Shown here in pieces: positions 1-64,000 of a DNA stretch of 64,000 nucleotides (its first letter is position 1; the number at the start of each line of letters is the position of its first letter). The position numbers and the translations under genes were made by a program. Below the pieces are notes generated by a model, which did not search any database, had not been told where the DNA came from, and worked only from the letters and a program-made list of their open reading frames with translations. Location: assembly GCF_020552705.1 (NCBI RefSeq), contig NZ_JAJBZG010000002.1, forward strand, positions 558,001 through 622,000, given 5' to 3'. This DNA comes from Christiangramia sediminis (GTDB lineage Bacteria > Bacteroidota > Bacteroidia > Flavobacteriales > Flavobacteriaceae).

Positions 1-585
1 AGACTTTACGATATAGATCAGGGGGAGATCTTAATTGACGGAAGAAATATAGAAAAGCTGAATCTGGAAAGTCTTCGTGAAAGTATAGGATATGTCCCGC
101 AGGATGCTTTTCTCTTCAGTGACAGTATTCGGAATAATATTAAATTCGGAAAAACTGAAGCTACCGAAGAAGAGATCATCACTGCTGCCAAGAATGCTTC
201 TGTACATAAAAATATTATGGGCTTCAGCAAGGGCTACGATACGGTATTGGGAGAACGGGGTATTACCCTTTCAGGAGGACAAAAGCAGCGCGTATCTATT
301 GCCAGGGCCATTATTCATGATCCTGAGATTCTTCTTTTTGACGATTGCCTTTCCGCAGTAGATACAGAAACCGAGGAAGAGATCCTGAATAATCTATTCC
401 AAATCTCTAAGGAAAAGACCACTATAATTGTAAGCCATAGAATTTCTTCCGCTAAAAACGCTGATAAAATAATCATTCTTGAAGACGGGCAAATTGTTCA
501 GGAAGGGACTCACCAGAACTTATTGAATACTCCCGGATACTACAAAGAACTTTACGCAAAACAGCTAAATGAAAAAGAAATGTGA
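1..585 (+). CDS. ABC exporter (permease/ATP-binding), C-terminal part
   Basis: Open from the first base of the window to the TGA at 583-585, so only the last ~194 residues of the nucleotide-binding domain are present. Visible are the Q-loop (VPQD, near residue 36), the signature LSGGQKQR, the Walker B segment ILLFDD, the D-loop SAVD and the H-loop histidine in IIVSHR. The residue after the Walker B aspartate is Asp instead of the usual catalytic Glu, as in the degenerate half of heterodimeric MdlA/MdlB-type exporters. That suggests it works with a second ABC half encoded elsewhere. The order matches type I exporters with fused membrane and ATPase domains. The substrate cannot be told. The methionine at 217 is internal, not the start. 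Confidence 0.9.
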   Translation, partial: RLYDIDQGEILIDGRNIEKLNLESLRESIGYVPQDAFLFSDSIRNNIKFGKTEATEEEIITAAKNASVHKNIMGFSKGYDTVLGERGITLSGGQKQRVSIARAIIHDPEILLFDDCLSAVDTETEEEILNNLFQISKEKTTIIVSHRISSAKNADKIIILEDGQIVQEGTHQNLLNTPGYYKELYAKQLNEKEM

Positions 586-592
586 AAATTTT

Positions 593-621
593 TTGTTAGA
601 TGTTAAAAATTTTTAGATTTT
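593..621 (+). promoter_or_regulatory. Candidate promoter of the DUF3276 gene
   Basis: TTG at 593-595 and TAGATTTT at 614-621 are 18 bases apart, a reasonable fit to the Bacteroidetes TTG / TAnnTTTG promoter. It lies about 40 bases upstream of the start codon at 661. The last base of the -7 box deviates from the consensus. Confidence 0.4.
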
Positions 622-660
622 TGGACTCGACAATAACAAACCTATTAAAGAATCTATTTT

Positions 661-1050
661 ATGAGCGACAAGGGAATGATGGAGAAAGAAGAAATATTCT
701 CTAAAGTTTTAAGAGCGGGAAGAAGAACTTATTTTTTCGACGTAAGATCTACCCGGGCTAACGATTACTACCTCACAATCACCGAGAGTAAGAAGTTTAC
801 CAACGACGATGGCTCTTTCTACTACAAGAAACACAAGATCTACCTTTACAAAGAAGATTTTGATGGTTTTAGAGAGATCCTGGAAGAAATGACGAATTAT
901 ATCGTTAATGAAAAAGGTGAAGAAGTAATAAGTGAACGCCATCAAAAAGATTTCAAAAAGGAATATGATGACGATGACAGCGAGAAAAATGCTGCTGCCA
1001 CCTCTTCAAATGCTGAGAAATTTACCGATGTAAGTTTCGACGACATATAA
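661..1050 (+). CDS. DUF3276 / PUR-alpha-like nucleic acid-binding protein
   Basis: 129 residues. The N-terminal ~80 residues (EIFSKVLRAGRRTYFFDVR, then DYYLTITESKK and a KKHKIYLYKEDFDGF segment) match the DUF3276 family, a PUR-like fold that binds single-stranded DNA or RNA and is widespread in Bacteroidetes. The C-terminal ~40 residues are acidic and low in complexity (DDDD and SS runs) and probably disordered. The gene stands alone: its own candidate promoter lies upstream and a terminator follows. A start at the second or third methionine (676 or 679) would also be possible. The cellular role is not known. Confidence 0.85.
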   Translation: MSDKGMMEKEEIFSKVLRAGRRTYFFDVRSTRANDYYLTITESKKFTNDDGSFYYKKHKIYLYKEDFDGFREILEEMTNYIVNEKGEEVISERHQKDFKKEYDDDDSEKNAAATSSNAEKFTDVSFDDI

Positions 1051-1068
1051 AAAATTACTTGCATTTAA

Positions 1069-1100
1069 TTCAAACCGTCCCTTATCAGGACGGTTTTTTT
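1069..1100 (+). terminator. Rho-independent terminator after the DUF3276 gene
   Basis: AACCGTCC pairs with GGACGGTT around a 7-base loop, followed by a run of eight T. It sits 20 bases after the stop codon and before the M14 peptidase gene. Confidence 0.85.
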
Positions 1101-1128
1101 TATCTTAGGCTTTTCCAAAATCACAATA

Positions 1129-3645
1129 ATGCGCTTTATAACAAGTATCCTTCTATTATTTTCAGTTTTCTTCAGTCAGGCTCAGCAGGAAGAAATCAGC
1201 CTTGACTACTATCTTCCCGCTGATATTTCCTACAATTCAGAAATCCCAACTCCTCAGGAGATTATAGGTTTTGTTCCCGGTGAATGGCATGTAAGTCACG
1301 ACCGCCTTTTAACTTATATGAACAAGCTGGCCGAGGTCTCGCCAAGAATTCAAATTGAAAACCGTGGTTTTACCTATGAAGGAAGACCTCTGGTTTTACT
1401 TACTATTTCTTCGGAAGAAAATCTGGCAAATATTGAAGACATCAGGCAGAAACATGTGTCGCTGGTAGAGAATAATTCCGAATCTTTAAATACGGAAGAA
1501 ATGCCGGTGGTGATAAACCAGGGTTTTTCTATTCACGGGAATGAGGCCAGTGGATCAAATTCAGCCTTATTATATGCCTATTATTTAGCGGCGGCTGAAG
1601 GCGAAAAGATTGAAAAAGTACTGGATAACACAGTGATATTGCTTGATCCCGCATTTAACCCTGATGGCTTACAGAGGTTTGCATATTGGGCTAATACCAA
1701 CAAAAGTGAAAATATAAATCCAGATCCTCAGGATCGTGAATACAGTGAAGTATGGCCTGGGGGTAGAACCAACCATTACTGGTTTGATATGAACCGTGAC
1801 TGGTTACCAGTGCAGCTTCCGGAATCTCAGGCCAGAATAGCCACTTTTCATCAATGGTACCCAAATATCCTTACCGATCATCATGAAATGGGTTCTAATT
1901 CCACATTCTTTTTTCAACCTGGAATTCCTTCGAGAACACACCCGCTAACTCCGGAAATGAACCAGGATCTTACCAGGGAAATTGGCACCTATCATGCCCA
2001 GGCATTTGATGAAATTGGTTCTTTATACTATACTGAAGAAAATTATGACGATTTCTACTATGGTAAAGGCTCCACTTTTCCTGATATAAATGGGAGCGTG
2101 GGAATTTTGTTTGAACAGGGAAGCTCCCGAGGACATGCCCAGGAAACCGAAAATGGAATCCTAACTTTCCCGTTCACGATAAGAAATCAGTTCACCGCGG
2201 CACTTTCTACCCTGGAAGCCTCTCAGAAAATGAGAAAAGAACTGCTTAATTATCAGCGTAACTTTTTTCAAGAAGCCCGGGATTCAGCTGAATCTGGCGC
2301 CTATGCTTTCGGAAATTCACAAGATCCTGTAAGTGCCTATAAACTTGCAGAGATCTTGAAAAGACATAAGATCGAGGTTTACGAAACGGGAAATAACTTC
2401 AGTGATAATAATGAGAATTTTGAAAAAGGTTCCTCATATATAGTTCCTAAAAACCAACGCCAGCAACGCTTATTAAAAGCGATGTTTGAAAAACGTACAC
2501 AATTTCGGGACAGTCTTTTCTATGATATTTCGGCATGGACATTTCCTTTAGCATTCAACCTTGATTATACGGAAGAAGCTTCCATGAAAAATGCCGGAAA
2601 TAAGATAGATAAACTTTCTATGCCTTCCCCAGAATTACCTGAGGAAAGTGATTATGCTTATTTATTGAACTGGAAAAATTATATGGCTCCAAAGGCTTTA
2701 AATAACATCCTGGAGAAAGAGATTCGCGCTAAGGTAGCCATGGAGGATTTTCAGCTGGAAGGAAAAAATTACGGGTATGGAACGATCATGATACCGGTTC
2801 AGAATCAGAAACTGAACAAAAGCGAGTTACATCAATTCCTTAAAAAGATCTCAACAGAGAGCGGAGTGAAGATCACTGCCATTCAAACAGGAATGACGCA
2901 GGGTATTAATCTTGGAAGCAACCAGTTTAGGGCGATAAAGCCGCAAAAAGTTGCTTTGATCGTAGGCGGCCCGATAACTTCTTATGATGCGGGAGAGATC
3001 TGGCATTTATTTGATCAGCGTTACGACATGAAAATCACTAAACTCGATGTTAGCGATCTAGACCGGGCTGACCTTAGCCGATATACAGATATCATACTTT
3101 CGAATTCCTGGGGAAGTGGTATCGATAAAGAATTTGTACCAAAATTGAAGAAATGGACGAAAGACGGAGGAACCATCATCGCTTACAGAAACGCTGTTGG
3201 TTGGATGAAGAAAAATAAATTTATTGATTTCAATACCAAAGAAAATAAAATGACCGCCCAGGATATAAGTTTTGGTGAGCGTGGAGATTTTCGTGGAGCA
3301 CAGGTTATTGGAGGGGCTATTTTTGAGGTTAAACTTGACAGAAGCCATCCTATCGCATTTGGGTATAAGGACGATAAGATTGCCATGTTCAGGAATACTA
3401 CTATTTTCATGGAAGCAGACGAACAAAGCTATAACAATCCTATTCAATATACAGAGAAGCCCTTGTTAAGCGGATATATTAGCAAGCCTAATCTTGATTC
3501 CATAGCCAGAACCGTGCCTTTTAAACATGAAAGTCTTGGACGCGGGGAGGTTATGTTATTTACAGATAATACTAACTTCAGAGCTTTCTGGTACGGTACT
3601 AATAAATTACTGATGAATGCTATTTTCTTTGGAGATGAAATGTAG
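1129..3645 (+). CDS. Secreted M14-family zinc carboxypeptidase
   Basis: 838 residues with a Sec signal peptide (MRFITSILLLFSVFFSQAQ). The zinc motif HGNE gives His136 and Glu139, the third ligand is in DHHEMG (His251 or 252), and the FNPDG and NRDW segments fit the substrate-binding region of M14 metallocarboxypeptidases. LFEQGSSRG is the likely segment carrying the catalytic Glu. The C-terminal half (roughly 600-838) is an additional domain typical of large Bacteroidetes M14 proteins. It contains a GGPITSYDAGEIWHLFD stretch that looks like a glutamine-amidotransferase-like fold. Probable role: periplasmic or extracellular peptide degradation. No lipobox and no clear type IX secretion tail. 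Confidence 0.88.
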   Translation: MRFITSILLLFSVFFSQAQQEEISLDYYLPADISYNSEIPTPQEIIGFVPGEWHVSHDRLLTYMNKLAEVSPRIQIENRGFTYEGRPLVLLTISSEENLANIEDIRQKHVSLVENNSESLNTEEMPVVINQGFSIHGNEASGSNSALLYAYYLAAAEGEKIEKVLDNTVILLDPAFNPDGLQRFAYWANTNKSENINPDPQDREYSEVWPGGRTNHYWFDMNRDWLPVQLPESQARIATFHQWYPNILTDHHEMGSNSTFFFQPGIPSRTHPLTPEMNQDLTREIGTYHAQAFDEIGSLYYTEENYDDFYYGKGSTFPDINGSVGILFEQGSSRGHAQETENGILTFPFTIRNQFTAALSTLEASQKMRKELLNYQRNFFQEARDSAESGAYAFGNSQDPVSAYKLAEILKRHKIEVYETGNNFSDNNENFEKGSSYIVPKNQRQQRLLKAMFEKRTQFRDSLFYDISAWTFPLAFNLDYTEEASMKNAGNKIDKLSMPSPELPEESDYAYLLNWKNYMAPKALNNILEKEIRAKVAMEDFQLEGKNYGYGTIMIPVQNQKLNKSELHQFLKKISTESGVKITAIQTGMTQGINLGSNQFRAIKPQKVALIVGGPITSYDAGEIWHLFDQRYDMKITKLDVSDLDRADLSRYTDIILSNSWGSGIDKEFVPKLKKWTKDGGTIIAYRNAVGWMKKNKFIDFNTKENKMTAQDISFGERGDFRGAQVIGGAIFEVKLDRSHPIAFGYKDDKIAMFRNTTIFMEADEQSYNNPIQYTEKPLLSGYISKPNLDSIARTVPFKHESLGRGEVMLFTDNTNFRAFWYGTNKLLMNAIFFGDEM

Positions 3646-3696
3646 CAGGACGATTATAGTTTAGGGAAATTTTAATAGTCTTGTTTCAAATTTAGA

Positions 3697-3704
3697 TAAC
3701 TTTG
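3697..3704 (+). promoter_or_regulatory. Candidate -7 box upstream of ktrB
   Basis: TAACTTTG is an exact TAnnTTTG match, about 95 bases before the ktrB start. A convincing TTG at -33 is missing (the nearest, at 3681, is only 13 bases upstream), so this is tentative. Confidence 0.35.
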
Positions 3705-3728
3705 TAAGAGACTAGCGATAAATTCAGA

Positions 3729-3758
3729 GTCCGGAAGTCTTTCTTTTCGGACTTTTTG
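3729..3758 (+). terminator. Hairpin plus T-run in the M14-ktrB gap
   Basis: AGTCCG at about 3728-3733 pairs with CGGACT at 3748-3753, followed by TTTTT. It may end transcription of the M14 gene. Alternatively it acts as a leader attenuator, because a -7 box lies upstream of it and ktrB starts 40 bases downstream. Confidence 0.55.
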
Positions 3759-3778
3759 GATTCAGAAAAATACTCTAC

Positions 3779-3802
3779 ATGCAAAAAACTACTCTTAAGT
3801 GA
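3779..3802 (+). CDS. Seven-codon upstream minicistron overlapping the ktrB start
   Basis: ATG at 3779 opens MQKTTLK and stops with TGA at 3800-3802, which overlaps the GTG start codon of ktrB at 3799-3801. A ribosome ending here would be placed on the ktrB start, so it could serve translational coupling. No evidence beyond its position. Confidence 0.3.
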   Translation: MQKTTLK

Positions 3803-5589
3803 AATTTTCAGGATTCAGAAGCTGGCTTCAAAATGAAAAGTTCCTTAGTTATCTAAACAGATTTTCATTTGTATTAAGCCTGGTTACACTACTGGTGGCT
3901 ATTTATGATCTTGGTTTTCGCCATGCTGAATATGAAGAGACACAACTAAACCATTTCTATTTTGGGGCATTGATTGTAGGAGTGATTTCGATTCTGTTAC
4001 GTTATTTTCTGTTCCGGGTACATTTTCGACTAAAGGTTCGAATTTTTGATAGTGTTCTGGGAGCACTCTTTGCCCTATTAATTTTCATAAAAATCGAGGG
4101 AATTCTTGAAAACTTCCCCATGATGGAGTTTATGAATAAAATGGTGTATGTATACCTGGCTGCTCTCATTTACTTTGTTCGGGAATTTTCTACGGTAGAG
4201 TTCAATTTCAGTAACCAGTATCTTAATCCGGCACAATTATTCATAACCAGTTTTTTACTCATCATCCTGGGCGGTACTTCATTATTGATGTTACCCAAGG
4301 CTACCTATGAAGGAATAAGCCTGCTGGATGCACTATTCACTTCAACCAGTGCAGTTTGTGTTACCGGACTAATCGTTGTGGATACCGGCTCTTATTTTAC
4401 ACTTTTTGGCCAGACCATTATTTTGATGTTGATGCAAATAGGTGGTTTGGGGATCATGACATTTGCCAGTTACTTCAGTTATTTTTTCAGGGGGCAGACA
4501 TCTTATCAAAATCAATTGATGCTCAAGGACGCTACAAATTCTGAAAAGATTAGTGAAGTTTTTAATGTACTTAAAAAGATCCTTTTCATCACTTTTATTA
4601 TAGAATTGCTCGGAGCGATTTTTATTTATTTCAGTCTTAGCAAATCAGAGATCTCACATATTGGAGACCGCTTATTCTTTTCAATATTTCATGCGGTGAG
4701 TGGTTTTTGCAATGCAGGTTTTTCAACCCTGGAAAACAGCCTTTACGAACCTGATTTCAGATTTAATTATCCGCTGCATCTTGCGATTGCATTTCTGTTT
4801 ATTCTTGGAGGGATAGGTTTTCCCATTGTACTTAATCTTTATAAATACGCTAAGTACAACTTTAAAAATTTATTCCTGAAATTCACCAGAAGAAGACCCC
4901 TTCCCCATTCCCCCTGGGCCATTAATTTAAATACTAGAATTGTGGTGGTGACCACCATTATTTTGTTAAGCCTGGGCACGATATTTTTCTATGTTTTAGA
5001 ATACAATAATACTTTAGCTGAACATAATTGGTTTGGGAAAATCGTAACGGCATTCTTTGGTGCGTCCACTCCAAGAACAGCCGGTTTTAATACAGTAGAT
5101 ACTGGCGCCTTGAATTTTAGTACTCTACTGATGATCTTTCTACTTATGTGGGTGGGTGCTTCCCCGGCTTCTACAGGCGGTGGCATCAAAACCAGTACGC
5201 TTGCCATAGCAACGCTTAATTTTTTGAGTCTGGCCCGCGGAAAAGACAGAATTGAGGTTTACAGAAGAGAAATTTCGCAGGCCTCCTTAAGACGTGCCTT
5301 TGCAATAATATCCTTATCGCTCATGGTGATTGGATTTGCCATATTCTTAATAGCAACTTTTGACCAGGATAAAACACTTTTAAGTATCGCTTTTGAATCA
5401 TTTTCAGCTTATAGCACTGTAGGCCTTTCCACTGGCATTACTGCAGACCTATCTTCATACTCAAAAGTGGTTCTTATCTTTACAATGTTCATAGGTAGAG
5501 TAAGCATGCTCACCCTTTTAATTGCCATTTTAAGACGTGTGAAACATATGAATTATCGCTATCCAACCGATGAAATTTTAATCAACTAA
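3799..5589 (+). CDS. ktrB: Trk/Ktr-type K+ uptake channel subunit
   Basis: 596 residues. Four pore-loop repeats of the TrkH/KtrB superfamily can be seen: TSTSAVCVTGL, SGFCNAGFS, ASTPRTAGFNT and SAYSTVGLS. The family core starts near residue 140. The first ~135 residues form about four extra hydrophobic segments, making it longer than a typical KtrB (~450). The start is GTG: a stop codon lies directly before it (3796-3798), and the next methionine is far inside the protein. It is followed by the RCK subunit gene after 110 bases, so the two form a K+ uptake system in the inner membrane. Confidence 0.9.
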   Translation: MKFSGFRSWLQNEKFLSYLNRFSFVLSLVTLLVAIYDLGFRHAEYEETQLNHFYFGALIVGVISILLRYFLFRVHFRLKVRIFDSVLGALFALLIFIKIEGILENFPMMEFMNKMVYVYLAALIYFVREFSTVEFNFSNQYLNPAQLFITSFLLIILGGTSLLMLPKATYEGISLLDALFTSTSAVCVTGLIVVDTGSYFTLFGQTIILMLMQIGGLGIMTFASYFSYFFRGQTSYQNQLMLKDATNSEKISEVFNVLKKILFITFIIELLGAIFIYFSLSKSEISHIGDRLFFSIFHAVSGFCNAGFSTLENSLYEPDFRFNYPLHLAIAFLFILGGIGFPIVLNLYKYAKYNFKNLFLKFTRRRPLPHSPWAINLNTRIVVVTTIILLSLGTIFFYVLEYNNTLAEHNWFGKIVTAFFGASTPRTAGFNTVDTGALNFSTLLMIFLLMWVGASPASTGGGIKTSTLAIATLNFLSLARGKDRIEVYRREISQASLRRAFAIISLSLMVIGFAIFLIATFDQDKTLLSIAFESFSAYSTVGLSTGITADLSSYSKVVLIFTMFIGRVSMLTLLIAILRRVKHMNYRYPTDEILIN

Positions 5590-5699
5590 AGGAAAATCAT
5601 GAAATGCCATTATAAGATTTTGAAACCAAACAAAATATTTATTGGCGTTCCGAAAACTCGGGAACATCTAAGCGATTAATAACAGATAAATTTAAACAG

Positions 5700-6407
5700 A
5701 TGAAATATATAGTGATAGGACTGGGAGTTTTTGGTTCATCAATAGCCGAAAAACTAACCGAGATGGGAAACGAGGTGATTGGGGTAGATATTAGTATGAG
5801 TAAGGTTGAAGGAATTAAAGAAAAGATCACTCATGCAATAAGTCTTGATGCTACAGATATGGAAGCGGTTAAAAATCTACCTCTGGAAGATACCGATATT
5901 GTAATAATTGGGATAGGCGAAGATAAAGGAGCCAACATTATGGCTGCCGCTCTTATGAAACAAATGCATGTAAAAGGACTCATTAGTCGTGCGGTAGATC
6001 CGCTGCAACGTTTAGTTCTGGAAGCAATGGGAATTGATGAAATTATTCACCCTGAAAAAGAAACTGCAGATCGCTGGGCGCAAAGACTTAATCTGGAAGG
6101 GGTGGTAGACAGTTTTGAACTGGACAGCAATTACAGTATTGTAGAAACCAGAATCCCTAAAGAATACCACGAAAAGACCATTAAAGATCTCAATATAAAA
6201 GCTGAATTTGATATCATTATTCTAACTACCATGAATGTTTCACCCACTCGTAATGAACTGGGAGCTCAAACCGAAAAGGCTTCAGTCCAGGGAATTGCCA
6301 GGGCAGATACCGTTCTTTATAAAGATGAAATAATGGTACTTTATGGTCATAATAAAGATATTAAAAGACTTCTCGAGGAACATCGTAAATTTAAAGAAGG
6401 CATATAA
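5700..6407 (+). CDS. ktrA: KtrA/TrkA-type RCK regulatory subunit
   Basis: 235 residues. The N-terminal RCK_N Rossmann domain begins with VIGLGVFGSSIAEKL and has the acidic residue of strand 2 (GVDIS), as expected for binding of NAD(H) or ATP/ADP. An RCK_C domain follows from about residue 140. It is a cytosolic gating ring for the KtrB channel encoded immediately upstream. Its 3' end is one base from the convergent csaA gene. Confidence 0.9.
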   Translation: MKYIVIGLGVFGSSIAEKLTEMGNEVIGVDISMSKVEGIKEKITHAISLDATDMEAVKNLPLEDTDIVIIGIGEDKGANIMAAALMKQMHVKGLISRAVDPLQRLVLEAMGIDEIIHPEKETADRWAQRLNLEGVVDSFELDSNYSIVETRIPKEYHEKTIKDLNIKAEFDIIILTTMNVSPTRNELGAQTEKASVQGIARADTVLYKDEIMVLYGHNKDIKRLLEEHRKFKEGI

Positions 6408-6408
6408 A

Positions 6409-6747
6409 CTATGCTATCTTAGAGCCGTTTGGCATTTTTTGATCGGGAGTAAGCAGCACCACATCTTTACTTTCACCCAGTACTCCAAGCACCAGGCATT
6501 CACTTTTGAAGCCGGCAATTCTTTTTACAGGAAAATTAATCACGGCAATAATTTGTCTTCCGGGTAGCTCTTCACGGGTATAGCGCCTGGTTATCTGGGC
6601 AGAAGATCTCTTTTCGCCAATCTCTTCACCAAAATCTATATTTAATTTATAGGCCGGCTCCTTAGCTTCCGGAAAGGCTTCCACAGAAATTATAGTTCCC
6701 ACACGCATTTCCACTTTTTCAAAGTCACTCCAACTGATCTCTTCCAT
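6409..6747 (-). CDS. csaA: CsaA-like tRNA-binding domain protein / secretion chaperone
   Basis: 112 residues, the normal length of CsaA. The whole protein is one EMAP-II/tRNA-binding OB fold (VEMRVGTIISVEAFPEA near the N terminus, SECLVLGVLGE and VVLLTPDQKMPNGSKI near the end). CsaA homologues bind tRNA and unfolded preproteins and have been described as export chaperones. The gene is convergent with ktrA and divergent from the redoxin gene at 6813. Confidence 0.88.
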   Translation of the reverse strand: MEEISWSDFEKVEMRVGTIISVEAFPEAKEPAYKLNIDFGEEIGEKRSSAQITRRYTREELPGRQIIAVINFPVKRIAGFKSECLVLGVLGESKDVVLLTPDQKMPNGSKIA

Positions 6748-6812
6748 CTCTAAATTTTAAGAAGTCCAAAATAGAGAATATTCAACATTAATAATTAATT
6801 TTAAGAAAAAAG

Positions 6813-7370
6813 ATGTCACTTACTTCTTCGAATAAGATAAAACTGGGCATGGAAGCTCCCAACTTCAAATTGATGGATACCATTACAGATCATTTGGTAA
6901 CACTTAATGAAGTAAAAGGAGAACGTGGAACCTTGATCATGTTTATCTGCAATCACTGTCCCTTTGTAAAACATGTAAATGATGAAATTGTGCATATTGT
7001 CAATGAGTATCGTCAATTAGGTTTTGGCTTTGCCGGGATCATGAGTAATGATGTTAAAAAATATCCACAGGATAGTCCTGAAAAGATGAAGGAGCATGCG
7101 GCAAAACATCAGTATTCATTCCCTTATCTCTTTGATGGAACCCAGGAAATCGCCAAAGCCTATGATGCTGCCTGTACACCCGATTTCTATCTCTTTGACG
7201 ATGAATTAAAATTGATCTATCACGGGCAATTAGACAGTAGCAGACCAGGAAATGGTCTTCATTCTAACGGTAGAGATCTTAGAGAAGCAATGGATGCCGT
7301 ATTAAATAACCGTAAGGTAGACGAGGATCAAAAACCCAGTATTGGGTGCAATATAAAATGGAAGGAATAA
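6813..7370 (+). CDS. Thioredoxin-like redoxin (AhpC/TSA superfamily)
   Basis: 185 residues, no signal peptide. The thioredoxin fold is recognisable: LGMEAPNFKLMDT at the N terminus and the active-site region MFICNHCPFVKHVNDE with a Cys-Asn-His-Cys motif. Proteins of this type (PRX-like-1) are widespread and poorly characterised thiol oxidoreductases or peroxidases. It is followed 99 bases downstream by a peroxiredoxin gene that has its own promoter-like region. Confidence 0.85.
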   Translation: MSLTSSNKIKLGMEAPNFKLMDTITDHLVTLNEVKGERGTLIMFICNHCPFVKHVNDEIVHIVNEYRQLGFGFAGIMSNDVKKYPQDSPEKMKEHAAKHQYSFPYLFDGTQEIAKAYDAACTPDFYLFDDELKLIYHGQLDSSRPGNGLHSNGRDLREAMDAVLNNRKVDEDQKPSIGCNIKWKE

Positions 7371-7390
7371 TTTAACGACATCTTGCATTT

Positions 7391-7417
7391 TTGGGATATT
7401 ATTTTTTTTTACTTTTA
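7391..7417 (+). promoter_or_regulatory. Candidate promoter of the first peroxiredoxin
   Basis: TTG at 7391-7393 and TACTTTTA at 7410-7417, spacing 16, fit the Bacteroidetes promoter pattern with one deviation in the -7 box. Confidence 0.4.
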
Positions 7418-7419
7418 TA

Positions 7420-7440
7420 AACCTATAGATTTAATAGGTT
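7420..7440. promoter_or_regulatory. Dyad at the peroxiredoxin transcription start region
   Basis: AACCTAT (7420-7426) and ATAGGTT (7434-7440) form a perfect inverted repeat around 7 bases, directly after the candidate -7 box. The position suits an operator or a short 5' hairpin. No known binding site is recognised. Confidence 0.45.
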
Positions 7441-7469
7441 ATTATTTTAAATAAAAAATTATATTGATT

Positions 7470-8114
7470 ATGAGTGATTTAAGATTAGGAGAAAAAGCCC
7501 CAAACTTTGATGCCGAAACTTCGGAAGGAAAAATCAATTTTTACGATTACCTGGGAGATAGCTGGGGAATTCTATTTTCCCATCCTGCAGATTACACGCC
7601 GGTTTGTACTACAGAATTAGGGACCGTAGCAAATTATAAAGCTGAATTTGATAAGCGGGACGTGAAAGTGATGGCACTGAGCGTAGATGGACTAAAATCC
7701 CATGAAGGCTGGATAAAAGACATCAATGAGACCCAAAATACCAGGGTTAATTTCCCCATTATTGCTGATGAAGATAGAAAGGTTTCAGATCTCTACGGAA
7801 TGATACATCCAAAGGCAGATGATACACTTACGGTAAGATCTGTATTTGTGATCGCTCCAGACAAGAGTATCAAAATGACCCTTACGTACCCTGCCAGTAC
7901 CGGAAGAAATTTTGATGAATTGCTACGTGTAATAGATTCACTTCAATTAACTGCCTATAACAAGGTAGCAACCCCAGCTAACTGGAAAAACGGAGAGGAT
8001 GTAGTGATAAGCCCTTCAGTAAGCAATGAGGAGGCAGATAAAATGTTCCCGAAAGGTTATAAAGTAGTGAAGCCTTATTTAAGGACTACCGCTCAACCTG
8101 AACTAAAAAAATAA
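7470..8114 (+). CDS. Peroxiredoxin, Prx6 (1-Cys) type
   Basis: 214 residues from the ATG at 7470 (a TTG two codons upstream is unlikely). The peroxidatic cysteine is Cys46 in HPADYTPVCTTELG, and the longer C-terminal part (from PANWKNGEDVVISPSVS) is typical of the Prx6 subfamily. These enzymes reduce H2O2 and organic peroxides in the cytosol. No other cysteine is present, so an external thiol must resolve the sulfenic acid. A second homologue is encoded at 52734-53408 in the stress island. Confidence 0.93.
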   Translation: MSDLRLGEKAPNFDAETSEGKINFYDYLGDSWGILFSHPADYTPVCTTELGTVANYKAEFDKRDVKVMALSVDGLKSHEGWIKDINETQNTRVNFPIIADEDRKVSDLYGMIHPKADDTLTVRSVFVIAPDKSIKMTLTYPASTGRNFDELLRVIDSLQLTAYNKVATPANWKNGEDVVISPSVSNEEADKMFPKGYKVVKPYLRTTAQPELKK

Positions 8115-8135
8115 GATCTCTTTTTTAGAAATTTT

Positions 8136-8170
8136 AAGGCTGGCATATTATTGCCAGCCTTTTCTTTTTA
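8136..8170 (+). terminator. Terminator of the peroxiredoxin gene
   Basis: AAGGCTGGCA pairs with TGCCAGCCTT around a 6-base loop, followed by a T-rich tract. The right arm overlaps the last codons of the convergent DinB-type gene, and the stop codon of that gene is in the loop. Confidence 0.88.
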
Positions 8171-8693
8171 AAAGATTCTCCAACTGTGCAAAATGATGCC
8201 GGCCGTGCCAGGAATAATGGGCTAGACTTTCCTTTAATGTAAATCTATGTCCGGAGACAGGATGAACAAAGGTTTTTTCAAAATCTGAGACACTCATATT
8301 CTCCAACAGGATCACCCATTTGGCATGCAAAGCACTTATAAGATCCAGTGATATCTCCACAGGAGCCAGTTTTGAATCATCCAGGTCTGCAAATTGTTTC
8401 TCATCAAAAGCTTTAATGGTCGGTTCATCTTCTGTCAGAGCCCATTTAAAACGAAGCAGGCCGTTCATATGACTATCGGCAATATGGTGCAACAATTGCT
8501 TCAATGTCCAACCTTCCGGCCTGTAAGGTGTGTCCAATTGCTCCTTGGTAAGTGTTCTCGTCGCATTATTGAATTTTAGAGGTAATTCACTAATGTCACT
8601 TATCCACTTTTGAATATCTGTGGAAGATATTTTCTCAGGAACCTTACTTTTCCCGATAGGATATTTTAAGTCTTCAATTTCTTCTGTAGTCAT
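8148..8693 (-). CDS. YfiT-type DinB protein, putative bacillithiol S-transferase
   Basis: 181 residues. The family signature starts with YPIGKSKVP, and the three histidines of the DinB metal site are in LLHHIADSH and HGRHH. Homologues are metal-dependent thiol S-transferases using bacillithiol. Whether this organism makes bacillithiol cannot be told from this window. The gene stands alone between two terminators. Confidence 0.85.
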   Translation of the reverse strand: MTTEEIEDLKYPIGKSKVPEKISSTDIQKWISDISELPLKFNNATRTLTKEQLDTPYRPEGWTLKQLLHHIADSHMNGLLRFKWALTEDEPTIKAFDEKQFADLDDSKLAPVEISLDLISALHAKWVILLENMSVSDFEKTFVHPVSGHRFTLKESLAHYSWHGRHHFAQLENLLKRKGWQ

Positions 8694-8705
8694 TCTTAAA
8701 AATAA

Positions 8706-8737
8706 AAAAACGCGCTGAGAATTCAGCGCGTTTTATG
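8706..8737 (-). terminator. Terminator hairpin behind the immunophilin gene
   Basis: AAAACGCGCTGA pairs with TCAGCGCGTTTT around GAAT, a 12-bp perfect stem with T/A runs on both sides. It probably ends minus-strand transcription coming from 8909 and could act in both directions. Confidence 0.8.
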
Positions 8738-8806
8738 ATTAGATATTATTTCGGCTTTTAAGTTTCTGTTACCGCATTTGGTTTGCAAAAACTAAAACTA
8801 ATTGGT

Positions 8807-8876
8807 CGTCATCCTGAACTCCTTTCAGCATCTCAATAATATTAAATTTAGAAACTGAAATAAGTTCAGGGAGACG
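8807..8876. repeat. REP-like palindromic intergenic repeat, copy 1
   Basis: The arms 8807-8828 and 8855-8876 are imperfect inverted copies (CGTCATCCTGAACT... and ...AGTTCAGGGAGACG). The core CCTGAACT / AGTTCAGG is exact. A related copy is at 32327-32393. The CATCCTGAACT...TTCAG motif is, from memory, common between genes in Flavobacteriia. Confidence 0.6.
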
Positions 8877-8908
8877 TAACCACATAAAGTTAAATAGAAC
8901 TGAAAAAT

Positions 8909-9841
8909 CTATTTTACATCCATCAATTCTACGTCAAAAATAAGCACCGCATTTGGAGGGATCACTCCGCCGGCTCCTCTTTCACCATAAGCAAGGTGTG
9001 AAGGAATAACCATTCTTGCCTTATCTCCAACTTCAAGAAGCTGAATACCTTCATCCCAGCCCGGGATCACATGTCCTATTCCAACTGGAAATTCGAGAGG
9101 TTTGTTTCTTTTATAAGAAGAATCAAAAACAGTCCCGTCTGCAAGCTGACCTTTATAATGTACAGATACATTATCGCCTTTATTCGCTTTTTTACCATCA
9201 CCTTTTTGGATGATCTGGTAACGAAGACCACTGCTGGTTTTTTCAAAACCTGTTGCTAGTTTTTCAACTTCCGCTTCAGCTTTCTTTTCTTCTTCTTCTT
9301 CTTTCTGGGCTTTTTGAGCAGTAAAATTCTTAAATGCTGCTGTAGCATTGAAATTTTCAGCTTCACTTCCCTCACGAATGATCTCTACTTTTTCAAGCTT
9401 ATCTCCCTGCTGGATCTTATCAACCACATCCTGACCTTCCACTACATTTCCAAAGACCGTATGTTTCCCGTCTAGCCACGGAGTTTCCACGTGAGTAATA
9501 AAAAACTGACTACCGTTAGTTCCGGGACCGGCATTGGCCATAGAAAGTTTTCCGGGGGCATCATGTTTTAATTCAGGATGAATCTCATCATCGAACTGAT
9601 AACCGGGACCTCCAGCTCCGGTTCCCTGAGGATCTCCTCCCTGAACCATAAAATCTGGAATTACTCGGTGAAATTTTAATCCGTCATAATAAGGTTCGCC
9701 CTTTTCTTTTGGGTCATTTTCTATTTCCCCTTCTGCAAGTCCTACAAAGTTCCCTACAGTTCCGGGAGTTTTTTCATATTCCAGCTCTACCAGGATCTCT
9801 CCTTTTGAAGTATGGAATTTAGCATATAATCCGTCGTTCAT
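8909..9841 (-). CDS. Dual-family immunophilin: cyclophilin fused to FKBP
   Basis: 310 residues. Residues 1-155 are a cyclophilin-type peptidyl-prolyl isomerase ([38 protein letters not shown]). About 160-195 is a charged, probably helical linker rich in Glu, Lys and Ala. Residues 200-310 form an FKBP domain ([45 protein letters not shown]). There is no signal peptide, so it should be cytosolic. Cyclophilin-FKBP fusions are known from some Flavobacteria and protozoa. Both active sites look intact. Confidence 0.93.
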
Positions 9842-9877
9842 TTTATTGAATTTTAATAAAGTGCAAAGATACCCAGT

Positions 9878-11512
9878 TTAATTTTTATAGACCTGCTCCC
9901 CGTTCACAAAAGTTGAGATCACTTTAGTGTCTGGTACGCTATCTATTTCAACTTCCATAATGTCCCTGTCCAGGATCACAAAATCAGCAAACTTTCCGGC
10001 TTCGATACTTCCCTTCTCCTCCTCTTCAAAATTTGAATAGGCTGCCCAGATGGTCATTCCTTTTAAAGTTTCTTCTCTGCTTAAAGCCTGGTCTTTCATA
10101 AAACCACCTTCAGGAAAATTATCGGTATCCTGACGATCTACGGATGCATAAAAGGTCAAAAACGGATTCACTTTTTCCACAGGGAAATCGGTTCCCAAAG
10201 CCACGATTCCGGCCTGCTCCAGTAATTTTTTGTAGGCATACGCTCCCTTTATCCGGTCTTCCCCAAGTCTATCTTCTGCCCAGTACATATCACTGGTCGC
10301 ATGCGTTGCCTGTATTGAAGGAATAATATTTTTACTGAAATATTGGAAATCTGCAGCATCTATTACCTGAGAATGTTCTACTCTCCAACGGCGGTCATCA
10401 GTATCTCCCAATAATGAGTCATAGGTTTTTAGCACCAAATAATTGGCAGAATCACCAATGGCATGAGTGTTCATTTGAAATTCAGACTTTGCGATGCGTT
10501 CTGCAGTTTGTTTAAATTCTGAAACCGGAGAAAGCAAAGCTCCAAAATGATTTTCCCTGTCTGAATATTCTTCTTTTAACGCCGCTCCCCGTGAACCCAA
10601 AGCTCCATCGCCATAGAATTTAACCGATCTCACATTTAACCTTTCGGTCTTGTAAGGCCCATTCTCAAGATAATAATCAAGATTTTCTTTAGTATTACTG
10701 ATCATTGCATATAACCTGATCTTTAATTCTCCCGAATTATTCAGGCTGTCTATCAGCTCAATCACCTGCTTGTCTATCCCGGCATCATCTACCGTAGTAA
10801 GCCCATAGCTAAAACAGATCTCCTGGGCATCCATAAGTGCCTCTACCTGGGTGTCGATGTCTATATCATCGGTAATTTTTTCGATCAATAACATCGGGTT
10901 ATCTACCAGGATCCCGGTTAACTTTCCGTTCTTTTGCTCAATATCCCCACCCTCAAATTCAGTTTCTGTAGTGATATTAGCTTTATCTAAAGTCGCCTGA
11001 TTTACCAGCATCGCATGCCCGTCAATTCGGGTAATGGCTACAGGAGTATCCGGAAACAAACGATCCAAGGTATCCTTTACCGGAAATTCTTTCACCTCCC
11101 AATCATTCTGATCCCATCCTCTTCCGACAATAAAATCCACTCCATTCTTCTGCTGAAATTCCACGATCTTTACCACAACCTCCTTAAAACTTTTGGTACC
11201 GGTAAGATCTACCCGTTGTTGCTGCATTCCCAATCCATAAAAATGGGCATGTGCATCTATTAGTCCGGGATAGACAGGTTTTCCTTCGGCATCAATACTT
11301 TCTGAAAACTCATATTTGTCCTGTAAATCTTTTAAATTACCGACTTCCAGGAATTTTCCGTCTTTTACAACGAACGCATCAGTCGTAGAAAATTCATTAT
11401 CAACGGTATAAATTTTTCCGTTAAAAACTAAAAGATCAGCATCTTGTTTTGAGCTTCCACATGAAAATAACAATAAGCTAATGCTGAGTAAAGCGAGATA
11501 TTTCTTCATCAT
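9878..11512 (-). CDS. YtcJ-like amidohydrolase, lipoprotein
   Basis: 544 residues. The start MMKKYLALLSISLLLFSC ends in a lipobox cysteine, so it is a membrane-anchored periplasmic protein (the second ATG would serve equally). The metal motif HAHFYG is near residue 88. GRGWDQNDW, the long central insert, and GTDFPVEKVNPFLTFYASVDR near the end are typical of the YtcJ/Amidohydro_3 family of metal-dependent hydrolases. Substrate unknown. It lies 36 bases upstream of the immunophilin gene on the same strand and may be cotranscribed with it. Confidence 0.88.
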   Translation of the reverse strand: MMKKYLALLSISLLLFSCGSSKQDADLLVFNGKIYTVDNEFSTTDAFVVKDGKFLEVGNLKDLQDKYEFSESIDAEGKPVYPGLIDAHAHFYGLGMQQQRVDLTGTKSFKEVVVKIVEFQQKNGVDFIVGRGWDQNDWEVKEFPVKDTLDRLFPDTPVAITRIDGHAMLVNQATLDKANITTETEFEGGDIEQKNGKLTGILVDNPMLLIEKITDDIDIDTQVEALMDAQEICFSYGLTTVDDAGIDKQVIELIDSLNNSGELKIRLYAMISNTKENLDYYLENGPYKTERLNVRSVKFYGDGALGSRGAALKEEYSDRENHFGALLSPVSEFKQTAERIAKSEFQMNTHAIGDSANYLVLKTYDSLLGDTDDRRWRVEHSQVIDAADFQYFSKNIIPSIQATHATSDMYWAEDRLGEDRIKGAYAYKKLLEQAGIVALGTDFPVEKVNPFLTFYASVDRQDTDNFPEGGFMKDQALSREETLKGMTIWAAYSNFEEEEKGSIEAGKFADFVILDRDIMEVEIDSVPDTKVISTFVNGEQVYKN

Positions 11513-11666
11513 TAATTAAATTTTAGCCTAAAATAAAGAAAGCTTTTTAGATACCTACTCCTATGCTGAAATATTCAAAGCTATTGGTCTTGCTTCATTT
11601 GCATTCTCAGTTCTGAACTTTATAATAAAAGCCATATTTTAGATCATTCTGAAAATCAAACATTTC

Positions 11667-12731
11667 ATGAAACTGAAATTTCACTCTTTACTGATTGCTA
11701 TAATTATTAGCACGAGTTTGCAAGCTCAAAAATCATCTGAAGCTAAAGTCAGGCATTTTCATGATACTATAGGTTTTGCAAAGCATAGCTGGCAAATGGA
11801 CAGTATTATCTCCAGAATTGGAGATTCTGATAAAGTTCAGAATCAGGAAGTCTATAAAGCGGTGATAAATCCGCATGACGACTATAAGTATGCAGCAGGT
11901 CTTTATGCTAAAACGCTTTCTGGTATCAAAGCAAATACGGTTGTTTTAGTTGGAGTTGCCCATCGTGCGCGAAATTTCGATCTTCAGGACAAAATTATTT
12001 TTGGTTCCTTTAATTCCTGGGAAGCACCCTATGGAAATGTGAAGGTTTCAGCAATTAGAGAGGAGATACTCAAAAACCTAAAAACTGTTACGTACGTGGT
12101 GCATGATAGTATGATGCAATTGGAACATTCTCTTGAGGCTATCGTTCCATTTCTTCAACATCAAAATAAGGAGGTACAAATTATTCCACTTCTGGTTACT
12201 TACATGAAATTTGAAGATATGCAGCGCTTTTCGAAAGAATTATCTAAAACACTTTCAGAAATTATGAAAGATAAAAAAATGCAATACGGAAAAGACCTTG
12301 CGGTAGTAATTTCCAATGACGCTATTCATTTTGGAAGCGAAGATTGGGGCGGAAGCGATCTTGCACCTTTCGGAACTGATGAGGAAGGGAATGAAAAAGC
12401 TCACCAAAAAGATCTGAGAATCATCGCAGAAACGCTGAAAGGGAAATTAGAGGATGACAAAATTAAAACGTTCAATAATTATACGGTAAAACCAGAGAAT
12501 TATAAAGAATACAATTGGACCTGGTGTGGGCGATATTCTGTCCCATTAGGACTTCTTTTCGCCAATGAATTAAATAAAATCACCCAAAATAAAAACTTGC
12601 ATGGTGAAATGCTGGATTATCGTTCCAGTCTCAAAAATGAACATCTGCAAGTAGAAGATCTCGGGATGGGCACTACCGCTCCTTCCAAACCAACACATTG
12701 GGTCGCTTATGTGGGAATGGCCTATCAATAG
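11667..12731 (+). CDS. Exported MEMO1-family (AmmeMemoRadiSam B-like) protein
   Basis: 354 residues with a signal peptide (MKLKFHSLLIAIIISTSLQAQ). MEMO-family positions are recognisable: PHDDYKYAA (family PHAGYxYSG), EHSLEAIVPFLQ (EHSLE...PFLQ), SNDAIHFG (SSDLSHYG) and a later WCGRYS. MEMO relatives are related to extradiol dioxygenases and usually cytosolic. Export is unusual. The family His of PHAG and the EHS motif are kept. It is followed by an amidohydrolase lipoprotein gene after 28 bases, so the two may act together on an extracytoplasmic compound. Confidence 0.75.
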   Translation: MKLKFHSLLIAIIISTSLQAQKSSEAKVRHFHDTIGFAKHSWQMDSIISRIGDSDKVQNQEVYKAVINPHDDYKYAAGLYAKTLSGIKANTVVLVGVAHRARNFDLQDKIIFGSFNSWEAPYGNVKVSAIREEILKNLKTVTYVVHDSMMQLEHSLEAIVPFLQHQNKEVQIIPLLVTYMKFEDMQRFSKELSKTLSEIMKDKKMQYGKDLAVVISNDAIHFGSEDWGGSDLAPFGTDEEGNEKAHQKDLRIIAETLKGKLEDDKIKTFNNYTVKPENYKEYNWTWCGRYSVPLGLLFANELNKITQNKNLHGEMLDYRSSLKNEHLQVEDLGMGTTAPSKPTHWVAYVGMAYQ

Positions 12732-12759
12732 AACAAAAGACCAACTAAAATCTAAATCT

Positions 12760-14136
12760 ATGAAAAAACTTTTTTTACTATTTCTTATCACTCTGATCTC
12801 CTGTAATAATGATCCAGAAAAAGTTGATCTATTAATTACAAATGCCACCGTACTGGATATAGAGCAAAACAAAAAATGGGTAAACAGGCTCGTTGCTATT
12901 CGGAATGATACTATAGTGGCAGTAAAAACCATGCGTGATAGCGATGAATTCATAGCGGACGAAACCTATGATGCTAAAGGCAATTTCCTGATGCCTGGTC
13001 TTTGGGATAATCATGTACATTTTAGAGGAGGCGATAGTCTGGCATCTGAAAACAGGGATTTGCTACCTCTTTTTCTGAAATATGGCATAACCACCGTTCG
13101 GGATGCGGGTGGTGATATTAGCAAAGAAGTATTCAAGTGGAAAAAACAAATCGAGAATAAAGAACTCACTGGACCGCGTATTTTTTCATCAGGTCCTAAG
13201 CTAGACGGGGAAAATCCAGCCTGGCCAGGATCAATTTCTGTAACTTCTGAAAATGATGTTGAATTAGGTCTGGATTCATTAGAAAAAATGAATGCCGATT
13301 ACGTCAAAATATACGATGGAAGCATTACTAAAGAGATGTATTACGAAATCATCAAAGAGGCTGAAAAAAGAAAACTTAAAGTAACGGGGCATATGCCAAT
13401 GTCTGCAGATGTGACTGAAGCTGTAAAGTTTGGATTGGATGGTACCGAACATCTGTATTATGTGATGAAAGCAGCTTCAGTAAAAAAGGATAGTATAGAA
13501 AAAGTAAATTCCGGCTATTCTATGATTATCCCGCTTGCTCAGACCTATAATGATTCTGTGGCAAAAATCGTTTTTGATGAATTGGCGGAAGCAGACTTTT
13601 ATGTTACACCTACACTTCATATTGGAAACGTACTGAAAGAATTGGCCGATACGGATCATAGTGAAGATAATTTGCTTGAATATATTGGTCCTGGAATACA
13701 AAAGTCTTATCAAGGGCGGATAAATTCTGCAAAACGTGCAAAAGAATCAGGGACCAGTATGCGTGATTTCACAGAGGATGTTTTTCAGAAAATGATCAGG
13801 CCTATGTATAATTCTGGAATAAAGATCCTGGCAGGTTCAGACTGTGGGCCTTTTAATTCTTTCATCTACCCAGGGGAATCCTTGCACGAGGAACTTAAAG
13901 CACTGGAAGATGCTGGATTAACAACTCAACAAGCATTGCTGACATCAATAAGGAACGGTCCCAGATTTTTTGATCTTCAAAATTCATTTGTAAAAGTAAA
14001 AGAAGGTAGAGTAGCAGATTTGATCATACTTTCAGAAAATCCCATGGAAAAAATAGACAATCTTAAATCTATTGAGGTTGTGGTGAATAAAGGCAGAATT
14101 TTAAAAGTTTCGGAATTGCCTGAAAAAACACCTTAA
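12760..14136 (+). CDS. Amidohydrolase lipoprotein (imidazolonepropionase-like)
   Basis: 458 residues from the ATG at 12760; this start gives a clean lipoprotein signal (MKKLFLLFLITLISC), whereas an in-frame ATG at 12709 would overlap the previous gene and hide it. Metal-site elements of the amidohydrolase superfamily are present: DNHVHFRGG, YVKIYDG, VTGHMPM, GTEHLYY and LAGSDCGPF. Proteins of this group are often dipeptidases or prolidases. The C-terminal GRVADLIILSENPM is typical. Follows the MEMO-like gene and is probably cotranscribed with it. Confidence 0.87.
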   Translation: MKKLFLLFLITLISCNNDPEKVDLLITNATVLDIEQNKKWVNRLVAIRNDTIVAVKTMRDSDEFIADETYDAKGNFLMPGLWDNHVHFRGGDSLASENRDLLPLFLKYGITTVRDAGGDISKEVFKWKKQIENKELTGPRIFSSGPKLDGENPAWPGSISVTSENDVELGLDSLEKMNADYVKIYDGSITKEMYYEIIKEAEKRKLKVTGHMPMSADVTEAVKFGLDGTEHLYYVMKAASVKKDSIEKVNSGYSMIIPLAQTYNDSVAKIVFDELAEADFYVTPTLHIGNVLKELADTDHSEDNLLEYIGPGIQKSYQGRINSAKRAKESGTSMRDFTEDVFQKMIRPMYNSGIKILAGSDCGPFNSFIYPGESLHEELKALEDAGLTTQQALLTSIRNGPRFFDLQNSFVKVKEGRVADLIILSENPMEKIDNLKSIEVVVNKGRILKVSELPEKTP

Positions 14137-14161
14137 TCTTTTCGAAATAGTGCCATTAAAA

Positions 14162-14183
14162 AAGCCCTCTTCTTTGAGGGCTT
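14162..14183 (-). terminator. Convergent terminator
   Basis: AAGCCCTC pairs with GAGGGCTT around TTCTTT. The run of A on the left side (T on the minus strand) fits termination of the minus-strand beta-barrel gene. It lies 26 bases after the amidohydrolase stop and may serve both. Confidence 0.82.
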
Positions 14184-14209
14184 ATATATTTGAAAAATTT
14201 CAGAATTAA

Positions 14210-15946
14210 TTAATTGAAATCAAATTTATAGGTAACTCCACCCAGCACCTGAATTCCCTGAACATCATAATCCAGCCACTTCTGGTAATTGTTATTTAGA
14301 AGGTTGCTTCCTTTCACAAATGCAGAAAGCTGATCATTAAAACGATATCCAAGATGAGCATTCGCATCAAAATAACTATCTAGCGTAATTATTGGATCAT
14401 CAAAAACAAGACTAATAGATCTGTTCTCATCTTTACGTTCTCCGATATAAAATAGATTCGCTCCGGTATACCATTTTTCGGTGATCTGGTAATCTGCATT
14501 CAAACTAGCCTTCATAGTTGGCAGATTCCAGGCTTCTGCCTGTGAATCGGTATTATAATCAAAAAATTCACCATTTATACCCAGTCGGAAGTTTCTGTTT
14601 ACGTCTACATTCAATTCCGCATAGAATGATAAGGTCTTCACCTCGTCGTACACTACATCGAAACTATTACCGTAGGTATAACTTTCTCCTTCCAGCGTTG
14701 AGGCATCATAATTTCTCTTGAATAATGGCTTATTGTATTGCGACTGATAACTTCCGCGTAAATTATAAGAAACTGCATTGCTGAGTTTACCCTTACCTCC
14801 TACATAACCTTTATATTGATTATCTGTAGGCATGATATTTAGTGTTGGCGAAACATACGGGTTCTCCTGGAAAAAATTGTAATATGTATTTTGTTGAAGA
14901 TCTCCATCTACACCCGCATAAGCTGTAAAATAATCACCCGCTAACCTGTAACTGGCAGATACGGCCGGGTAAATATAGAAACTACCGTCGCTGTTTTCCA
15001 CATCCATACCATACACAAAATTCACTCCCAGGTTAATGCTAAGATCATCTCTTAAGATCAACAGACTTGGAGTCGCATTGAAATTCATGAATGTATAGTC
15101 ATAGCCAGGATTTGAATCGTATGTTCTATCGAACTTACCATTCACGATATCAGCACCGATCTTTGTTGAAATAAGTTCTTCAGCGATCTCTACTTCAAAA
15201 AGTCCTTCGGCGTTGAAATGATTTTCAGCGGTACTGTAAGAATCCCCGGAATGACGAAAACGAGCCTTCGCACTATCAAAGAAAGAATCATAAAGCTCTA
15301 TCTCACTCCCCACATAAACGGAATAATAATTTTGTGCGGGATCCAGATTAAGCAATTCCGGGTCGCTTTCGGGATTTGCAGGAATATTATATTCCGGAAG
15401 ACCGTACCAGTTAAATAACTGATGTTCGGCTCCTACTTCAGCCATCCAGGACAAATCACGATTTCGAGTATTATAGTTCAAATTCAATTCGGTATCATAG
15501 AATTTATCATCCAGTACCACATCCTCAATACCTCCCTGCGAAGAATTATGGGTAAGGAAAATTCCGAAATTACTACTTCGGTCTATTTCCAGACTTGAGT
15601 AGAATTCGGCCAGCACATTTGAATAATTTCCGAATCCTAAAGTGGCATAATTATCATACACTTTAGGCGGTCTTTCCCTTTCCACGGTTGTTGCCCTTCC
15701 TTTCGCAGGAGTAAAAGTTGAAGCAACCGGGACTGAAAATATGGAATATTGCACCGGTTTTTTCTGAAAGCTTACCGAATCGTTTCTGGTTGGGGTCGCT
15801 TTTATTTTGCTCGCATCTCTAACCGATGGAGTATATGGCTTTACTACTGTTACCGTTTCGCTTCCAATAGGATCCTGGGCATATAGGATCCCACTAAATA
15901 TGAACAGACTAAAAAACAGACTTTTCTTGATTGCTTTAAATCGCAT
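14210..15946 (-). CDS. Outer-membrane beta-barrel protein (TonB-receptor-like barrel without plug)
   Basis: 578 residues with a signal peptide (MRFKAIKKSLFFSLFIFSGILYAQ). After a ~90-residue Pro/Thr-rich N-terminal stretch come alternating beta strands with frequent aromatic ends (YATLGFGNYSNVLAEFYSSL and similar). The C terminus LGGVTYKFDFN resembles the last strand of a barrel. No TonB box or plug domain is visible. It is 26 bases downstream of the large TPR gene, so the two are an operon. Function unknown; a shared role in envelope or secretion is an inference from the pairing. Confidence 0.75.
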   Translation of the reverse strand: MRFKAIKKSLFFSLFIFSGILYAQDPIGSETVTVVKPYTPSVRDASKIKATPTRNDSVSFQKKPVQYSIFSVPVASTFTPAKGRATTVERERPPKVYDNYATLGFGNYSNVLAEFYSSLEIDRSSNFGIFLTHNSSQGGIEDVVLDDKFYDTELNLNYNTRNRDLSWMAEVGAEHQLFNWYGLPEYNIPANPESDPELLNLDPAQNYYSVYVGSEIELYDSFFDSAKARFRHSGDSYSTAENHFNAEGLFEVEIAEELISTKIGADIVNGKFDRTYDSNPGYDYTFMNFNATPSLLILRDDLSINLGVNFVYGMDVENSDGSFYIYPAVSASYRLAGDYFTAYAGVDGDLQQNTYYNFFQENPYVSPTLNIMPTDNQYKGYVGGKGKLSNAVSYNLRGSYQSQYNKPLFKRNYDASTLEGESYTYGNSFDVVYDEVKTLSFYAELNVDVNRNFRLGINGEFFDYNTDSQAEAWNLPTMKASLNADYQITEKWYTGANLFYIGERKDENRSISLVFDDPIITLDSYFDANAHLGYRFNDQLSAFVKGSNLLNNNYQKWLDYDVQGIQVLGGVTYKFDFN

Positions 15947-15972
15947 ATAGCAGTGAATCTATTAGATTAAGT

Positions 15973-18900
15973 TTAGTTATTTGTTTCTACGGAAGAATTG
16001 GTCTTTGCTTCCTGGGCTTTGATTTTGGACAATTCGGCTTTTGCTTCCTGAACTACCTCTGGAAACTTCTGGAAATTTTTGGTTACATTCTCTAAAATAT
16101 AGGTCGCCTGGTAAGCATCCCCGAGGGCATAAAAGTTCTTAGCCATAAGCACCAGACCTTTTGCTCCCCATAATTTATATCCAGAAAAATCTTTTGCCAG
16201 AATTTGTACCGCTGCGTTTGAAGCTTCAAAATTTCCATCTTTATTTTTGAAATAAGCATCATAATAAAGTGCTTCTGCAGCCAATTCTCCGGTAGCGGTT
16301 TTTTGAACTTCTTTGTAAGCTGAACGAGCTTTGTTATCGTTTCCAGATTGTATAGCAGCTCTGGCAACCATGACCCTTGCGTCATTTCTGGCTTCAGTTT
16401 CTGCTGTGGAATTATTCAATACCTTATCAGCATACTCATTCGCTTTGTTGAAATTTCCGGTCTCGTAATAAGACTTCATCAGGTTTTGCTGAGCGAAAAC
16501 AACATTTTGCTCATTATCGGCTTGTTTCTCCAACTTTTCTAATAATGGAAGTGCCTGGGTATAATCTTTCTTTTCAAGATATATCTGAGATAACCTTGCC
16601 AGCGCCTGTTCAGAAAATTCATTCTTTGGCTTGGAAGTCACATATTTATAATTCGGAATAGATTTATCAACTTTTCCATCTCTGTAATACAACTGAGCCA
16701 GGTAGAAATTGGCATTTATTGAATGAATCCCATTCGGGAAATTCTGAATATATTTTTCAAAATTGGCAATAGCTTTTTCAGAATTATTATTCAGATATTG
16801 ATTTTCAGCAGATTCATACGTGGCGTTATCAAGGTCTGCATCGCTAACCTCTACAAAGTCTATATTTCTAACCCAGCTGGCATACTCATCTGTTCTCCCA
16901 AGATCCACATAAACATTTCTTGCAGTAGAAACTGCCTGCTTGGCCTCCGGAGTATTTGGATATTCGGCAACGATCTTTCTCAATCTCTCGAGAGCTTTGT
17001 TACCTTCATTATTGTTATAGTAAATAAGTCCCTGTCTCAACATAGCTTTAGGAACCAATGCGCTCTCGGGGACATCTCTTATCAATCTATTGTAAGACTG
17101 AATCCCCTGAGTAGTATTATTAGTTGCTACATAAGTATTTCCTAATTCATACATCGCATCATCACGATATGGAGAACGCGGATACTTACCGGTAAAACTA
17201 TTTAGTTCTTCAATCTTAGTGTCATTTCTATCTACAAATCCGTAGCTGATGGCTTTTTGAAATGCAGCATAATCGGCATTGCTTACTCCATTATCAATAG
17301 CATTCTGGTAAGCTTCCATGGCAGGCCAGTACTGGCTGGTAACGTAGTAAGTATCACCAAGCCTTAAAAGCGCATCATTTTTCTTAGCTCCTTCCGCATT
17401 CGCACTGGAAGCATAAGATTTGAAATAGTTAACGGCCTGGGAATAATCGTTTTTCTTAAAATAAGCATATCCAATGTTGTAATCCAGGTCTGTATACTCA
17501 TCTGTATTCCTGGCAGCACTCATTCCTTTGAATTCACGGTAGCCGAGAATAGCATCGTCCATTCTATTTACATTATATTCACTCTCAGCTTTCCAGAAAG
17601 TTGCCCTGGCCGTGATATTCTGATCTCTTGGCTCTTTTAATGCTTTGTCGAAATTTTCTATGGCGGCGTAATAATCTCCTTCTTCAAAAAGCTCCAGTCC
17701 GTAGAAATAAGCTACTTTTTGATAAGCCTGCTTGTCGCTGAAATTTCGGTTGTTCTCCAGCAATCTCATCGCTTCCTCATAATTCTTTGAAGTAATGAAA
17801 GAATCTATTAAGAGAGTTTCCATCTCCTGACGTTTATCAGAATCAGGATATTTATTTAAGTAATTTATCAAAACCTGGCTGGGGCTCTCGTAAGAGTTCC
17901 CAATTTCATAACTAAGTTTTGCATAGTTGAGTAAAGCATCCTGCTGAATCTTTGCATCGAATTCCATTTCACTGGCATTCTTAAAGGCATTCAAAGCCTG
18001 TTGTTTTTGATCTGACTCTAAATATGACTGCGCGAGATGATAATAGGCATTTTGAGCGATCGCATTTTTACCGTCAACGATCTTATTGAATTCGTTGATG
18101 GCAGCCTCGTAATTTCCCTGTTTGTAATAAGCGTAACCTAACTGGTAATAATCGGTATTATTCCATTTACCACGTAATCCATTATATCCTTTCAAATAAG
18201 GAATAGCTTCTTCGTACTGCTCTAAATTGAAATAGCTTTCCCCGATGATCTTATTAAGTTGAGGAATTTCCTGTCGGTTGGCTTTTGGAAGTTGCTCCAA
18301 CCCCTGTTCAATAGCTTTTTCAAAATTCCCCAGTTTGAAGTTCATATCGGCTTGGAAATAGGAAAGATCCTCCGTATAACGATCATTCCCTTTTACTTCT
18401 TCAAAATATTCATTCGCCTCTTCGTAGTCGTCCCCTTCATAAGCTATATATCCAAGATAATATTTTGCCTGAGCTCCATATTCTTTGGAATCGCGAACCC
18501 TATTAAAATATGTTTGAGCATCTTCAAACTGATTCGCTCTAAAATAGGCATACCCGTTATTAAAGTAAAAACGCTCGCGATCTTTTTTACTCATCGCATT
18601 TTCGTCTACCCTATCATACCATCTTCTGGAAAGTGCGTATTTTCCGGTTTGGAAATAATAATCAGCCACATCAAGGTATGCTGAATTTGTTTTTGTGCTC
18701 GTGGGATATCTGGTCACAAAGTTTTCCATTAACCTATCGGCTCCCGGCTGATTTAGTCGTACCGCGGCATTTGCAATATAATAGGCCGCATCTCCTTTGA
18801 TCTTCTCGTCATCGGTCTTATCCTTAACGTCATCAAACAGATTCTGGGCAGCTAAATATTGCTCATTATTGTATAATTCCAGGGCGCGATTAAAGTCCAC

Positions 18901-18993
18901 CAACTCGTGCGTGTAAGCAGCAGTTTGCTGACAAATAGCGGAAAATGAGATAGATATAAAAACGACTAGCAGATAAGCTCTCTTAAGTGTCAT
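15973..18993 (-). CDS. Large exported TPR-repeat protein
   Basis: 1006 residues with a signal peptide (MTLKRAYLLVVFISISFSAICQ) followed almost entirely by tetratricopeptide/Sel-like repeats (for example ALELYNNEQYLAAQNLFDD, YYFQTGKYALSRRWYDR, YYQLGYAYYKQGNYEAAINEF, DALLRLGDTYYVTSQYWPAM). The repeats resemble YbgF/BamD-type outer-membrane-associated TPR proteins. It is probably periplasmic and a scaffold for protein interaction. Start: an ATG 24 bases downstream of an exact minus-strand -7 box. Cotranscribed with the barrel gene downstream. Confidence 0.88.
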   Translation of the reverse strand: MTLKRAYLLVVFISISFSAICQQTAAYTHELVDFNRALELYNNEQYLAAQNLFDDVKDKTDDEKIKGDAAYYIANAAVRLNQPGADRLMENFVTRYPTSTKTNSAYLDVADYYFQTGKYALSRRWYDRVDENAMSKKDRERFYFNNGYAYFRANQFEDAQTYFNRVRDSKEYGAQAKYYLGYIAYEGDDYEEANEYFEEVKGNDRYTEDLSYFQADMNFKLGNFEKAIEQGLEQLPKANRQEIPQLNKIIGESYFNLEQYEEAIPYLKGYNGLRGKWNNTDYYQLGYAYYKQGNYEAAINEFNKIVDGKNAIAQNAYYHLAQSYLESDQKQQALNAFKNASEMEFDAKIQQDALLNYAKLSYEIGNSYESPSQVLINYLNKYPDSDKRQEMETLLIDSFITSKNYEEAMRLLENNRNFSDKQAYQKVAYFYGLELFEEGDYYAAIENFDKALKEPRDQNITARATFWKAESEYNVNRMDDAILGYREFKGMSAARNTDEYTDLDYNIGYAYFKKNDYSQAVNYFKSYASSANAEGAKKNDALLRLGDTYYVTSQYWPAMEAYQNAIDNGVSNADYAAFQKAISYGFVDRNDTKIEELNSFTGKYPRSPYRDDAMYELGNTYVATNNTTQGIQSYNRLIRDVPESALVPKAMLRQGLIYYNNNEGNKALERLRKIVAEYPNTPEAKQAVSTARNVYVDLGRTDEYASWVRNIDFVEVSDADLDNATYESAENQYLNNNSEKAIANFEKYIQNFPNGIHSINANFYLAQLYYRDGKVDKSIPNYKYVTSKPKNEFSEQALARLSQIYLEKKDYTQALPLLEKLEKQADNEQNVVFAQQNLMKSYYETGNFNKANEYADKVLNNSTAETEARNDARVMVARAAIQSGNDNKARSAYKEVQKTATGELAAEALYYDAYFKNKDGNFEASNAAVQILAKDFSGYKLWGAKGLVLMAKNFYALGDAYQATYILENVTKNFQKFPEVVQEAKAELSKIKAQEAKTNSSVETNN

Positions 18994-19016
18994 TTATTGT
19001 GTTTTAGATTGGAATT

Positions 19017-19024
19017 CAAAGATA
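19017..19024 (-). promoter_or_regulatory. -7 box of the TPR/barrel operon
   Basis: On the minus strand this reads TATCTTTG, an exact TAnnTTTG, 24 bases before the TPR start codon. No clear -33 TTG was found. Confidence 0.5.
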
Positions 19025-19109
19025 ATTTAAAGCTTGCTTCTATAACGCCGATAAAGTTCTATAATTATGTTAACGGAAAAAAAAGTATGTCAACGCCTTT
19101 TGAAAAATG

Positions 19110-19117
19110 TATATTTG
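19110..19117 (+). promoter_or_regulatory. -7 box upstream of ftsE
   Basis: TATATTTG is an exact TAnnTTTG, 36 bases before the ftsE start. The -33 element is not convincing. Confidence 0.45.
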
Positions 19118-19153
19118 GAAATAATTTGCAACCCGAATCAACGTTAGAAATTC

Positions 19154-19837
19154 ATGGCTGAAACTGTTCTGGAATTAAAAAACGCGGCAATCTATCAACG
19201 CGAAAGTCTTATTTTATCTGAAGTAGACGTTACCGTATACAAAGGTGATTTTGTTTATCTCATCGGGAAGACCGGAACCGGAAAGAGTAGCTTTATGAAA
19301 ACACTTTATGGTGATCTTCCACTTACCGAAGGTGAGGGCCATATTGTTGATTTTAACCTTAGAACCTTAAAGGAAAAAGATATTCCATATTTGCGCCGAA
19401 AACTGGGCGTGGTCTTTCAGGATTTCAAATTACTTACTGACAGGAATATTAAGGAAAACCTGCTATTTGTATTAAAAGCCACCGGCTGGAAAGATCAAAA
19501 AGGAATGGACAGTAAGATAGATGAAGTTCTGGACAAGGTTGGAATGAAAACGAAAGGATTCAAATATCCCTACCAGCTTTCTGGTGGTGAACAGCAAAGA
19601 GTGGCGATCGCCAGAGCTTTATTAAACGATCCTGAATTGATCCTTGCAGATGAGCCTACCGGGAACCTGGATCCACAAACTTCAGTAGAAGTAATGGAAG
19701 TACTTCAGGAAATAAGCAGAAATGGGAACACTATTTTAATGGCTACGCATGATTATGCACTGCTGCTGAAATATCCTTCAAAAACTTTGAAGTGTGACGG
19801 CCAGCGTGTATTTGAAGTGGTACAGAAATCTTTATAA
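19154..19837 (+). CDS. ftsE: Cell-division ATP-binding protein FtsE
   Basis: 227 residues, the usual FtsE length. Walker [11 protein letters not shown]-loop VFQDFKLL, signature LSGGEQQR, Walker [14 protein letters not shown] and the H-loop histidine in ATHDYALL are all present. [14 protein letters not shown] is characteristic of FtsE. With FtsX (not in this window) it forms the membrane complex that controls peptidoglycan hydrolases at the division site. The gene stands alone, divergent from the TPR gene, and ends in a long hairpin. Confidence 0.93.
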
Positions 19838-19844
19838 ATAAAAG

Positions 19845-19888
19845 TTTAAAATAATACTGCGTCGCTCTGCTCGCAGTATTATTTTAAA
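19845..19888 (+). terminator. 17-bp perfect hairpin downstream of ftsE
   Basis: TTTAAAATAATACTGCG (19845-19861) and its exact complement (19872-19888) flank a 10-base loop. It starts 8 bases after the ftsE stop. The outermost bases are A/T runs, so it probably acts as a terminator. The stem is unusually long. The rest of the ftsE-kinase gap holds nothing recognisable. Confidence 0.65.
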
Positions 19889-20057
19889 ATTCCGCATAAA
19901 CTTTTTTAAGGCTCTCACTATTATAATAACAATTAAAAAGAGCTGCGGAAATAAATTCAGGACAACAAATTTTAATAAGCTCTAAATCTTAATCATTCCT
20001 AAAATCTTTTCGGAAGAATATCATTTTTGATAACTTGTGAGTTCTTCAATTTATTTA

Positions 20058-20804
20058 ATGGAAATATTAGGAATAGATATAGGTGGTTCAAGTCTGAAAG
20101 GCGCTATAGTTGATGTTAACTTAGGGGAATTAAAGACTGATACACACCGGATTCCTACTCCAGAATCCCGGGAACCGGAGGCTATGGCCCAGGCTGTAAA
20201 AGAGATGGTAGCACATTTTAATTATAAGGGGATTGTAGGTTGTGGATTTCCAACCATCGTAAAAAAAGGCATTTGTAAAGACGAAGGAAATCTAAGTGAA
20301 AAATGGGTGGGTGTTGATGTAGATGCACTTTTTGAAAAAACCACCGGATTAAACTTTACCGTGATCAATGATGCTGATGCGGCCGGCCTGGCTGAAACCC
20401 AATTTGGAGCGGGAAAAGATAAACATGGATTTGTTCTTATGATCACCGTGGGCACCGGATTGGGCAGTGGAGCTTATCTCAACGGAGAACTGATCCCTAA
20501 TTTTGAACTGGGCCAGATCCCGTATAAGGAATTTGAAAAAATTGAAGAATGGGCAGCTTCCTCTATAAAGACTGAACAGAACTTAAGTTACAAAGAATGG
20601 GCTTTTCGGTTTAATATTTTTCTAAACTATATACATAAGATTTTGAACCCGGATGTGATCATGGTGGGGGGAGGAATTTCTAACGACTGGAATAAATTTG
20701 AAAAATATCTGCAAGTAGATACAAAAATTATTCCCGCAGAACTTCGAAATGATTCTGGCGTTTTAGGAGCTGCAATTGCGGCTTACCAAAAATATTCAGG
20801 CTAG
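20058..20804 (+). CDS. ppgK: ROK-family kinase, polyphosphate glucokinase-like
   Basis: 248 residues from the ATG at 20058 (MEILGIDIGGSSLKGAIVD). A GTG at 20037 is in frame but sits inside a TAACTTG promoter-like stretch. The phosphate-binding motifs DIGGSSLKG, INDADAAGLAE and VGTGLGSGAYLNG are complete, with catalytic Asp in NDAD. The short length and lack of the ROK zinc motif fit PpgK-type polyphosphate/ATP glucokinases. The phosphoryl donor cannot be told from the sequence. Confidence 0.8.
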   Translation: MEILGIDIGGSSLKGAIVDVNLGELKTDTHRIPTPESREPEAMAQAVKEMVAHFNYKGIVGCGFPTIVKKGICKDEGNLSEKWVGVDVDALFEKTTGLNFTVINDADAAGLAETQFGAGKDKHGFVLMITVGTGLGSGAYLNGELIPNFELGQIPYKEFEKIEEWAASSIKTEQNLSYKEWAFRFNIFLNYIHKILNPDVIMVGGGISNDWNKFEKYLQVDTKIIPAELRNDSGVLGAAIAAYQKYSG

Positions 20805-20870
20805 GAATTCAGTCGGTCGCTTGGCAATCTTTCTACATTAGTAAATTTTCAGTAAAAGTTTAAAGCAAGT

Positions 20871-21770
20871 TTAAACCATCTTCCGCTTTCTCTTCCTTAG
20901 GTTCATTTGCACTACCGCCAGGAGAATAAGTACGATTCCCAGCCATTGCCAGATATCCACCCGTTCATTTAGTAAAAAATAAGCCATAAGTACAGCTGCA
21001 GGTAATTCAATTGAAGAAATTATCGCACCTAATCCCACATCAATTTTAGGCATTCCGGCAGTGTAAAGAAGTGGCGGTAGGATCGTCCCGAAAAGAGCTA
21101 AAATCAAACCCCACTTTAAAAGAATTTCAGTGTTGTACTCAACAAATAAGTATGGCAGAGAAATTATGCTCACTACTAAAAATCCGCCGATCATCATCCA
21201 GAGACTACGTTTTATAGATTGCATTTCTAGAGCAACCGTATTAGAGTAATAAATGGTACCTGTATAAGACAATGCTGCCAGGATTCCCCAGCCAATTCCT
21301 CTCCAGTCTACCACAAATTCATCGTTAAGAACATTGGTAGCCAATAAAGTTCCGAGAAGTATGGCAATAACCGCCAGGATTTTTTTTATGCCTGGTTTTT
21401 TACCTGCGATTATGGCTTCCAATACTACTCCTATCCATACACTTTGCATCAACATTACAATTCCTATCGATACCGGAATATATTTTACCGCGAGATAATA
21501 GAAAGTACTGGTAAGTCCCAGCGTAGTTCCGGCAGCGATTAGCTTTAACTTGCTTTTCGTTTTCGAATTTGCCGGTGTCCCCTGCTCTTTTTTTCCGAAG
21601 AAGATATTTATTAGTAAGATCCCTAATAGTCCCAGAGCCATTTGAGAAAACGTAACTTCATGAGAAGTATAACCTTCAGCATAGGCCATCTTAACAAAAG
21701 TAGTTAGCATACCATAACTGCATGCTCCCAAGGCAACTAGTATAGAACCTTTGAGTATAGATTTATCCAT
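20871..21770 (-). CDS. EamA/DMT-family transporter
   Basis: 299 residues with about ten hydrophobic segments arranged as two EamA repeats (LVALGACSYGMLTTFVK at the start of repeat 1, IGWGILAALSYTGTIYYSN at the start of repeat 2). It is a drug/metabolite transporter-type inner-membrane permease of unknown substrate. The short basic tail RKRKRKMV is cytosolic by the positive-inside rule. It is separated from typA by a terminator. Confidence 0.85.
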   Translation of the reverse strand: MDKSILKGSILVALGACSYGMLTTFVKMAYAEGYTSHEVTFSQMALGLLGILLINIFFGKKEQGTPANSKTKSKLKLIAAGTTLGLTSTFYYLAVKYIPVSIGIVMLMQSVWIGVVLEAIIAGKKPGIKKILAVIAILLGTLLATNVLNDEFVVDWRGIGWGILAALSYTGTIYYSNTVALEMQSIKRSLWMMIGGFLVVSIISLPYLFVEYNTEILLKWGLILALFGTILPPLLYTAGMPKIDVGLGAIISSIELPAAVLMAYFLLNERVDIWQWLGIVLILLAVVQMNLRKRKRKMV

Positions 21771-21872
21771 ATTATAAACTGTAAAAATCGACTGGATTCT
21801 TTTCTATCCTGCCAGTCGCCAGATTTATTTAGCTAAAATGAAATAGCTTATGATCATATTTTCAGGCATAAA

Positions 21873-21906
21873 AAAGCTGCCTTAAATCTTAATTCAAGGC
21901 AGCTTT
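21873..21906 (-). terminator. Terminator of typA
   Basis: AAAGCTGCCTT and AAGGCAGCTTT (11-bp perfect stem, 12-base loop), followed by a T run when read on the minus strand. It lies 20 bases behind the typA stop. Confidence 0.88.
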
Positions 21907-21925
21907 AAAATCTTAAGATCTAAGA

Positions 21926-23728
21926 TTACATAATCTTATTTCTCTTACGGTCATTTTCCGTTAAATATATCTTTCTTAAGCGCAAGTGATGCGGAGTTAC
22001 CTCAACATATTCATCTTTCTGAATATATTCCAAAGCTTCTTCTAAAGAGAACTTGATTGCAGGAACGATCTTCGCTTTATCGTCCGCTCCAGAAGAACGT
22101 ACGTTAGAAAGTTTTTTCGTTTTAGTGATATTCACCGCCATATCATCCTGACGTGAATTCTCTCCAATTACCTGACCTTCATAAATATCTTCACCCGGAT
22201 CTACGAAAAACTTACCTCTATCCTGAAGTTTATCAATAGAATAAGGAATCGCTTTTCCTTTTTCCATAGAAACTAAAGAACCATTCTGTCTTTCCGGAAT
22301 TCCACCTTTAAGTGGCTGGTATTCTTTATATCTGTGTGCCATGATCGCTTCACCCGCCGTAGCAGTAAGCAACTGGTTTCTTAAACCGATAATACCTCTG
22401 GATGGAATAAGGAACTGAATATTCATTCTTTCTCCTTTAGCCTCCATAGAAAGCATCTCTCCTTTTCTCATGGTTACCATCTCAACGGCTTTTCCAGAAA
22501 CATCTTCGGGAAGATCAATGGTAAGCTCTTCAACAGGCTCACATTTCACTCCGTCAATTTCTTTAATAATAACCTGTGGCTGTCCAATCTGAAGCTCATA
22601 ACCTTCACGTCTCATAGTTTCAATAAGAACAGATAAGTGAAGTACTCCGCGGCCATAAACTAAAAATTTATCGGCACTGTCAGTTTCATTTACACGAAGT
22701 GCAAGGTTCTTTTCAAGTTCTTTGTAGAGCCTCTCTTTAATATGCCTTGAAGTCACAAACTTTCCATCCTTTCCGAAGAAAGGAGAATCGTTAATGGTAA
22801 AAAGCATACTCATGGTAGGCTCATCAATAGCAATAGTTTTTAATCCTTCAGGATTTTCAAGATCGGCAACAGTATCGCCAATTTCAAATCCTTCTAGACC
22901 TACGATCGCACAAATATCACCCGCCTGTACCTCTTCGATCTTTCTACGGCCTAAACCTTCGAAAGTATGTAGTTCTTTAATTCTTGTTTTTTTGATGCTA
23001 CCATCACGCTTCACTAAAGAAACCTGCTGATTCTCTTTTAGAGTTCCTCTTTGTAATCTACCAATCGCAATACGACCTGTAAATGAAGAGAAGTCAAGAG
23101 AAGTGATCAACATTTGAGGAGTTCCTTCCAGATCTACTTTAGGAGCAGGAATATGTTCCATCACCATATCAAGCAATGGCTCAATATTATCAGTTTCATT
23201 TTTCCAGTCTTCACTCATCCAGTTGTTCTTTGCAGAACCGTATACAGCTGGGAAATCCAGCTGCCATTCTTCAGCACCAAGTTCAAACATAAGGTCAAAT
23301 ACCTTTTCATGAACTTCGTCTGGAGTACAGTTTTCTTTATCAACCTTATTGATCACCACACATGGCTTTAAACCAAGATCGATCGCTTTTTGAAGAACGA
23401 AACGAGTTTGCGGCATTGGCCCTTCAAAAGCATCTACCAATAGTAGTACACCATCGGCCATGTTCAATACTCGTTCTACTTCTCCACCAAAATCGGCGTG
23501 ACCAGGAGTATCAATAATATTGATCTTAGTATCCTTGTAGGTTACAGAAACGTTTTTGGAAGTAATGGTAATTCCACGCTCTCTTTCAAGATCATTATTG
23601 TCCAGGATAAGTTCACCCGTAGACTGGTTATCACGGAACAATTCACAGTGATGCATTATTTTATCTACCAGGGTTGTCTTACCGTGGTCAACGTGTGCGA
23701 TAATCGCGATATTTCTAATAGCTGTCAT
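21926..23728 (-). CDS. typA: Ribosome-associated GTPase TypA/BipA
   Basis: 600 residues. G1 [10 protein letters not shown]2 region RERGITI, G3 DTPGHADF and G4 NKVD are intact. Elongation-factor-like domains and the conserved C-terminal TypA domain follow ([11 protein letters not shown]..., [12 protein letters not shown]). TypA is a translational GTPase involved in 50S subunit assembly, notably at low temperature and under stress. Single-gene unit, with an exact -7 box and a palindrome immediately upstream. Confidence 0.96.
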
Positions 23729-23730
23729 GA

Positions 23731-23757
23731 AGCCTTATTTTTAAGGCTGCAAATGTA
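23731..23757 (-). promoter_or_regulatory. typA promoter box and start-proximal palindrome
   Basis: Read on the minus strand, TACATTTG (plus-strand 23750-23757) is an exact -7 box. AGCCTTA and TAAGGCT (plus-strand 23731-23748, loop of 4) form a perfect 7-bp dyad ending two bases before the ATG. The expected start of transcription falls inside the dyad, so a DNA operator is as likely as an RNA hairpin. Confidence 0.5.
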
Positions 23758-24036
23758 CAGCTATTTTTCGCTAAACCAGCCTAGTTTTAAAAGATTTTAA
23801 TTTATTGAAAATCAGCAACTTTAAATGTGTTTTTAGATTTATGCCTATTCTGTTTTTCCCGTAGAATCTTCCGGAATTGATCAAAGTCCAAAAAATCTCC
23901 TAAAAAAGTTAATTCCATTATGTCCTCAAATTCTCCTTCTCTCCTCTATTTCCCTGACAAACAAACAGATTAATTTTTCAGCAATTTATTATACTGTTAA
24001 ACCTAAAAAGTTTTGCTGTTAAAGGCCTTTAAATTA

Positions 24037-24068
24037 TTTGAAAGCTCTTTCACTTAATTCTAGTTTTG
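24037..24068 (+). promoter_or_regulatory. Promoter of the CHRD-like lipoprotein gene
   Basis: TTTG at 24037-24040 and TAGTTTTG at 24061-24068, 20 bases apart: an exact fit to the Bacteroidetes -33/-7 consensus. It decides the start codon downstream, because the alternative TTG at 24066 lies within the -7 box. Confidence 0.75.
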
Positions 24069-24089
24069 ATCCAAACAAAAAGAATTATT

Positions 24090-24638
24090 ATGAAAATTAT
24101 CAAAGGATTATTTCTATCAATTTTAGCTTTAGGCGTTGTGAGTTGTGATGATGACGATGACAACGAAACTATGGAAACTACGACGTCGTACACGGCTCAA
24201 TTAGGTTCTATCAACGATTCTGGAGCAAGCGGTACTGCGACAGTTTCTGTACAGGGCGATATGCTTACAGTAAATGTAATGGCCCAGGGAATGGTGCCAA
24301 ATCAGGCACATCCACAACACATTCACGGATTAATGGATGATGAGGAAGCAACCTGTCCTCCAGCATCTGCTGATACTGATGAAGACGGAATCATTACTAT
24401 TCCAGAAGGAGCTCCTTTCTATGGTGAGGTTCTGCTTCCACTTGATGACTTTCCAATGGCAGATGAGAATGGAAATATCAGCTACGAAAAAACTTTCATG
24501 CTAGGTGAGAATGGTACTCCAACTGCTGAAGAACTGGACGATCTTGAAGACAGAGTGATCGTACTACATGGTCTGAATAATAATGATGAGTATGTAGCTA
24601 CTATTCCTGTTGCTTGTGGTGAGCTTGATGAAATGTAG
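24090..24638 (+). CDS. CHRD-like lipoprotein
   Basis: 182 residues from the ATG at 24090. The signal MKIIKGLFLSILALGVVSC has a lipobox and is followed by an acidic DDDDDNE spacer. The body (SGASGTATVSVQGDMLTVNVMAQGMVPNQAHPQHIHG) resembles CHRD-type domains with their HxxHIHG motif. The remainder is acidic. Probably an exported lipoprotein facing the periplasm or surface, single gene between its own promoter and terminator. Function unknown. Confidence 0.75.
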   Translation: MKIIKGLFLSILALGVVSCDDDDDNETMETTTSYTAQLGSINDSGASGTATVSVQGDMLTVNVMAQGMVPNQAHPQHIHGLMDDEEATCPPASADTDEDGIITIPEGAPFYGEVLLPLDDFPMADENGNISYEKTFMLGENGTPTAEELDDLEDRVIVLHGLNNNDEYVATIPVACGELDEM

Positions 24639-24662
24639 AGAAACACCATTATAATAAAGAGA

Positions 24663-24686
24663 AAACCGCCAATTCGGCGGTTTTTT
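24663..24686 (+). terminator. Terminator of the CHRD-like lipoprotein gene
   Basis: AAAACCGCC pairs with GGCGGTTTT, followed by seven T. It also lies just behind the convergent DinB gene. Confidence 0.88.
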
Positions 24687-24690
24687 TATT

Positions 24691-25176
24691 TTATGATTCG
24701 TCTGCTGAAGGTCCGTAAGTTGTGGGAACTGATATTTCCAACAACCTGAAATAAACTCCTAATTGAGCCCGGTGATGAGGAAACTGGCTCATCACCATGG
24801 TTTGAAGCACATTGAACCTGGGCATTTCAAAAAGGGTCTCTCCTTCTTTGGTCATTTTCCAGGTATGCTCATATTCTTCATCAGCTTGTTTCAAAGCTTT
24901 TTCAGCTGCAGCGGTATTTTCTTTTAGTGTTTCGATAAGTCCTTTCACTGTTTCTTCCTCAGGCGGTTTATATCCTGCGATATCCCATTCTCTAGCATCC
25001 ATGGTTCCGGTGATCCATGATGGTATTTCTGCCAGGTGATTGGCCAATTGCTTAATGGTCATTGATTTTTCATGAGGCTTCCATCCCATTTTATCTTCCG
25101 GTATTCGCTTTAAAAATTTTTCGGTTAAAGCCACTTCCTGCTGTAATTGGGAAATAAAAAATTCATGAATTTTCAT
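24691..25176 (-). CDS. DinB-family metalloprotein
   Basis: 161 residues from the ATG at 25176; an in-frame TTG at 25200 would add eight residues. The DinB four-helix bundle is recognised from LTEKFLKRIPEDKMGWKPHEKSMTIKQLANHLAEI and the metal-binding histidines in ANHLAE and FPHHRAQLG. Members are thiol-transferase-like or of unknown activity. Divergent from kdsA. Confidence 0.82.
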   Translation of the reverse strand: MKIHEFFISQLQQEVALTEKFLKRIPEDKMGWKPHEKSMTIKQLANHLAEIPSWITGTMDAREWDIAGYKPPEEETVKGLIETLKENTAAAEKALKQADEEYEHTWKMTKEGETLFEMPRFNVLQTMVMSQFPHHRAQLGVYFRLLEISVPTTYGPSADES

Positions 25177-25258
25177 AGTATCGAGATTAGTATCAAACAA
25201 GCTTCTAATTTATGAAAAATTAGCCTTAAAATTTATCGCTTTAGAAAAACTGAACTAA

Positions 25259-25289
25259 TTGCAATGCGCTATTAAATCAATTATCTTTG
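25259..25289 (+). promoter_or_regulatory. kdsA promoter
   Basis: TTG at 25259-25261 and TATCTTTG at 25282-25289, 20 bases apart, match the Bacteroidetes consensus exactly. The kdsA start follows 16 bases later. Confidence 0.75.
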
Positions 25290-25305
25290 CCTCAAATTCA
25301 AAAAA

Positions 25306-26124
25306 ATGGATCTAAGTAAAATTCCGAATATAAAACATAGTGATTCCAATAATTTCTTCCTGCTTTCGGGGCCCTGTGCTATTGAAGGAGAAGAAATGGC
25401 TTTAAGAATTGCTGAAAAAGTAGTTTCAATAACCGATAAACTGGAAATCCCATATATTTTTAAAGGCTCTTTTAAAAAAGCAAACCGAAGCAGGATTGAT
25501 AGTTTTACCGGAATTGGAGATGAGAAAGCATTAAAGATCCTTAGAAAGGTTTCGGAAACTTTTGATATTCCCACGGTAACTGATATACATGAAATCAACG
25601 ATGCGAAACTAGCTGCAGAATATGTAGATGTGCTTCAGATTCCCGCTTTTTTGGTTAGACAGACAGACCTTGTAGTGGCAGCTGCCGAAACCGGAAAAGT
25701 TATAAATCTGAAAAAAGGCCAGTTCATGAGTCCCGAAGCTATGAAACATGCCGTTACCAAAGTGACCGACTGTAATAATGAACAGGTGATGGTAACCGAT
25801 CGTGGAACTATGTTTGGCTACCAGGACCTGATCGTGGATTTCCGTGGAATTCCAACCATGCGTGAATTTGCCCCTACTGTACTGGATGTGACCCATTCGC
25901 TTCAGCAACCCAATCAAAGTACCGGCGTTACCGGCGGAAGACCCGACATGATAGAAACCATTGCGCGGGCCGGGGTTGTAAATAATGTTGATGGTTTGTT
26001 TATTGAAACTCACTTTGATCCGGCGAATGCAAAAAGTGATGGAGCGAATATGTTGGACCTGGCACATTTGGAAAAATTACTGAGCAATCTGGTGGCGATA
26101 AGAAAAACCATTAACCAAATCTAA
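25306..26124 (+). CDS. kdsA: 3-deoxy-8-phosphooctulonate synthase
   Basis: 272 residues, the standard length. It condenses arabinose 5-phosphate with phosphoenolpyruvate to give KDO 8-phosphate for lipid A-core synthesis. Family motifs: GPCAIEGEEMALRIAE, FKGSFKKANRSRIDSFTGIG, VLQIPAFLVRQTDL, TDRGTMFGYQDLIVDFRGIPTM, ETHFDPANAKSDGANML. Preceded by a good promoter, no partner genes adjacent. Confidence 0.96.
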   Translation: MDLSKIPNIKHSDSNNFFLLSGPCAIEGEEMALRIAEKVVSITDKLEIPYIFKGSFKKANRSRIDSFTGIGDEKALKILRKVSETFDIPTVTDIHEINDAKLAAEYVDVLQIPAFLVRQTDLVVAAAETGKVINLKKGQFMSPEAMKHAVTKVTDCNNEQVMVTDRGTMFGYQDLIVDFRGIPTMREFAPTVLDVTHSLQQPNQSTGVTGGRPDMIETIARAGVVNNVDGLFIETHFDPANAKSDGANMLDLAHLEKLLSNLVAIRKTINQI

Positions 26125-26206
26125 AAATTTTCCCAAAGTTTAATTACGCTTGCGTCTAAAGAGGAATTTTCGGGCTAAATTATAATTTAACTTATATTTC
26201 CCTACA

Positions 26207-27361
26207 ATGCGAAGTCATTCCTCTTCAATATCCGGCATTCTGCTGGTTATATTCTTATTATTATCTTTTCTCATCCCGGGGAATTATGCCTATGCTCAGG
26301 AAAAACCCCAAATAAATGTGGGTGGTGCCCTAAGATTCAATTATAATCTATCTTCCTGGAAGGACGGACAAAAAGAAAGAGGTGGAGATTTTGGATATGA
26401 TATGTTCAGGATCAATTTCGATGCTGCCTGGAAAGATATTTATCTAAATGCTGAATACCGTCTTTATTCTGAAGCCTTTGGAGGTGGATTTTTAAAACAG
26501 GGCTGGGTTGGTTACAGGTTCAATGATCGCGACGAGATACAAATAGGATTAAATCAGGTTCCTTTTGGTTTACAGCAGTATAATTCCCACAACTGGTTCT
26601 TCAATCTCACTTATTATTTTGGATTGGAGGATGATCATGACATGGGGATCAAATATCTGCATGTAGGTGAGACCTTTGAATATGATCTCGCTTTCTATAA
26701 AAACGCGGAAGAATTACGCTTTGGCGGAGATACTGAAACTTCTCCTAACCGATATTCTTATGACGTGGTGGGGAGAAATAAAGAAGTGAACCAGGTAAAC
26801 GGAAAAGTGGTTTATAAGTTTGGCGACTCCATAAAAAATCGTCTGGGAATTTCTGCACAGTATGGGGGTCTATATAATCTGGACACTAAAGAAACAGGCT
26901 CGCACAATGGTCTTGCCTTACACTACGAACTGGATTTTAGCAATTGGAATTTTAAGTTACAGGCTATGAATATCAATAATGATCCGAAGAATTTACCTGG
27001 AGAATCTGATGAGATTTTGCAAATGGGAGCTTACGGAGTTCCTTATGAAGTAGCTTCAGATTTTAATATTTACAGCCTCGCTTTTTCCAAAAGTATCCCT
27101 GTTAAACTAGGCCCCATCAGTAATCTTGAATTTTATAATGACTTTGGGTATATGGATAAAAAAGTGGAGAGTTTCGAAGATTCCTTCATGAATGTAACCG
27201 GAGTTCTCATAAGTGCAGGGCATGTTTATACCTATGTAGATTATGCCGCCGGATATAATCACTCCTGGCTGGGTGGAAATTTTGTAGATGATTTTTCCAA
27301 TGGAAATCCAGATGCCAAGTGGGAAGCAAGATTCAATATCAACATAGGCTATTACTTTTAA
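26207..27361 (+). CDS. Outer-membrane porin-like beta-barrel
   Basis: 384 residues. A signal peptide precedes QEKPQINVGGALRFNYNLSSW, a first-strand pattern typical of porins. The rest is repeated strands (IYLNAEYRLYSEAF, EIQIGLNQVPFGLQ, NGLALHYELDFSNWNFKLQAMNI), and the protein ends in the aromatic C terminus ARFNINIGYYF expected of outer-membrane barrels. It lies 20 bases upstream of the betaine-type transporter, so it probably lets the same solute cross the outer membrane. Substrate inferred from context only. Confidence 0.78.
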   Translation: MRSHSSSISGILLVIFLLLSFLIPGNYAYAQEKPQINVGGALRFNYNLSSWKDGQKERGGDFGYDMFRINFDAAWKDIYLNAEYRLYSEAFGGGFLKQGWVGYRFNDRDEIQIGLNQVPFGLQQYNSHNWFFNLTYYFGLEDDHDMGIKYLHVGETFEYDLAFYKNAEELRFGGDTETSPNRYSYDVVGRNKEVNQVNGKVVYKFGDSIKNRLGISAQYGGLYNLDTKETGSHNGLALHYELDFSNWNFKLQAMNINNDPKNLPGESDEILQMGAYGVPYEVASDFNIYSLAFSKSIPVKLGPISNLEFYNDFGYMDKKVESFEDSFMNVTGVLISAGHVYTYVDYAAGYNHSWLGGNFVDDFSNGNPDAKWEARFNINIGYYF

Positions 27362-27381
27362 GAATAAACTAATAAATTTTT

Positions 27382-29013
27382 ATGGCAGAAAAAGTTACCA
27401 GAAGCGACGAAAAGAAATCAATATTTGGTCTTGAAGTAAACGGACCGGTATTTTTTACCTCGTCTATTTTTATTATCGTAAGTATCGCTCTCACTCTGAT
27501 CTTCAAAAAGGAGGCAGAAACCTTCTTTGCCGATCTTCAAACCTCTGTGGCTGAAAATGCAGACTGGTTTTTTATCCTGGCAATTAACCTGTTTCTAGTA
27601 TTCCTGATCTATCTGGCAGTAGGTAAATTTGGGAAAATGCGAATAGGCGGGCAAAATGCAAAACCTGAATTCAAAAAACTTTCATGGTTCGCCATGCTCT
27701 TTAGTGCAGGGATGGGAATTGGATTACTATTCTTCAGCGTTGGAGAACCCGTAATGCATTTCAATTCGCCACCCACGGCTGAAGCCGGTACAGTAGCAGC
27801 AGCTAAAGAGGCTATGAACTTCACTTTTCTTCACTGGGGTTTTCATGCTTGGGGCGTATACGCACTGGTAGGTTTATCACTCAGCTATTTTACTTACACC
27901 AGGGGTTTACCTTTGACAATAAGGTCCATTTTTTATCCTTTTCTAGGAGATCGTATCTATGGTAAAATTGGAGATATTATAGATATTTTTGCAGTATTGG
28001 CCACACTTTTTGGGCTCGCAACTTCCCTTGGTTTTGGAGTTCAACAGATCGCTTCAGGCTTAAATCATGTCTTTGGACTAGCTGACGGAATAACCACACA
28101 AATAATTATAATTGCTATTATAACCATGATCGCAACAGCCTCGGTGGTACTGGGAGTAGATAAAGGTGTAAAGGTACTTAGCGAATGGAACATGAGAATT
28201 GCCGTGGTACTGTTGATCCTCGCTTTAATACTTGGTCCAACCATCTTTATTTTCAGATCTTTCGTGGAAAATACCGGAAGTTATCTCTTTAACTTTCTGG
28301 ATATCGCCACCTGGAGTGAAACCTATAGCAATAGTTCCTGGCAGAATGACTGGACTGTATTTTACTGGGGCTGGTGGATTGGCTGGTCTCCCTTCGTTGG
28401 AATGTTCATTGCCAGAATTTCTAAAGGAAGAACTATTAGAGAATTTATATTAGGGGTTCTCCTTGTCCCATCTCTAGTTACCTTCTTCTGGATGTCCGCT
28501 TTTGGAAGTGTGGCCATCGATGATATTATGAGTGGAAATGATGTTCTAACTAAAGCTGTAGATAATGATATAGCCACGGCACTTTTCGTGTTTTTCCAAG
28601 ATTACCCACTGGCAATGGTTATTAATGTGGTAGCTGTATTGCTTATTGCAGGATTTTTCATTACCTCATCAGATTCAGGATCCCTGGTTATTGACAGTCT
28701 TACCTCGGGAGGTAAGATAGATGCTCCCGTTGGACAGCGAATTTTCTGGGCAGTCACTGAAGGTACGGTAGCCGCAGTATTGCTTATTGGAGGAGGTTTA
28801 CAGGCGCTACAAACTGCTACGATTGTTACCGGCCTCCCCTTCGCCTTAATTTTAATAGTGATGTGCTATTCTTTACACAAGGGTCTCCGGGAAGATTTGA
28901 AAAAACTCGAAGAGAAAAAATCTGAACAACAAATGGAAAATTATGAAGAGATCGTTTCAGAAATAGTAAATAAAAGGAATATAAAAACTTCAAATAAAAA
29001 AGAAGACTCATGA
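27382..29013 (+). CDS. BCCT-family transporter (betaine/choline/carnitine type)
   Basis: 543 residues, about twelve membrane segments. Family signatures include FSAGMGIGLLFFSVGEPVMHF, the Trp-rich segment YWGWWIGWSPFVGMFIARISKGRTIREF and ITSSDSGSLVIDSLTSGG. BCCT proteins import glycine betaine, choline or carnitine by Na+ or H+ symport or exchange. The charged, probably coiled C terminus (from LHKGLREDLKKLEE) could be a cytosolic osmosensing tail as in BetP. The ATG of the following Usp gene overlaps its stop codon. Confidence 0.93.
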   Translation: MAEKVTRSDEKKSIFGLEVNGPVFFTSSIFIIVSIALTLIFKKEAETFFADLQTSVAENADWFFILAINLFLVFLIYLAVGKFGKMRIGGQNAKPEFKKLSWFAMLFSAGMGIGLLFFSVGEPVMHFNSPPTAEAGTVAAAKEAMNFTFLHWGFHAWGVYALVGLSLSYFTYTRGLPLTIRSIFYPFLGDRIYGKIGDIIDIFAVLATLFGLATSLGFGVQQIASGLNHVFGLADGITTQIIIIAIITMIATASVVLGVDKGVKVLSEWNMRIAVVLLILALILGPTIFIFRSFVENTGSYLFNFLDIATWSETYSNSSWQNDWTVFYWGWWIGWSPFVGMFIARISKGRTIREFILGVLLVPSLVTFFWMSAFGSVAIDDIMSGNDVLTKAVDNDIATALFVFFQDYPLAMVINVVAVLLIAGFFITSSDSGSLVIDSLTSGGKIDAPVGQRIFWAVTEGTVAAVLLIGGGLQALQTATIVTGLPFALILIVMCYSLHKGLREDLKKLEEKKSEQQMENYEEIVSEIVNKRNIKTSNKKEDS

Positions 29014-29864
29014 AAAGCGTAGATAACATTCTGGTCGCATTGGACCTTACTTCAACCGATGCCGAAATTATTAAATATGCCTCGTTTCTTTCTGAACAAC
29101 TAAAATCGAAAAAGGTATATTTTGTTCACAATATTAAAAAATATGAGATTTCAGATCTTTTTCAGGAACAACTGAAAGATTTAAATCTGGAAGAGGCCAT
29201 TAGCGAAGAACTGGAAGAAAAAGTTTCTGAGAATTTCACCGCTGATGTTCCTTCCAAAGTTCTTATTTCTGAAGATCCCTATACAGAATCACTGGTGAAT
29301 TATATCGCTCATAAATATGCGATAGATCTGGTGATTTTAGGAAATAAATCCAGGAAAAAAGGTACTGGGGTCGTTTCAGATAAATTAATGAGACTATTGA
29401 AATGTGATATACTTTCCGTTCCGGAAACCGCTCAATCGAGATTAAAGAATATCTGGACGGGAACCGATTTTTCTAAAGAATCTGTCAAAGCCTTCAGACT
29501 GGCGGCAAACCTTAAGAAAATGACCCAGGCAACAATAACTGCAACCAATATTTATAATGTCCCGGTACAATTTACCCCTTATCTGGATAAAGAAGAAATG
29601 GTGCCCAAGATCGAGAAACATACTATAGAGAAATTTGATAAATTCCTTAAGCGAAATGAAATTTCTGAAATCGAGAAGAAAATACTGCGCGGCCGTGACG
29701 CCAGTGTGGCCGAAAAACTTTCCCGTGAAGCTGAAAAGGCCGGGGCAGATCTTTTGATCGTCGCAGATAAGGGTGGAAATGTTTTTTCATCGCTTCTGGT
29801 GGGAAGTGTCACAGATGAACTTTTTGATCTGGATTTGAAAATCCCGCTTTGGGTCGCTAAGTAA
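29010..29864 (+). CDS. Tandem-domain universal stress protein linked to the BCCT transporter
   Basis: 284 residues, two UspA domains (about 1-140 and 145-284). Domain 1 begins NILVALDLTSTDAEIIKYA and domain 2 IWTGTDFSKESVKAFRLA. The second domain has an ATP-binding-type end (LLIVADKGGNVFSSLLVGSVTDEL, of the G2xG9xS/T type). The ATGA overlap with the transporter gene implies coupled translation, so it probably binds or tunes that transporter. No site of the stress-island type is seen upstream of this operon. Confidence 0.88.
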   Translation: MKSVDNILVALDLTSTDAEIIKYASFLSEQLKSKKVYFVHNIKKYEISDLFQEQLKDLNLEEAISEELEEKVSENFTADVPSKVLISEDPYTESLVNYIAHKYAIDLVILGNKSRKKGTGVVSDKLMRLLKCDILSVPETAQSRLKNIWTGTDFSKESVKAFRLAANLKKMTQATITATNIYNVPVQFTPYLDKEEMVPKIEKHTIEKFDKFLKRNEISEIEKKILRGRDASVAEKLSREAEKAGADLLIVADKGGNVFSSLLVGSVTDELFDLDLKIPLWVAK

Positions 29865-29904
29865 TTTAAGCCAAAATTTCATTTATAACTTATAATCATT
29901 CTCT

Positions 29905-29940
29905 CATAAAAAAGTTCTCTCATACAGGGGGCTTTTTTTA
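29905..29940 (+). terminator. Probable terminator after porin-BCCT-Usp
   Basis: AAAAAAG and CTTTTTT plus wobble pairs between TTCTC and GGGGG form a stem ending in a T run, ~45 bases after the Usp stop. Many G-U pairs make it weaker than the others. Confidence 0.5.
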
Positions 29941-30058
29941 TTCAGTAACGCTAGAAAATTACATTTCCTTCACGAAATAATTAAACTATTGTTAATCAGT
30001 TAATTAATAAGAAACATAAAAAGTATATTAAGGTTTAACTAACTTAATTATACTAATT

Positions 30059-31375
30059 ATGAGAAATGAACTGGAAAATATCGCCGTGCGTATTGGTGAA
30101 TTTTTACCTGATCTCCTTGGAGCCTTATTGGTTCTATTGGTAGGCTGGTTAATTGCGAAAGGTATAAAAGCACTTATCGTAAGATTACTTAAAAAAACGC
30201 ATTGGGATGAAAAAGTATTGTCCCGCACGAGTGTTGGAGATTCCAACGTTTTTATCGCTAATATTTTTTATTATGTAATTATGATCATTGTAATAATGAT
30301 CGTACTGGAAATACTTGGCGTTAATCAGGTTCTTACCCCATTGGAAAACATGGTGGGAGAGTTCCTGGGATTTATCCCAAACCTAATAGGGGCCGTCCTT
30401 ATAGCATTCATAGGTTATTTACTGGCAAAATTTGTTTCTAATCTTATCAATATCACCGGGGGTTTCCTGGATAGAATGGTAGATAAAACTGGTTTTAAAG
30501 ACACCGCTCAATTGATTGATATTATTAGAAAAGTTGTTTTTATCATCATATTTATTCCTTTTCTAATTCAAGCCTTTAATGCACTGGAACTGGAAGCAAT
30601 CTCAGGACCGGCAAATGATATTCTTACAGATTTCACCAATCTCATTGGAGAAATTATAATCGCTGCCGTTATCCTTATCATCTTCATTTGGGGAGGGCGC
30701 TATTTAGCCAATTTCCTTGAAGATCTCTTCAGAAGTCTTGGATTGGACCAGGCTGCGGAAAAGATCCAGATACACAACATGATTGGAGCTAATCAATCCC
30801 TATCTAAAATTGTAGCCAACCTTGTTTATTTCTTCCTGGTATTCTTCGGAATCATCACGGCAGTAAATATTTTAGGACTGGATCAGTTGACTGAAACGCT
30901 GGATCAGATCCTTGAAGTTACCGGACAAATTATTTTTGGACTGATCATACTGGCTGTAGGTAACTATATTTCACTGGTTATCTATAACACCATGAGCAAG
31001 ACCAGGAGCAATAATTTTATTGCCAGTGTGGTAAGATGGGCTTCCTTAGCACTTTTTCTTGCTATTGCCCTTAGAACGATGGGTATTGCCAACGAAATTG
31101 TGGAATTAGCCTTCGGACTCATCCTGGGAGCGATTGCCGTGGCAGTAGCGCTTAGTTATGGTCTTGGTGGTCGTGATGCTGCCGGAGAACATTTTAAAGA
31201 GATCATTCAAAAATTTAAGGATGATAAATCTGTAAAAAGTTCTGATCCAAACACGAAGCCTACACCTTCTAAGCATCCAGACAATCCGTCACATCCCCGA
31301 AGAGATGTAAATGACCCGGCGAATCCAAACAATCCGGATAATCCAGAACCAAATGATCCAAGACTGGATCTATAA
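30059..31375 (+). CDS. Mechanosensitive channel-like protein with repeated TM-helix domains
   Basis: 438 residues. Several repeats of the conserved TM-helix type found near MscS-like channels (for example LPDLLGALLVLLVGWLIAKGIKALIVRLL, IPNLIGAVLIAFIGYLLAKFVSNLI, LAFGLILGAIAVAVALSYGLGGRDAAGEH). No full MscS beta-domain is visible. The C-terminal ~55 residues are Pro/Asn/Asp-rich and disordered. It probably acts as an osmotic-downshock channel, consistent with the betaine uptake operon just upstream. Confidence 0.8.
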   Translation: MRNELENIAVRIGEFLPDLLGALLVLLVGWLIAKGIKALIVRLLKKTHWDEKVLSRTSVGDSNVFIANIFYYVIMIIVIMIVLEILGVNQVLTPLENMVGEFLGFIPNLIGAVLIAFIGYLLAKFVSNLINITGGFLDRMVDKTGFKDTAQLIDIIRKVVFIIIFIPFLIQAFNALELEAISGPANDILTDFTNLIGEIIIAAVILIIFIWGGRYLANFLEDLFRSLGLDQAAEKIQIHNMIGANQSLSKIVANLVYFFLVFFGIITAVNILGLDQLTETLDQILEVTGQIIFGLIILAVGNYISLVIYNTMSKTRSNNFIASVVRWASLALFLAIALRTMGIANEIVELAFGLILGAIAVAVALSYGLGGRDAAGEHFKEIIQKFKDDKSVKSSDPNTKPTPSKHPDNPSHPRRDVNDPANPNNPDNPEPNDPRLDL

Positions 31376-31382
31376 TTAAAAT

Positions 31383-31407
31383 AAACCCCGCCGTGAGCGG
31401 GGTTTTT
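31383..31407 (+). terminator. Terminator of the channel gene
   Basis: AACCCCGC pairs with GCGGGGTT around CGTGA, followed by T6. Confidence 0.88.
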
Positions 31408-31424
31408 TCTTTATTATCGCTTTC

Positions 31425-32255
31425 TTAATTTTCTAGTTCAGCAATGATCAGCACCGGAAAATGATCTGATGGATATCTTAGATCTTTAGAATCACTCAAA
31501 ACGCCATATTTCTTCACTTCGACCTCATCATTCACAAAAATATAATCGATCCGGCGGGTTACTGACTCTGAAAAATTATAACCATTAAAAGTACCCACTG
31601 GACCAAAAGTAAATTCAGCTTCTTCCCTGGAATCATTTAGAAAATCCTTGATGATAGCTATACCCTCGGTTTTGGGTTCCAGGTTAAAATCTCCCATTAG
31701 GAAAACCGGAAGTTCCTCCGTGTTCAGTTCCTTTATTTTTTTAGTGATCAATTTTGAGCTTTCAAGCCTCGCTTTATCGCCTACATGGTCAAAATGTGTA
31801 TTAAAAACGTAGAACTTTTCTTCTGTTTCTTTATTCTGAAATAAAACATAAGTGCATATTCGATTAAAATCTGCATCCCAGCCCTTACTTATCTCTTCAG
31901 GCGTTTCCGAAAGCCAGAACGTATCAGATTCAAGCACCTCGAACTTTTCATTTTTATATAGAATCGCACTGAATTCTCCCTTGTCCTCTCCTTCCCTGCC
32001 TAGACCCAGTACCTCATAAGCATCAATATTTTCGGTAAAATGATCCAGCTGAGATTTCACCGCTTCCTGTACTCCCAGGATATCCGGTTCGTAAAACCTA
32101 ATCTGGTTGGTTATCCAGTCTTTTCGCTTAGACCAGCTATTTTCCCCATCGTTCTCATTGGCATATTTGATATTATAGGTCATGATTTTAGTTTCCTGAC
32201 TGTTCATCGCTGTAAGGCCAAAGAAAATGCTGAATAAAAGAAGTAGATTTTTCAT
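31425..32255 (-). CDS. Secreted endonuclease/exonuclease/phosphatase-family protein
   Basis: 276 residues from the ATG at 32255, which gives a signal peptide (MKNLLLLFSIFFGLTAMNSQ); an in-frame upstream start would hide it. EEP-fold motifs are complete: IMTYNIKY, DILGVQEA, FNTHFDHVG, MGDFNLEP, RIDYIFVN and a terminal SDHFPVL with the catalytic Asp-His pair. The family includes DNase I-like nucleases and lipid or sugar phosphatases. Substrate unknown. Confidence 0.9.
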   Translation of the reverse strand: MKNLLLLFSIFFGLTAMNSQETKIMTYNIKYANENDGENSWSKRKDWITNQIRFYEPDILGVQEAVKSQLDHFTENIDAYEVLGLGREGEDKGEFSAILYKNEKFEVLESDTFWLSETPEEISKGWDADFNRICTYVLFQNKETEEKFYVFNTHFDHVGDKARLESSKLITKKIKELNTEELPVFLMGDFNLEPKTEGIAIIKDFLNDSREEAEFTFGPVGTFNGYNFSESVTRRIDYIFVNDEVEVKKYGVLSDSKDLRYPSDHFPVLIIAELEN

Positions 32256-32326
32256 AGGTGCAAATTGTAATAGATATCCGTTTTCAGTTGTAAAAGTCGT
32301 CAGCATGTTCTAATATTTATCGGGAT

Positions 32327-32393
32327 TATTTCAGACCCCTCATATTGTAATGATATACATGAAATGAGATTCTGAAACAACTTCAGAATGACG
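32327..32393. repeat. REP-like palindromic intergenic repeat, copy 2
   Basis: The arm ending at 32393 (GAGATTCTGAAACAACTTCAG, then AATGACG, within 32366-32393) matches the copy at 8807-8876 at most positions. TTTCAGACCCCTCAT near 32328-32342 is its imperfect complement across a 20-base spacer, so it can form a hairpin. The rest of the 32256-32537 gap holds only the operator listed next. Confidence 0.5.
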
Positions 32394-32511
32394 TTATTTT
32401 TCAGTTAGTATACGAACAAACTAATTTTTTATAAAGTTCGGAATATTTAAAAGAAATAAAGTCAATCCAAGATTTTTAAAATTTTTCATCAGGAATTGAA
32501 CTTTTTTAACT

Positions 32512-32530
32512 TACTTTGTTTTTCAAAGTA
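32512..32530. promoter_or_regulatory. 19-bp operator palindrome, copy 1
   Basis: TACTTTG-TTTTT-CAAAGTA, followed 7 bases later by the ATG at 32538. The left arm doubles as a -7-like box (TTACTTTG), so a bound regulator should block transcription. The same arms and spacing recur at 33534-33552, before the next operon. Confidence 0.7.
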
Positions 32531-32537
32531 CTTTAAA

Positions 32538-33182
32538 ATGAAAAACGAAAAGTATCTTCAGGATCTTAGCGAGATCAAAGAAATGATGAACCGTTCCTCG
32601 CGCTTTATATCCCTAAGCGGACTTTCCGGGGTATTTGCCGGAATATATGCGATCATTGGCGCGGTGATCGCAAAGATGCTGCTGGCTGAAAATGCTTCAG
32701 TTTATAATGAATCTTATGCTTCGGTTTCAGTAGGGAATATAAATTCAGATTTAAGTCTGCAATTATTTCTAATTGCAGTTGCTGTTCTCCTCCTGGCGAT
32801 TGGAACCGCCATATTTCTTACCACGAGAAAAGCGAGGAAAAACAATCAAAAGATCTGGGACAGCACCAGTAAAAGATTATTGATAAACTTTTTTGCGCCC
32901 CTGGCCGCCGGCGGAATATTTTGTCTGGTACTCCTGCAATATAAACTGGTAGGATTAATTGCCCCAGGCATGCTTATTTTTTACGGATTGGCTTTAATTC
33001 ACGGAAGTAAATATACCTTTGCCGATCTTAGAAGCCTCGGTTACGCAAACCTGCTTCTCGGTCTTATCGCCACCCAGTTTATTGGATACGGAATATATTT
33101 CTGGGCGATCGGTTTTGGGATCTTTCATATTATTTACGGCATCTGGATGCATAATAAATATGATAGAAAAAGTGCTGAATGA
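32538..33182 (+). CDS. Membrane protein encoded with a winged-helix regulator
   Basis: 214 residues from the ATG at 32538 (MKNEKYLQDLSEIKEMMNRSSRFISLSG), chosen because it follows the palindrome. About six hydrophobic segments follow an N-terminal cytosolic helix. Proteins of this shape commonly precede HTH_34 regulators in Bacteroidetes. Its stop overlaps the regulator start (ATGA), so the pair is translationally coupled. It may be a membrane-bound sensor or antagonist of the regulator (inference). Confidence 0.8.
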   Translation: MKNEKYLQDLSEIKEMMNRSSRFISLSGLSGVFAGIYAIIGAVIAKMLLAENASVYNESYASVSVGNINSDLSLQLFLIAVAVLLLAIGTAIFLTTRKARKNNQKIWDSTSKRLLINFFAPLAAGGIFCLVLLQYKLVGLIAPGMLIFYGLALIHGSKYTFADLRSLGYANLLLGLIATQFIGYGIYFWAIGFGIFHIIYGIWMHNKYDRKSAE

Positions 33183-33490
33183 AGAATATCATAAGTAATA
33201 TTAATAAAGCCTTTGATCATAGGATACGCCTCGGAATCATGAGTGTATTGATGGTGAATGAATATGCCGATTTTAAAACCCTGAAAGAGCTCCTGGGAGC
33301 GACAGATGGAAATCTTGCCAGCCATACCAAAGCTCTGGAAAAGCAGAAATATATTAAGGTTGAAAAATCTTTTATTGACAGAAAACCAAATACCAGGTAT
33401 ATCGCTTCAGATAAGGGCCGAAAGGCATTCCAGGATCATCTGGATGCACTGGAGAAATTATTGAACTCTAAGAATGAACTGAAAAATTAA
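33179..33490 (+). CDS. Winged-helix transcriptional regulator (HTH_34-type, MarR/ArsR-like)
   Basis: 103 residues. A single winged helix: FDHRIRLGIMSVLMVNEYADFKTLKELLGATDGNLASHTKALEKQKYIKVEKSFIDRKPNTRYIASDKGRKAFQDHL, with the recognition helix near residues 37-52. Such regulators bind as dimers to inverted repeats. Two copies of one palindrome flank its operon and start the next one, so autoregulation and control of the downstream operon are the obvious hypothesis. Confidence 0.85.
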   Translation: MKNIISNINKAFDHRIRLGIMSVLMVNEYADFKTLKELLGATDGNLASHTKALEKQKYIKVEKSFIDRKPNTRYIASDKGRKAFQDHLDALEKLLNSKNELKN

Positions 33491-33533
33491 ACCAAAAAAA
33501 AGAGAAGAAGTAAACTATATTTTTTTACCTGTT

Positions 33534-33552
33534 TACTTTGAATTTCAAAGTA
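33534..33552. promoter_or_regulatory. 19-bp operator palindrome, copy 2
   Basis: TACTTTG-AATTT-CAAAGTA, 33 bases before the ATG at 33586. The arms are identical to those at 32512-32530. The pattern extends to CAAAGTACTT on the right in both copies. Confidence 0.7.
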
Positions 33553-33585
33553 CTTAAAAATAAATAATCATTTAAATCAATCATT

Positions 33586-33867
33586 ATGAAAACAAACAGA
33601 ATTTTAATCATCTTATTAATTGTAGGATCACTCTTATTAATCCCCTTTACCGCCATGCAGGTAAGTGAAGAAGTAGTATGGTCTACATTCGATTTCCTTG
33701 TTGCAGGAATATTACTTATGCTAACAGGACTGGCGATAAACCTTGTTTGGAGAAAATTTATTTCTACCAAAAAAAGGATATTATTTTGCGGAATCCTGGT
33801 GGCACTCTTCGTGATTTGGGCAGAACTGGGCGTGGGTATTTTTGGAACTCCATTCGCGGGTAATTAA
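33586..33867 (+). CDS. Small membrane protein, three segments
   Basis: 93 residues with three hydrophobic segments (ILIILLIVGSLLLIPFTAM, FLVAGILLMLTGLAINLVW, ILFCGILVALFVIWAELGVGIFG). First gene of the operon reading to 37126, placed behind operator copy 2. Family not recognised. Confidence 0.75.
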   Translation: MKTNRILIILLIVGSLLLIPFTAMQVSEEVVWSTFDFLVAGILLMLTGLAINLVWRKFISTKKRILFCGILVALFVIWAELGVGIFGTPFAGN

Positions 33868-33885
33868 AATTTAAAATTATTTATT

Positions 33886-35130
33886 ATGAGAGATGCTATA
33901 ATATCCGGCTTAGATAATCCATCTGAACTGGAGCAACTATACAGAAAAAATAAGGCGGAGTTTAAAGAAAACTTCAACTCTGTATATACTGATTATCAGG
34001 AAAAGCCTATCGTAAAATTCTGGTATGAAAGATTGAATTATGAAGCTACAGATATTTCATGGGGCTCAACTAAGGAATTAAAATTTTTATTTATTGCCGC
34101 AATTATCGCTGGTTTTCTGGCAAAACTGCCGGATATTCTTACTATTGAAGAAGACTTTTTTTATCCAAGAAATATTGGATTCCTCGTATTTCCATTTTTG
34201 ACTTTTTTCTTTGCCTGGCGAAATAAATTATCTAAAAACAAAATTTTAATTATCGCCGGGATTAGCTTGGTAAGTCTCTTATACATCAATCTTTTACCAA
34301 ATGAACCTGATAGTGACACTTTGATCCTGGCCTGCATTCACTTACCCTTACTTCTATGGGTGGTATTAGGAATTGCTTTTACTTCTTCCGGAATTAAAAA
34401 TTATAAGAAACGTCTTGAGTTTTTAAGCTTCAATGGAGAGCTTCTGGTCATGAGTGCCATGCTGGTAATTGCAGGTATTATTCTAACAGGAATTACCGTT
34501 GGCCTTTTTGAACTTATAGGCCTCAGCATCGTGGAGTTTTATTCCCGGTATATCATTATATTTGTGCTGCCTTCAGTCCCCCTACTCGCTTGTTTCCTGG
34601 TGCAAACCAATCCTGGAATGGTAAATAAGGTATCTCCGGTAATCGCTAAAATCTTCAGTCCCATAGTACTGGTCACTTTAGTTATCTACCTGGGTGCAAT
34701 TATTGCTTCGGGGAAAGATCCTTATACAGACAGGGATTTTCTTATACTTTTCAACATCGTGCTATTAGGAGTGATGGCGCTAATCTTTTTTTCGGTTACT
34801 GAAGGATGGAAAGAAGATCGACTGGGATCTAATAAATACATTTTATTACCGCTTGCTTTAGTTACCATAATTGTAAACCTCATCGCACTTTCTGCGATCA
34901 TTTTCAGGATCTCTGAATGGGGCTTTACTCCCAATCGCCTCGCTGTACTGGGTGGTAATATTTTAATTTTGCTACACTTATTGCTGGTCACATTTCAACT
35001 ATTTAGATGCAGCCTTAAAAAGCTGAATATTTCAGAAGTCGGAAGATCGATCGTTACTTATTTGCCGGTATATTTTATCTGGGTGATCGTGGTCATTTTT
35101 ATGTTTCCACTGATCTTCGGTTTTAAATAA
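33886..35130 (+). CDS. Polytopic membrane protein, DUF4153-like
   Basis: 414 residues. A soluble N terminus of about 65 residues precedes roughly ten hydrophobic segments. FRISEWGFTPNRLAVLGGN near residue 340 resembles a conserved segment of DUF4153 proteins. Eighteen bases after the previous gene. No function known. Confidence 0.7.
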   Translation: MRDAIISGLDNPSELEQLYRKNKAEFKENFNSVYTDYQEKPIVKFWYERLNYEATDISWGSTKELKFLFIAAIIAGFLAKLPDILTIEEDFFYPRNIGFLVFPFLTFFFAWRNKLSKNKILIIAGISLVSLLYINLLPNEPDSDTLILACIHLPLLLWVVLGIAFTSSGIKNYKKRLEFLSFNGELLVMSAMLVIAGIILTGITVGLFELIGLSIVEFYSRYIIIFVLPSVPLLACFLVQTNPGMVNKVSPVIAKIFSPIVLVTLVIYLGAIIASGKDPYTDRDFLILFNIVLLGVMALIFFSVTEGWKEDRLGSNKYILLPLALVTIIVNLIALSAIIFRISEWGFTPNRLAVLGGNILILLHLLLVTFQLFRCSLKKLNISEVGRSIVTYLPVYFIWVIVVIFMFPLIFGFK

Positions 35131-35177
35131 AATATTTGGTAATATGAAAATGCTGGGATCACTTTAAAACTGAAAAA

Positions 35178-35948
35178 ATGGAAAAGGAAAATTTTGTAGC
35201 GAAAAATTCGATAGTCCGGGAGATCTGGGGTAAAAGTGATACTATTCTGCTCATTTTTGCCGGGGCTTCCGCAGAATTCGCCTTGAATAAAGCAGTAGAC
35301 TGGCTATATTTTACCGGAAAGCTTCCAAAAGATCCATTAGGAAGACTTTTTTCTACAGTCAATTACGCCAGGGAAATAGTTTTTGCAGATAGAAATTCAG
35401 CCATAAACGCCATCGAAAGAATGAACAGGATACATTCTTCCGTAGAGAATATTCGGGGAAAAAATATTCCCGCCTGGGCTTATCGCGACGTATTATTTAT
35501 GCTGATTGATTATTCAATTCGCTCGTTTGAAATACTAGAAAGACCACTGAAAATTGCTGAAAAAGAAGAAGTCTTTGAAGTCTTTTCCAGGCTAGGAGAA
35601 CATATGCACCTAAAAAACTTACCCCAGAATTATGAAAACTATTTAAAAATGCGTGATTCGCATCTGGAACAGCACTTGTTTTATGGAGATTATACCCGGG
35701 ACCTTTATAAACAATACCGCAAAAACCTGGGATGGCTTCGCTATATGCTATTACTGGAAAGCCAGACGATGATAGTCCCAAAAAAAGTTCACAACTATTT
35801 AAATTTGAGAAGGTTATCTTTAATTAGTCCGTTTATTAAAGTTTTTAAAATAAGCAGAAGGATACGACTGGACGACCTCATGAAAGCTATGATCCTGCCA
35901 CCTGAATATAAGACCAAGATAAGATCTTTAGATCACCAATCATCCTAA
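35178..35948 (+). CDS. MpaB-like oxygenase (DUF2236 family)
   Basis: 256 residues. The family pattern is seen at residues 40-80: FALNKAVDWLYFTGKLPKDPLGRLFSTVNYAREIVFAD, plus IRGKNIPAWAYRDVLFMLIDYSIRSFE. DUF2236 includes fungal MpaB and bacterial heme latex-clearing oxygenases. I cannot place the heme ligand with confidence. In operon with a DoxX-like protein, which suggests a membrane-associated redox role. Confidence 0.75.
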   Translation: MEKENFVAKNSIVREIWGKSDTILLIFAGASAEFALNKAVDWLYFTGKLPKDPLGRLFSTVNYAREIVFADRNSAINAIERMNRIHSSVENIRGKNIPAWAYRDVLFMLIDYSIRSFEILERPLKIAEKEEVFEVFSRLGEHMHLKNLPQNYENYLKMRDSHLEQHLFYGDYTRDLYKQYRKNLGWLRYMLLLESQTMIVPKKVHNYLNLRRLSLISPFIKVFKISRRIRLDDLMKAMILPPEYKTKIRSLDHQSS

Positions 35949-35969
35949 TATGAATTCAACTTCTAATCA

Positions 35970-36692
35970 ATGAACTTAGCAACCAGACTGGATTCGTTTC
36001 ATCAACGTGTTCGTTGTAATCAATGGCTTGGATATTTTACGATTTTTGTCCGCATATTGCTGGCCTATGCTTTTATTTTTGCCGGATTTGTAAAAGTTAA
36101 CGGAGAACGTTTTACCTCTCTATCCAATAACCACCCGATGGGGCAATATTTGGAAGCCCTTTTTCATACCGGATACTACTATACTTTTATAGGTGTGGTG
36201 CAAATGCTGGCAGGTATCCTTTTATTGATTCCCAGGACGGCCCTTATAGGAGCTATGCTTTATTTTCCTCTAATTCTGAATATCTGCATTCTTTCTTATG
36301 CCGTAAGATTTGACGGCTCGCTACTTACCTCGCCATTAATGGTAATGGCAAACCTGTATTTATTAGGCTGGGATTATCATCGGCTGAAATATGTTCTGCC
36401 ATTTAAAAGATCGGCTTTTAAAAAAATGCTTCCGGCTAAAAAAAATAGAAGTAAAAAGTTCGCCTTTAAATTCTTAAGTGGAGTTTTTGTTATCACCGCG
36501 ACCGCGGTAGGATTTATCGTGCTTATGAACTTTAAGGTGATCATGCCCAGAAATACAATTGATGATTGTGAGTATCAATGCCCGGAAAGTTCTAACGAAA
36601 CAGCCTGTATCTCATTTTGCGAATGTATCCACGAACAGGGGAATTCACTGAATGACTGCCTCGAAAAATTTGGTAAAGATTTTAATAAATAA
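35970..36692 (+). CDS. DoxX-like membrane protein with a Cys-rich C-terminal tail
   Basis: 240 residues. The first ~150 form four helices of DoxX/DoxD-type (ILLAYAFIFAGFVKVNGERF, FIGVVQMLAGILLLIPRTALIGAMLYFPLIL). A single helix follows near 165-190, then a periplasm-facing tail of about 45 residues with six cysteines (C-x3-C-x8-C-x3-C-x-C-x10-C). The tail could form disulfides or bind a metal. The start ATG at 35970 is 21 bases after the previous stop. Confidence 0.75.
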   Translation: MNLATRLDSFHQRVRCNQWLGYFTIFVRILLAYAFIFAGFVKVNGERFTSLSNNHPMGQYLEALFHTGYYYTFIGVVQMLAGILLLIPRTALIGAMLYFPLILNICILSYAVRFDGSLLTSPLMVMANLYLLGWDYHRLKYVLPFKRSAFKKMLPAKKNRSKKFAFKFLSGVFVITATAVGFIVLMNFKVIMPRNTIDDCEYQCPESSNETACISFCECIHEQGNSLNDCLEKFGKDFNK

Positions 36693-36721
36693 ACGTAGTT
36701 TAGAGTAATTAGATTTAGCAA

Positions 36722-37126
36722 GTGACCATTCTTATACGAAACCGTAAGCAAAACTATCTTTTAGGATTTCTGGGATTATTTATCCTGGAGACTTTTATCG
36801 CCATGTATGTAAAAGACGATTTTATAAGACCATACCTGGGAGATTTCCTGGTGGTGATCCTACTCTACTGTTTCCTGATGGCAATTTCCAAGATTTCAGT
36901 CTTAAAAGGACTTTTTGTGGTATTGTTATTCTCCTTTGCCGTGGAATTCTTTCAGCTGATCAATATCGTAAAAGTGTTACAATACCAGCCGCCGAAAATG
37001 GTCATGATCGTGCTGGGCAGCAGTTTTTCAGTTTGGGACCTGCTGGCTTACAGCCTTGGATTGGCTACTTGTTTTCTCTTAGAATACCACCGAAATTTTT
37101 ATACAGAAATTTCTACAAAATCCTGA
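36722..37126 (+). CDS. DUF2809 membrane protein
   Basis: 134 residues. IRPYLGDFLVVILLYCFLMA, AVEFFQL and GSSFSVWDLLAYSLGL are the conserved features of DUF2809, with about four hydrophobic segments. GTG start; the next methionine would remove the first helix. Last gene of the operon; its 3' end overlaps the convergent dehydrogenase gene by 28 bases. Confidence 0.8.
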   Translation: MTILIRNRKQNYLLGFLGLFILETFIAMYVKDDFIRPYLGDFLVVILLYCFLMAISKISVLKGLFVVLLFSFAVEFFQLINIVKVLQYQPPKMVMIVLGSSFSVWDLLAYSLGLATCFLLEYHRNFYTEISTKS

Positions 37127-38307
37127 AGATAGGAATATAAAGGCGTAAGCTTTCCATCTTTAGTCATTCTGGCTCTGCCTAAAATTCCATCCTTATCATC
37201 ATTAAAAAAGGCAGGAATTACATTTTCCAGGAACATTTCTCCAAAACCTTCGCTGGCATCTTTAGGCAGTTCACAGGGCAGGTTATCTACTGCCATAATA
37301 GTTATAGCCCTGGATTCCCGGAAATCTATTTCTGTTCCTGTCTGCGGATCATAGCCATAAAATGGCTCGGCTATGGTTGAAGGACGAATGGTGCTCGCCA
37401 CAGGACCGGCTATATCACAGGAAATATCGGCTACATATTTTATTCGGAAATCTCTGTCTTTTATATCCTCTGAAGAATAAAAGACCGGCGCTCCCTGACC
37501 GTAAAAATGCCCGGCAATAAATACATCGCTGGTTTTGGCAAATTTCATGAAATCTGATTTGTAATTTTCAGGAACTTTATAAAATTCTTTGCGGCTTCCC
37601 TCGGCGCCATCTTTACGTTTAGCATAATCCAGTACGTCTATGAGACAAAATACCGGTTCATCAAATTCATTTTCGAGGTAAGTTTCAGGTTTCACCTGTT
37701 TCATCTTAAGATGATCCAGGATCTCTTTAGCGCCACGGGCTACTTTACCACTGCCGGTGAGAACAAATTTATAATTAGGAAGTTCAATCTTATCGAGTTC
37801 GGCGAACATAGACTTAAGATCTGGCAGGTTTTCTGCTTTGGGAAGTTCAAATCGTTTTTCTTTTATCCCTATGGAACGAATGCCATTGTAAGCTCCAACC
37901 AGTCCGGCATATCTTCCAAAACCTATCAGCCGGGCGTTATTTCTATTTGTTACCACCTCATGATCATAAAGTTCAATATTCCGTGTCAGGATTTCCCGAA
38001 GCAGATCACGATTATATGGCTGTTTTTTGATGGTATGGGAGAAGAAAAAGTACTTTTTGTCAGGTATCAAATTTGGAATAGGAACTTCTTTCACCCCTAA
38101 TAATACCTCGCAATCGCTAACATCTTCAGAAACTTCAAAACCTGCATCGTGATATTCCTGATCGCTAAATATTCTGATATCAGAACTTTCCACTTTAAAT
38201 GAAGCTTCCGGAAACCGGGATACCACTTTTTTTAGCATTTGTGGAGAAAAGACTACTCTTCTATCTGGCGGAGTTTTTCGTTCTTTTATCAGGGCGAATT
38301 TTATCAT
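37099..38307 (-). CDS. NAD(P)-dependent oxidoreductase, saccharopine dehydrogenase/alanine dehydrogenase-like
   Basis: 402 residues from the ATG at 38307, giving the expected start IKFALIKERKTPPDRRVVFSP. An ATG at 38388 would add a hydrophobic leader absent from the family and lies upstream of the promoter box. The N-terminal AlaDh/PNT half is followed by a Rossmann NAD domain (FVLTGSGKVARGAKEIL near residue 200). DISCDIAGPVASTIRPSTIAEP matches lysine-forming saccharopine dehydrogenases. Whether it works on saccharopine is open. Confidence 0.82.
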   Translation of the reverse strand: MIKFALIKERKTPPDRRVVFSPQMLKKVVSRFPEASFKVESSDIRIFSDQEYHDAGFEVSEDVSDCEVLLGVKEVPIPNLIPDKKYFFFSHTIKKQPYNRDLLREILTRNIELYDHEVVTNRNNARLIGFGRYAGLVGAYNGIRSIGIKEKRFELPKAENLPDLKSMFAELDKIELPNYKFVLTGSGKVARGAKEILDHLKMKQVKPETYLENEFDEPVFCLIDVLDYAKRKDGAEGSRKEFYKVPENYKSDFMKFAKTSDVFIAGHFYGQGAPVFYSSEDIKDRDFRIKYVADISCDIAGPVASTIRPSTIAEPFYGYDPQTGTEIDFRESRAITIMAVDNLPCELPKDASEGFGEMFLENVIPAFFNDDKDGILGRARMTKDGKLTPLYSYLQDFVEISV

Positions 38308-38342
38308 ATATGGTATAGCTTTTGTACAAATTAGAAGTGTCT

Positions 38343-38350
38343 CAAAGATA
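38343..38350 (-). promoter_or_regulatory. -7 box of the dehydrogenase gene
   Basis: Minus strand reads TATCTTTG, exact TAnnTTTG, 35 bases before the start at 38307; a TTG lies 15 bases upstream. It decides against the longer ORF start at 38388. Confidence 0.55.
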
Positions 38351-38380
38351 TAAATAAAAAAATTCCAAAAAATTTTTTTA

Positions 38381-38435
38381 CCCCTCACCCGGAACTACAA
38401 ATAATAGTTCCGACCTCTCCCCAGGTAGAGGTGAA
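38381..38435. repeat. REP-like palindromes (CCCTCACCC type)
   Basis: CGGAACTA and TAGTTCCG form a hairpin, next to ACCTCT...AGAGGT. Together with the leading ACCCCTCACCC this looks like a degenerate form of the CCCTCACCC...CCTCTCCC intergenic repeats seen in many bacteria. Confidence 0.4.
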
Positions 38436-38480
38436 ATAGGAAAATATTAGACAGGGTAAGCTAATTGTTATTGAATTGAG

Positions 38481-38488
38481 TATCTTTG
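38481..38488 (+). promoter_or_regulatory. -7 box upstream of the tmRNA region
   Basis: TATCTTTG, exact TAnnTTTG. Transcription from here would start near 38495 and pass through the candidate RNA element into tmRNA. A -33 TTG at proper distance is not evident. Confidence 0.5.
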
Positions 38489-38531
38489 CTGGCCCGACTG
38501 GAAACACTGGTTGGTTTATTTTGAAAGTTTT

Positions 38532-38632
38532 GCGTTAGGGATTGCAGCGGATAGCTTTTTGTGAGGTAACGAACAAAAACTATGAGCGGAAAGCCCGACC
38601 GACGAGCGTAAGCGAAGTGGGAACGCCCAAAT
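38532..38632 (+). ncRNA. Candidate structured RNA element upstream of tmRNA
   Basis: About 100 bases. An outer helix GCGTT/AACGC encloses an 11-bp hairpin (ATAG-TTTTTGT with ACAAAAACTAT, one bulge, loop GAGGTAACGA) and a small GC-GTAA-GC hairpin. The segments GCGTTAGGGATTG, GCGGAAAGCCCGACC and GAACGCCCAAA look like a repeat I recall from other Flavobacteriaceae genomes, but I could not check this. It begins about 37 bases after a predicted transcription start and ends 24 bases before mature tmRNA. It may be a precursor leader or a separate RNA. Confidence 0.5.
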
Positions 38633-38655
38633 GATCAAAAAAGTTCTTTACATAT

Positions 38656-39052
38656 GGGGTCGACTTGGTTTTGACAGCGAGTCTAATTGAGTTGTAAGCA
38701 CGTAGAGCGCCGGGATATAGCTCTTAAATCTCATGTTTCACACTTTTTTAAACGGCGAGAATAACTACGCCTTGGCTGCGTAACCGAATTACAGTAGGTT
38801 ATACTTAGTCCCTGCAAGGCAGGGAGCCGAGATGTCTCGTGGAGGCCTTGATTTACGGCATCCACACCAGAGGCACCGATAAAGTAAATATAGGGAGCCC
38901 AGGGCCTTGATGGGTTTCCGAAACTTAATTGAGGATACGTGTAAAGTTGGTGGTTTTCGGCCGGCTTTGCATCGACAATCAAGTGAAAACTAAACGTGTA
39001 GAAAGCATCTGAATTGCTTGTTTGGACGAGGGTTCGAACCCCTCCGACTCCA
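38656..39052 (+). ncRNA. ssrA: Transfer-messenger RNA (tmRNA)
   Basis: The 5' end GGGGTCGACTTGG and the 3' end GTTCGAACCC...CGACTCCA form the acceptor stem (GGGGTCG with CGACTCC) and the T arm. The tag frame is 38754-38783 and reads GENNYALAA followed by TAA, the usual tag of Flavobacteria. CCA is not encoded after the discriminator A. The antisense reading frame over 38731-38982 is a shadow. tmRNA with SmpB rescues stalled ribosomes and marks the unfinished protein for degradation. Confidence 0.97.
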
Positions 39053-39076
39053 CTTTTTGAGTACTAAACTCAATCA

Positions 39077-39112
39077 AAAACCCCGAAATCCTAGGATTTA
39101 CGGGGTTTTTCA
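39077..39112 (+). terminator. tmRNA terminator
   Basis: AAAACCCCGAAATCC pairs with GGATTTACGGGGTTTT (one bulge), followed by T-rich sequence. Nothing else is recognisable up to the end of the proline dehydrogenase gene at 39353. Confidence 0.9.
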
Positions 39113-39352
39113 TTTTTAAGGATGTCGTTTAATATCAAATTAAACCGCATTTTTGATTACAAAACCGGCGACCAATTTTTCATTCAAAAATTACACATAA
39201 ACCGGCTTAAAATACTTGTATATCAGTTATTAACAATAATATAAAAGTTTTATATCGCATGTGCTTTTTAGCACTTTGAAGGTGAATTTTAAGACTGCAA
39301 AGGGTTCAATTTTATATCGATCCCATCTAATTCAGCATGAGTAATGAAAAGA

Positions 39353-40555
39353 TTACGCTACTATTTGCTCTTTATTTTGAATCCCTTCTTTACGGCGATT
39401 GATCTCCCCATTTAATAACGTAAGTTCACGGCTGGTTTGTCCTTTCACTGAAGAATTTTCTTCCGCTCTTCTTAGTAGATATGGAACCACGTCCGTGACA
39501 GGTCCAAATGGAACAAGCTTAGCTGTATTATAACCTTTACTCGCCAAATTGTAGCTAATTTGATCACTCATTCCGTATAACTGACTAAACCACACTCTCT
39601 GATCGTTTTTTGCAATATTCTGATCTTCCATAATTTGTAAAGCAAGATAATTGCTCATTTCATTATGGGTCCCGATAAATATTGAAATATCATTAAGATG
39701 ATCCAGACAATAAGCCATCACACTATTAAAGTTGACATCGGTGGCTTCTTTATTAATACAAATAGGCGATTTTTTACCGAATTTATGTGCTCTTTTATTC
39801 TCTTTCTCCATGTAAGCACCACGTACTACCTTTGCCCCGATCTTAAAATTATCTTTTTTGGCGGTTTTATGAAGTTCTTTTAGATAATCTAACCGATCCC
39901 AGCGATAACATTGAAATGTATTAAAGATAAGTGCTTTTTCTTTATTGTATTTCCGCATCATTTCTTCCATGAGATCATCGGCAGCATCCTGCATCCAGCT
40001 TTCTTCAGCGTCAGCATACAGTCTGACATCGAATTTTTTTGCCTCTTTACAAAGCCCCTCAACCCTATCTTTGACACGCTCCCATTCTGCACTTTCATCC
40101 TTAGAAAGACTTACATGACTGCTCACTTTATTCCATATTTCAAAACGGCCTAAAGCTGTTGGTTTAAAGATGGCGAAAGGCACTTCCGATTCTTCCTGAG
40201 CAAAAGCAATAAGTTCTTTTTTCACCTTAAAAGCCGAATCGAATTCATCTTCATTCACCTTTCCTTCTACAGAATAATCCAGAATGCTTGAAAGATTTAC
40301 ATCATCCATTTCCCTAATAATGGGCTTGCAGTCGTCGATACTGGTCCCTCCACAAAATTGATCAAAAATGGTATTTTTAATCAGTGGCTGAACCGGAAGT
40401 TTAGCTTTCAGGGCAAATTTTGTAAGAGCTATTCCCGGTTTGATCAGGAAAGGTTTTCCCATCACACTAAAAAGTAAAACCGCACGCTTTAGTTCCAGAT
40501 CAGATTTTAATCGAAAGGCCGTTGCTGTATCGTTGAAAATTTTTTGCTTTATCAT
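39353..40555 (-). CDS. Proline dehydrogenase (PRODH)
   Basis: 400 residues, a monofunctional FAD enzyme oxidising proline to pyrroline-5-carboxylate. Barrel motifs are seen: RLYADAEESWMQDA (typical DAE), ALIFNTFQCYRWDRLDYL, GAKVVRGAYMEKE, FIGTHNE, and YLLRRAEENSSVKGQTSREL near the end (the RRxxE substrate loop). The partner P5C dehydrogenase is not in the window. Single gene; no clear promoter found. Confidence 0.93.
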   Translation of the reverse strand: MIKQKIFNDTATAFRLKSDLELKRAVLLFSVMGKPFLIKPGIALTKFALKAKLPVQPLIKNTIFDQFCGGTSIDDCKPIIREMDDVNLSSILDYSVEGKVNEDEFDSAFKVKKELIAFAQEESEVPFAIFKPTALGRFEIWNKVSSHVSLSKDESAEWERVKDRVEGLCKEAKKFDVRLYADAEESWMQDAADDLMEEMMRKYNKEKALIFNTFQCYRWDRLDYLKELHKTAKKDNFKIGAKVVRGAYMEKENKRAHKFGKKSPICINKEATDVNFNSVMAYCLDHLNDISIFIGTHNEMSNYLALQIMEDQNIAKNDQRVWFSQLYGMSDQISYNLASKGYNTAKLVPFGPVTDVVPYLLRRAEENSSVKGQTSRELTLLNGEINRRKEGIQNKEQIVA

Positions 40556-41020
40556 TCGGCGAACATACTCAACATTGATCCCGAATAAAAGCAGCTTATA
40601 GAAACCTTAACCAGAATCAGGCTGGTTTGCCCCATTGAGTTAAAAATGCTTTGCTTAGTGATATAATGAAATATTAAAATCATTTAATTTTTAATATTAT
40701 TTTAAGGTTTTTTATTTCAAGGTTCTCTTAAAACCTTCAATGTTAGGTCGCATCATACCTTTTGCATGCTCATATTAGATACAACATTTGAGTAATAATT
40801 AATAAAAAAAGAAGAATCCAGTATAAAACAAACATCTTTCAAATTTGTCTTAGTAAAAATGATGTTTAATAAAATTCCCGCAATTTTTAATTCAACTGAC
40901 CAATATCATATCTATTCCCGTAAAAAGGATTTAGATTGGTATTCCCAAATACATACATGACATAATAACTTATTACCGGCGAATTAATAAATCGTTTAAT
41001 TATTTTCTAAATAGGATGTC
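40556..41020. other. Intergenic region, 465 bases
   Basis: Between proline dehydrogenase (leftward) and the flavin-binding protein (rightward). It holds island operator 1 (40897-40908) and a weak palindrome AAGGTTTT/AAAACCTT near 40702-40737. No ORF or RNA gene recognised. Confidence 0.6.
40897..40939 (+). promoter_or_regulatory. Island operator 1 with -7 box
   Basis: TGAC-CAAT-ATCA (40897-40908; one mismatch to TGAT-N4-ATCA), 23 bases, then TAGATTGG (40932-40939). It points at the flavin-binding gene 41021, leaving an untranslated leader of about 75 bases. Confidence 0.55.
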
Positions 41021-41470
41021 ATGAAAGATTTAACCCATAAAGAATGTCTCGATCTTCTTACTCGTAATTATATTGGTCGTATTTCATTTATTTCTAAAGG
41101 AAATCCTGAAATCATTCCCATAACTTATTATTACAATCCAGAGAAGAATAGCATTATTAGCTATTCTGGGGAAGGTTCTAAAATTACTGCTATGCGAAAG
41201 AATAATTCGGTTAGTTTTCAGGTTGACGAAATTTCTGATCTGGATAAATGGAAATCGGTACTTGTATATGGCAAGTATGAAGAGTTAAGCGGAATAGATG
41301 CAAAACACGTTTTGCGTTTATTTTCTGAAGGGGTAAAAAACCTACTTCAAAAAAAAGAGAAGAACAACGCAAATTTTATCAGTGAATTTTCCAGCAAGAT
41401 TGACAGTGAGGGTACACCTGTAGTTTACCGTATTAATATTTCAAATATTACTGGAAGACAAAGGGTTTAA
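41021..41470 (+). CDS. Pyridoxamine 5'-phosphate oxidase-like flavin split-barrel protein
   Basis: 149 residues. LTHKECLDLLTRNYIGRISFISKGNPEIIPITYYY is the typical N terminus of FMN-binding split-barrel proteins (PNPOx-like, Nim-type). ISYSGEGSKITAMRKNNSVSFQVDEI fits the flavin contact region. Probably a small flavoprotein reductase or flavin carrier. First gene of the stress island, behind operator 1 and ended by a hairpin. Confidence 0.82.
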   Translation: MKDLTHKECLDLLTRNYIGRISFISKGNPEIIPITYYYNPEKNSIISYSGEGSKITAMRKNNSVSFQVDEISDLDKWKSVLVYGKYEELSGIDAKHVLRLFSEGVKNLLQKKEKNNANFISEFSSKIDSEGTPVVYRINISNITGRQRV

Positions 41471-41477
41471 ATCAAAT

Positions 41478-41511
41478 TCCAAAAACTACTTAAAAAACAA
41501 GTAGTTTTTGG
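41478..41511 (+). terminator. Hairpin behind the flavin-binding gene
   Basis: CCAAAAACTACTT pairs perfectly with AAGTAGTTTTTGG (13 bp, loop of ~7). There is no T tail outside the stem, so termination is likely but not certain. Confidence 0.55.
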
Positions 41512-41571
41512 ATGAATAATGTCCCTTAAAATTCATTATACTAAATCAATTCTTATTATAAAATTATACTT

Positions 41572-41958
41572 ATGGAATATTATTTTTCTAAAACAGTGAA
41601 TAAAAGTTTTGAAAACGTTGTGGCTAAAGTCACAAAAGAACTGGAGTCAGAAGGCTTTGGGGTTTTAACTGAAATCGACGTTACCGCTACCTTAAAGAAA
41701 AAACTGGATGTTAATTTTAAAAAATATCTAATTCTGGGTGCGTGCAATGCACCTTATGCACATAAAGCATTGCAGGCAGAAGATAAGATTGGCACCATGC
41801 TGCCTTGCAATATTATAGTACAGGAACTGGAAAAAGATAAAATTGAGATAGCAGCGGTAAATCCAAAGGCTTCCATGCAGGCTGTAAAAAACAAGGATTT
41901 GGAAAAGATCGCTACAGAGATTGGAGAAAAATTACAAAAAGTAATAAATAGGGTCTAA
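41572..41958 (+). CDS. DUF302 protein
   Basis: 128 residues matching DUF302: SFENVVAKVTKELESEGFGVLTEIDVTATLKKKL, YLILGACNAPYAHKALQAEDKIGTMLPCNIIVQE. These small proteins of unknown function are common in stress and sulfur gene clusters. The Cys of GACN and LPCN are family-conserved. No exact island operator upstream; possibly cotranscribed with the previous gene if the hairpin is leaky. Confidence 0.87.
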   Translation: MEYYFSKTVNKSFENVVAKVTKELESEGFGVLTEIDVTATLKKKLDVNFKKYLILGACNAPYAHKALQAEDKIGTMLPCNIIVQELEKDKIEIAAVNPKASMQAVKNKDLEKIATEIGEKLQKVINRV

Positions 41959-42054
41959 ATCGTTTATTGAAAACTTAATTAAGCCCCTTAAAATGATTTT
42001 GAAGAAAACAGAAGCTTAATTCTATGAACTAAATTGATTGGATCGCTTCTGCAA

Positions 42055-42501
42055 TTATTTACTCAAGAATCTTCCTTGTTTATTCTTTTTTATCATTTCT
42101 TTTATAAGAGAAAACAGCTGACGTTTCAGGATTTTCAATTGAATAGTATATTCTTCAGCTTCGTAAAGTAATTTATAGTGCTGAGCCTTATAGGCTTCCT
42201 TTTCATATTCCACCTCTGTCTCATCCAGTAAGTCCTTCAAATTATTTCTATGAGCCTGGAGTCCTTTTAAAAGGAGCGCTATGTTTTTCTGTAATTTCAA
42301 TAAGTCATTCGCTATTTGTTTGGCTGTATCTAATTTTTTATCAGAAATTATATTTAAAGTATGCTCTTTAAGCAAATCACTCAAAAACATTATTTCATCC
42401 ATTGTAAATTCAATTTCCGAAATTGTCTTTATACTATTTTCATGAAGTGTTATGGGATCACTCCATTCAATAAATTTTAAGAAAGGTTCTTTAATTTTCA
42501 T
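42055..42501 (-). CDS. Helical protein of unknown function, downstream of hsp20
   Basis: 148 residues, almost entirely alpha-helical with heptad-like Leu/Ile patterns (LLKEHTLNIISDKKLDTAKQIANDLLKLQKNIALLLKGLQ, and a second helix from LLDETEVEYEKEAYKAQHYKLL). No signal peptide or membrane segment. The gene follows hsp20 after 59 bases on the same strand, so it is probably induced together with it. No family recognised. Confidence 0.7.
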   Translation of the reverse strand: MKIKEPFLKFIEWSDPITLHENSIKTISEIEFTMDEIMFLSDLLKEHTLNIISDKKLDTAKQIANDLLKLQKNIALLLKGLQAHRNNLKDLLDETEVEYEKEAYKAQHYKLLYEAEEYTIQLKILKRQLFSLIKEMIKKNKQGRFLSK

Positions 42502-42560
42502 GATTTTTAAGTTTTAAAAAACACAGAGCAAGTATTAATTTACAAGCTCTGTGCTAGGTT

Positions 42561-43010
42561 TTAAACTTCCTCTATATCAATTAGCTTTTTGGGTATTGCT
42601 TTTGAAGGTTCCATTTTACTGAGTTGCAGCTTTAACACCCCATTCTTGTACGATGCTTTAACTTCCTGATCCCGATTCACATTTTTTGGAATTTGCAATC
42701 TTCGATCAAAGGAGTTATAACTAAATTCTCTTCGAGTGTAATCCTCTTTATTTTCTTCATCTTCCAGACTTTTTTCTGCGGAAATATGAAGAATATCATT
42801 CTCTAAAGAAACTTCGATGTCTTTTTTTGAGAAACCGGGAACCGCCAATTCTATTTCAAAATTGGCCTCATTTTCTTTAACATTCATCGCAGGCAAATCA
42901 CCCCCTCTACCAAAGAAGTCATCTGTGAAAAAATCATTGGTATTTAACCAATTGGAAATCTCACCGTCAAACCACGGCCTTCTGTTTTTTCTAAATTTTA
43001 CTAACGACAT
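42561..43010 (-). CDS. Small heat-shock protein, Hsp20/alpha-crystallin family
   Basis: 149 residues. The alpha-crystallin domain spans about 42-140 (MNVKENEANFEIELAVPGFSKKDIEVSLENDILHISAEK, RREFSYNSFDRRLQIPKNV, ASYKNGVLKLQLSK), and the C-terminal IPKKLIDIEEV carries the IxI-type tail. ATP-independent chaperone that holds unfolded proteins. Upstream is island operator 2. No CIRCE element is seen. Confidence 0.93.
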   Translation of the reverse strand: MSLVKFRKNRRPWFDGEISNWLNTNDFFTDDFFGRGGDLPAMNVKENEANFEIELAVPGFSKKDIEVSLENDILHISAEKSLEDEENKEDYTRREFSYNSFDRRLQIPKNVNRDQEVKASYKNGVLKLQLSKMEPSKAIPKKLIDIEEV

Positions 43011-43124
43011 AATATTTATATTTAAGGTTTAACTTTAATCTTCATTCATAATTAGTGTTACAAAGCCTATATTTAAAGGTTTGAACTAAACCAAATTGAC
43101 TTCTCAAATTATTCAGAACTAAGT

Positions 43125-43167
43125 TAAATTTACGATAGGTATAGTATTAATTCCATGATATTTATCA
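43125..43167 (-). promoter_or_regulatory. Island operator 2 with -7 box (hsp20)
   Basis: TGATATTTATCA (43156-43167, exact dyad), 23 bases, then TAAATTTA (43125-43132, minus-strand direction). It would give a leader of about 110 bases for hsp20 (start at 43010). The remaining gap to 43306 holds nothing else. Confidence 0.75.
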
Positions 43168-43306
43168 GTCCGAAAAAAAAATTCTAAAGGATAATTTTTA
43201 CTAACTAATCATTGTCCCTTCTGTAAGTTTCAAAGGTACTTCGTGGAAAACTCACCTATACGTGCGATGGTTTTGATATTACCTAAATTTGCTGAATGAT
43301 TACACC

Positions 43307-44161
43307 TTAGTTTCTTAGATCATGCATTACCAGCACAGGTATTTTTGAATAGTGCCCCAGATATTTCACCATCGGGTATGAGAAAACCGAACTAAAGAAG
43401 GCGTGCTTTTTATTAATAAAAGTAATCATCTCACTACCCCTTGTCTGCACAAAATTTTGAAGTCCTATTTGAATATCAATTTTTTCCATCCAGTGAAAGC
43501 TATAGTCCAGGCCTTCCAAAATATCTTCCAGTAGTTCTTTATTATTTAATTGGCTCTCACTTAAGGATTTCTTTTGATTAATGTGAAGAATTCTAAGCTT
43601 TGAATTAGTGATTCGAACAAATTCATATAAGATATTCAATTCCCTTCTTTTAAAAGGTGTTTTGAAATTTGTGGGAAAGACAATTTCATTTGGCTTTTTA
43701 AATATCAAATTATATGGTACAACCAGAACAGGACAATTCCTTATTTTCTCCATCACGTCTATAGTCTTACTACCAAAAACTGTATTTGAGGCATTTGACT
43801 TTCCTTTATTGCTTAAAACAATAATTTCAATATCTTTTTGCTCCACTAATTCCCTGATAGCCCCCAACACAGAATTATACATGGAGATGGTATAATAAAT
43901 ATGCTTCTTATTATCTTCCTTTAATATTAATCGGGATAATTCTTTTTCCAGATTTTCCTTTGATTTTGCTTTAGCATCTTCATAATTTTTTTCCCCTGGT
44001 TCTGGTACCATCATACTATCGGTCGTATAAAACTTGCTTTCAAAAGCATTTAAAATATAGAATTCACATTCTTCATTTTTAAATAAAGTGCGTGCATAGT
44101 TCATTGCATTCCACGAATTCATTGAAAAATCTGTGGGTAATAAAATTTTCTTTTTCATCAC
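43307..44161 (-). CDS. Tandem-domain universal stress protein, Usp-A of the island
   Basis: 284 residues, two UspA folds. Domain 1: KKILLPTDFSMNSWNAMNYARTLF and IIVLSNKGKSNASNTVFGSKTIDVMEKIRNCPVLVVP (partial ATP-loop). Domain 2 from IVFPTNFKTPFKRRELNILYEF is more divergent. The start is ATG 44161 or the second ATG at 44158. Single gene immediately behind operator 3 and downstream of the response-regulator gene on the same strand. Confidence 0.88.
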   Translation of the reverse strand: MMKKKILLPTDFSMNSWNAMNYARTLFKNEECEFYILNAFESKFYTTDSMMVPEPGEKNYEDAKAKSKENLEKELSRLILKEDNKKHIYYTISMYNSVLGAIRELVEQKDIEIIVLSNKGKSNASNTVFGSKTIDVMEKIRNCPVLVVPYNLIFKKPNEIVFPTNFKTPFKRRELNILYEFVRITNSKLRILHINQKKSLSESQLNNKELLEDILEGLDYSFHWMEKIDIQIGLQNFVQTRGSEMITFINKKHAFFSSVFSYPMVKYLGHYSKIPVLVMHDLRN

Positions 44162-44182
44162 TCATTCATTTAGGATCAAAAA

Positions 44183-44225
44183 GAAAATTAATCCATAAAC
44201 AGACCTAACCCAATGATATTTATCA
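44183..44225 (-). promoter_or_regulatory. Island operator 3 with -7 box (Usp-A)
   Basis: TGATATTTATCA (44214-44225, exact), 23 bases, then TAATTTTC on the minus strand (44183-44190). The Usp-A start follows about 20 bases later, so a short leader is predicted. Confidence 0.75.
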
Positions 44226-44343
44226 CCTTAGCTAACACCCTATATCTAAGGGCTATGGAATTTAAATCCTTAAGATATTGAACAAGTCTTAGTCTTAGCG
44301 CTCTATCAATGGTAATTGCGTAGAAAAAATAGCAGAGAGAAAC

Positions 44344-45399
44344 TTAAATATTTATTTGTTTCAATCCGTTTAGGTCTAAGATCTTAATAGAATGTCCTTC
44401 AATTTCTATTAAACCATCCTTACGGAAACTCGATAGGGTGCGTATCAAACTTTCAGTGGCTATGCCAGCTGCACTGGCTAGATCTGAGCGGCGAATTTTA
44501 AAAGCTTGGGTGGGATTTTTACTAAGAGTGGTAGAAAAATCAATGAGGGTTTGAGCAGTTTTTGAATAAACTGAACTATAAACTAGATGCAATAACTGTT
44601 CGTGAACTTCCAAAATATTCTTATTCATAAGGTCCATAAATTCAAAGCAAACATGCTGATTGTTATTCAGTATTTCCTTTAAAATATTCTTTGAAATAGC
44701 CGCCAATTCTACAGGTTGTACTACGACAGCCGACTCATGATAAGCATTATTTTCAATAAAAGAAGTCAGGCCCAAAAATTCATCTTTTTTATGTAAGGCA
44801 GTTGTAAGCTCTTTCCCAGCCTTATTTATTTTAAAAGATTTCACTACCCCCTTTAAGATTAAATAGATTCTATTGGTGTGTTCTCCCTCACTATATACAA
44901 GCTCACTCTCATTATAATTCAAAATTTCGCCACGCATTTCAAAAAAGTTTTTTAGTTCAGATAAATTCCTCACCGAATTTCCGTTCTCAGTGGTGGAATT
45001 TCTCTTTTCTGAAAATATTTTCGTGAGACTTTCTGATTTTGTTATTCTACTTTTTATAGCTTTTAGTAAGTCCTCTTCTTCAAAAGGCTTGGTAAGATAA
45101 TCATCTGCACCCATCTGCATCCCCTTTCTTATGTCAACATACTCTGTTTTAGCCGAAATAAAAATAAAAGGGATATGCGAGGTAGAAAAATCAAGACTCA
45201 CTGCTTCAAGCACTTCGTACCCGTCAACCTCTGGCATCATAATATCACAAATTATCAAATCTGGTAAAAACTCCTTAACCCCCATTATTCCCTTTCTACC
45301 AGTAGAAGCCTTAGCGACCTGGTAACCCTCAAGCTCGAGTAACTCAGCAGTATTATCCAGTAATACCAAATCGTCTTCTATGATAAAAATTTTTTTCAT
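44344..45399 (-). CDS. Response regulator receiver fused to a CRP/FNR-type transcription factor
   Basis: 351 residues. REC domain 1-120: acidic pocket EDD (8-10), phospho-acceptor Asp52 in ICDIMMPEVDG, Lys104 in DDYLTKPF. A linker to ~150 is followed by a cNMP-binding-type beta-roll (150-270, GEHTNRIYLILKGVVKSF) and a CRP-type helix-turn-helix (about 290-345: RRSDLASAAGIATESLIRTLSSF). In the recognition helix the Glu and Arg that contact the GA step in CRP and FNR are kept; the FNR Ser is Ile. No FNR-type cysteine cluster. No histidine kinase is adjacent. Ten matching dyads surround it, so it is the probable regulator of this island. It is preceded by an unusually strong Shine-Dalgarno (AGGGGAGG). 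Confidence 0.92.
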   Translation of the reverse strand: MKKIFIIEDDLVLLDNTAELLELEGYQVAKASTGRKGIMGVKEFLPDLIICDIMMPEVDGYEVLEAVSLDFSTSHIPFIFISAKTEYVDIRKGMQMGADDYLTKPFEEEDLLKAIKSRITKSESLTKIFSEKRNSTTENGNSVRNLSELKNFFEMRGEILNYNESELVYSEGEHTNRIYLILKGVVKSFKINKAGKELTTALHKKDEFLGLTSFIENNAYHESAVVVQPVELAAISKNILKEILNNNQHVCFEFMDLMNKNILEVHEQLLHLVYSSVYSKTAQTLIDFSTTLSKNPTQAFKIRRSDLASAAGIATESLIRTLSSFRKDGLIEIEGHSIKILDLNGLKQINI

Positions 45400-45412
45400 G
45401 ATCCTCCCCTGT
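45400..45412 (-). promoter_or_regulatory. Strong Shine-Dalgarno of the REC-CRP gene
   Basis: The minus strand reads AGGGGAGGATC directly before the ATG. Such a sequence is unusual in Bacteroidetes, where most genes lack a clear Shine-Dalgarno. It supports the start at 45399. No island operator precedes this gene; only a half-site (ATCA at 45443-45446) is seen. Confidence 0.6.
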
Positions 45413-45575
45413 ATTTTGAATCAATCCTTGTAGATAGTTAATTATCAAAATTTTCAAGACATTTCCATAGCGTCAGAATAAAATTCATATAGATAAAGAA
45501 ATTAAGCTCAAAAAAATTCACACATAAATTTAGTGAAAAATAGGCTATTAAATTTATGTCCATAAAATAGTAAAC

Positions 45576-45618
45576 TGATGAAAATCATATAAATAGATCT
45601 TTTATTTAGCTAGCTTCA
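45576..45618 (+). promoter_or_regulatory. Island operator 4 with -7 box (lipoprotein)
   Basis: TGAT-GAAA-ATCA (45576-45587, exact), 23 bases, then TAGCTTCA (45611-45618). The ATG at 45632 follows 13 bases later. Confidence 0.7.
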
Positions 45619-45631
45619 TTTCAAATAAAAA

Positions 45632-46504
45632 ATGATGAAAACCCTGTTTATTTTAATGTTGATTTTAAGTTTTTTTTCCTGCCAGGATGACCCAAAAGAA
45701 TCCAAGTCTTCAGCACCTGATGAGCCATTAGAGTTTGAAACGGAAATTCCCCGGGAAGCTCAGGAAGAATTGGAATTTTTAAAAGAGAATAGCTTAAAAT
45801 TTAAAGTAGATTCTTTACTTCTTGAAGAAGACGATAGCGATGTTTTAAAAGATCTTATAACCTCTAAATCCTACCTTAAAATTGAAGATTATTATATGTT
45901 GAATTTGAAATACCCCCTTTTAAACGAGAATATTAAGAGTTCTTACGCAAACTTTAATGATTATATGACCAGAGAGTTTATAGATTTAAATAAAATGGAG
46001 AGCGATATAACTACAAAGAAAGAAGGAAGTGGCGATTCATTGGAAATTATAAAACATCCTGAAATTAGAAGAATAGACTATAAAATATACCAGGTTAATG
46101 AGCAGTATATTAGTATACTTTTTTATAAAGAAAATTATTTTTCTGATTATCCGCTGCCATCTTATTCATTTCAAACCTTAAATTATGATCTGGAACATGC
46201 AGTATTCATGAAGTATGAAGATTTCTTTTTAAATAATACGGAAGATGAATTTCTATTAATATTAAATGATATTCTTAGAAAGAAAATCAATTCCGGGGAG
46301 ATATATTATAGTTGCTGGGAAATTTCAAAAGAAGACTTTTATAATTACAAGAATAACTTTGTATTAAATCATAACGGCATTGAGTATTATTTCGACGATT
46401 GCATAATGTGTCCCTCCTCCACAGGTATCTTTTCTATTAAAATTCCTTTTGATATTTTGAGATCTATTCTCAGAAAACACAATACAGACCGCATTTTCTC
46501 CTGA
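45632..46504 (+). CDS. Lipoprotein with a DUF3298-like domain
   Basis: 290 residues. The signal MMKTLFILMLILSFFSC ends in a lipobox. A charged spacer (PKESKSSAPDEPLEFETEIPREAQEEL) precedes a C-terminal ~200-residue region resembling PdaC/RsiV-type DUF3298 (LNYDLEHAVFMKYEDFFLN, IPFDILRSIL). Divergent from the REC-CRP gene and directly behind operator 4. Because of its place next to the regulator, it could sense or adapt the envelope to the island signal (inference). Confidence 0.7.
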   Translation: MMKTLFILMLILSFFSCQDDPKESKSSAPDEPLEFETEIPREAQEELEFLKENSLKFKVDSLLLEEDDSDVLKDLITSKSYLKIEDYYMLNLKYPLLNENIKSSYANFNDYMTREFIDLNKMESDITTKKEGSGDSLEIIKHPEIRRIDYKIYQVNEQYISILFYKENYFSDYPLPSYSFQTLNYDLEHAVFMKYEDFFLNNTEDEFLLILNDILRKKINSGEIYYSCWEISKEDFYNYKNNFVLNHNGIEYYFDDCIMCPSSTGIFSIKIPFDILRSILRKHNTDRIFS

Positions 46505-46541
46505 CTGGGTCTACAGCCCATAAAAACTGAAAGATTTCAGT

Positions 46542-49199
46542 TTAAATTTTCACAAGCCCCAGGCGTTTGACAATTTGTGAAATTAAAAGTGAAAATAGGG
46601 CGAACAACACTACTAGTAGAATCTGATTGAAATCTAGAGTAACCAGGGATAGAGTTTCACGTAGAAAGGGAATATAATATCCCATATAGGTTATAAGAAT
46701 TGAAACTACCAGTGAAATCCAAACCCATGGATTAGAAGTAACCTCATTTTTAAAGAATGAAGTTTTCCAGGAGGGTAAATTGAAGATATTAAACAATTGA
46801 GCTAATACCAAAGTGTAAAAAGCCATATTATTTATTGTCAGGCTGGGTAAATTCAATTTGAAATTCGCATAAATTACTATACCTATTACTGCAATTGTAA
46901 TAGAAAGCCCATAAATAACAGTTGCCAGCCAGTGATCTTTTGTTAGAATCTGCTCTTGCGGATCTCTGGGAGAGTTTAACATGATACCCTTGCTACCTTT
47001 TCCCATTCCTAATGCCAGTGCTGGAAAAATATCAGTTACTAAGTTTAAATATAGAATTTGTAAAGGGAGCAGGGGTAATGGTAAATTAGTTAAAGAAGCG
47101 GTAGCAACGGAAATAACCTCAGCGAGATTACAGGAAACAAGGAAAATTACGAAATACCGGATATTTTCAAAAATTGCCCGTCCCTGATGTATAGCTAATC
47201 TAAGGGCTGTGAATTTATCATCCATTAAAATAACATCGGCCACTTCCTTGGCTGCTTCTGTTCCGCGGATACCCATGGCAATGCCTATATCTGCTTTTTT
47301 TAGAGCCGGGGCATCATTCACTCCATCACCTAGCATTCCTACTACTCCCTCATGTTTCTGATAAAAACTGACCAGATCTAGTTTTTGTTTTGGTAACATC
47401 CGTGCAAATACAGAAGCATTCAATAAGAGCTTCTCTTGCTTTAGAGTAATTTTTTCAAAGTCGGGATAGTCTGAGCCAAGCACTGTTTTTTCATTGACAT
47501 TCTCCAACCCTACCAGACCAATTTCCTGGGCTATTTTTAAGGATGTTCCCGGATGATCACCGGTGAGCATTTTTACCTGTATCCCGGCATCTTTATAAAT
47601 TTTTATTGCTTGTGCGATATCCTGCCTTGGCGGGTCAAGAAATCCTACAATTCCTATCAACACCAATTCCTCCAATAATTTCTCCTGTGCCGGAATATCT
47701 GTAGTGTTTCTATAGGCAAAAGCCAATACTCTCAAACCATGAGAAGCCAGATTATCTGCACAGTTATTCCATGCATGAGCATCTGTAAGCTTTTTTTCCC
47801 CGCCTGCCACCAATATATATTCACAATACTTCAAAACATTTTCCGGCGCGCCCTTTACACAGGTGATAAATTTTCCATGATCTTCATTCAGCGTTAGCAT
47901 TAATTTAAGTTCCGCATCAAATGGCATTTCGTTTACTTCAGGATATCCTTCTGCAATAGCATTAGCCTGGTATGAAGTATTGTTTACAAATTCCATTAAA
48001 GCCGTATCTATGGCATCGCCATTAGCTTTTGATTTTTTTGGATTTGAATTATTACATAAAACTGCAACTTTTATTAGTTGATCCAGATCGGGTTCATTTT
48101 TATGAGTTTTTAGATTTTTTTGATCTATCGGATTTTCCAGATCAATTTTAGAATTTTCAAACACAATGCTTCGAACAGCCATTTTATTTTCGGTAAGGGT
48201 TCCCGTTTTGTCTGTACAGATAATATTTGTTTCCCCTAAGGTTTGGACCGATTCCAATCTCTTGATCACAACTTTTTGTTTAGATAATTTAAGCATGCCC
48301 CTGGCCAGGGTTATAGTAGCAACCACAGGAAGTCCTTCAGGAATAGCAGCGACAGCCAATGCGATCCCGGTTTTTATCATTAAAACTGGATCATTAGCCG
48401 TTAAAAATCCGGTCATTGCTATAAGGACCGCTAAAACCACCGTAAATAATATAAGCCAGTGGGTCAAAGAATTAAGCTTTTTTTCCAGGGGTGTACGCTT
48501 CTTTTCAGCTTCCTGGGTCATATAACTAATTTGCCCTATAGCCGTTTCATCCCCCGTAGCTGTTACTACTGCTTTTGCGTTCCCACGGGCAATTATTGTC
48601 CCATTAAATATCATATTAATACGTTCTGTAAGACGTGTTTCTAATGGAAGCGTGTCCAGTTTTTTTTCTACCTGTTCACTTTCACCGGTAAGCATAGATT
48701 CTTTCAGGGAGAGGCTTTTCTGAGCTATTAATCTTGCGTCGGCAGGGACTACATCCCCCGCCTGCAGTAAAATAATATCTCCGGGGACCAGTGATCGAGA
48801 AGCTAAACGTCGTTCTTCTCCATCCCGGATAACAGTAGATTCTGTTTCCACCATTTTTTGAAGGGCGACCAGAGAGCGCATCGCCTGCCATTCCATAAAA
48901 AACCCAATTAGTACGGTGATAAAAACCACAAAAAGAATAGCAAAGCCTTCAATAATTTCATTGAATAAGAAAGCAAGTATCATCGCCCCTAACAGGATAT
49001 AAATAATAGGACTTAAGAACTGCTCGAGAAAAATTTCCCAAACGCTTTTGGCTTTCTTGCGTTTAAGAATATTTTCTCCACATAATTTCAGGCGTTCAGA
49101 AGCAAAGCTTGCATTTAAACCCTTTTCAGAATTAGATTGCAAACGTTCTAAGACATTTTTTATAAGAAGCGAATGAGCATCGGGTAACATAGATACCAT
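46542..49199 (-). CDS. P-type cation ATPase, Ca2+-ATPase-like (type II)
   Basis: 885 residues. TGES near 171-174, phosphorylation motif DKTGT near 330, and GDGVNDAPAL in the P domain. Ion-site positions of SERCA-type pumps are kept: PEGLP in M4 (Glu309 equivalent), CNLAEV in M5 (Asn768, Glu771) and NLVTD in M6 (Asn796, Asp800), which favours Ca2+ over K+, Na+ or Mg2+. Ten membrane segments expected. Third gene of a minus-strand operon behind two Usp genes; its own upstream gap (83 bases) has no operator. Start may be ATG 49199 or 49190. Confidence 0.9.
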   Translation of the reverse strand: MVSMLPDAHSLLIKNVLERLQSNSEKGLNASFASERLKLCGENILKRKKAKSVWEIFLEQFLSPIIYILLGAMILAFLFNEIIEGFAILFVVFITVLIGFFMEWQAMRSLVALQKMVETESTVIRDGEERRLASRSLVPGDIILLQAGDVVPADARLIAQKSLSLKESMLTGESEQVEKKLDTLPLETRLTERINMIFNGTIIARGNAKAVVTATGDETAIGQISYMTQEAEKKRTPLEKKLNSLTHWLILFTVVLAVLIAMTGFLTANDPVLMIKTGIALAVAAIPEGLPVVATITLARGMLKLSKQKVVIKRLESVQTLGETNIICTDKTGTLTENKMAVRSIVFENSKIDLENPIDQKNLKTHKNEPDLDQLIKVAVLCNNSNPKKSKANGDAIDTALMEFVNNTSYQANAIAEGYPEVNEMPFDAELKLMLTLNEDHGKFITCVKGAPENVLKYCEYILVAGGEKKLTDAHAWNNCADNLASHGLRVLAFAYRNTTDIPAQEKLLEELVLIGIVGFLDPPRQDIAQAIKIYKDAGIQVKMLTGDHPGTSLKIAQEIGLVGLENVNEKTVLGSDYPDFEKITLKQEKLLLNASVFARMLPKQKLDLVSFYQKHEGVVGMLGDGVNDAPALKKADIGIAMGIRGTEAAKEVADVILMDDKFTALRLAIHQGRAIFENIRYFVIFLVSCNLAEVISVATASLTNLPLPLLPLQILYLNLVTDIFPALALGMGKGSKGIMLNSPRDPQEQILTKDHWLATVIYGLSITIAVIGIVIYANFKLNLPSLTINNMAFYTLVLAQLFNIFNLPSWKTSFFKNEVTSNPWVWISLVVSILITYMGYYIPFLRETLSLVTLDFNQILLVVLFALFSLLISQIVKRLGLVKI

Positions 49200-49281
49200 T
49201 ATTTGAATTATTAAACCAACATCTGAAAAACCTCACTTTGTAAATATTCTTTAAACTCAATTTACTCCTTATATGTCTAGT

Positions 49282-50136
49282 CTATTTCTCTGTTTTTATA
49301 CCAGAAGGGATAACTAAAAATGGAATATTAGTATGATAGACCAACTGATTGATCACAGGTTTAAATAAGATGTTTTCAAAAAATGAATGTTTATTATTTA
49401 CCATTATGATAAGGTCAATTTCATTGTCTTTTTGAAATTTCTCTATAGCATGTGCTATGTCTTCCCCTTCTGTGATATGTAAAATGGGTTTATTGGGAGC
49501 AAAGTAATTCATGATCAATTTCTTATTCCCTATCTGCGCACTATTCTGAGGTTCACCTTCGTAAACATTTAATATATGCAGGTGCCCCTTATATAAATTC
49601 TGGAATTCTTTAATTAAATCTAGATCCCTTTCGATGATATTCTTATAGTCTGTGGCAAAAAGAGCTTCGCCAGGAATTTTAAAAGTATACTTAGAAGGCA
49701 CCGCCAGTACTGGACATTTTACTTTTTTGATAGTATACATGGTATGGGTACCTAGAAAAATTTCCCTGGATCCAGTAGCTCCCTGTGTGCCCATTACTAT
49801 TAATTCTATTTTTTTTTGTTCTATAACATCTTTAATTTCACTTACCAACACATTAAAGGATACTATAGTTTCAAATTGATGTTTGCTATTTCTAAATTCA
49901 TCAATTAAATCCTGCTTTAATTTTTTAATGTTTTCTTCAGCATTGTTTTTAATGATATCCATTAATTCCAGTGAGGAAAAACTATTGAGCATTTTTCCGG
50001 AATGATAAACAGCTGGTGTATAGGTATGCAACAAATAAAATCGGCATTTTTGATTTTTAAACAATTGAAGAGCATAACGCATAGCATTATGTGCATTCTT
50101 AGAAAAATCTGTTGGTAAGAGTATATTTTTCATCAT
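49282..50136 (-). CDS. Tandem-domain universal stress protein, Usp-B
   Basis: 284 residues, two UspA domains. Domain 1: MKNILLPTDFSKNAHNAMRYALQLFK, ending in IVMGTQGATGSREIFLGTHTMYTIKKVKCPVLAVP (complete G2xG9xS/T ATP loop). Domain 2 from ALFATDYKNIIERDLDLIKEF is shorter and lacks the loop. Middle gene of the operon with Usp-C (9 bases upstream) and the P-type ATPase. Confidence 0.9.
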   Translation of the reverse strand: MMKNILLPTDFSKNAHNAMRYALQLFKNQKCRFYLLHTYTPAVYHSGKMLNSFSSLELMDIIKNNAEENIKKLKQDLIDEFRNSKHQFETIVSFNVLVSEIKDVIEQKKIELIVMGTQGATGSREIFLGTHTMYTIKKVKCPVLAVPSKYTFKIPGEALFATDYKNIIERDLDLIKEFQNLYKGHLHILNVYEGEPQNSAQIGNKKLIMNYFAPNKPILHITEGEDIAHAIEKFQKDNEIDLIIMVNNKHSFFENILFKPVINQLVYHTNIPFLVIPSGIKTEK

Positions 50137-50145
50137 TTAGGGAAT

Positions 50146-50994
50146 TTAGATCCGTTGTAAATTTTGTAGTACTAGAAACGGAATTTGAATCTTTAAGCCA
50201 ATCTTTTCAATGGAAGAGGTATACAATATATTTTCAAGGTAAGAATGACGTGCATTGGTCATTACCAAAAGATCAATATGCTTATCCTGAACATAGGCAT
50301 TGACGGTTTCAGTTATATCCTTGCCTGGGACCCTATCGAATTTCACATCAATTCCGGAAGTAAAAGACTCTATAAAATTCTTATTTTCCTTTTGTCTTGA
50401 TGACAGCTCCTTACTATTAGAAATATATAAGAAGTGTAATCTTGCGGCATAACTTTTAGCGATGCTACAAATAAGTTTAAGTTCCCGGCGCTTGAAAGGA
50501 AGTAAAAAATCAGTTGAAAATAATATATTCTGTGGATGCAAACCATGATAACTTTCTGGAACAGCAAGAACGGGACATTTAACATATTTTATAACCTGTA
50601 GGGTATTACTCCCAAAGGTTATTTTTTTATCCCCGGTCTTAACCCGGGTTCCCATTATTATCAGATCTACGTCTTCAAGATCGGCATAATCCCTGGTCTC
50701 ATCCAGGAGTAAACCAAATTTGGCAATACTAGAGATTTTATGTTTTGGATTTGGTGATATTTTTTTTATTTCTTCTTCTATGCCATATAATTTAGTAGTC
50801 ACCATTTTAGAAATACGTTGTTGTAAGCTTTTTAAAAAATGGGGTTCCATTAGAGGATCTAACTGATAAACTTCAGCTGCATAGGCATGCATGATATAAA
50901 TTTCACAAATTTCATACTTAAATAGTTCCACCCCTAATTTAGTAGCATTTTCTGCATTCTTTGAAAAATCGGTGGGAATCAATATTTTTCGCAT
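50146..50994 (-). CDS. Tandem-domain universal stress protein, Usp-C
   Basis: 282 residues. Domain 1 MRKILIPTDFSKNAENATKLGVELFK, with a modified loop IIMGTRVKTGDKKITFGSNTLQVIKYVKCPVLAVP. Domain 2 from ILFSTDFLLPFKRRELKLI. First gene of the Usp-C, Usp-B, ATPase operon, 22 bases downstream of the -7 box of operator 5. Confidence 0.9.
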   Translation of the reverse strand: MRKILIPTDFSKNAENATKLGVELFKYEICEIYIMHAYAAEVYQLDPLMEPHFLKSLQQRISKMVTTKLYGIEEEIKKISPNPKHKISSIAKFGLLLDETRDYADLEDVDLIIMGTRVKTGDKKITFGSNTLQVIKYVKCPVLAVPESYHGLHPQNILFSTDFLLPFKRRELKLICSIAKSYAARLHFLYISNSKELSSRQKENKNFIESFTSGIDVKFDRVPGKDITETVNAYVQDKHIDLLVMTNARHSYLENILYTSSIEKIGLKIQIPFLVLQNLQRI

Positions 50995-51016
50995 GATGGT
51001 AACTTTAAAAGAACTT

Positions 51017-51059
51017 TAAAATTACATAAGCTTAGGATTTGAAAGTATGATATTGGTCA
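51017..51059 (-). promoter_or_regulatory. Island operator 5 with -7 box (Usp-C operon)
   Basis: TGAT-ATTG-GTCA (51048-51059; one mismatch), 23 bases, then TAATTTTA on the minus strand (51017-51024). Leads into the Usp-C, Usp-B, ATPase operon. Confidence 0.65.
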
Positions 51060-51368
51060 TTCCTGTTATCTTCTTAACCAGAAATTTTAAAAATTTTTCA
51101 TCATCATTGGTGAATGATTAAAATCTTATTAAAATCACCTAACCCTTTCATTAGGTGCTACAATAATTTGAGACTAATTCATCCCAATAATTACGTACTT
51201 AATTTACATCCACATTCCAACTAGAAAAATATTGTTCTGTTAGCCTTTGATATTTTACTAAGCTTAGGATGATATCGCAAACTTGCATACGCTTAAAAGT
51301 AGAATTCTCTATAAACTCTTAATAAAAAGGAATGATTTTTTCCTAAAGTAAATCTATTTGATACTAAC

Positions 51369-51411
51369 TGATAAATATCATTTTTCCAGCATTTGAAGTT
51401 AATTAAATTTA
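51369..51411 (+). promoter_or_regulatory. Island operator 6 with -7 box (TerB-SDR-Prx operon)
   Basis: TGATAAATATCA (51369-51380, exact), 23 bases, then TAAATTTA (51404-51411). The ATG at 51429 follows 17 bases later. Confidence 0.75.
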
Positions 51412-51428
51412 ACTACAATTTACTAATA

Positions 51429-51845
51429 ATGAAACATATAGACCCAGTTCAGAATTTGTTTTATCAGAAGCTAGGAGAATTGTTCTACGCTATTGCGGCG
51501 GCTGATAAAGTTGTACGAGAGGAAGAATTCAAAATGCTCAAGGATCTGGTTTTGTCCCGCTGGATAGATATTGATGATTATATAGATTCTTTTGGAACCG
51601 ACTCTGCTTATCAAATGGAGATCGTGTTTGAGTGGTTTGATTATGAAGGAGTGGACGCTCAGGAATGTTATGAGAGTTTCCGGGAATTTATGCTGGAACA
51701 TCAGGAGTTATTTACGGAAAAACGGAAAAAATTAATTTTAGAGACAGCAAGCAAAATAGCCCGGGTGTTTTCCGGGATCAACAAGTCTGAACTCGTCATC
51801 CTCTCTAAATTGGATGCTTTATTCAAAAAGACTTCCAAGAATTAA
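51429..51845 (+). CDS. TerB-like tellurite resistance-type protein
   Basis: 138 residues from the ATG at 51429; an in-frame TTG at 51393 would begin within the promoter. All helical; FYQKLGELFYAIAAADKVVREEEFKMLKDLV is the typical first helix pair of TerB/DjlA domains with acidic residues that may bind divalent metal. Role unknown. First gene of a likely operon with the SDR (62 bases) and the peroxiredoxin (64 bases). Confidence 0.75.
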   Translation: MKHIDPVQNLFYQKLGELFYAIAAADKVVREEEFKMLKDLVLSRWIDIDDYIDSFGTDSAYQMEIVFEWFDYEGVDAQECYESFREFMLEHQELFTEKRKKLILETASKIARVFSGINKSELVILSKLDALFKKTSKN

Positions 51846-51907
51846 TTAGCTATAGAGGAGTAAAAATTGACTTACCTCAAATCCTGTATTAATAAAAATG
51901 TTATAAG

Positions 51908-52669
51908 ATGAAAAAATTAAAAAATAAGGTTGCCCTTATTACCGGTGGAGCCGGGGGAATAGGTTTAGCTACAGCCAAACTATTTTTGGAAGAAGGCGCC
52001 AAAGTAATGCTCGTGGATGTTAACGAAGGTGAACTGAAGAAAATTGAAGAGTCCATAAATTCTAAAGATTTGGCTTATTGCGTGGCTAATGTGGCTACTT
52101 CCAAAGATACCAGTACTTACCTAAACACCACACTTCAGAAATTTGGGAAGATTGATATATTTTTTAACAATGCCGGAATTGAAGGGGATTTTCATCCAAT
52201 TTCTGAATATCCGGAGGAGATGTTTGATAAAGTTATAGCTGTAAATTTAAAAGGAGTTTGGCTAGGCTGCCAGCAGGTGATCCCAAAAATGGAAAATGGG
52301 GGTAGTGTAATGATCACCTCTTCTGTTGCCGGTCTCAAAGGATTTAAAGGTTTAGGAGCATATGTCACTTCAAAACACGCCTTAATAGGAATTATGAGAG
52401 TAGCAGCTTTAGAGTTTGCAGATCGCCAGATTCGCGTGAACACAATTCATCCCGGGCCTGTGAATAACAGGATGATGCGTTCTATAGAAAAGCAAATTTC
52501 ACCTAACAACCCCACCGAAGCTGAAAAAGGTTTTGAAGCCAGCATCCCTTTTGGGAGATATGCCGAATCTCAGGAGATTGCTAATATGGCTTTATTCCTG
52601 GCCTCCTCAGAAAGTTCATACATTACTGGAACTACGCAGGTAGTTGACGGTGGAATGCTGCTTTTATAA
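51908..52669 (+). CDS. Short-chain dehydrogenase/reductase
   Basis: 253 residues, classical SDR: TGGAGGIG at the NAD site, NNAG, catalytic Ser in ITSSVAG, Tyr-x3-Lys in AYVTSKHAL, and the C-terminal GTTQVVDGGMLLL. The Asp after strand 2 (LVDVNE) favours NAD(H) over NADP(H). Substrate unknown. Likely cotranscribed with TerB-like and peroxiredoxin genes. Confidence 0.9.
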   Translation: MKKLKNKVALITGGAGGIGLATAKLFLEEGAKVMLVDVNEGELKKIEESINSKDLAYCVANVATSKDTSTYLNTTLQKFGKIDIFFNNAGIEGDFHPISEYPEEMFDKVIAVNLKGVWLGCQQVIPKMENGGSVMITSSVAGLKGFKGLGAYVTSKHALIGIMRVAALEFADRQIRVNTIHPGPVNNRMMRSIEKQISPNNPTEAEKGFEASIPFGRYAESQEIANMALFLASSESSYITGTTQVVDGGMLLL

Positions 52670-52733
52670 CTTAGGATTACAATTTTCAAAAAAATGTTTT
52701 TATAAAAAGTTTTAGCTTTTAAATCGTGAAATA

Positions 52734-53408
52734 ATGGAAAACTTAGAAAATAATAACCTAAATATTATGCCCCGTATTGGAGATAATGCCCCAGATTTTG
52801 ATGCTATGACGACTCACGGGAAAATATATTTTTCAGATTTTGCCAGTGGAAAATGGGTGGTGTTATTCTCCCATCCGGCAGATTTCACTCCGGTTTGTAC
52901 CACAGAACTTATTGGATTTGCTGAAAAAAAGAAAGAGTTTGAAGCTTTGGAAACAAAACTCATCGGGTTAAGCATAGATAGTATACATTCCCATCTGGCC
53001 TGGATCAATAATGTAAAGGAAAAAACAGGGGTATATCTTGATTTTCCTATTATTGCCGATATCGATATGAAGGTTTCTAAACTGTATGGGATGCTGCAAC
53101 CCAATGAACATGAAACAGAAGCTGTTCGGGCTGTCTTTTTTATAGATCCGTTTTTTAATATACGGTTGATAATGTATTATCCTTTAAATATTGGTAGAAA
53201 TATGGATGAAATTTTAAGAGTGCTTGAAGCTTTACAAATTTCTGATAAGCATAAGGTGGCCATGCCTTTAAATTGGAAAAGAGGCGATAAAGTAATAGTT
53301 CCTCCTCCAAAAAATCTTAAGGAAATGGAAAGCAGGCTTACAGATAATTCGAATGAGAAAGTAGATTTTTATTTAATAAAAAAGGAATTAAAATCGAAAC
53401 ATAATTAA
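52734..53408 (+). CDS. Peroxiredoxin, Prx6 (1-Cys) type, island copy
   Basis: 224 residues. Peroxidatic Cys55 in HPADFTPVCTTELIGF; LNIGRNMDEILRVLEALQ and PLNWKRGDKVIVPPPKN match the Prx6 C-terminal region. Clearly a paralogue of the protein at 7470-8114, with extra N-terminal residues (MENLENNNLNI). Last gene of the operon behind operator 6, so this copy is probably reserved for the island's stress condition. An internal ATG at codon 12 is a possible start. Confidence 0.93.
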   Translation: MENLENNNLNIMPRIGDNAPDFDAMTTHGKIYFSDFASGKWVVLFSHPADFTPVCTTELIGFAEKKKEFEALETKLIGLSIDSIHSHLAWINNVKEKTGVYLDFPIIADIDMKVSKLYGMLQPNEHETEAVRAVFFIDPFFNIRLIMYYPLNIGRNMDEILRVLEALQISDKHKVAMPLNWKRGDKVIVPPPKNLKEMESRLTDNSNEKVDFYLIKKELKSKHN

Positions 53409-53454
53409 CAGTATAAATGCACCCCGATAATTTAATTAAAATAGCAGAATTCAG

Positions 53455-54306
53455 CTAATTATCATTGCTTCTATCAGAAGTATGAATTTTAAAGGTGAGT
53501 ACCGGTATTACAAAATGGTTCGCAATTTCTTCACCAACGCTACCAAAAAATTGATATGCAATTCCTTTATGGCCGTGGGTAAGAATTACGATAGCATCTG
53601 ATCCTGTTTCTCTGGAGAAATTTAAAATCCCTTTTTCCAGAGAGTAATCATTATAATAAACAACTTTGTCCTGAATTCCCATATCTTCCATTCCGGCTTC
53701 TTCAAAGAAATTATGAACCCTCGCCCTCATATCGATGGTACTTAGAAAATTCTGAACCAGATTCACATATAACAGGGCTGGCTCACAATTAAAGTTCTTT
53801 AGAAAGTTTAAAGCTTCCTTAAATGTTTTAATTCCTTCCAGATCAAAATCAAAAGCGATTACTGCTTTTTTAATATTGAAATCTTTTATCCTTTTTTTAA
53901 TAACCAAAACCGGGGTCTCTGACCAGCGGATAACTTTTTCTGTATTAGAACCTATAAAAAATTCTTTTATCCCGCTACTACCCTGAGAACCCATCACAAT
54001 CAAACTTGACTTATATTCTTTCGAGATTTCATTTATTTCCCGAAATAATTTATCGTTCCTTATTGTGACTACTACTGGAATGTTTTTTAAATATTCTTTT
54101 TTCAGAAATGATTTAAACCTATCTTTTGCTATTTGCCTATAGTGAGGAGCTTGGTGCTCTTCATTTTTAATAAGTACAGATTCAGACCACCCCAACATAT
54201 GTAATACTACTATTTTGCTATTTTGCCTTCTGGCAATACTGGCAGCAACCTCCAGGGCATATTCAGAATATTCTGAAAAATCTACAGGAACTAGTATAGT
54301 CTTCAT
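53455..54306 (-). CDS. Tandem-domain universal stress protein, Usp-D
   Basis: 283 residues. Domain 1: MKTILVPVDFSEYSEYALEVAASIARR with a complete ATP loop (IVMGSQGSSGIKEFFIGSNTEKVIRWSETPVLVIKK). Domain 2 from AVIAFDFDLEGIKTFKEALNFL also has a late loop-like HGHKGIAYQFFGSVGEEIANH. Convergent with the peroxiredoxin gene. Single gene with operator 7 upstream. Confidence 0.9.
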   Translation of the reverse strand: MKTILVPVDFSEYSEYALEVAASIARRQNSKIVVLHMLGWSESVLIKNEEHQAPHYRQIAKDRFKSFLKKEYLKNIPVVVTIRNDKLFREINEISKEYKSSLIVMGSQGSSGIKEFFIGSNTEKVIRWSETPVLVIKKRIKDFNIKKAVIAFDFDLEGIKTFKEALNFLKNFNCEPALLYVNLVQNFLSTIDMRARVHNFFEEAGMEDMGIQDKVVYYNDYSLEKGILNFSRETGSDAIVILTHGHKGIAYQFFGSVGEEIANHFVIPVLTFKIHTSDRSNDN

Positions 54307-54384
54307 GATCTATGGAATTATAAGGATATAATAAATAATTAAACCCCATTAAAATACTCATTATCAAATTACTAAATAAGACTT

Positions 54385-54427
54385 TAAATTTAATTTATTC
54401 TGAATTTAGAAAATATGATAATTATCA
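54385..54427 (-). promoter_or_regulatory. Island operator 7 with -7 box (Usp-D)
   Basis: TGATAATTATCA (54416-54427, exact), 23 bases, then TAAATTTA (54385-54392, read on the minus strand). Confidence 0.75.
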
Positions 54428-54518
54428 AAGCATATTTTAGAATAAGAAGCTTTCAGGGTTTTTGTTCCAAACACTTCCACTTTCATTGAAACTCCTAATC
54501 AACTCATTTAAGCGCAAC

Positions 54519-54561
54519 TGATCAATGTCATTTCACTTCTTTATACTCTTACTTAACTTTA
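54519..54561 (+). promoter_or_regulatory. Island operator 8 with -7 box (Usp-E)
   Basis: TGAT-CAAT-GTCA (54519-54530; one mismatch), 23 bases, then TAACTTTA (54554-54561). The next gene on this strand starts 230 bases further on. Confidence 0.6.
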
Positions 54562-54792
54562 AAACATATACGGCTAAGAAACCCAAAATATGGGAAGGTT
54601 GTATGTATTAAAGAATTAAAAAGTTTAGAAATTCAGAAAACCTAAATCTCGAATAATTAATCAAAACGTGAATTTCTAGAGGTTTCAAGCTAAGTGTAGG
54701 TGAGATATAATTTCGGCTTTGGTTCACTGGAGATTTAGATTAGCCTGGCTTTGGGATTGGACTTAAACCTATCAAAATTTAAATAATGAAAC

Positions 54793-55665
54793 ATGAAAAA
54801 TATACTTCTAGCTACAGATTTTTCTAAGAATGCTTACTGTGCACTCCACTATATCACTAATCTCTTAAGGGAGGAAGAATGTAGATTTTTTATTGCTAAT
54901 TTTTATGGGGAAAATATCAATCAAAGGATGTATTCCAGGATTGGTGAAGAAAAAAACAAAAAAATAGAGGCATTAAGGATCGAAGCTGAAGAAGCAGCCT
55001 TAGAACTTAAGCATCAAATAATTCGAGATAGTCCGTTTAAAAAGCATCACTTTCAAACGATAGTATCCCAAAATAAGCTCATTGAGGGAGTTAAAAACTT
55101 AATTGCAGAAAAGAATATCATGCTAATGGTTATGGGCGCGAGAGGTATTTCCAATTTAAAAACCAGGCTATTTGGTACCAGCACTACAAAAGTGGTTGAG
55201 AGCTCACTATCCATACCTCTCCTGGTAGTCCCCCGGGAAGTGAATTATAAAATTCCTAAAAAGATTGCATTTGCTTCAGAACTGATACTCCCCTTTTATG
55301 ACAACAGTTTAGATCTATTGGTGAATATTGCAAGTACTTATAAGTCTAAAATAATTCTGGTCCATATTGGTGAGGAAGATTCATTACTTTCACAACAACG
55401 GGAGAATTTGAATAAATTTCAGAATTTAATGCCTAAGAAAGAAATAACCAAAATATGGCTATCCCAGGAGGGCTCCCTGTCCAAAACCATTGCAGATTAT
55501 GTGAAGCGGTATCAAATAGACCTGCTCACTATGATTTATTATAAACATAATTTTCTGGATAAATTATTTCGTGAAAATATAATGATGAAGATAGATCTAC
55601 ACTCCTCTTTTCCTCTTCTCATTCTCCCCGCTTTCCCACGTTTAATCCCCAAACAGGAAAGTTAG
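54793..55665 (+). CDS. Tandem-domain universal stress protein, Usp-E
   Basis: 290 residues. Domain 1: MKNILLATDFSKNAYCALHYITNLLR, loop VMGARGISNLKTRLFGTSTTKVVESSLSIPLLVVPRE. Domain 2 from IAFASELILPFYDNSLDLLVNI is divergent. Most similar in layout to Usp-A, B and C. Only plus-strand Usp of the island; its ATG at 54793 overlaps an out-of-frame ATG at 54786. Confidence 0.9.
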   Translation: MKNILLATDFSKNAYCALHYITNLLREEECRFFIANFYGENINQRMYSRIGEEKNKKIEALRIEAEEAALELKHQIIRDSPFKKHHFQTIVSQNKLIEGVKNLIAEKNIMLMVMGARGISNLKTRLFGTSTTKVVESSLSIPLLVVPREVNYKIPKKIAFASELILPFYDNSLDLLVNIASTYKSKIILVHIGEEDSLLSQQRENLNKFQNLMPKKEITKIWLSQEGSLSKTIADYVKRYQIDLLTMIYYKHNFLDKLFRENIMMKIDLHSSFPLLILPAFPRLIPKQES

Positions 55666-55725
55666 ATGCAGTGTAATCAATAAAAAACAGGTATACTAAA
55701 ATAACCACCTAAGGTATCTTAAACG

Positions 55726-55737
55726 TGATTTGTATCA
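55726..55737. promoter_or_regulatory. Orphan exact dyad in a convergent gap
   Basis: TGAT-TTGT-ATCA matches the island operator but lies between the 3' ends of Usp-E and the PEP synthase gene. A TATTTTAG box on the minus strand (55696-55703) is at 22 bases, not 23. It would drive transcription antisense to Usp-E, or be chance. Confidence 0.4.
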
Positions 55738-55764
55738 CACACAATTTTTATTATAAATCATTTT

Positions 55765-58143
55765 CTAAACTTTTACCTCCCTCTCTGCGATATTCATATT
55801 TTTAATTCCTTTAATTAGCGCATCCGGATTATAGGAAATACTGTCTATTCCATTATTAATTAAAAATATTGCAAATTCAGGAAAATCGCTTGGAGCCTGG
55901 CCGCATAAACCAATTTTTATCCCAGATTCCTTAGCTTTTTTAATCGCCAGTGCAATCATCTGTTTAACTGCCGGGTCATTTTCATCAAAAATTTCTGCCA
56001 TAAGCTGGGAATCACGGTCTACTCCCAGCATTAGCTGGGTGAGATCGTTAGATCCAATAGAAAAACCATCAAAAATCTTAGCAAATTCACTGGCAAGGAT
56101 AATATTGCTGGGGATTTCTATCATCATATAAATCTCAAGATCATTTACTTTTTGTTGTAACCCATAATTTGCCATGATGTCAATTACTTTTTTTCCCTCC
56201 TCTAAAGTTCTGCAAAATGGGATCATCACTTTTACATTGAACAATCCCATCTCATCCCTAACTCTTTTTATAGCCTCACATTCAAGTTTAAAACCTTCAC
56301 TATAAAGTTCACTGTAATATCTTGAAGCTCCTCTAAATCCGAGCATTGGATTTTCTTCTTTTGGTTCAAATTGTTGTCCTCCAATCAGATTTGCATATTC
56401 ATTCGTTTTAAAATCGCTCATCCTCACAATTACTTCTTTAGGATAAAAAGCTGCCGCAATAGTCCCTATACCCTGGCTAAGTTTATCGATAAAAAAAACT
56501 TCCTTGCTAGGATAATTTTTAGTTAGGATTTCAATTTGGTTCTTTGCTGCAGAGTCGAGTAAATCCTGGAATTTAACCAAGGCCATTGGGTGAGCCTTGA
56601 TCATATGGGTTATTATAAATTCCATGCGTAACAATCCTACCCCATTATTGGGGTAAAATGAAAGTTCAAAAGCTTTATCAGGGTCTGCCAGGATAAATTT
56701 GGCTTCTGTTTTGGGTAGATGAAAATCATCAAAATTGATCTTATTTTCCACATAATGAATTTGTCCTTTGTAGACTTTTCCCGTACTACCTTCAGCACAG
56801 GAAACAGTTATAGGTTCACCGTTCCTTATGATATTTGTAGCATTATTGGTACCCACCACTGCCGGCACCCCTAACTCCCGGGCCACAATAGCGGCGTGAC
56901 TGGTCCTGCCGCCACTATTTGTTATGATACCTCCCGCTTTCTTAAGTAAGGGATCCCAATCGGGGCTGGTGTTGTCTGTAACTATAATATCTCCGCTCTC
57001 CAATTTATGGGAATCTCTTGGGGAATCCAGAATTCTGGCGGTTCCAATAACAATTTTAGAACCTATCGCACTTCCTGTAACAAGAACTTCTCCCTGTTCT
57101 TTTAATTTATATTCTGTAAAAGAGCTGGAAGATTTAGAATGATGCACTGTTTCTGGCCTGGCCTGCGTAATGAAAAGATTTTGGGTGATCCCATCTTTTG
57201 CCCATTCAATATCCATAGGTTTATTGTAATGATCTTCAATGGCCAAACACCATTTGGAAAGCTGTAGTACTTCGGCATCTGTTAAAATATACCGGTTTTG
57301 TTTTGAGACTTCTGTATTTATATTCGTTATAGAAGAATGTCCATTGGAATCAGCATAAATCATGGTTTTGGCTTTATCCCCCATTTTCTTTTGAATAATT
57401 GCATTTTTACCCTGCTTTAGAGTTGGCTTAAAAACATAAAATTCATCTGGATTTACGGTTCCCTGTACAATGTTTTCTCCTAATCCCCAAACTCCCGAAA
57501 GATGTATAACCTCTTTAAAACCAGATTCGGGATCTATAGTGAAAGCAATACCGGAGCATCCGGCATCAGACCTTACCATCTTTTGAACCCCTACAGATAA
57601 TGCTACGCTATCGTGTTTAAAACCCTTATCTTCTCTATATTTTATTGCTCTATCGGTATAAAGTGAAGCAAAGCATTTTTTCACTGCCTCCATTAGGGAT
57701 ACTTCTCCCTTAATATTTAAATAGGTTTCATGCTGCCCTGCAAAACTTGCTGTGGGTAAATCTTCAGCAGTAGCGCTGCTCCTTACGGCAACTTCAATAG
57801 GCTCATTGCCACTTAACTCACGATAAAATAATTTTATTTCTTCTGTAAATTTTTCTGAAAAACTGGCAGCCATGATTAGCTTTCTAGCCTCGGAACCTAT
57901 CTTTTCAAGATTGGAGTACTCTTTTCTATCCAAGTTATTTAAAAGGTTTATCAAAGACTGTCTGATATTGTTTTCTTTTAAAAAAATTCTAAAGGCCTTA
58001 GCAGTGGTGGCAAAACCATTGGGAATATGAATTCCCTTGCCCGATAATTCATTATACATTTCTCCCAAAGAAGCATTTTTCCCGCCTACCATCGCTATAT
58101 CGTGGAGACCTATTTCCTGAAATTTCACAACCAGAGCTTCCAT
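55765..58143 (-). CDS. ppsA: Phosphoenolpyruvate synthase
   Basis: 792 residues, standard length. N-terminal ATP-grasp part (KNASLGEMYNEL, VRSSATAEDLPTASFAGQHETYL), phosphohistidine domain with His416 in GGRTSHAAIVARELGVPAVVG, and a C-terminal TIM barrel (LLRMEFIITH, MLGFRGASRYYS, IGLCGQAPSD). Converts pyruvate, ATP and water to PEP, AMP and phosphate in gluconeogenesis. It follows a small membrane-protein gene after 12 bases, behind operator 9. Confidence 0.96.
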   Translation of the reverse strand: MEALVVKFQEIGLHDIAMVGGKNASLGEMYNELSGKGIHIPNGFATTAKAFRIFLKENNIRQSLINLLNNLDRKEYSNLEKIGSEARKLIMAASFSEKFTEEIKLFYRELSGNEPIEVAVRSSATAEDLPTASFAGQHETYLNIKGEVSLMEAVKKCFASLYTDRAIKYREDKGFKHDSVALSVGVQKMVRSDAGCSGIAFTIDPESGFKEVIHLSGVWGLGENIVQGTVNPDEFYVFKPTLKQGKNAIIQKKMGDKAKTMIYADSNGHSSITNINTEVSKQNRYILTDAEVLQLSKWCLAIEDHYNKPMDIEWAKDGITQNLFITQARPETVHHSKSSSSFTEYKLKEQGEVLVTGSAIGSKIVIGTARILDSPRDSHKLESGDIIVTDNTSPDWDPLLKKAGGIITNSGGRTSHAAIVARELGVPAVVGTNNATNIIRNGEPITVSCAEGSTGKVYKGQIHYVENKINFDDFHLPKTEAKFILADPDKAFELSFYPNNGVGLLRMEFIITHMIKAHPMALVKFQDLLDSAAKNQIEILTKNYPSKEVFFIDKLSQGIGTIAAAFYPKEVIVRMSDFKTNEYANLIGGQQFEPKEENPMLGFRGASRYYSELYSEGFKLECEAIKRVRDEMGLFNVKVMIPFCRTLEEGKKVIDIMANYGLQQKVNDLEIYMMIEIPSNIILASEFAKIFDGFSIGSNDLTQLMLGVDRDSQLMAEIFDENDPAVKQMIALAIKKAKESGIKIGLCGQAPSDFPEFAIFLINNGIDSISYNPDALIKGIKNMNIAEREVKV

Positions 58144-58155
58144 TATTTAAAGTAT

Positions 58156-58545
58156 TTAATATAAAATCAATTGATATCCCATATTCAATAAATACAATCC
58201 CAGGATAAATAATAACATGTATAACACCTGTACCAGTTTAATATTTACTTCTAATAAAAAATTAGTGGCCATTTGCTGAAAAGCGAATAATACAATTCCC
58301 AGAATTAGAGAAGTCCATCCAATAAGGGTGATTATAATCGTCCAGTTGGATTCCCAGGAATTGTGCAGTAAAATATTGACCAAACCAATTACAGTGGCCA
58401 GAAACGAAGCGATAATCACAAACTTCTGGTCTTTAAGATCCTCGAAAATCTGTTTAATTCGGGAAGGTCGTACGCTTAAGGTGGTAAAGAAAATAAGTAG
58501 ATACCATCCCCAAAATTTCGCTAAAATGATAGATACTTCCATCAT
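58156..58545 (-). CDS. Small membrane protein upstream of ppsA
   Basis: 129 residues with four hydrophobic segments (IILAKFWGWYLLIFFTTL, FVIIASFLATVIGLVNILL, WTIIITLIGWTSLILGIVLFAF, VLYMLLFILGLYLLNMGY). Family not recognised. First gene of the operon with ppsA; starts at ATG 58545 or at the second ATG at 58542. Confidence 0.7.
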   Translation of the reverse strand: MMEVSIILAKFWGWYLLIFFTTLSVRPSRIKQIFEDLKDQKFVIIASFLATVIGLVNILLHNSWESNWTIIITLIGWTSLILGIVLFAFQQMATNFLLEVNIKLVQVLYMLLFILGLYLLNMGYQLILY

Positions 58546-58859
58546 GAGTTTTCTTTAATTCATCATCTAATTTAGAATGCATCAACCACATTAGAAATGA
58601 TATATATCATTCTAAAGTTTGGAGTAAAACTGGAAATTTGATAAAATAAGAAGATATGATTGAGCTGAAGTAAATGTTGAAAATCATACTTACAGATGTT
58701 TACCGTTATGAATTTCAATTCATTTTAGATAGATGTTGAAGCTAGGTTCTACAATGATCTTTTATAGGAAAAACATCAATACTCAAATTAATTCTCAGAA
58801 AATCCGTATTTTAAAATTAGCTGAAATAGCTTGGGATTTTAATGCAATAAAAGATTTAT
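58546..58859. other. Divergent intergenic region, 314 bases
   Basis: Between the small membrane protein and the patatin gene. It holds operator 9 (leftward), a weak rightward match at 58675-58686, and the perfect palindrome ATGAATT-TC-AATTCAT (58708-58723). Confidence 0.5.
58567..58609 (-). promoter_or_regulatory. Island operator 9 with -7 box (membrane protein-ppsA)
   Basis: TGATATATATCA (58598-58609, exact), 23 bases, then TAAATTAG on the minus strand (58567-58574). Confidence 0.72.
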
Positions 58860-59663
58860 ATGAATATAGGTTTGGTGTTATCTGGTGGTGGGGCGCGCGG
58901 AGTAGCGCAAATTGGCTTTATAAAAGCTTTGGAGGAATACGGGATCAATATCACCCATATTTCTGGAACCAGTGCGGGTGCTATCATTGGAGCTATGTAT
59001 GCTTCCGGCGCTTCATGGGAAAGAATTCTTGGGTTCTTTAAATCGGTGCCTATTTTTCACTATAAACGTTATGCCCGTAATAAACCGGGATTTATAGATA
59101 CAGCAAAATTTCACCAGGAGTTCTTAAAATTTTTCACAGAAGATAATTTCAGTATCCTGCAAAAAAAACTCTATGTAAACACCACTAATTTAATAGATGG
59201 AAATTTAAGGATCTTTGAAACCGGAGAGCTCATTAATCCCTTATTAGCATCTGCATCCATCCCGGGTATATTTACTCCCGTTCAATTTAAGAAAGGTTTA
59301 TTTGCCGATGGCGGTATTGTAAATAATTTCCCCGTGGAACCATTACAAGCCAGTTGTGACAAAATTATCGGGGGTTACGTGAATCCGTTGAAAAACATTC
59401 ATCCAAATGGTTTAAAGCATTCCTATCAGGTTATTACCCGGGCATATCAAATTAGCCTGGATCATCAATGTCTTTCAAAATTCAAATACTGTGATATCAT
59501 GTTTTGTCCAGGCGAACTCGAAAACTATGGAATATTCAGCTTAAAAACCATGGATAAAATTTTTAACATAGGCTATATGGAAGCTAAAAAAGTATTGGAA
59601 GAAAAAGCTCCTCTTTTTATTGAAAATACTGAAAAGATCAAAAATAGTATCGCCAAAGAATAA
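58860..59663 (+). CDS. Patatin-like phospholipase
   Basis: 267 residues from the ATG at 58860 (MNIGLVLSGGGARGVAQIGF). Oxyanion motif GGGARG, nucleophile Ser in GTSAG and catalytic Asp in ADGGIVNN are all present, giving a complete Ser-Asp dyad. RssA-like size without signal peptide; it should hydrolyse acyl lipids at the inner face of the membrane. Convergent, with a 4-base gap, to the Mla operon, so lipid turnover is a shared theme. Confidence 0.92.
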   Translation: MNIGLVLSGGGARGVAQIGFIKALEEYGINITHISGTSAGAIIGAMYASGASWERILGFFKSVPIFHYKRYARNKPGFIDTAKFHQEFLKFFTEDNFSILQKKLYVNTTNLIDGNLRIFETGELINPLLASASIPGIFTPVQFKKGLFADGGIVNNFPVEPLQASCDKIIGGYVNPLKNIHPNGLKHSYQVITRAYQISLDHQCLSKFKYCDIMFCPGELENYGIFSLKTMDKIFNIGYMEAKKVLEEKAPLFIENTEKIKNSIAKE

Positions 59664-59667
59664 GCTT

Positions 59668-60651
59668 CTAATTTTTTTGAGCCTCTCTATTCTTTTGTCG
59701 CTCCAGTTTTCTAAAATATCCACGAAAGAAAAAATTGTGTTTCAATGCTTCCATATTTTCGTTGAGCTTTATTGAGGACTCTTTAAAATTAATCATGGTC
59801 GTATCTATATTCTCAACTAATTCCCTGTTCTGAGTGAAATAATTTAAAGCTCCTTCTCCTTCTTTAATTTCCTTTATCATTGCGTTTACATTCTTTGTAA
59901 TACCAGAAATTTCGTGACTGGAAGAGTCAAGACTTATAATTATTTTTTCCAGACGATTCCGGGCCAGCGTATCACTCAATAAAGTACCGGCAATACTTTC
60001 ATTGAAATCAATGTTAGCCAGTTCTCTGTTTATTTTTTGCATTGCCAGGGTGGTTTGTTCACTTGTTTCTTTTAGATTATTTAGAATTAGTTTTATATCC
60101 TGTGCAAGAATAGTATCACTAACCAAAACTCCTAAAGTTCCCTTTGCTTCCAGTATTTTATTAGTGATCTTAAGGAGATCTGAGGTAAGCAACGCAGCAT
60201 TTTCATTGGTTTGATTCAGAGTGGACAGCATATCGTCGGCACCTATTCTACTATAGGTTTCTATGGTATCACCAGGAATGACGGACTTTAAATTTTCTTT
60301 TCCAGGTAAAATGTTTACCACCATGCTTCCCACCAAACCATCTGAGCCTATCGTGGCAATGGCATCTTTTTTAATAAACTTACCTGTAGATTCTTCCACC
60401 ACCATTTGAACCAGGATTCTGGATTCGGCCAACATTTCAATTTTACTAACCGTTCCTACATTGATCCCCGAATATCTAACATTATTACCAATTTGTAATC
60501 CATTTACATTTTCAAATTGGGCATAAATAGAAATGTTTTTAGTGAATAAATGCTGCCTGTTTCCAATAAAGAAAAGAGCTGATATAAGTATGAGTGTTCC
60601 GAGGATCACGAAAACACCAAGTTTTATTTTTTGTGAGGTTGTTGTTGCCAT
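59668..60651 (-). CDS. mlaD: MCE-domain lipid-transport protein (MlaD-like)
   Basis: 327 residues. One N-terminal membrane helix (KLGVFVILGTLILISALFFIG), an MCE domain at about 38-115 (IYAQFENVNGLQIGNNVRYSGINVGTVSKI), and a long helical, coiled C-terminal region. It forms a ring binding phospholipids in the periplasm. Third gene of the minus-strand mlaE-mlaF-mlaD operon; MlaB and MlaC are absent, as often in Bacteroidetes. Confidence 0.9.
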   Translation of the reverse strand: MATTTSQKIKLGVFVILGTLILISALFFIGNRQHLFTKNISIYAQFENVNGLQIGNNVRYSGINVGTVSKIEMLAESRILVQMVVEESTGKFIKKDAIATIGSDGLVGSMVVNILPGKENLKSVIPGDTIETYSRIGADDMLSTLNQTNENAALLTSDLLKITNKILEAKGTLGVLVSDTILAQDIKLILNNLKETSEQTTLAMQKINRELANIDFNESIAGTLLSDTLARNRLEKIIISLDSSSHEISGITKNVNAMIKEIKEGEGALNYFTQNRELVENIDTTMINFKESSIKLNENMEALKHNFFFRGYFRKLERQKNREAQKN

Positions 60652-60656
60652 GAGCT

Positions 60657-61409
60657 TTAATTTTTAAAAAAGGCCTGTACTTTTGGATCTTTAGAATTTG
60701 ATAGCTCTTCAAAAGTTCCCTGCATATAATTGATACCATCCACCAGGAGAATCATTCGGTTGGAGATCACCCTGGCACAATCCACATCATGAGTTATTAT
60801 CAAAGAAGAGGTATTATAGGTATGTTGGATGTTTCTCATTAATTCTATGATCTCTTTAGATGTAATGGGATCGAGTCCTGTGGTTGGCTCATCATACAAG
60901 ATAATTTCCGGTTTGAGTATAAGAGCACGGGCCAGCGCCACTCTTCTTTGCATCCCTCCAGATAATTCTGAAGGCATTAGATCTATCGTATGTTCCAGAC
61001 CTACATTTCTTAAAGCTTCCTGAACCAGACTTTCAGTACTTTCATTTAGCTTAAGTTTTTTCTTGTGCCTTCTAAGTGGAAATTCAAGATTTTCACGAAC
61101 CGTCATGGAATCATACAAAGCGCTACCCTGAAATAAAAAACCAATATGGGTTCTCAATAAATCTAATTCGGCCCGACCCAGAACTTCAATATCCTGGTCT
61201 TTAATCCTTATGATTCCGCTATCAGCTTGTAAAAGACCTACCAGACATTTTATCATCACAGACTTTCCTGAACCAGATTTTCCCATTACTACAAGATTTT
61301 CACCTTCAAAAAGCTTCAGATTAAATCCGTTCAAAACAGCATTCCCGGCAAAAGATTTTTTCAGATCTTTAATCTCCAGGATAGGTTCTATGTTCTTTAG
61401 ATCTTCCAT
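60657..61409 (-). CDS. mlaF: ATP-binding subunit of the lipid transporter (MlaF-like)
   Basis: 250 residues. Walker A GKSGSGKSV, Q-loop FLFQGSALYDSMTVRENLEFPL, signature LSGGMQRR, Walker B ILYDEPTTGLDPIT and the H-loop THDVDCA. SALYDSMTVRENLEF is characteristic of MlaF. The start ATG overlaps the mlaE stop (TAATG). Confidence 0.93.
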   Translation of the reverse strand: MEDLKNIEPILEIKDLKKSFAGNAVLNGFNLKLFEGENLVVMGKSGSGKSVMIKCLVGLLQADSGIIRIKDQDIEVLGRAELDLLRTHIGFLFQGSALYDSMTVRENLEFPLRRHKKKLKLNESTESLVQEALRNVGLEHTIDLMPSELSGGMQRRVALARALILKPEIILYDEPTTGLDPITSKEIIELMRNIQHTYNTSSLIITHDVDCARVISNRMILLVDGINYMQGTFEELSNSKDPKVQAFFKN

Positions 61410-62185
61410 TAGCCATAAAATATATCTGCTGCAAAAACAGCAATAAAATCTATTACGAATAGAAGCATAGAAGTATAGACTACAGCCGCATTAGAGGCTT
61501 CCCCCACTCCCACTGTGCCTTTAGAACAATAATAACCTTTATAACATCCTACCAGACCTATGGCAAAACCAAAAAAGAAAGATTTTATGGTAGCGGGTAT
61601 CACATCTGCAAAAGTAAGTGCATCAAATACCTGATTGAAATAAAGCAGAAATGAAACTTCTCCTTTTAAATTCTCTATGATCGCGGAACCAAAAAGTGCA
61701 ATAGCATCCCCAATGAGTATTAATAGAGGCAACATTAATGTTGTTGCTACAATTCTGGTTACCACCAGATATTTAAACGGGTTGGTGCCTGAAACTTCCA
61801 TGGCGTCAATTTGTTCGGTAACTCTCATAGAACCGAGTTCTGCACCAATTCCTGAACCTATCCTGCCGGCACAAATAAGCGCGATGATCACAGGGCCAAT
61901 TTCTCTAACAATGGAAATACTAACCATAGATGGCATCCAGGATTCTGCTCCGAATTCCATAAGAGTAGGCCTGGACTGTAGCGTAAAAACCAAACCAAGG
62001 ATGAATCCCGTTACACTTACAAGCAATAGTGAGCGGTTACCCATATTATAACATTGGCGTAACAGCTCCCGGAATTCAAATGGAGATTTAAATACTTCAA
62101 TAAAAAAGCGACCGGCAAAATAAGCCATATCCCCTACTTCAGCAAAAAAACTTTTGACATTACCCCATATGGTATTGGAATCCAT
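61409..62185 (-). CDS. mlaE: Permease subunit of the lipid transporter (MlaE-like)
   Basis: 258 residues with about five membrane segments and the MlaE signature GSGIGAELGSMRVTEQIDAMEVSGTNPFKYLVVTRIVA. First gene of the operon, 33 bases behind the operator 10 -7 box. The system moves phospholipids between the membranes and keeps outer-membrane asymmetry. Confidence 0.93.
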   Translation of the reverse strand: MDSNTIWGNVKSFFAEVGDMAYFAGRFFIEVFKSPFEFRELLRQCYNMGNRSLLLVSVTGFILGLVFTLQSRPTLMEFGAESWMPSMVSISIVREIGPVIIALICAGRIGSGIGAELGSMRVTEQIDAMEVSGTNPFKYLVVTRIVATTLMLPLLILIGDAIALFGSAIIENLKGEVSFLLYFNQVFDALTFADVIPATIKSFFFGFAIGLVGCYKGYYCSKGTVGVGEASNAAVVYTSMLLFVIDFIAVFAADIFYG

Positions 62186-62210
62186 GATTCATAATGAATT
62201 GATTTTAAGT

Positions 62211-62253
62211 TAAATATACAGTATTCGTGTGCTGTAATTAATGACATTCATCA
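62211..62253 (-). promoter_or_regulatory. Island operator 10 with -7 box (mla operon)
   Basis: TGAC-ATTC-ATCA (62242-62253; one mismatch), 23 bases, then TATATTTA on the minus strand (62211-62218). The rest of the gap to 62487 holds the terminator of the next gene and nothing else recognised. Confidence 0.6.
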
Positions 62254-62410
62254 GATTAATCTCTAATAAGGAACAAATTCATTGAAAGACTATGGAAAAA
62301 GCTTTTTAATGCTTTAAAAAAACTCATAATTATTGCCTTCTCAGATCTTTAATTTTTATTGTGAAGAATTATTATAATTAGAATCAAATTCGAAGATATT
62401 TAAAATAAAA

Positions 62411-62443
62411 AAGCCCGATCGCATTATGTAATGAATCGGACTT
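62411..62443 (-). terminator. Terminator of the M8-like metallopeptidase gene
   Basis: AAGCCCGAT and ATCGGACTT pair (one G-T) and are followed by a T run on the minus strand, 45 bases after the stop codon. Confidence 0.78.
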
Positions 62444-62487
62444 TTAAATTTTGACCATACTTTCAATATCAGAAAGTCTGGTAATTT

Positions 62488-63600
62488 CTATTTATCTACA
62501 ACTTCTCCAATTGGAGCAAGAAGAATCTCGCTATCAGCAATATTTAATCCTTCACTGCCATCAGCATTCATAGCATCAAGTTCACTGATATCCACTCCAG
62601 GAGTACCTTTAGCTAAATCGTACTGTTCACCAACAGTAGCAGCTCCATATCCTAGATCTTTCATAGATCCAGCTGTAATACGGCTTAGAGGATTCTCTCC
62701 CAGGTTGATAAATCCGGTCATCAGTTCGTTACGCAATAAAGATTCTCTCCAGTGTCCCCCGGCAGTACCTGGACCACCTATATTTTCTATAGGAAGTTCA
62801 AATTCTCCACCTTCAGCATTCCAAAATACATTTGCCATTTCTCCTGTGAAATAAGGATTGCTCGCAGGTCCCTGGCTTAACATTTTACCTCCAGAATTCC
62901 ATAATGTACCTACTCCTAATACGTGTCCCATTTCGTGAACAATCACATCCTCAAATAGGTCTAATTCATCTAAAAATGCTAGGTCCTCTACATCAAATCG
63001 CATCACTCCGCTAAAAGGCAAACGGTTACTGGTACGTACAAATCTAGGTCCTGCAGAACCCAGAACTTTTCCAGGTCCATCAATTGGCGTTAAAGCTACT
63101 TCAATTACCACATCATCAATAGCAGCGTCGGCATTTACAGCTGGAAATCCTACAAATGCTGAAGGAAGAGCAAATCCTGCCACATCTGCCTGAGGAAAGG
63201 AAGACTCATCTTTTATAATAATTCGCTCCCATCTCGCTGCGGCTGCTTCAAATACTTCTCTCTGTCTATCTGTTACTGGTACTAAATATTTTAAAGAAAT
63301 ATTGAATCGCCCGCGATCTACACCTGGAGCTTCGGTCGCTCTTTTATTAAATTCGTCGCTGGACAGCTTAGATTTTGGATCAATTCTAATCATTCCGTTT
63401 TCGGGAGTAAACAACTCAAACTCTTGCTTTGCACTTGTATCCATATCTGACTGAACTGAATCTACAGAATCTTCAGAACAGGAAACTAGCAGCATTGAAC
63501 TTATAGCTACCGTAAATAAACCTTTATACAACCTTTTACCAGGTTGAGTGAAAGATTCTAGTAATCCGGAAGTTTCCGGAGACTTGAAAAAATTTCTCAT
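62488..63600 (-). CDS. Leishmanolysin-like (M8-type) metallopeptidase lipoprotein
   Basis: 370 residues. An N-terminal charged stretch precedes a hydrophobic segment ending in a lipobox (LYKGLFTVAISSMLLVSC). The zinc motif HEMGHVLGVGTLW and a later histidine in GGHWRESLLRNELMTGF match the HExxH...H arrangement of M8-type metzincins, with Met in ELMTG as the Met-turn. Probably exported to the cell surface or periplasm, acting on proteins. Single gene, ended by a terminator; no island operator upstream. Confidence 0.8.
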   Translation of the reverse strand: MRNFFKSPETSGLLESFTQPGKRLYKGLFTVAISSMLLVSCSEDSVDSVQSDMDTSAKQEFELFTPENGMIRIDPKSKLSSDEFNKRATEAPGVDRGRFNISLKYLVPVTDRQREVFEAAAARWERIIIKDESSFPQADVAGFALPSAFVGFPAVNADAAIDDVVIEVALTPIDGPGKVLGSAGPRFVRTSNRLPFSGVMRFDVEDLAFLDELDLFEDVIVHEMGHVLGVGTLWNSGGKMLSQGPASNPYFTGEMANVFWNAEGGEFELPIENIGGPGTAGGHWRESLLRNELMTGFINLGENPLSRITAGSMKDLGYGAATVGEQYDLAKGTPGVDISELDAMNADGSEGLNIADSEILLAPIGEVVDK

Positions 63601-63773
63601 ATAATTTTATTTGTTTAAAACTGACTCTCACCAGTTATTTTGAATTTTGACGGAAATTAGAATAAATAAGATGAAATCATAAAATTATATTCTTAATTAA
63701 CAATTGTTCAGGAGAACTTATTAACGGAAAACAGAAAAAAAAGAGAAATTAATATTAGTAAACTCAAAGATTC

Positions 63774-64000
63774 TCAGTTTTTAAAAACTGCCTTCCAGGC
63801 TTTTTTAAGTAAGCCTACTATTGGAAGAATAACGAATCCTACCACCAATCCCACCAGAAACTCTCCTACAATAGAAGGTAAACTATGCACCAGCTCATGT
63901 ATAAAATGAAGATTATGAACAAAGATGCCTCCGGATACAAGTATTAATGCAATAGTCCCTATGATACTTAAAGATTTTATTATCCAGGGAAGTGAATTGA
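63774..64000 (-). CDS. DUF808/YedI-like inner-membrane protein, C-terminal part
   Basis: The last ~75 codons of a minus-strand gene that runs off the window; stop codon at 63774-63776. The readable part (LPWIIKSLSIIGTIALILVS, IFVHNLHFIHELVHSL, VGEFLVGLVVGFVILPIVGLLKKAW) contains two to three hydrophobic segments and resembles the end of DUF808/YedI proteins. Function unknown. The 173-base gap to the metallopeptidase start shows nothing else. Confidence 0.7.
   Translation of the reverse strand, partial: NSLPWIIKSLSIIGTIALILVSGGIFVHNLHFIHELVHSLPSIVGEFLVGLVVGFVILPIVGLLKKAWKAVFKN

Follow-up and report, generated by a model that had tools for sequence, protein, structure and literature searches.

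Ten promoter-like sites in a 21-kb island of the Christiangramia sediminis genome are best read, with a probability of about 0.68, as a class-II, FNR-type low-oxygen regulon under the control of a FixL-type kinase and a fused receiver-Crp/Fnr regulator. The gene set is kept in many relatives and is probably switched on by the fused regulator at low oxygen. To our knowledge, the response of Bacteroidota, which are major degraders in seas and sediments, to oxygen exhaustion is poorly known. The window is the whole stretch of 64,000 nucleotides that was analysed; positions are those of the window unless a contig is named.

Ten promoter sites share a fixed geometry

All ten dyads reported in the first-pass annotation (TGAT-N4-ATCA or a form with one mismatch) were present: six (43156, 44214, 45576, 51369, 54416 and 58598) are exact, and the other four (40897, 51048, 54519 and 62242) carry one mismatch. 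The distance from the dyad to a TAnnTT box was exactly 23 bases in 10/10 cases, with the box facing the gene named as its target. On the forward strand, the site at 40897..40937 (box TAGATT) precedes the gene of a PyrOx2-type flavin protein at 41021, the site at 45576..45616 (TAGCTT) a DUF3298 lipoprotein gene at 45632, the site at 51369..51409 (TAAATT) the genes of a 'TerB'-like protein, an SDR and an AhpC/TSA peroxiredoxin (51429..53408, forward), and the site at 54519..54559 (TAACTT) the gene usp 54793, whose predicted leader of 227 bases contains no convincing ORF. On the reverse strand, exact sites are located before hsp20 (site 43127..43167, TAAATT; gene 42561-43010), usp 43307 (site 44185..44225, TAATTT; gene 43307..44161), usp 53455 (site 54387..54427, TAAATT), which is divergent from usp 54793 (the pair spans 53455..55665), and a small membrane protein gene 58156 followed by the PEP synthase-type gene 55765 (site 58569..58609, TAAATT; genes 55765..58545). 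The two remaining reverse-strand sites precede usp 50146, usp 49282 and the P-type ATPase gene 46542 (site 51019..51059, TAATTT; genes 46542..50994), and mlaE, an ABC ATPase gene and mlaD (site 62213..62253, TATATT; genes 59668..62185).

Pfam confirmed Hsp20, the five Usp proteins, the SDR, the peroxiredoxin, the PEP synthase/PPDK-type enzyme, MlaE, the ABC ATPase and MlaD, and also supported the small membrane protein. The P-type ATPase is of the calcium type and scored below the NCBIfam cut-off. No Pfam or NCBIfam model matched the protein first labelled 'TerB', so we keep this label in quotation marks. Its ORF start at 51393 (TTG) precedes the predicted +1, and translation more probably begins at the ATG at 51429. 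The P-type ATPase, initially listed as a target, is indeed the last gene of the usp operon behind 51048, but has no dyad of its own. An Rfam search of 40500-63000 found no RNA elements.

With the TA of the -7 box placed at -12, the position mapped in Flavobacterium (PMC6847099, excerpts), the dyad would be centred at -41.5 relative to a +1 predicted from the spacing, in agreement with the class-II geometry suggested earlier. Across 255 sites, the box resembled the Bacteroidota housekeeping -7 box (TAnnTTTG, -12 to -5), with TAnn-TT followed by T in 78% and by A or G in 92%. G was nearly absent from the second N, which matches the published pattern (same excerpts of PMC6847099). The annotation had also stated that none of the sites has a -33 TTG; this is true for 9/10, whereas 44214 carries a TTG 20 bases before the box. 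In relatives, such a TTG was found at 3/82 sites. With the -33 TTG this scarce, the promoters seem incapable of starting unaided.

Dyad and spacing are conserved in relatives

The window contains 7 exact dyads, against 2.0 expected from shuffled sequences, and 75 one-mismatch dyads, against 48.8 expected. One-mismatch dyads are common by themselves, and the rarity lies in the dyad plus the spacing. The seventh exact dyad (55726) is located between convergent genes and has a spacing of 22. In the whole genome, the pattern of dyad, N23 and TAnnTT with at most one mismatch had 90 matches, 12 of them inside the island (beyond the ten sites, 58598 in the opposite-strand reading and 61632), where about 0.5 were expected from the rest of the genome (Poisson 5e-13); the exact pattern had 6 of its 18 matches in the island, against 0.08 expected (Poisson 3e-10), both values being post hoc, as these same sites had supplied the pattern. 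Ten of the 18 exact matches are intergenic and 8 fall within ORFs.

An independent test was provided by two partly overlapping sets of loci from relatives (6 loci common to both). Among the 40 regulator-homologue loci of set 1, the spacing was 23 for 86/111 exact dyads, with 0-8 at each other spacing; among the 80 named loci of set 2, it was 23 for 180/254 dyads (185 dyad-sides), with 2-16 at other spacings. Spacing 23 was thus ahead more than 10-fold. A scan of related Flavobacteriaceae, the check suggested in the first-pass annotation, found dyad and spacing conserved at many orthologous leaders; in 249 genomes, dyad-N23-TAnnTTT occurred 1458 times, compared with 324 times at N22 and 136 times in the reversed form. 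One could still ascribe the sites to chance or to the composition of A+T-rich intergenic DNA, given how common one-mismatch dyads are, but the spacing peak in both sets refutes this explanation, as do the N22 and reversed controls and the orthologous promoters, and we consider its probability negligible.

Allowing up to one mismatch, a site was present (set 1, then set 2) in 79/95 and 96/134 usp leaders, 18/18 and 24/31 'TerB' leaders, 10/11 and 11/11 hsp20 leaders, 7/7 and 3/12 DUF3298 leaders, 1/1 and 7/8 mlaE leaders, and 3/3 and 4/5 leaders of PyrOx2-type flavin proteins; the reversed pattern appeared in 1 and 2 leaders, respectively. No site was found in the PpsA leaders (0/1 and 0/1) or the P-type ATPase leaders (0/8 and 0/8). 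The promoter of the kinase-regulator operon mostly lacked a site (kinase leaders 0/29 and 7/68), which gives little support to autoregulation.

The candidate activators and a FixL-like kinase

The fused regulator of the island (44344..45399, reverse strand) consists of a receiver (residues 4-116), a degenerate cyclic-nucleotide-type domain (161-247) and a Crp/Fnr helix-turn-helix (282-349), as assigned by Pfam. It belongs both to the Crp/Fnr proteins (PF00027, 6e-16; PF13545, 1e-12) and to the response regulators (PF00072, 3e-27), and has homologues (E<=1e-40) in 113/249 family genomes. In the aligned fused regulators, the recognition helix GIATESLIRTL is almost invariant; the receiver is intact in 30 rows (29 distinct), with the acceptor Asp and an invariant CDIMMP motif. 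Alignment with FNR-like proteins showed that the positions of the FNR-type N-terminal Cys cluster are not kept in the window regulator. The cAMP pocket of CRP has a Glu and an Arg (E72 and R82); the putative corresponding segment of the window regulator, identified by eye, reads GLTS...YHES. The predicted structure (pLDDT 79, pTM 0.44) was uninformative on domain packing.

A profile search with PF13545 identified four Crp/Fnr genes in the genome. Glu and Arg have known roles in the Crp/Fnr recognition helix, and among these four proteins the Glu...Arg pair occurs only in the two receiver fusions, the other two lacking the Glu. The second fusion (C1:103921-104955) adjoins the genome's single FixL-like kinase gene, whereas the window regulator has no adjoining kinase gene. 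The original proposal of one activator, probably the 44344 protein, is therefore supported as to the receiver-Crp/Fnr type, but the paralogue may share or own the activator job. Plain FNR-like proteins (about 225 aa, CxxC near the start, helix GTATESAIRVL) were found in 156/249 genomes, and the near identity of their helix suggests that in relatives such a protein can read the box. This genome has none: the best match reached 2.5e-29, and the two matches obtained are expected from the two fusions.

The FixL-like PAS histidine kinase gene (C1:104970-106217) is located outside the window. A kinase gene adjoins the regulator gene in 40/40 loci of set 1, in 75 of the 76 scorable loci among the 80 of set 2 (70, plus 5 with overlapping starts) and in 17/20 loci from other families; in these counts kinases were labelled by their best BLAST matches among the query proteins, which means that the label could fall on any histidine kinase. 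The His was checked in 41 PAS kinases, taken from 42 kinase rows after leaving out L082:2037-3608, another kind of kinase that had no PAS match; alignment A1 holds 35 of the 41. Compared with PDB sequences, the PAS domain had haem PAS domains as 14/17 matches, the best being FixL (8e-15), and the 13 top-ranked matches of a structure search were also haem PAS domains; across these comparisons, the domain matched FixL and DosP, which are haem oxygen sensors. LOV domains followed closely in the structure search, and the fold is therefore not specific by itself. In a gapless alignment, 41/41 PAS kinases have a His at the position of the FixL haem His, that is, a proximal His of the FixL type. Arg81 is kept in 41/41, and Arg87, which aligns with the FixL distal Arg, in 33/41, including the kinase of this genome. 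As a control, another PAS kinase of the genome matched a GGDEF sensory box best and has a Glu at the haem-His position. The kinase scored 103.5 against the NCBIfam FixL equivalog NF041777 (cut-off 850) and is therefore not filed as FixL itself. Two of the kinases contain additional PAS domains, and one of these also a GAF domain.

The regulon extends beyond the island

Outside the island, further sites lie before ric, hemN and the nosZ cluster. A regulon private to the island was rejected because intergenic sites precede genes elsewhere in the genome; the initial target set thus captured a real regulon with fixed geometry but was too narrow, as ric, hemN, the nosZ cluster and others share the promoter type. 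At the cbb3 genes the dyad is exact, but the box pointing towards them contains a mismatch. FNR-like proteins were scored as present at E<1e-40, so that two genomes with matches of about 2e-39 counted as absent, as did 31 genomes missing from the match list. On this basis we found 2.72 sites/Mb in genomes with both fused regulator and FNR-like protein (n=67), 1.90 with the fused regulator only (n=46), 1.30 with the FNR-like protein only (n=89) and 0.63 with neither (n=47), against 0.09-0.25 for the reversed control. Some genomes with neither regulator at the cut-offs used nevertheless have many sites (G048, 8; G238, 8; G147, 7; G138, 6 with a control of 4), and 8/13 genomes with few or no sites have an FNR-like protein. 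Outside the family, the strict dyad gave a weak signal, with 67 sites in 27 genomes versus 5 in the reversed form and, in 20 loci, 5 cases at spacing 23; the looser TGA-N6-TCA gave 18 at spacing 23 versus 0-7 at other spacings.

Proposed mechanism and alternative explanations

In the mechanism that we propose, the cytoplasmic FixL-type kinase would bind haem and, upon falling oxygen, phosphorylate the receiver domain of the 44344 protein and/or its paralogue. The phosphorylated regulator would dimerise on TGAT-N4-ATCA-T centred at -41.5 and cause RNA polymerase to start from promoters that lack a -33 element and offer only a -7 box (TAnnTTTR at -12). The genes switched on would be those of Usp, Hsp20, 'TerB'-SDR-peroxiredoxin, the flavin protein, the calcium-type P-ATPase, the PEP synthase-type enzyme and MlaEFD in the island, and ric, hemN and the nosZ cluster elsewhere. 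FixL-FixJ-FixK would thereby be condensed to two proteins, with an FNR-type reader whose own sensor has been replaced by a receiver.

The fused regulator could act as proposed while its kinase senses redox, NO, flavin state or light, the regulon then serving general energy stress. A conserved His is no proof of haem, Arg87 varies, and two of the kinases have the additional domains noted above; however, haem oxygen sensors ranked first in both the sequence and the structure comparison, and ric, hemN, the nosZ cluster, Usp and Hsp20 fit oxygen limitation, so that we consider this explanation unlikely. We are more sceptical still of a one-component FNR-type reader with an Fe-S or other sensor, for which the fused regulator would be a mere neighbour. 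The wide occurrence of FNR-like proteins in the family and the higher site density of FNR-like-only genomes than of genomes with neither protein speak for such a reader, but this genome has none, its other two Crp proteins lack the Glu, and the density still reaches 1.90 sites/Mb where the fusion occurs without an FNR-like protein.

The direction of regulation is predicted from the promoter layout. The dyad covers the -33 region and could in principle be a repressor site that blocks it, but a -33 TTG is seldom present (1/10 island sites and 3/82 in relatives) and the constant spacing corresponds to class-II activation, which makes repression very improbable and favours activation.

Possible origin of the fused regulator

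In a tree, all 122 fusions formed one clade (support 0.875), nested with weak support (0.358) inside the FNR-like proteins. We give even odds to a scenario in which a Bacteroidota FNR-type oxygen regulator swapped its own sensor for a receiver once, a FixL-like kinase inherited the promoters, and the usp-hsp20 survival island was built on them. The kinase could thus take over old FNR-type promoters; reader, box and -41.5 geometry would be unchanged, haem would replace Fe-S in the oxygen chemistry, and the transcription step from FixJ to FixK would be removed. The window would represent a later stage, with a fast-evolving second copy of the regulator that has no kinase gene of its own. The analysis yields a regulator and its probable sensor, together with a target list and an exact promoter rule searchable in any genome, and it makes such a swap of sensors, from one-component to two-component control or back, directly testable.

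Comparison with known systems

In the open-access literature searched, we found no description of the fused regulator or its box. The FixL-FixJ-FixK systems of rhizobia and Burkholderia likewise have a haem-PAS-like kinase, a receiver and a Crp/Fnr-type reader of TGA-N6-TCA; in Burkholderia, FixL/J leads to fixK (PMC9104464, in the part cited). Here, in contrast, receiver and reader are one protein, so the FixJ-to-FixK step is missing, the promoters have the Bacteroidota -7 box, and usp and hsp20 genes dominate. Class-II activation by FNR/Anr shares the dyad core, the -41.5 geometry and a related helix, whereas the fusion lacks the Cys cluster and the outer bases are C/A...T, with TTGAT...ATCAA at 1/255 sites.

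DevR differs from the fused regulator in its output domain and its box. DevR/DosR and OsdR resemble the present case as two-component hypoxia regulons rich in Usp, heat-shock protein and pyruvate phosphate dikinase, although the OsdR boxes are unlike the dyad (sections of PMC5069765). The lxa locus of Burkholderia cenocepacia is also a single genomic island induced by low oxygen; it encodes a heat-shock protein and six Usp, and no fused regulator is reported in the cited portion of the paper (PMC6127331). In the NmpRSTU oxygen-utilisation regulon of Myxococcus, a haem kinase likewise controls Usp, hemN and cbb3-linked genes, but the sensor is a protoglobin and the regulator NtrC-like (PMC11841059, partial text). 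In a Flavobacterium at low oxygen, cbb3 and haem genes are reported to go up, and the available text of that paper contains neither 'FNR' nor 'Crp' (PMC9723704). The present case, which looks independent and comes from another phylum, can be set beside the usp/hsp20 hypoxia islands found in mycobacteria, Burkholderia and Myxococcus.

Fixed spacing between dyad and -7 box

The ten dyads of the island (TGAT-N4-ATCA or one-mismatch forms, 40897-62253) proved, in a sequence scan of the window, to be as the first-pass annotation had described them, mismatches included, and at every one exactly 23 bases separate the dyad from its TAnnTT box. With the TA of the box placed at -12, after PMC6847099, the dyads are centred at -41.5 relative to the predicted +1 positions, in agreement with the proposed class-II geometry, and the predicted leaders are 9 to 227 bases long. 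The proposed lack of a -33 TTG held for nine of the ten sites, but the one at 44214 has a TTG at -33 spacing. An exact TGATTTGTATCA also lies at 55726-55737, between the convergent usp gene 54793 and ppsA, 22 bases from TATTTT; it is probably not a promoter.

The genome (3.25 Mb, five contigs) holds 18 exact matches to the pattern (dyad, N23, TAnnTT), ten intergenic and eight within ORFs; six are in the island. Because the pattern had been derived from these ten sites, it was tested outside them. Across 40 loci of about 20 kb each around regulator homologues, 111 exact dyads were observed versus 23 expected under a first-order model, and 86 of them had TAnnTT at spacing 23, against 0-8 at each other spacing from 5 to 44. 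Eighty named loci, six of them common to both sets, contained 254 dyads, with 185 matches at spacing 23 and 2-16 at other spacings. The suggested scan of Flavobacteriaceae (249 genomes) bore this out: dyad-N23-TAnnTTT occurred 1458 times, the N22 version 324 times and the reversed control pattern 136 times.

The flanks of the dyad are asymmetric. Among 255 distinct sites the preceding base is C in 63% and A in 22%, the following base is T in 98%, and a single site has the outer pair T...A of the FNR type. The T is present at all ten window sites; it follows 70 of 198 dyads lacking a box at 23. Its position, -35, is where a -33 element would be read by polymerase; it may be a polymerase or sigma contact.

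The fused regulator and FNR-like proteins

The protein encoded at 44344..45399 (-) combines receiver and Crp/Fnr domains (Pfam). The genome encodes four PF13545 proteins, namely two such fusions, with recognition helices ATESLIR/APESLIR, and two plain Crp proteins, in both of which the helix Glu was sought and is absent. CRP and FNR recognise the TGA half-site through Glu and Arg; judged by this chemistry, only the two fusions would fit the box. Of the 249 family genomes, 113 encode the fusion, as do 43 of 296 genomes drawn across the phylum, the family included; among the named carriers are Maribacter, Aequorivita, Lutibacter, Gillisia, Christiangramia, Psychroflexus and Mesonia. One clade (tree support 0.875) holds all 122 fusions, the paralogue C1:103921-104955 clustering with Christiangramia; with weak support, this clade is nested inside the FNR-like proteins.

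These plain one-component relatives carry a CxxC and a helix nearly identical to that of the fusion, and could read the same box. Sites per Mb in the 249 genomes were 2.72 with both proteins, 1.90 with the fusion only, 1.30 with the FNR-like protein only and 0.63 with neither; therefore, the fusion alone is enough and the FNR-like protein can share the box. Against a simple rule, however, G048, G238, G147 and G138 have 6-8 sites (the first three seven or eight) with neither regulator passing the cut-offs, and an FNR-like protein is present in 8 of the 13 genomes poor in sites. Among genomes no smaller than 2.6 Mb, the two proteins co-occur less often than expected (65/43/74/16; p 0.001, odds ratio 0.33). 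In the genomes of loci L083, L086, L087 and L091 the FNR-like protein maps to a shorter Crp/Fnr-type gene located one gene downstream of the fusion.

A FixL-like kinase

A histidine kinase gene immediately precedes the regulator at 40 of 40 loci, at 75 of 76 scorable named loci and at 17 of 20 loci of other families. Beside the window regulator such a gene was sought and is missing; the only PAS-covering match of the genome, C1:104970-106217, adjoins the paralogue, and seven further matches at E<=1e-20 cover the kinase part only. At that locus (L037 7054-11258) the second fused regulator and its PAS kinase have a usp gene on either side, and one of these carries an exact site.

Compared with PDB sequences, 14 of 17 matches of the kinase PAS were haem sensors, with FixL on top; in a structure search (model pLDDT 88) the top 13 were haem sensors, LOV domains following closely. 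His67, aligned with the FixL haem His, and Arg81 are kept in 41 of 41 sequences and Arg87 in 33. Another PAS kinase of the genome, taken as a control, had a GGDEF sensory box protein as top match and Glu in place of the His. Since the NCBIfam FixL model scored far under its cut-off, the kinase is termed FixL-like, not FixL. Kinase relatives at L076:10630-12504 and L081:6963-9392 have extra PAS domains, the latter also a GAF domain; one of the two contains an NCRFLQ stretch, as LOV light sensors do.

Candidate target genes

Conservation upstream of orthologues, as predicted, was found for usp, gene 51429 (provisionally 'TerB'), hsp20, PyrOx2 and mlaE, and the reversed pattern was nearly absent from the leaders of relatives' target genes. 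It was uneven for DUF3298 (7/7 leaders in the first locus set, 3/12 in the second) and failed for the P-ATPase, none of whose leaders in relatives carries a site; both ppsA leaders examined in relatives also lack one. Unclassified neighbour genes have a site in 49/173 and 103/445 cases, TauE and S30AE (ribosome-hibernation) genes included; the small S30AE-type genes with this promoter are at L094:3652-3963 (the copy assigned by Pfam), L097, L104 and L077. Elsewhere in the genome, sites lie upstream of the usp gene adjoining the paralogue, ric (ScdA_N/hemerythrin), hemN, the nosZ cluster and a thioredoxin-like gene. An exact site (L036 6065-6105) precedes an ATP-cone/Mrr-type gene, followed by an ORF that by eye is metallo-beta-lactamase-like. 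The cbb3-type oxidase genes have a dyad upstream, the box on their side being mismatched.

Proposed mechanism and comparison with known systems

Low oxygen would be sensed by the FixL-like kinase, which would phosphorylate the receiver-Crp/Fnr protein; this could then activate, in class-II fashion from -41.5, promoters without a -33 element, so that survival proteins are made. No description of this receiver-Crp/Fnr system was found in the open literature searched. As far as the accessible parts of the sources go, FixL-FixJ-FixK (PMC9104464) has one step more, which is fused away in the present system; DevR/DosR and OsdR (PMC5069765), lxa (PMC6127331) and NmpRSTU (PMC11841059) converge with the present regulon in gene content but differ in the regulator.
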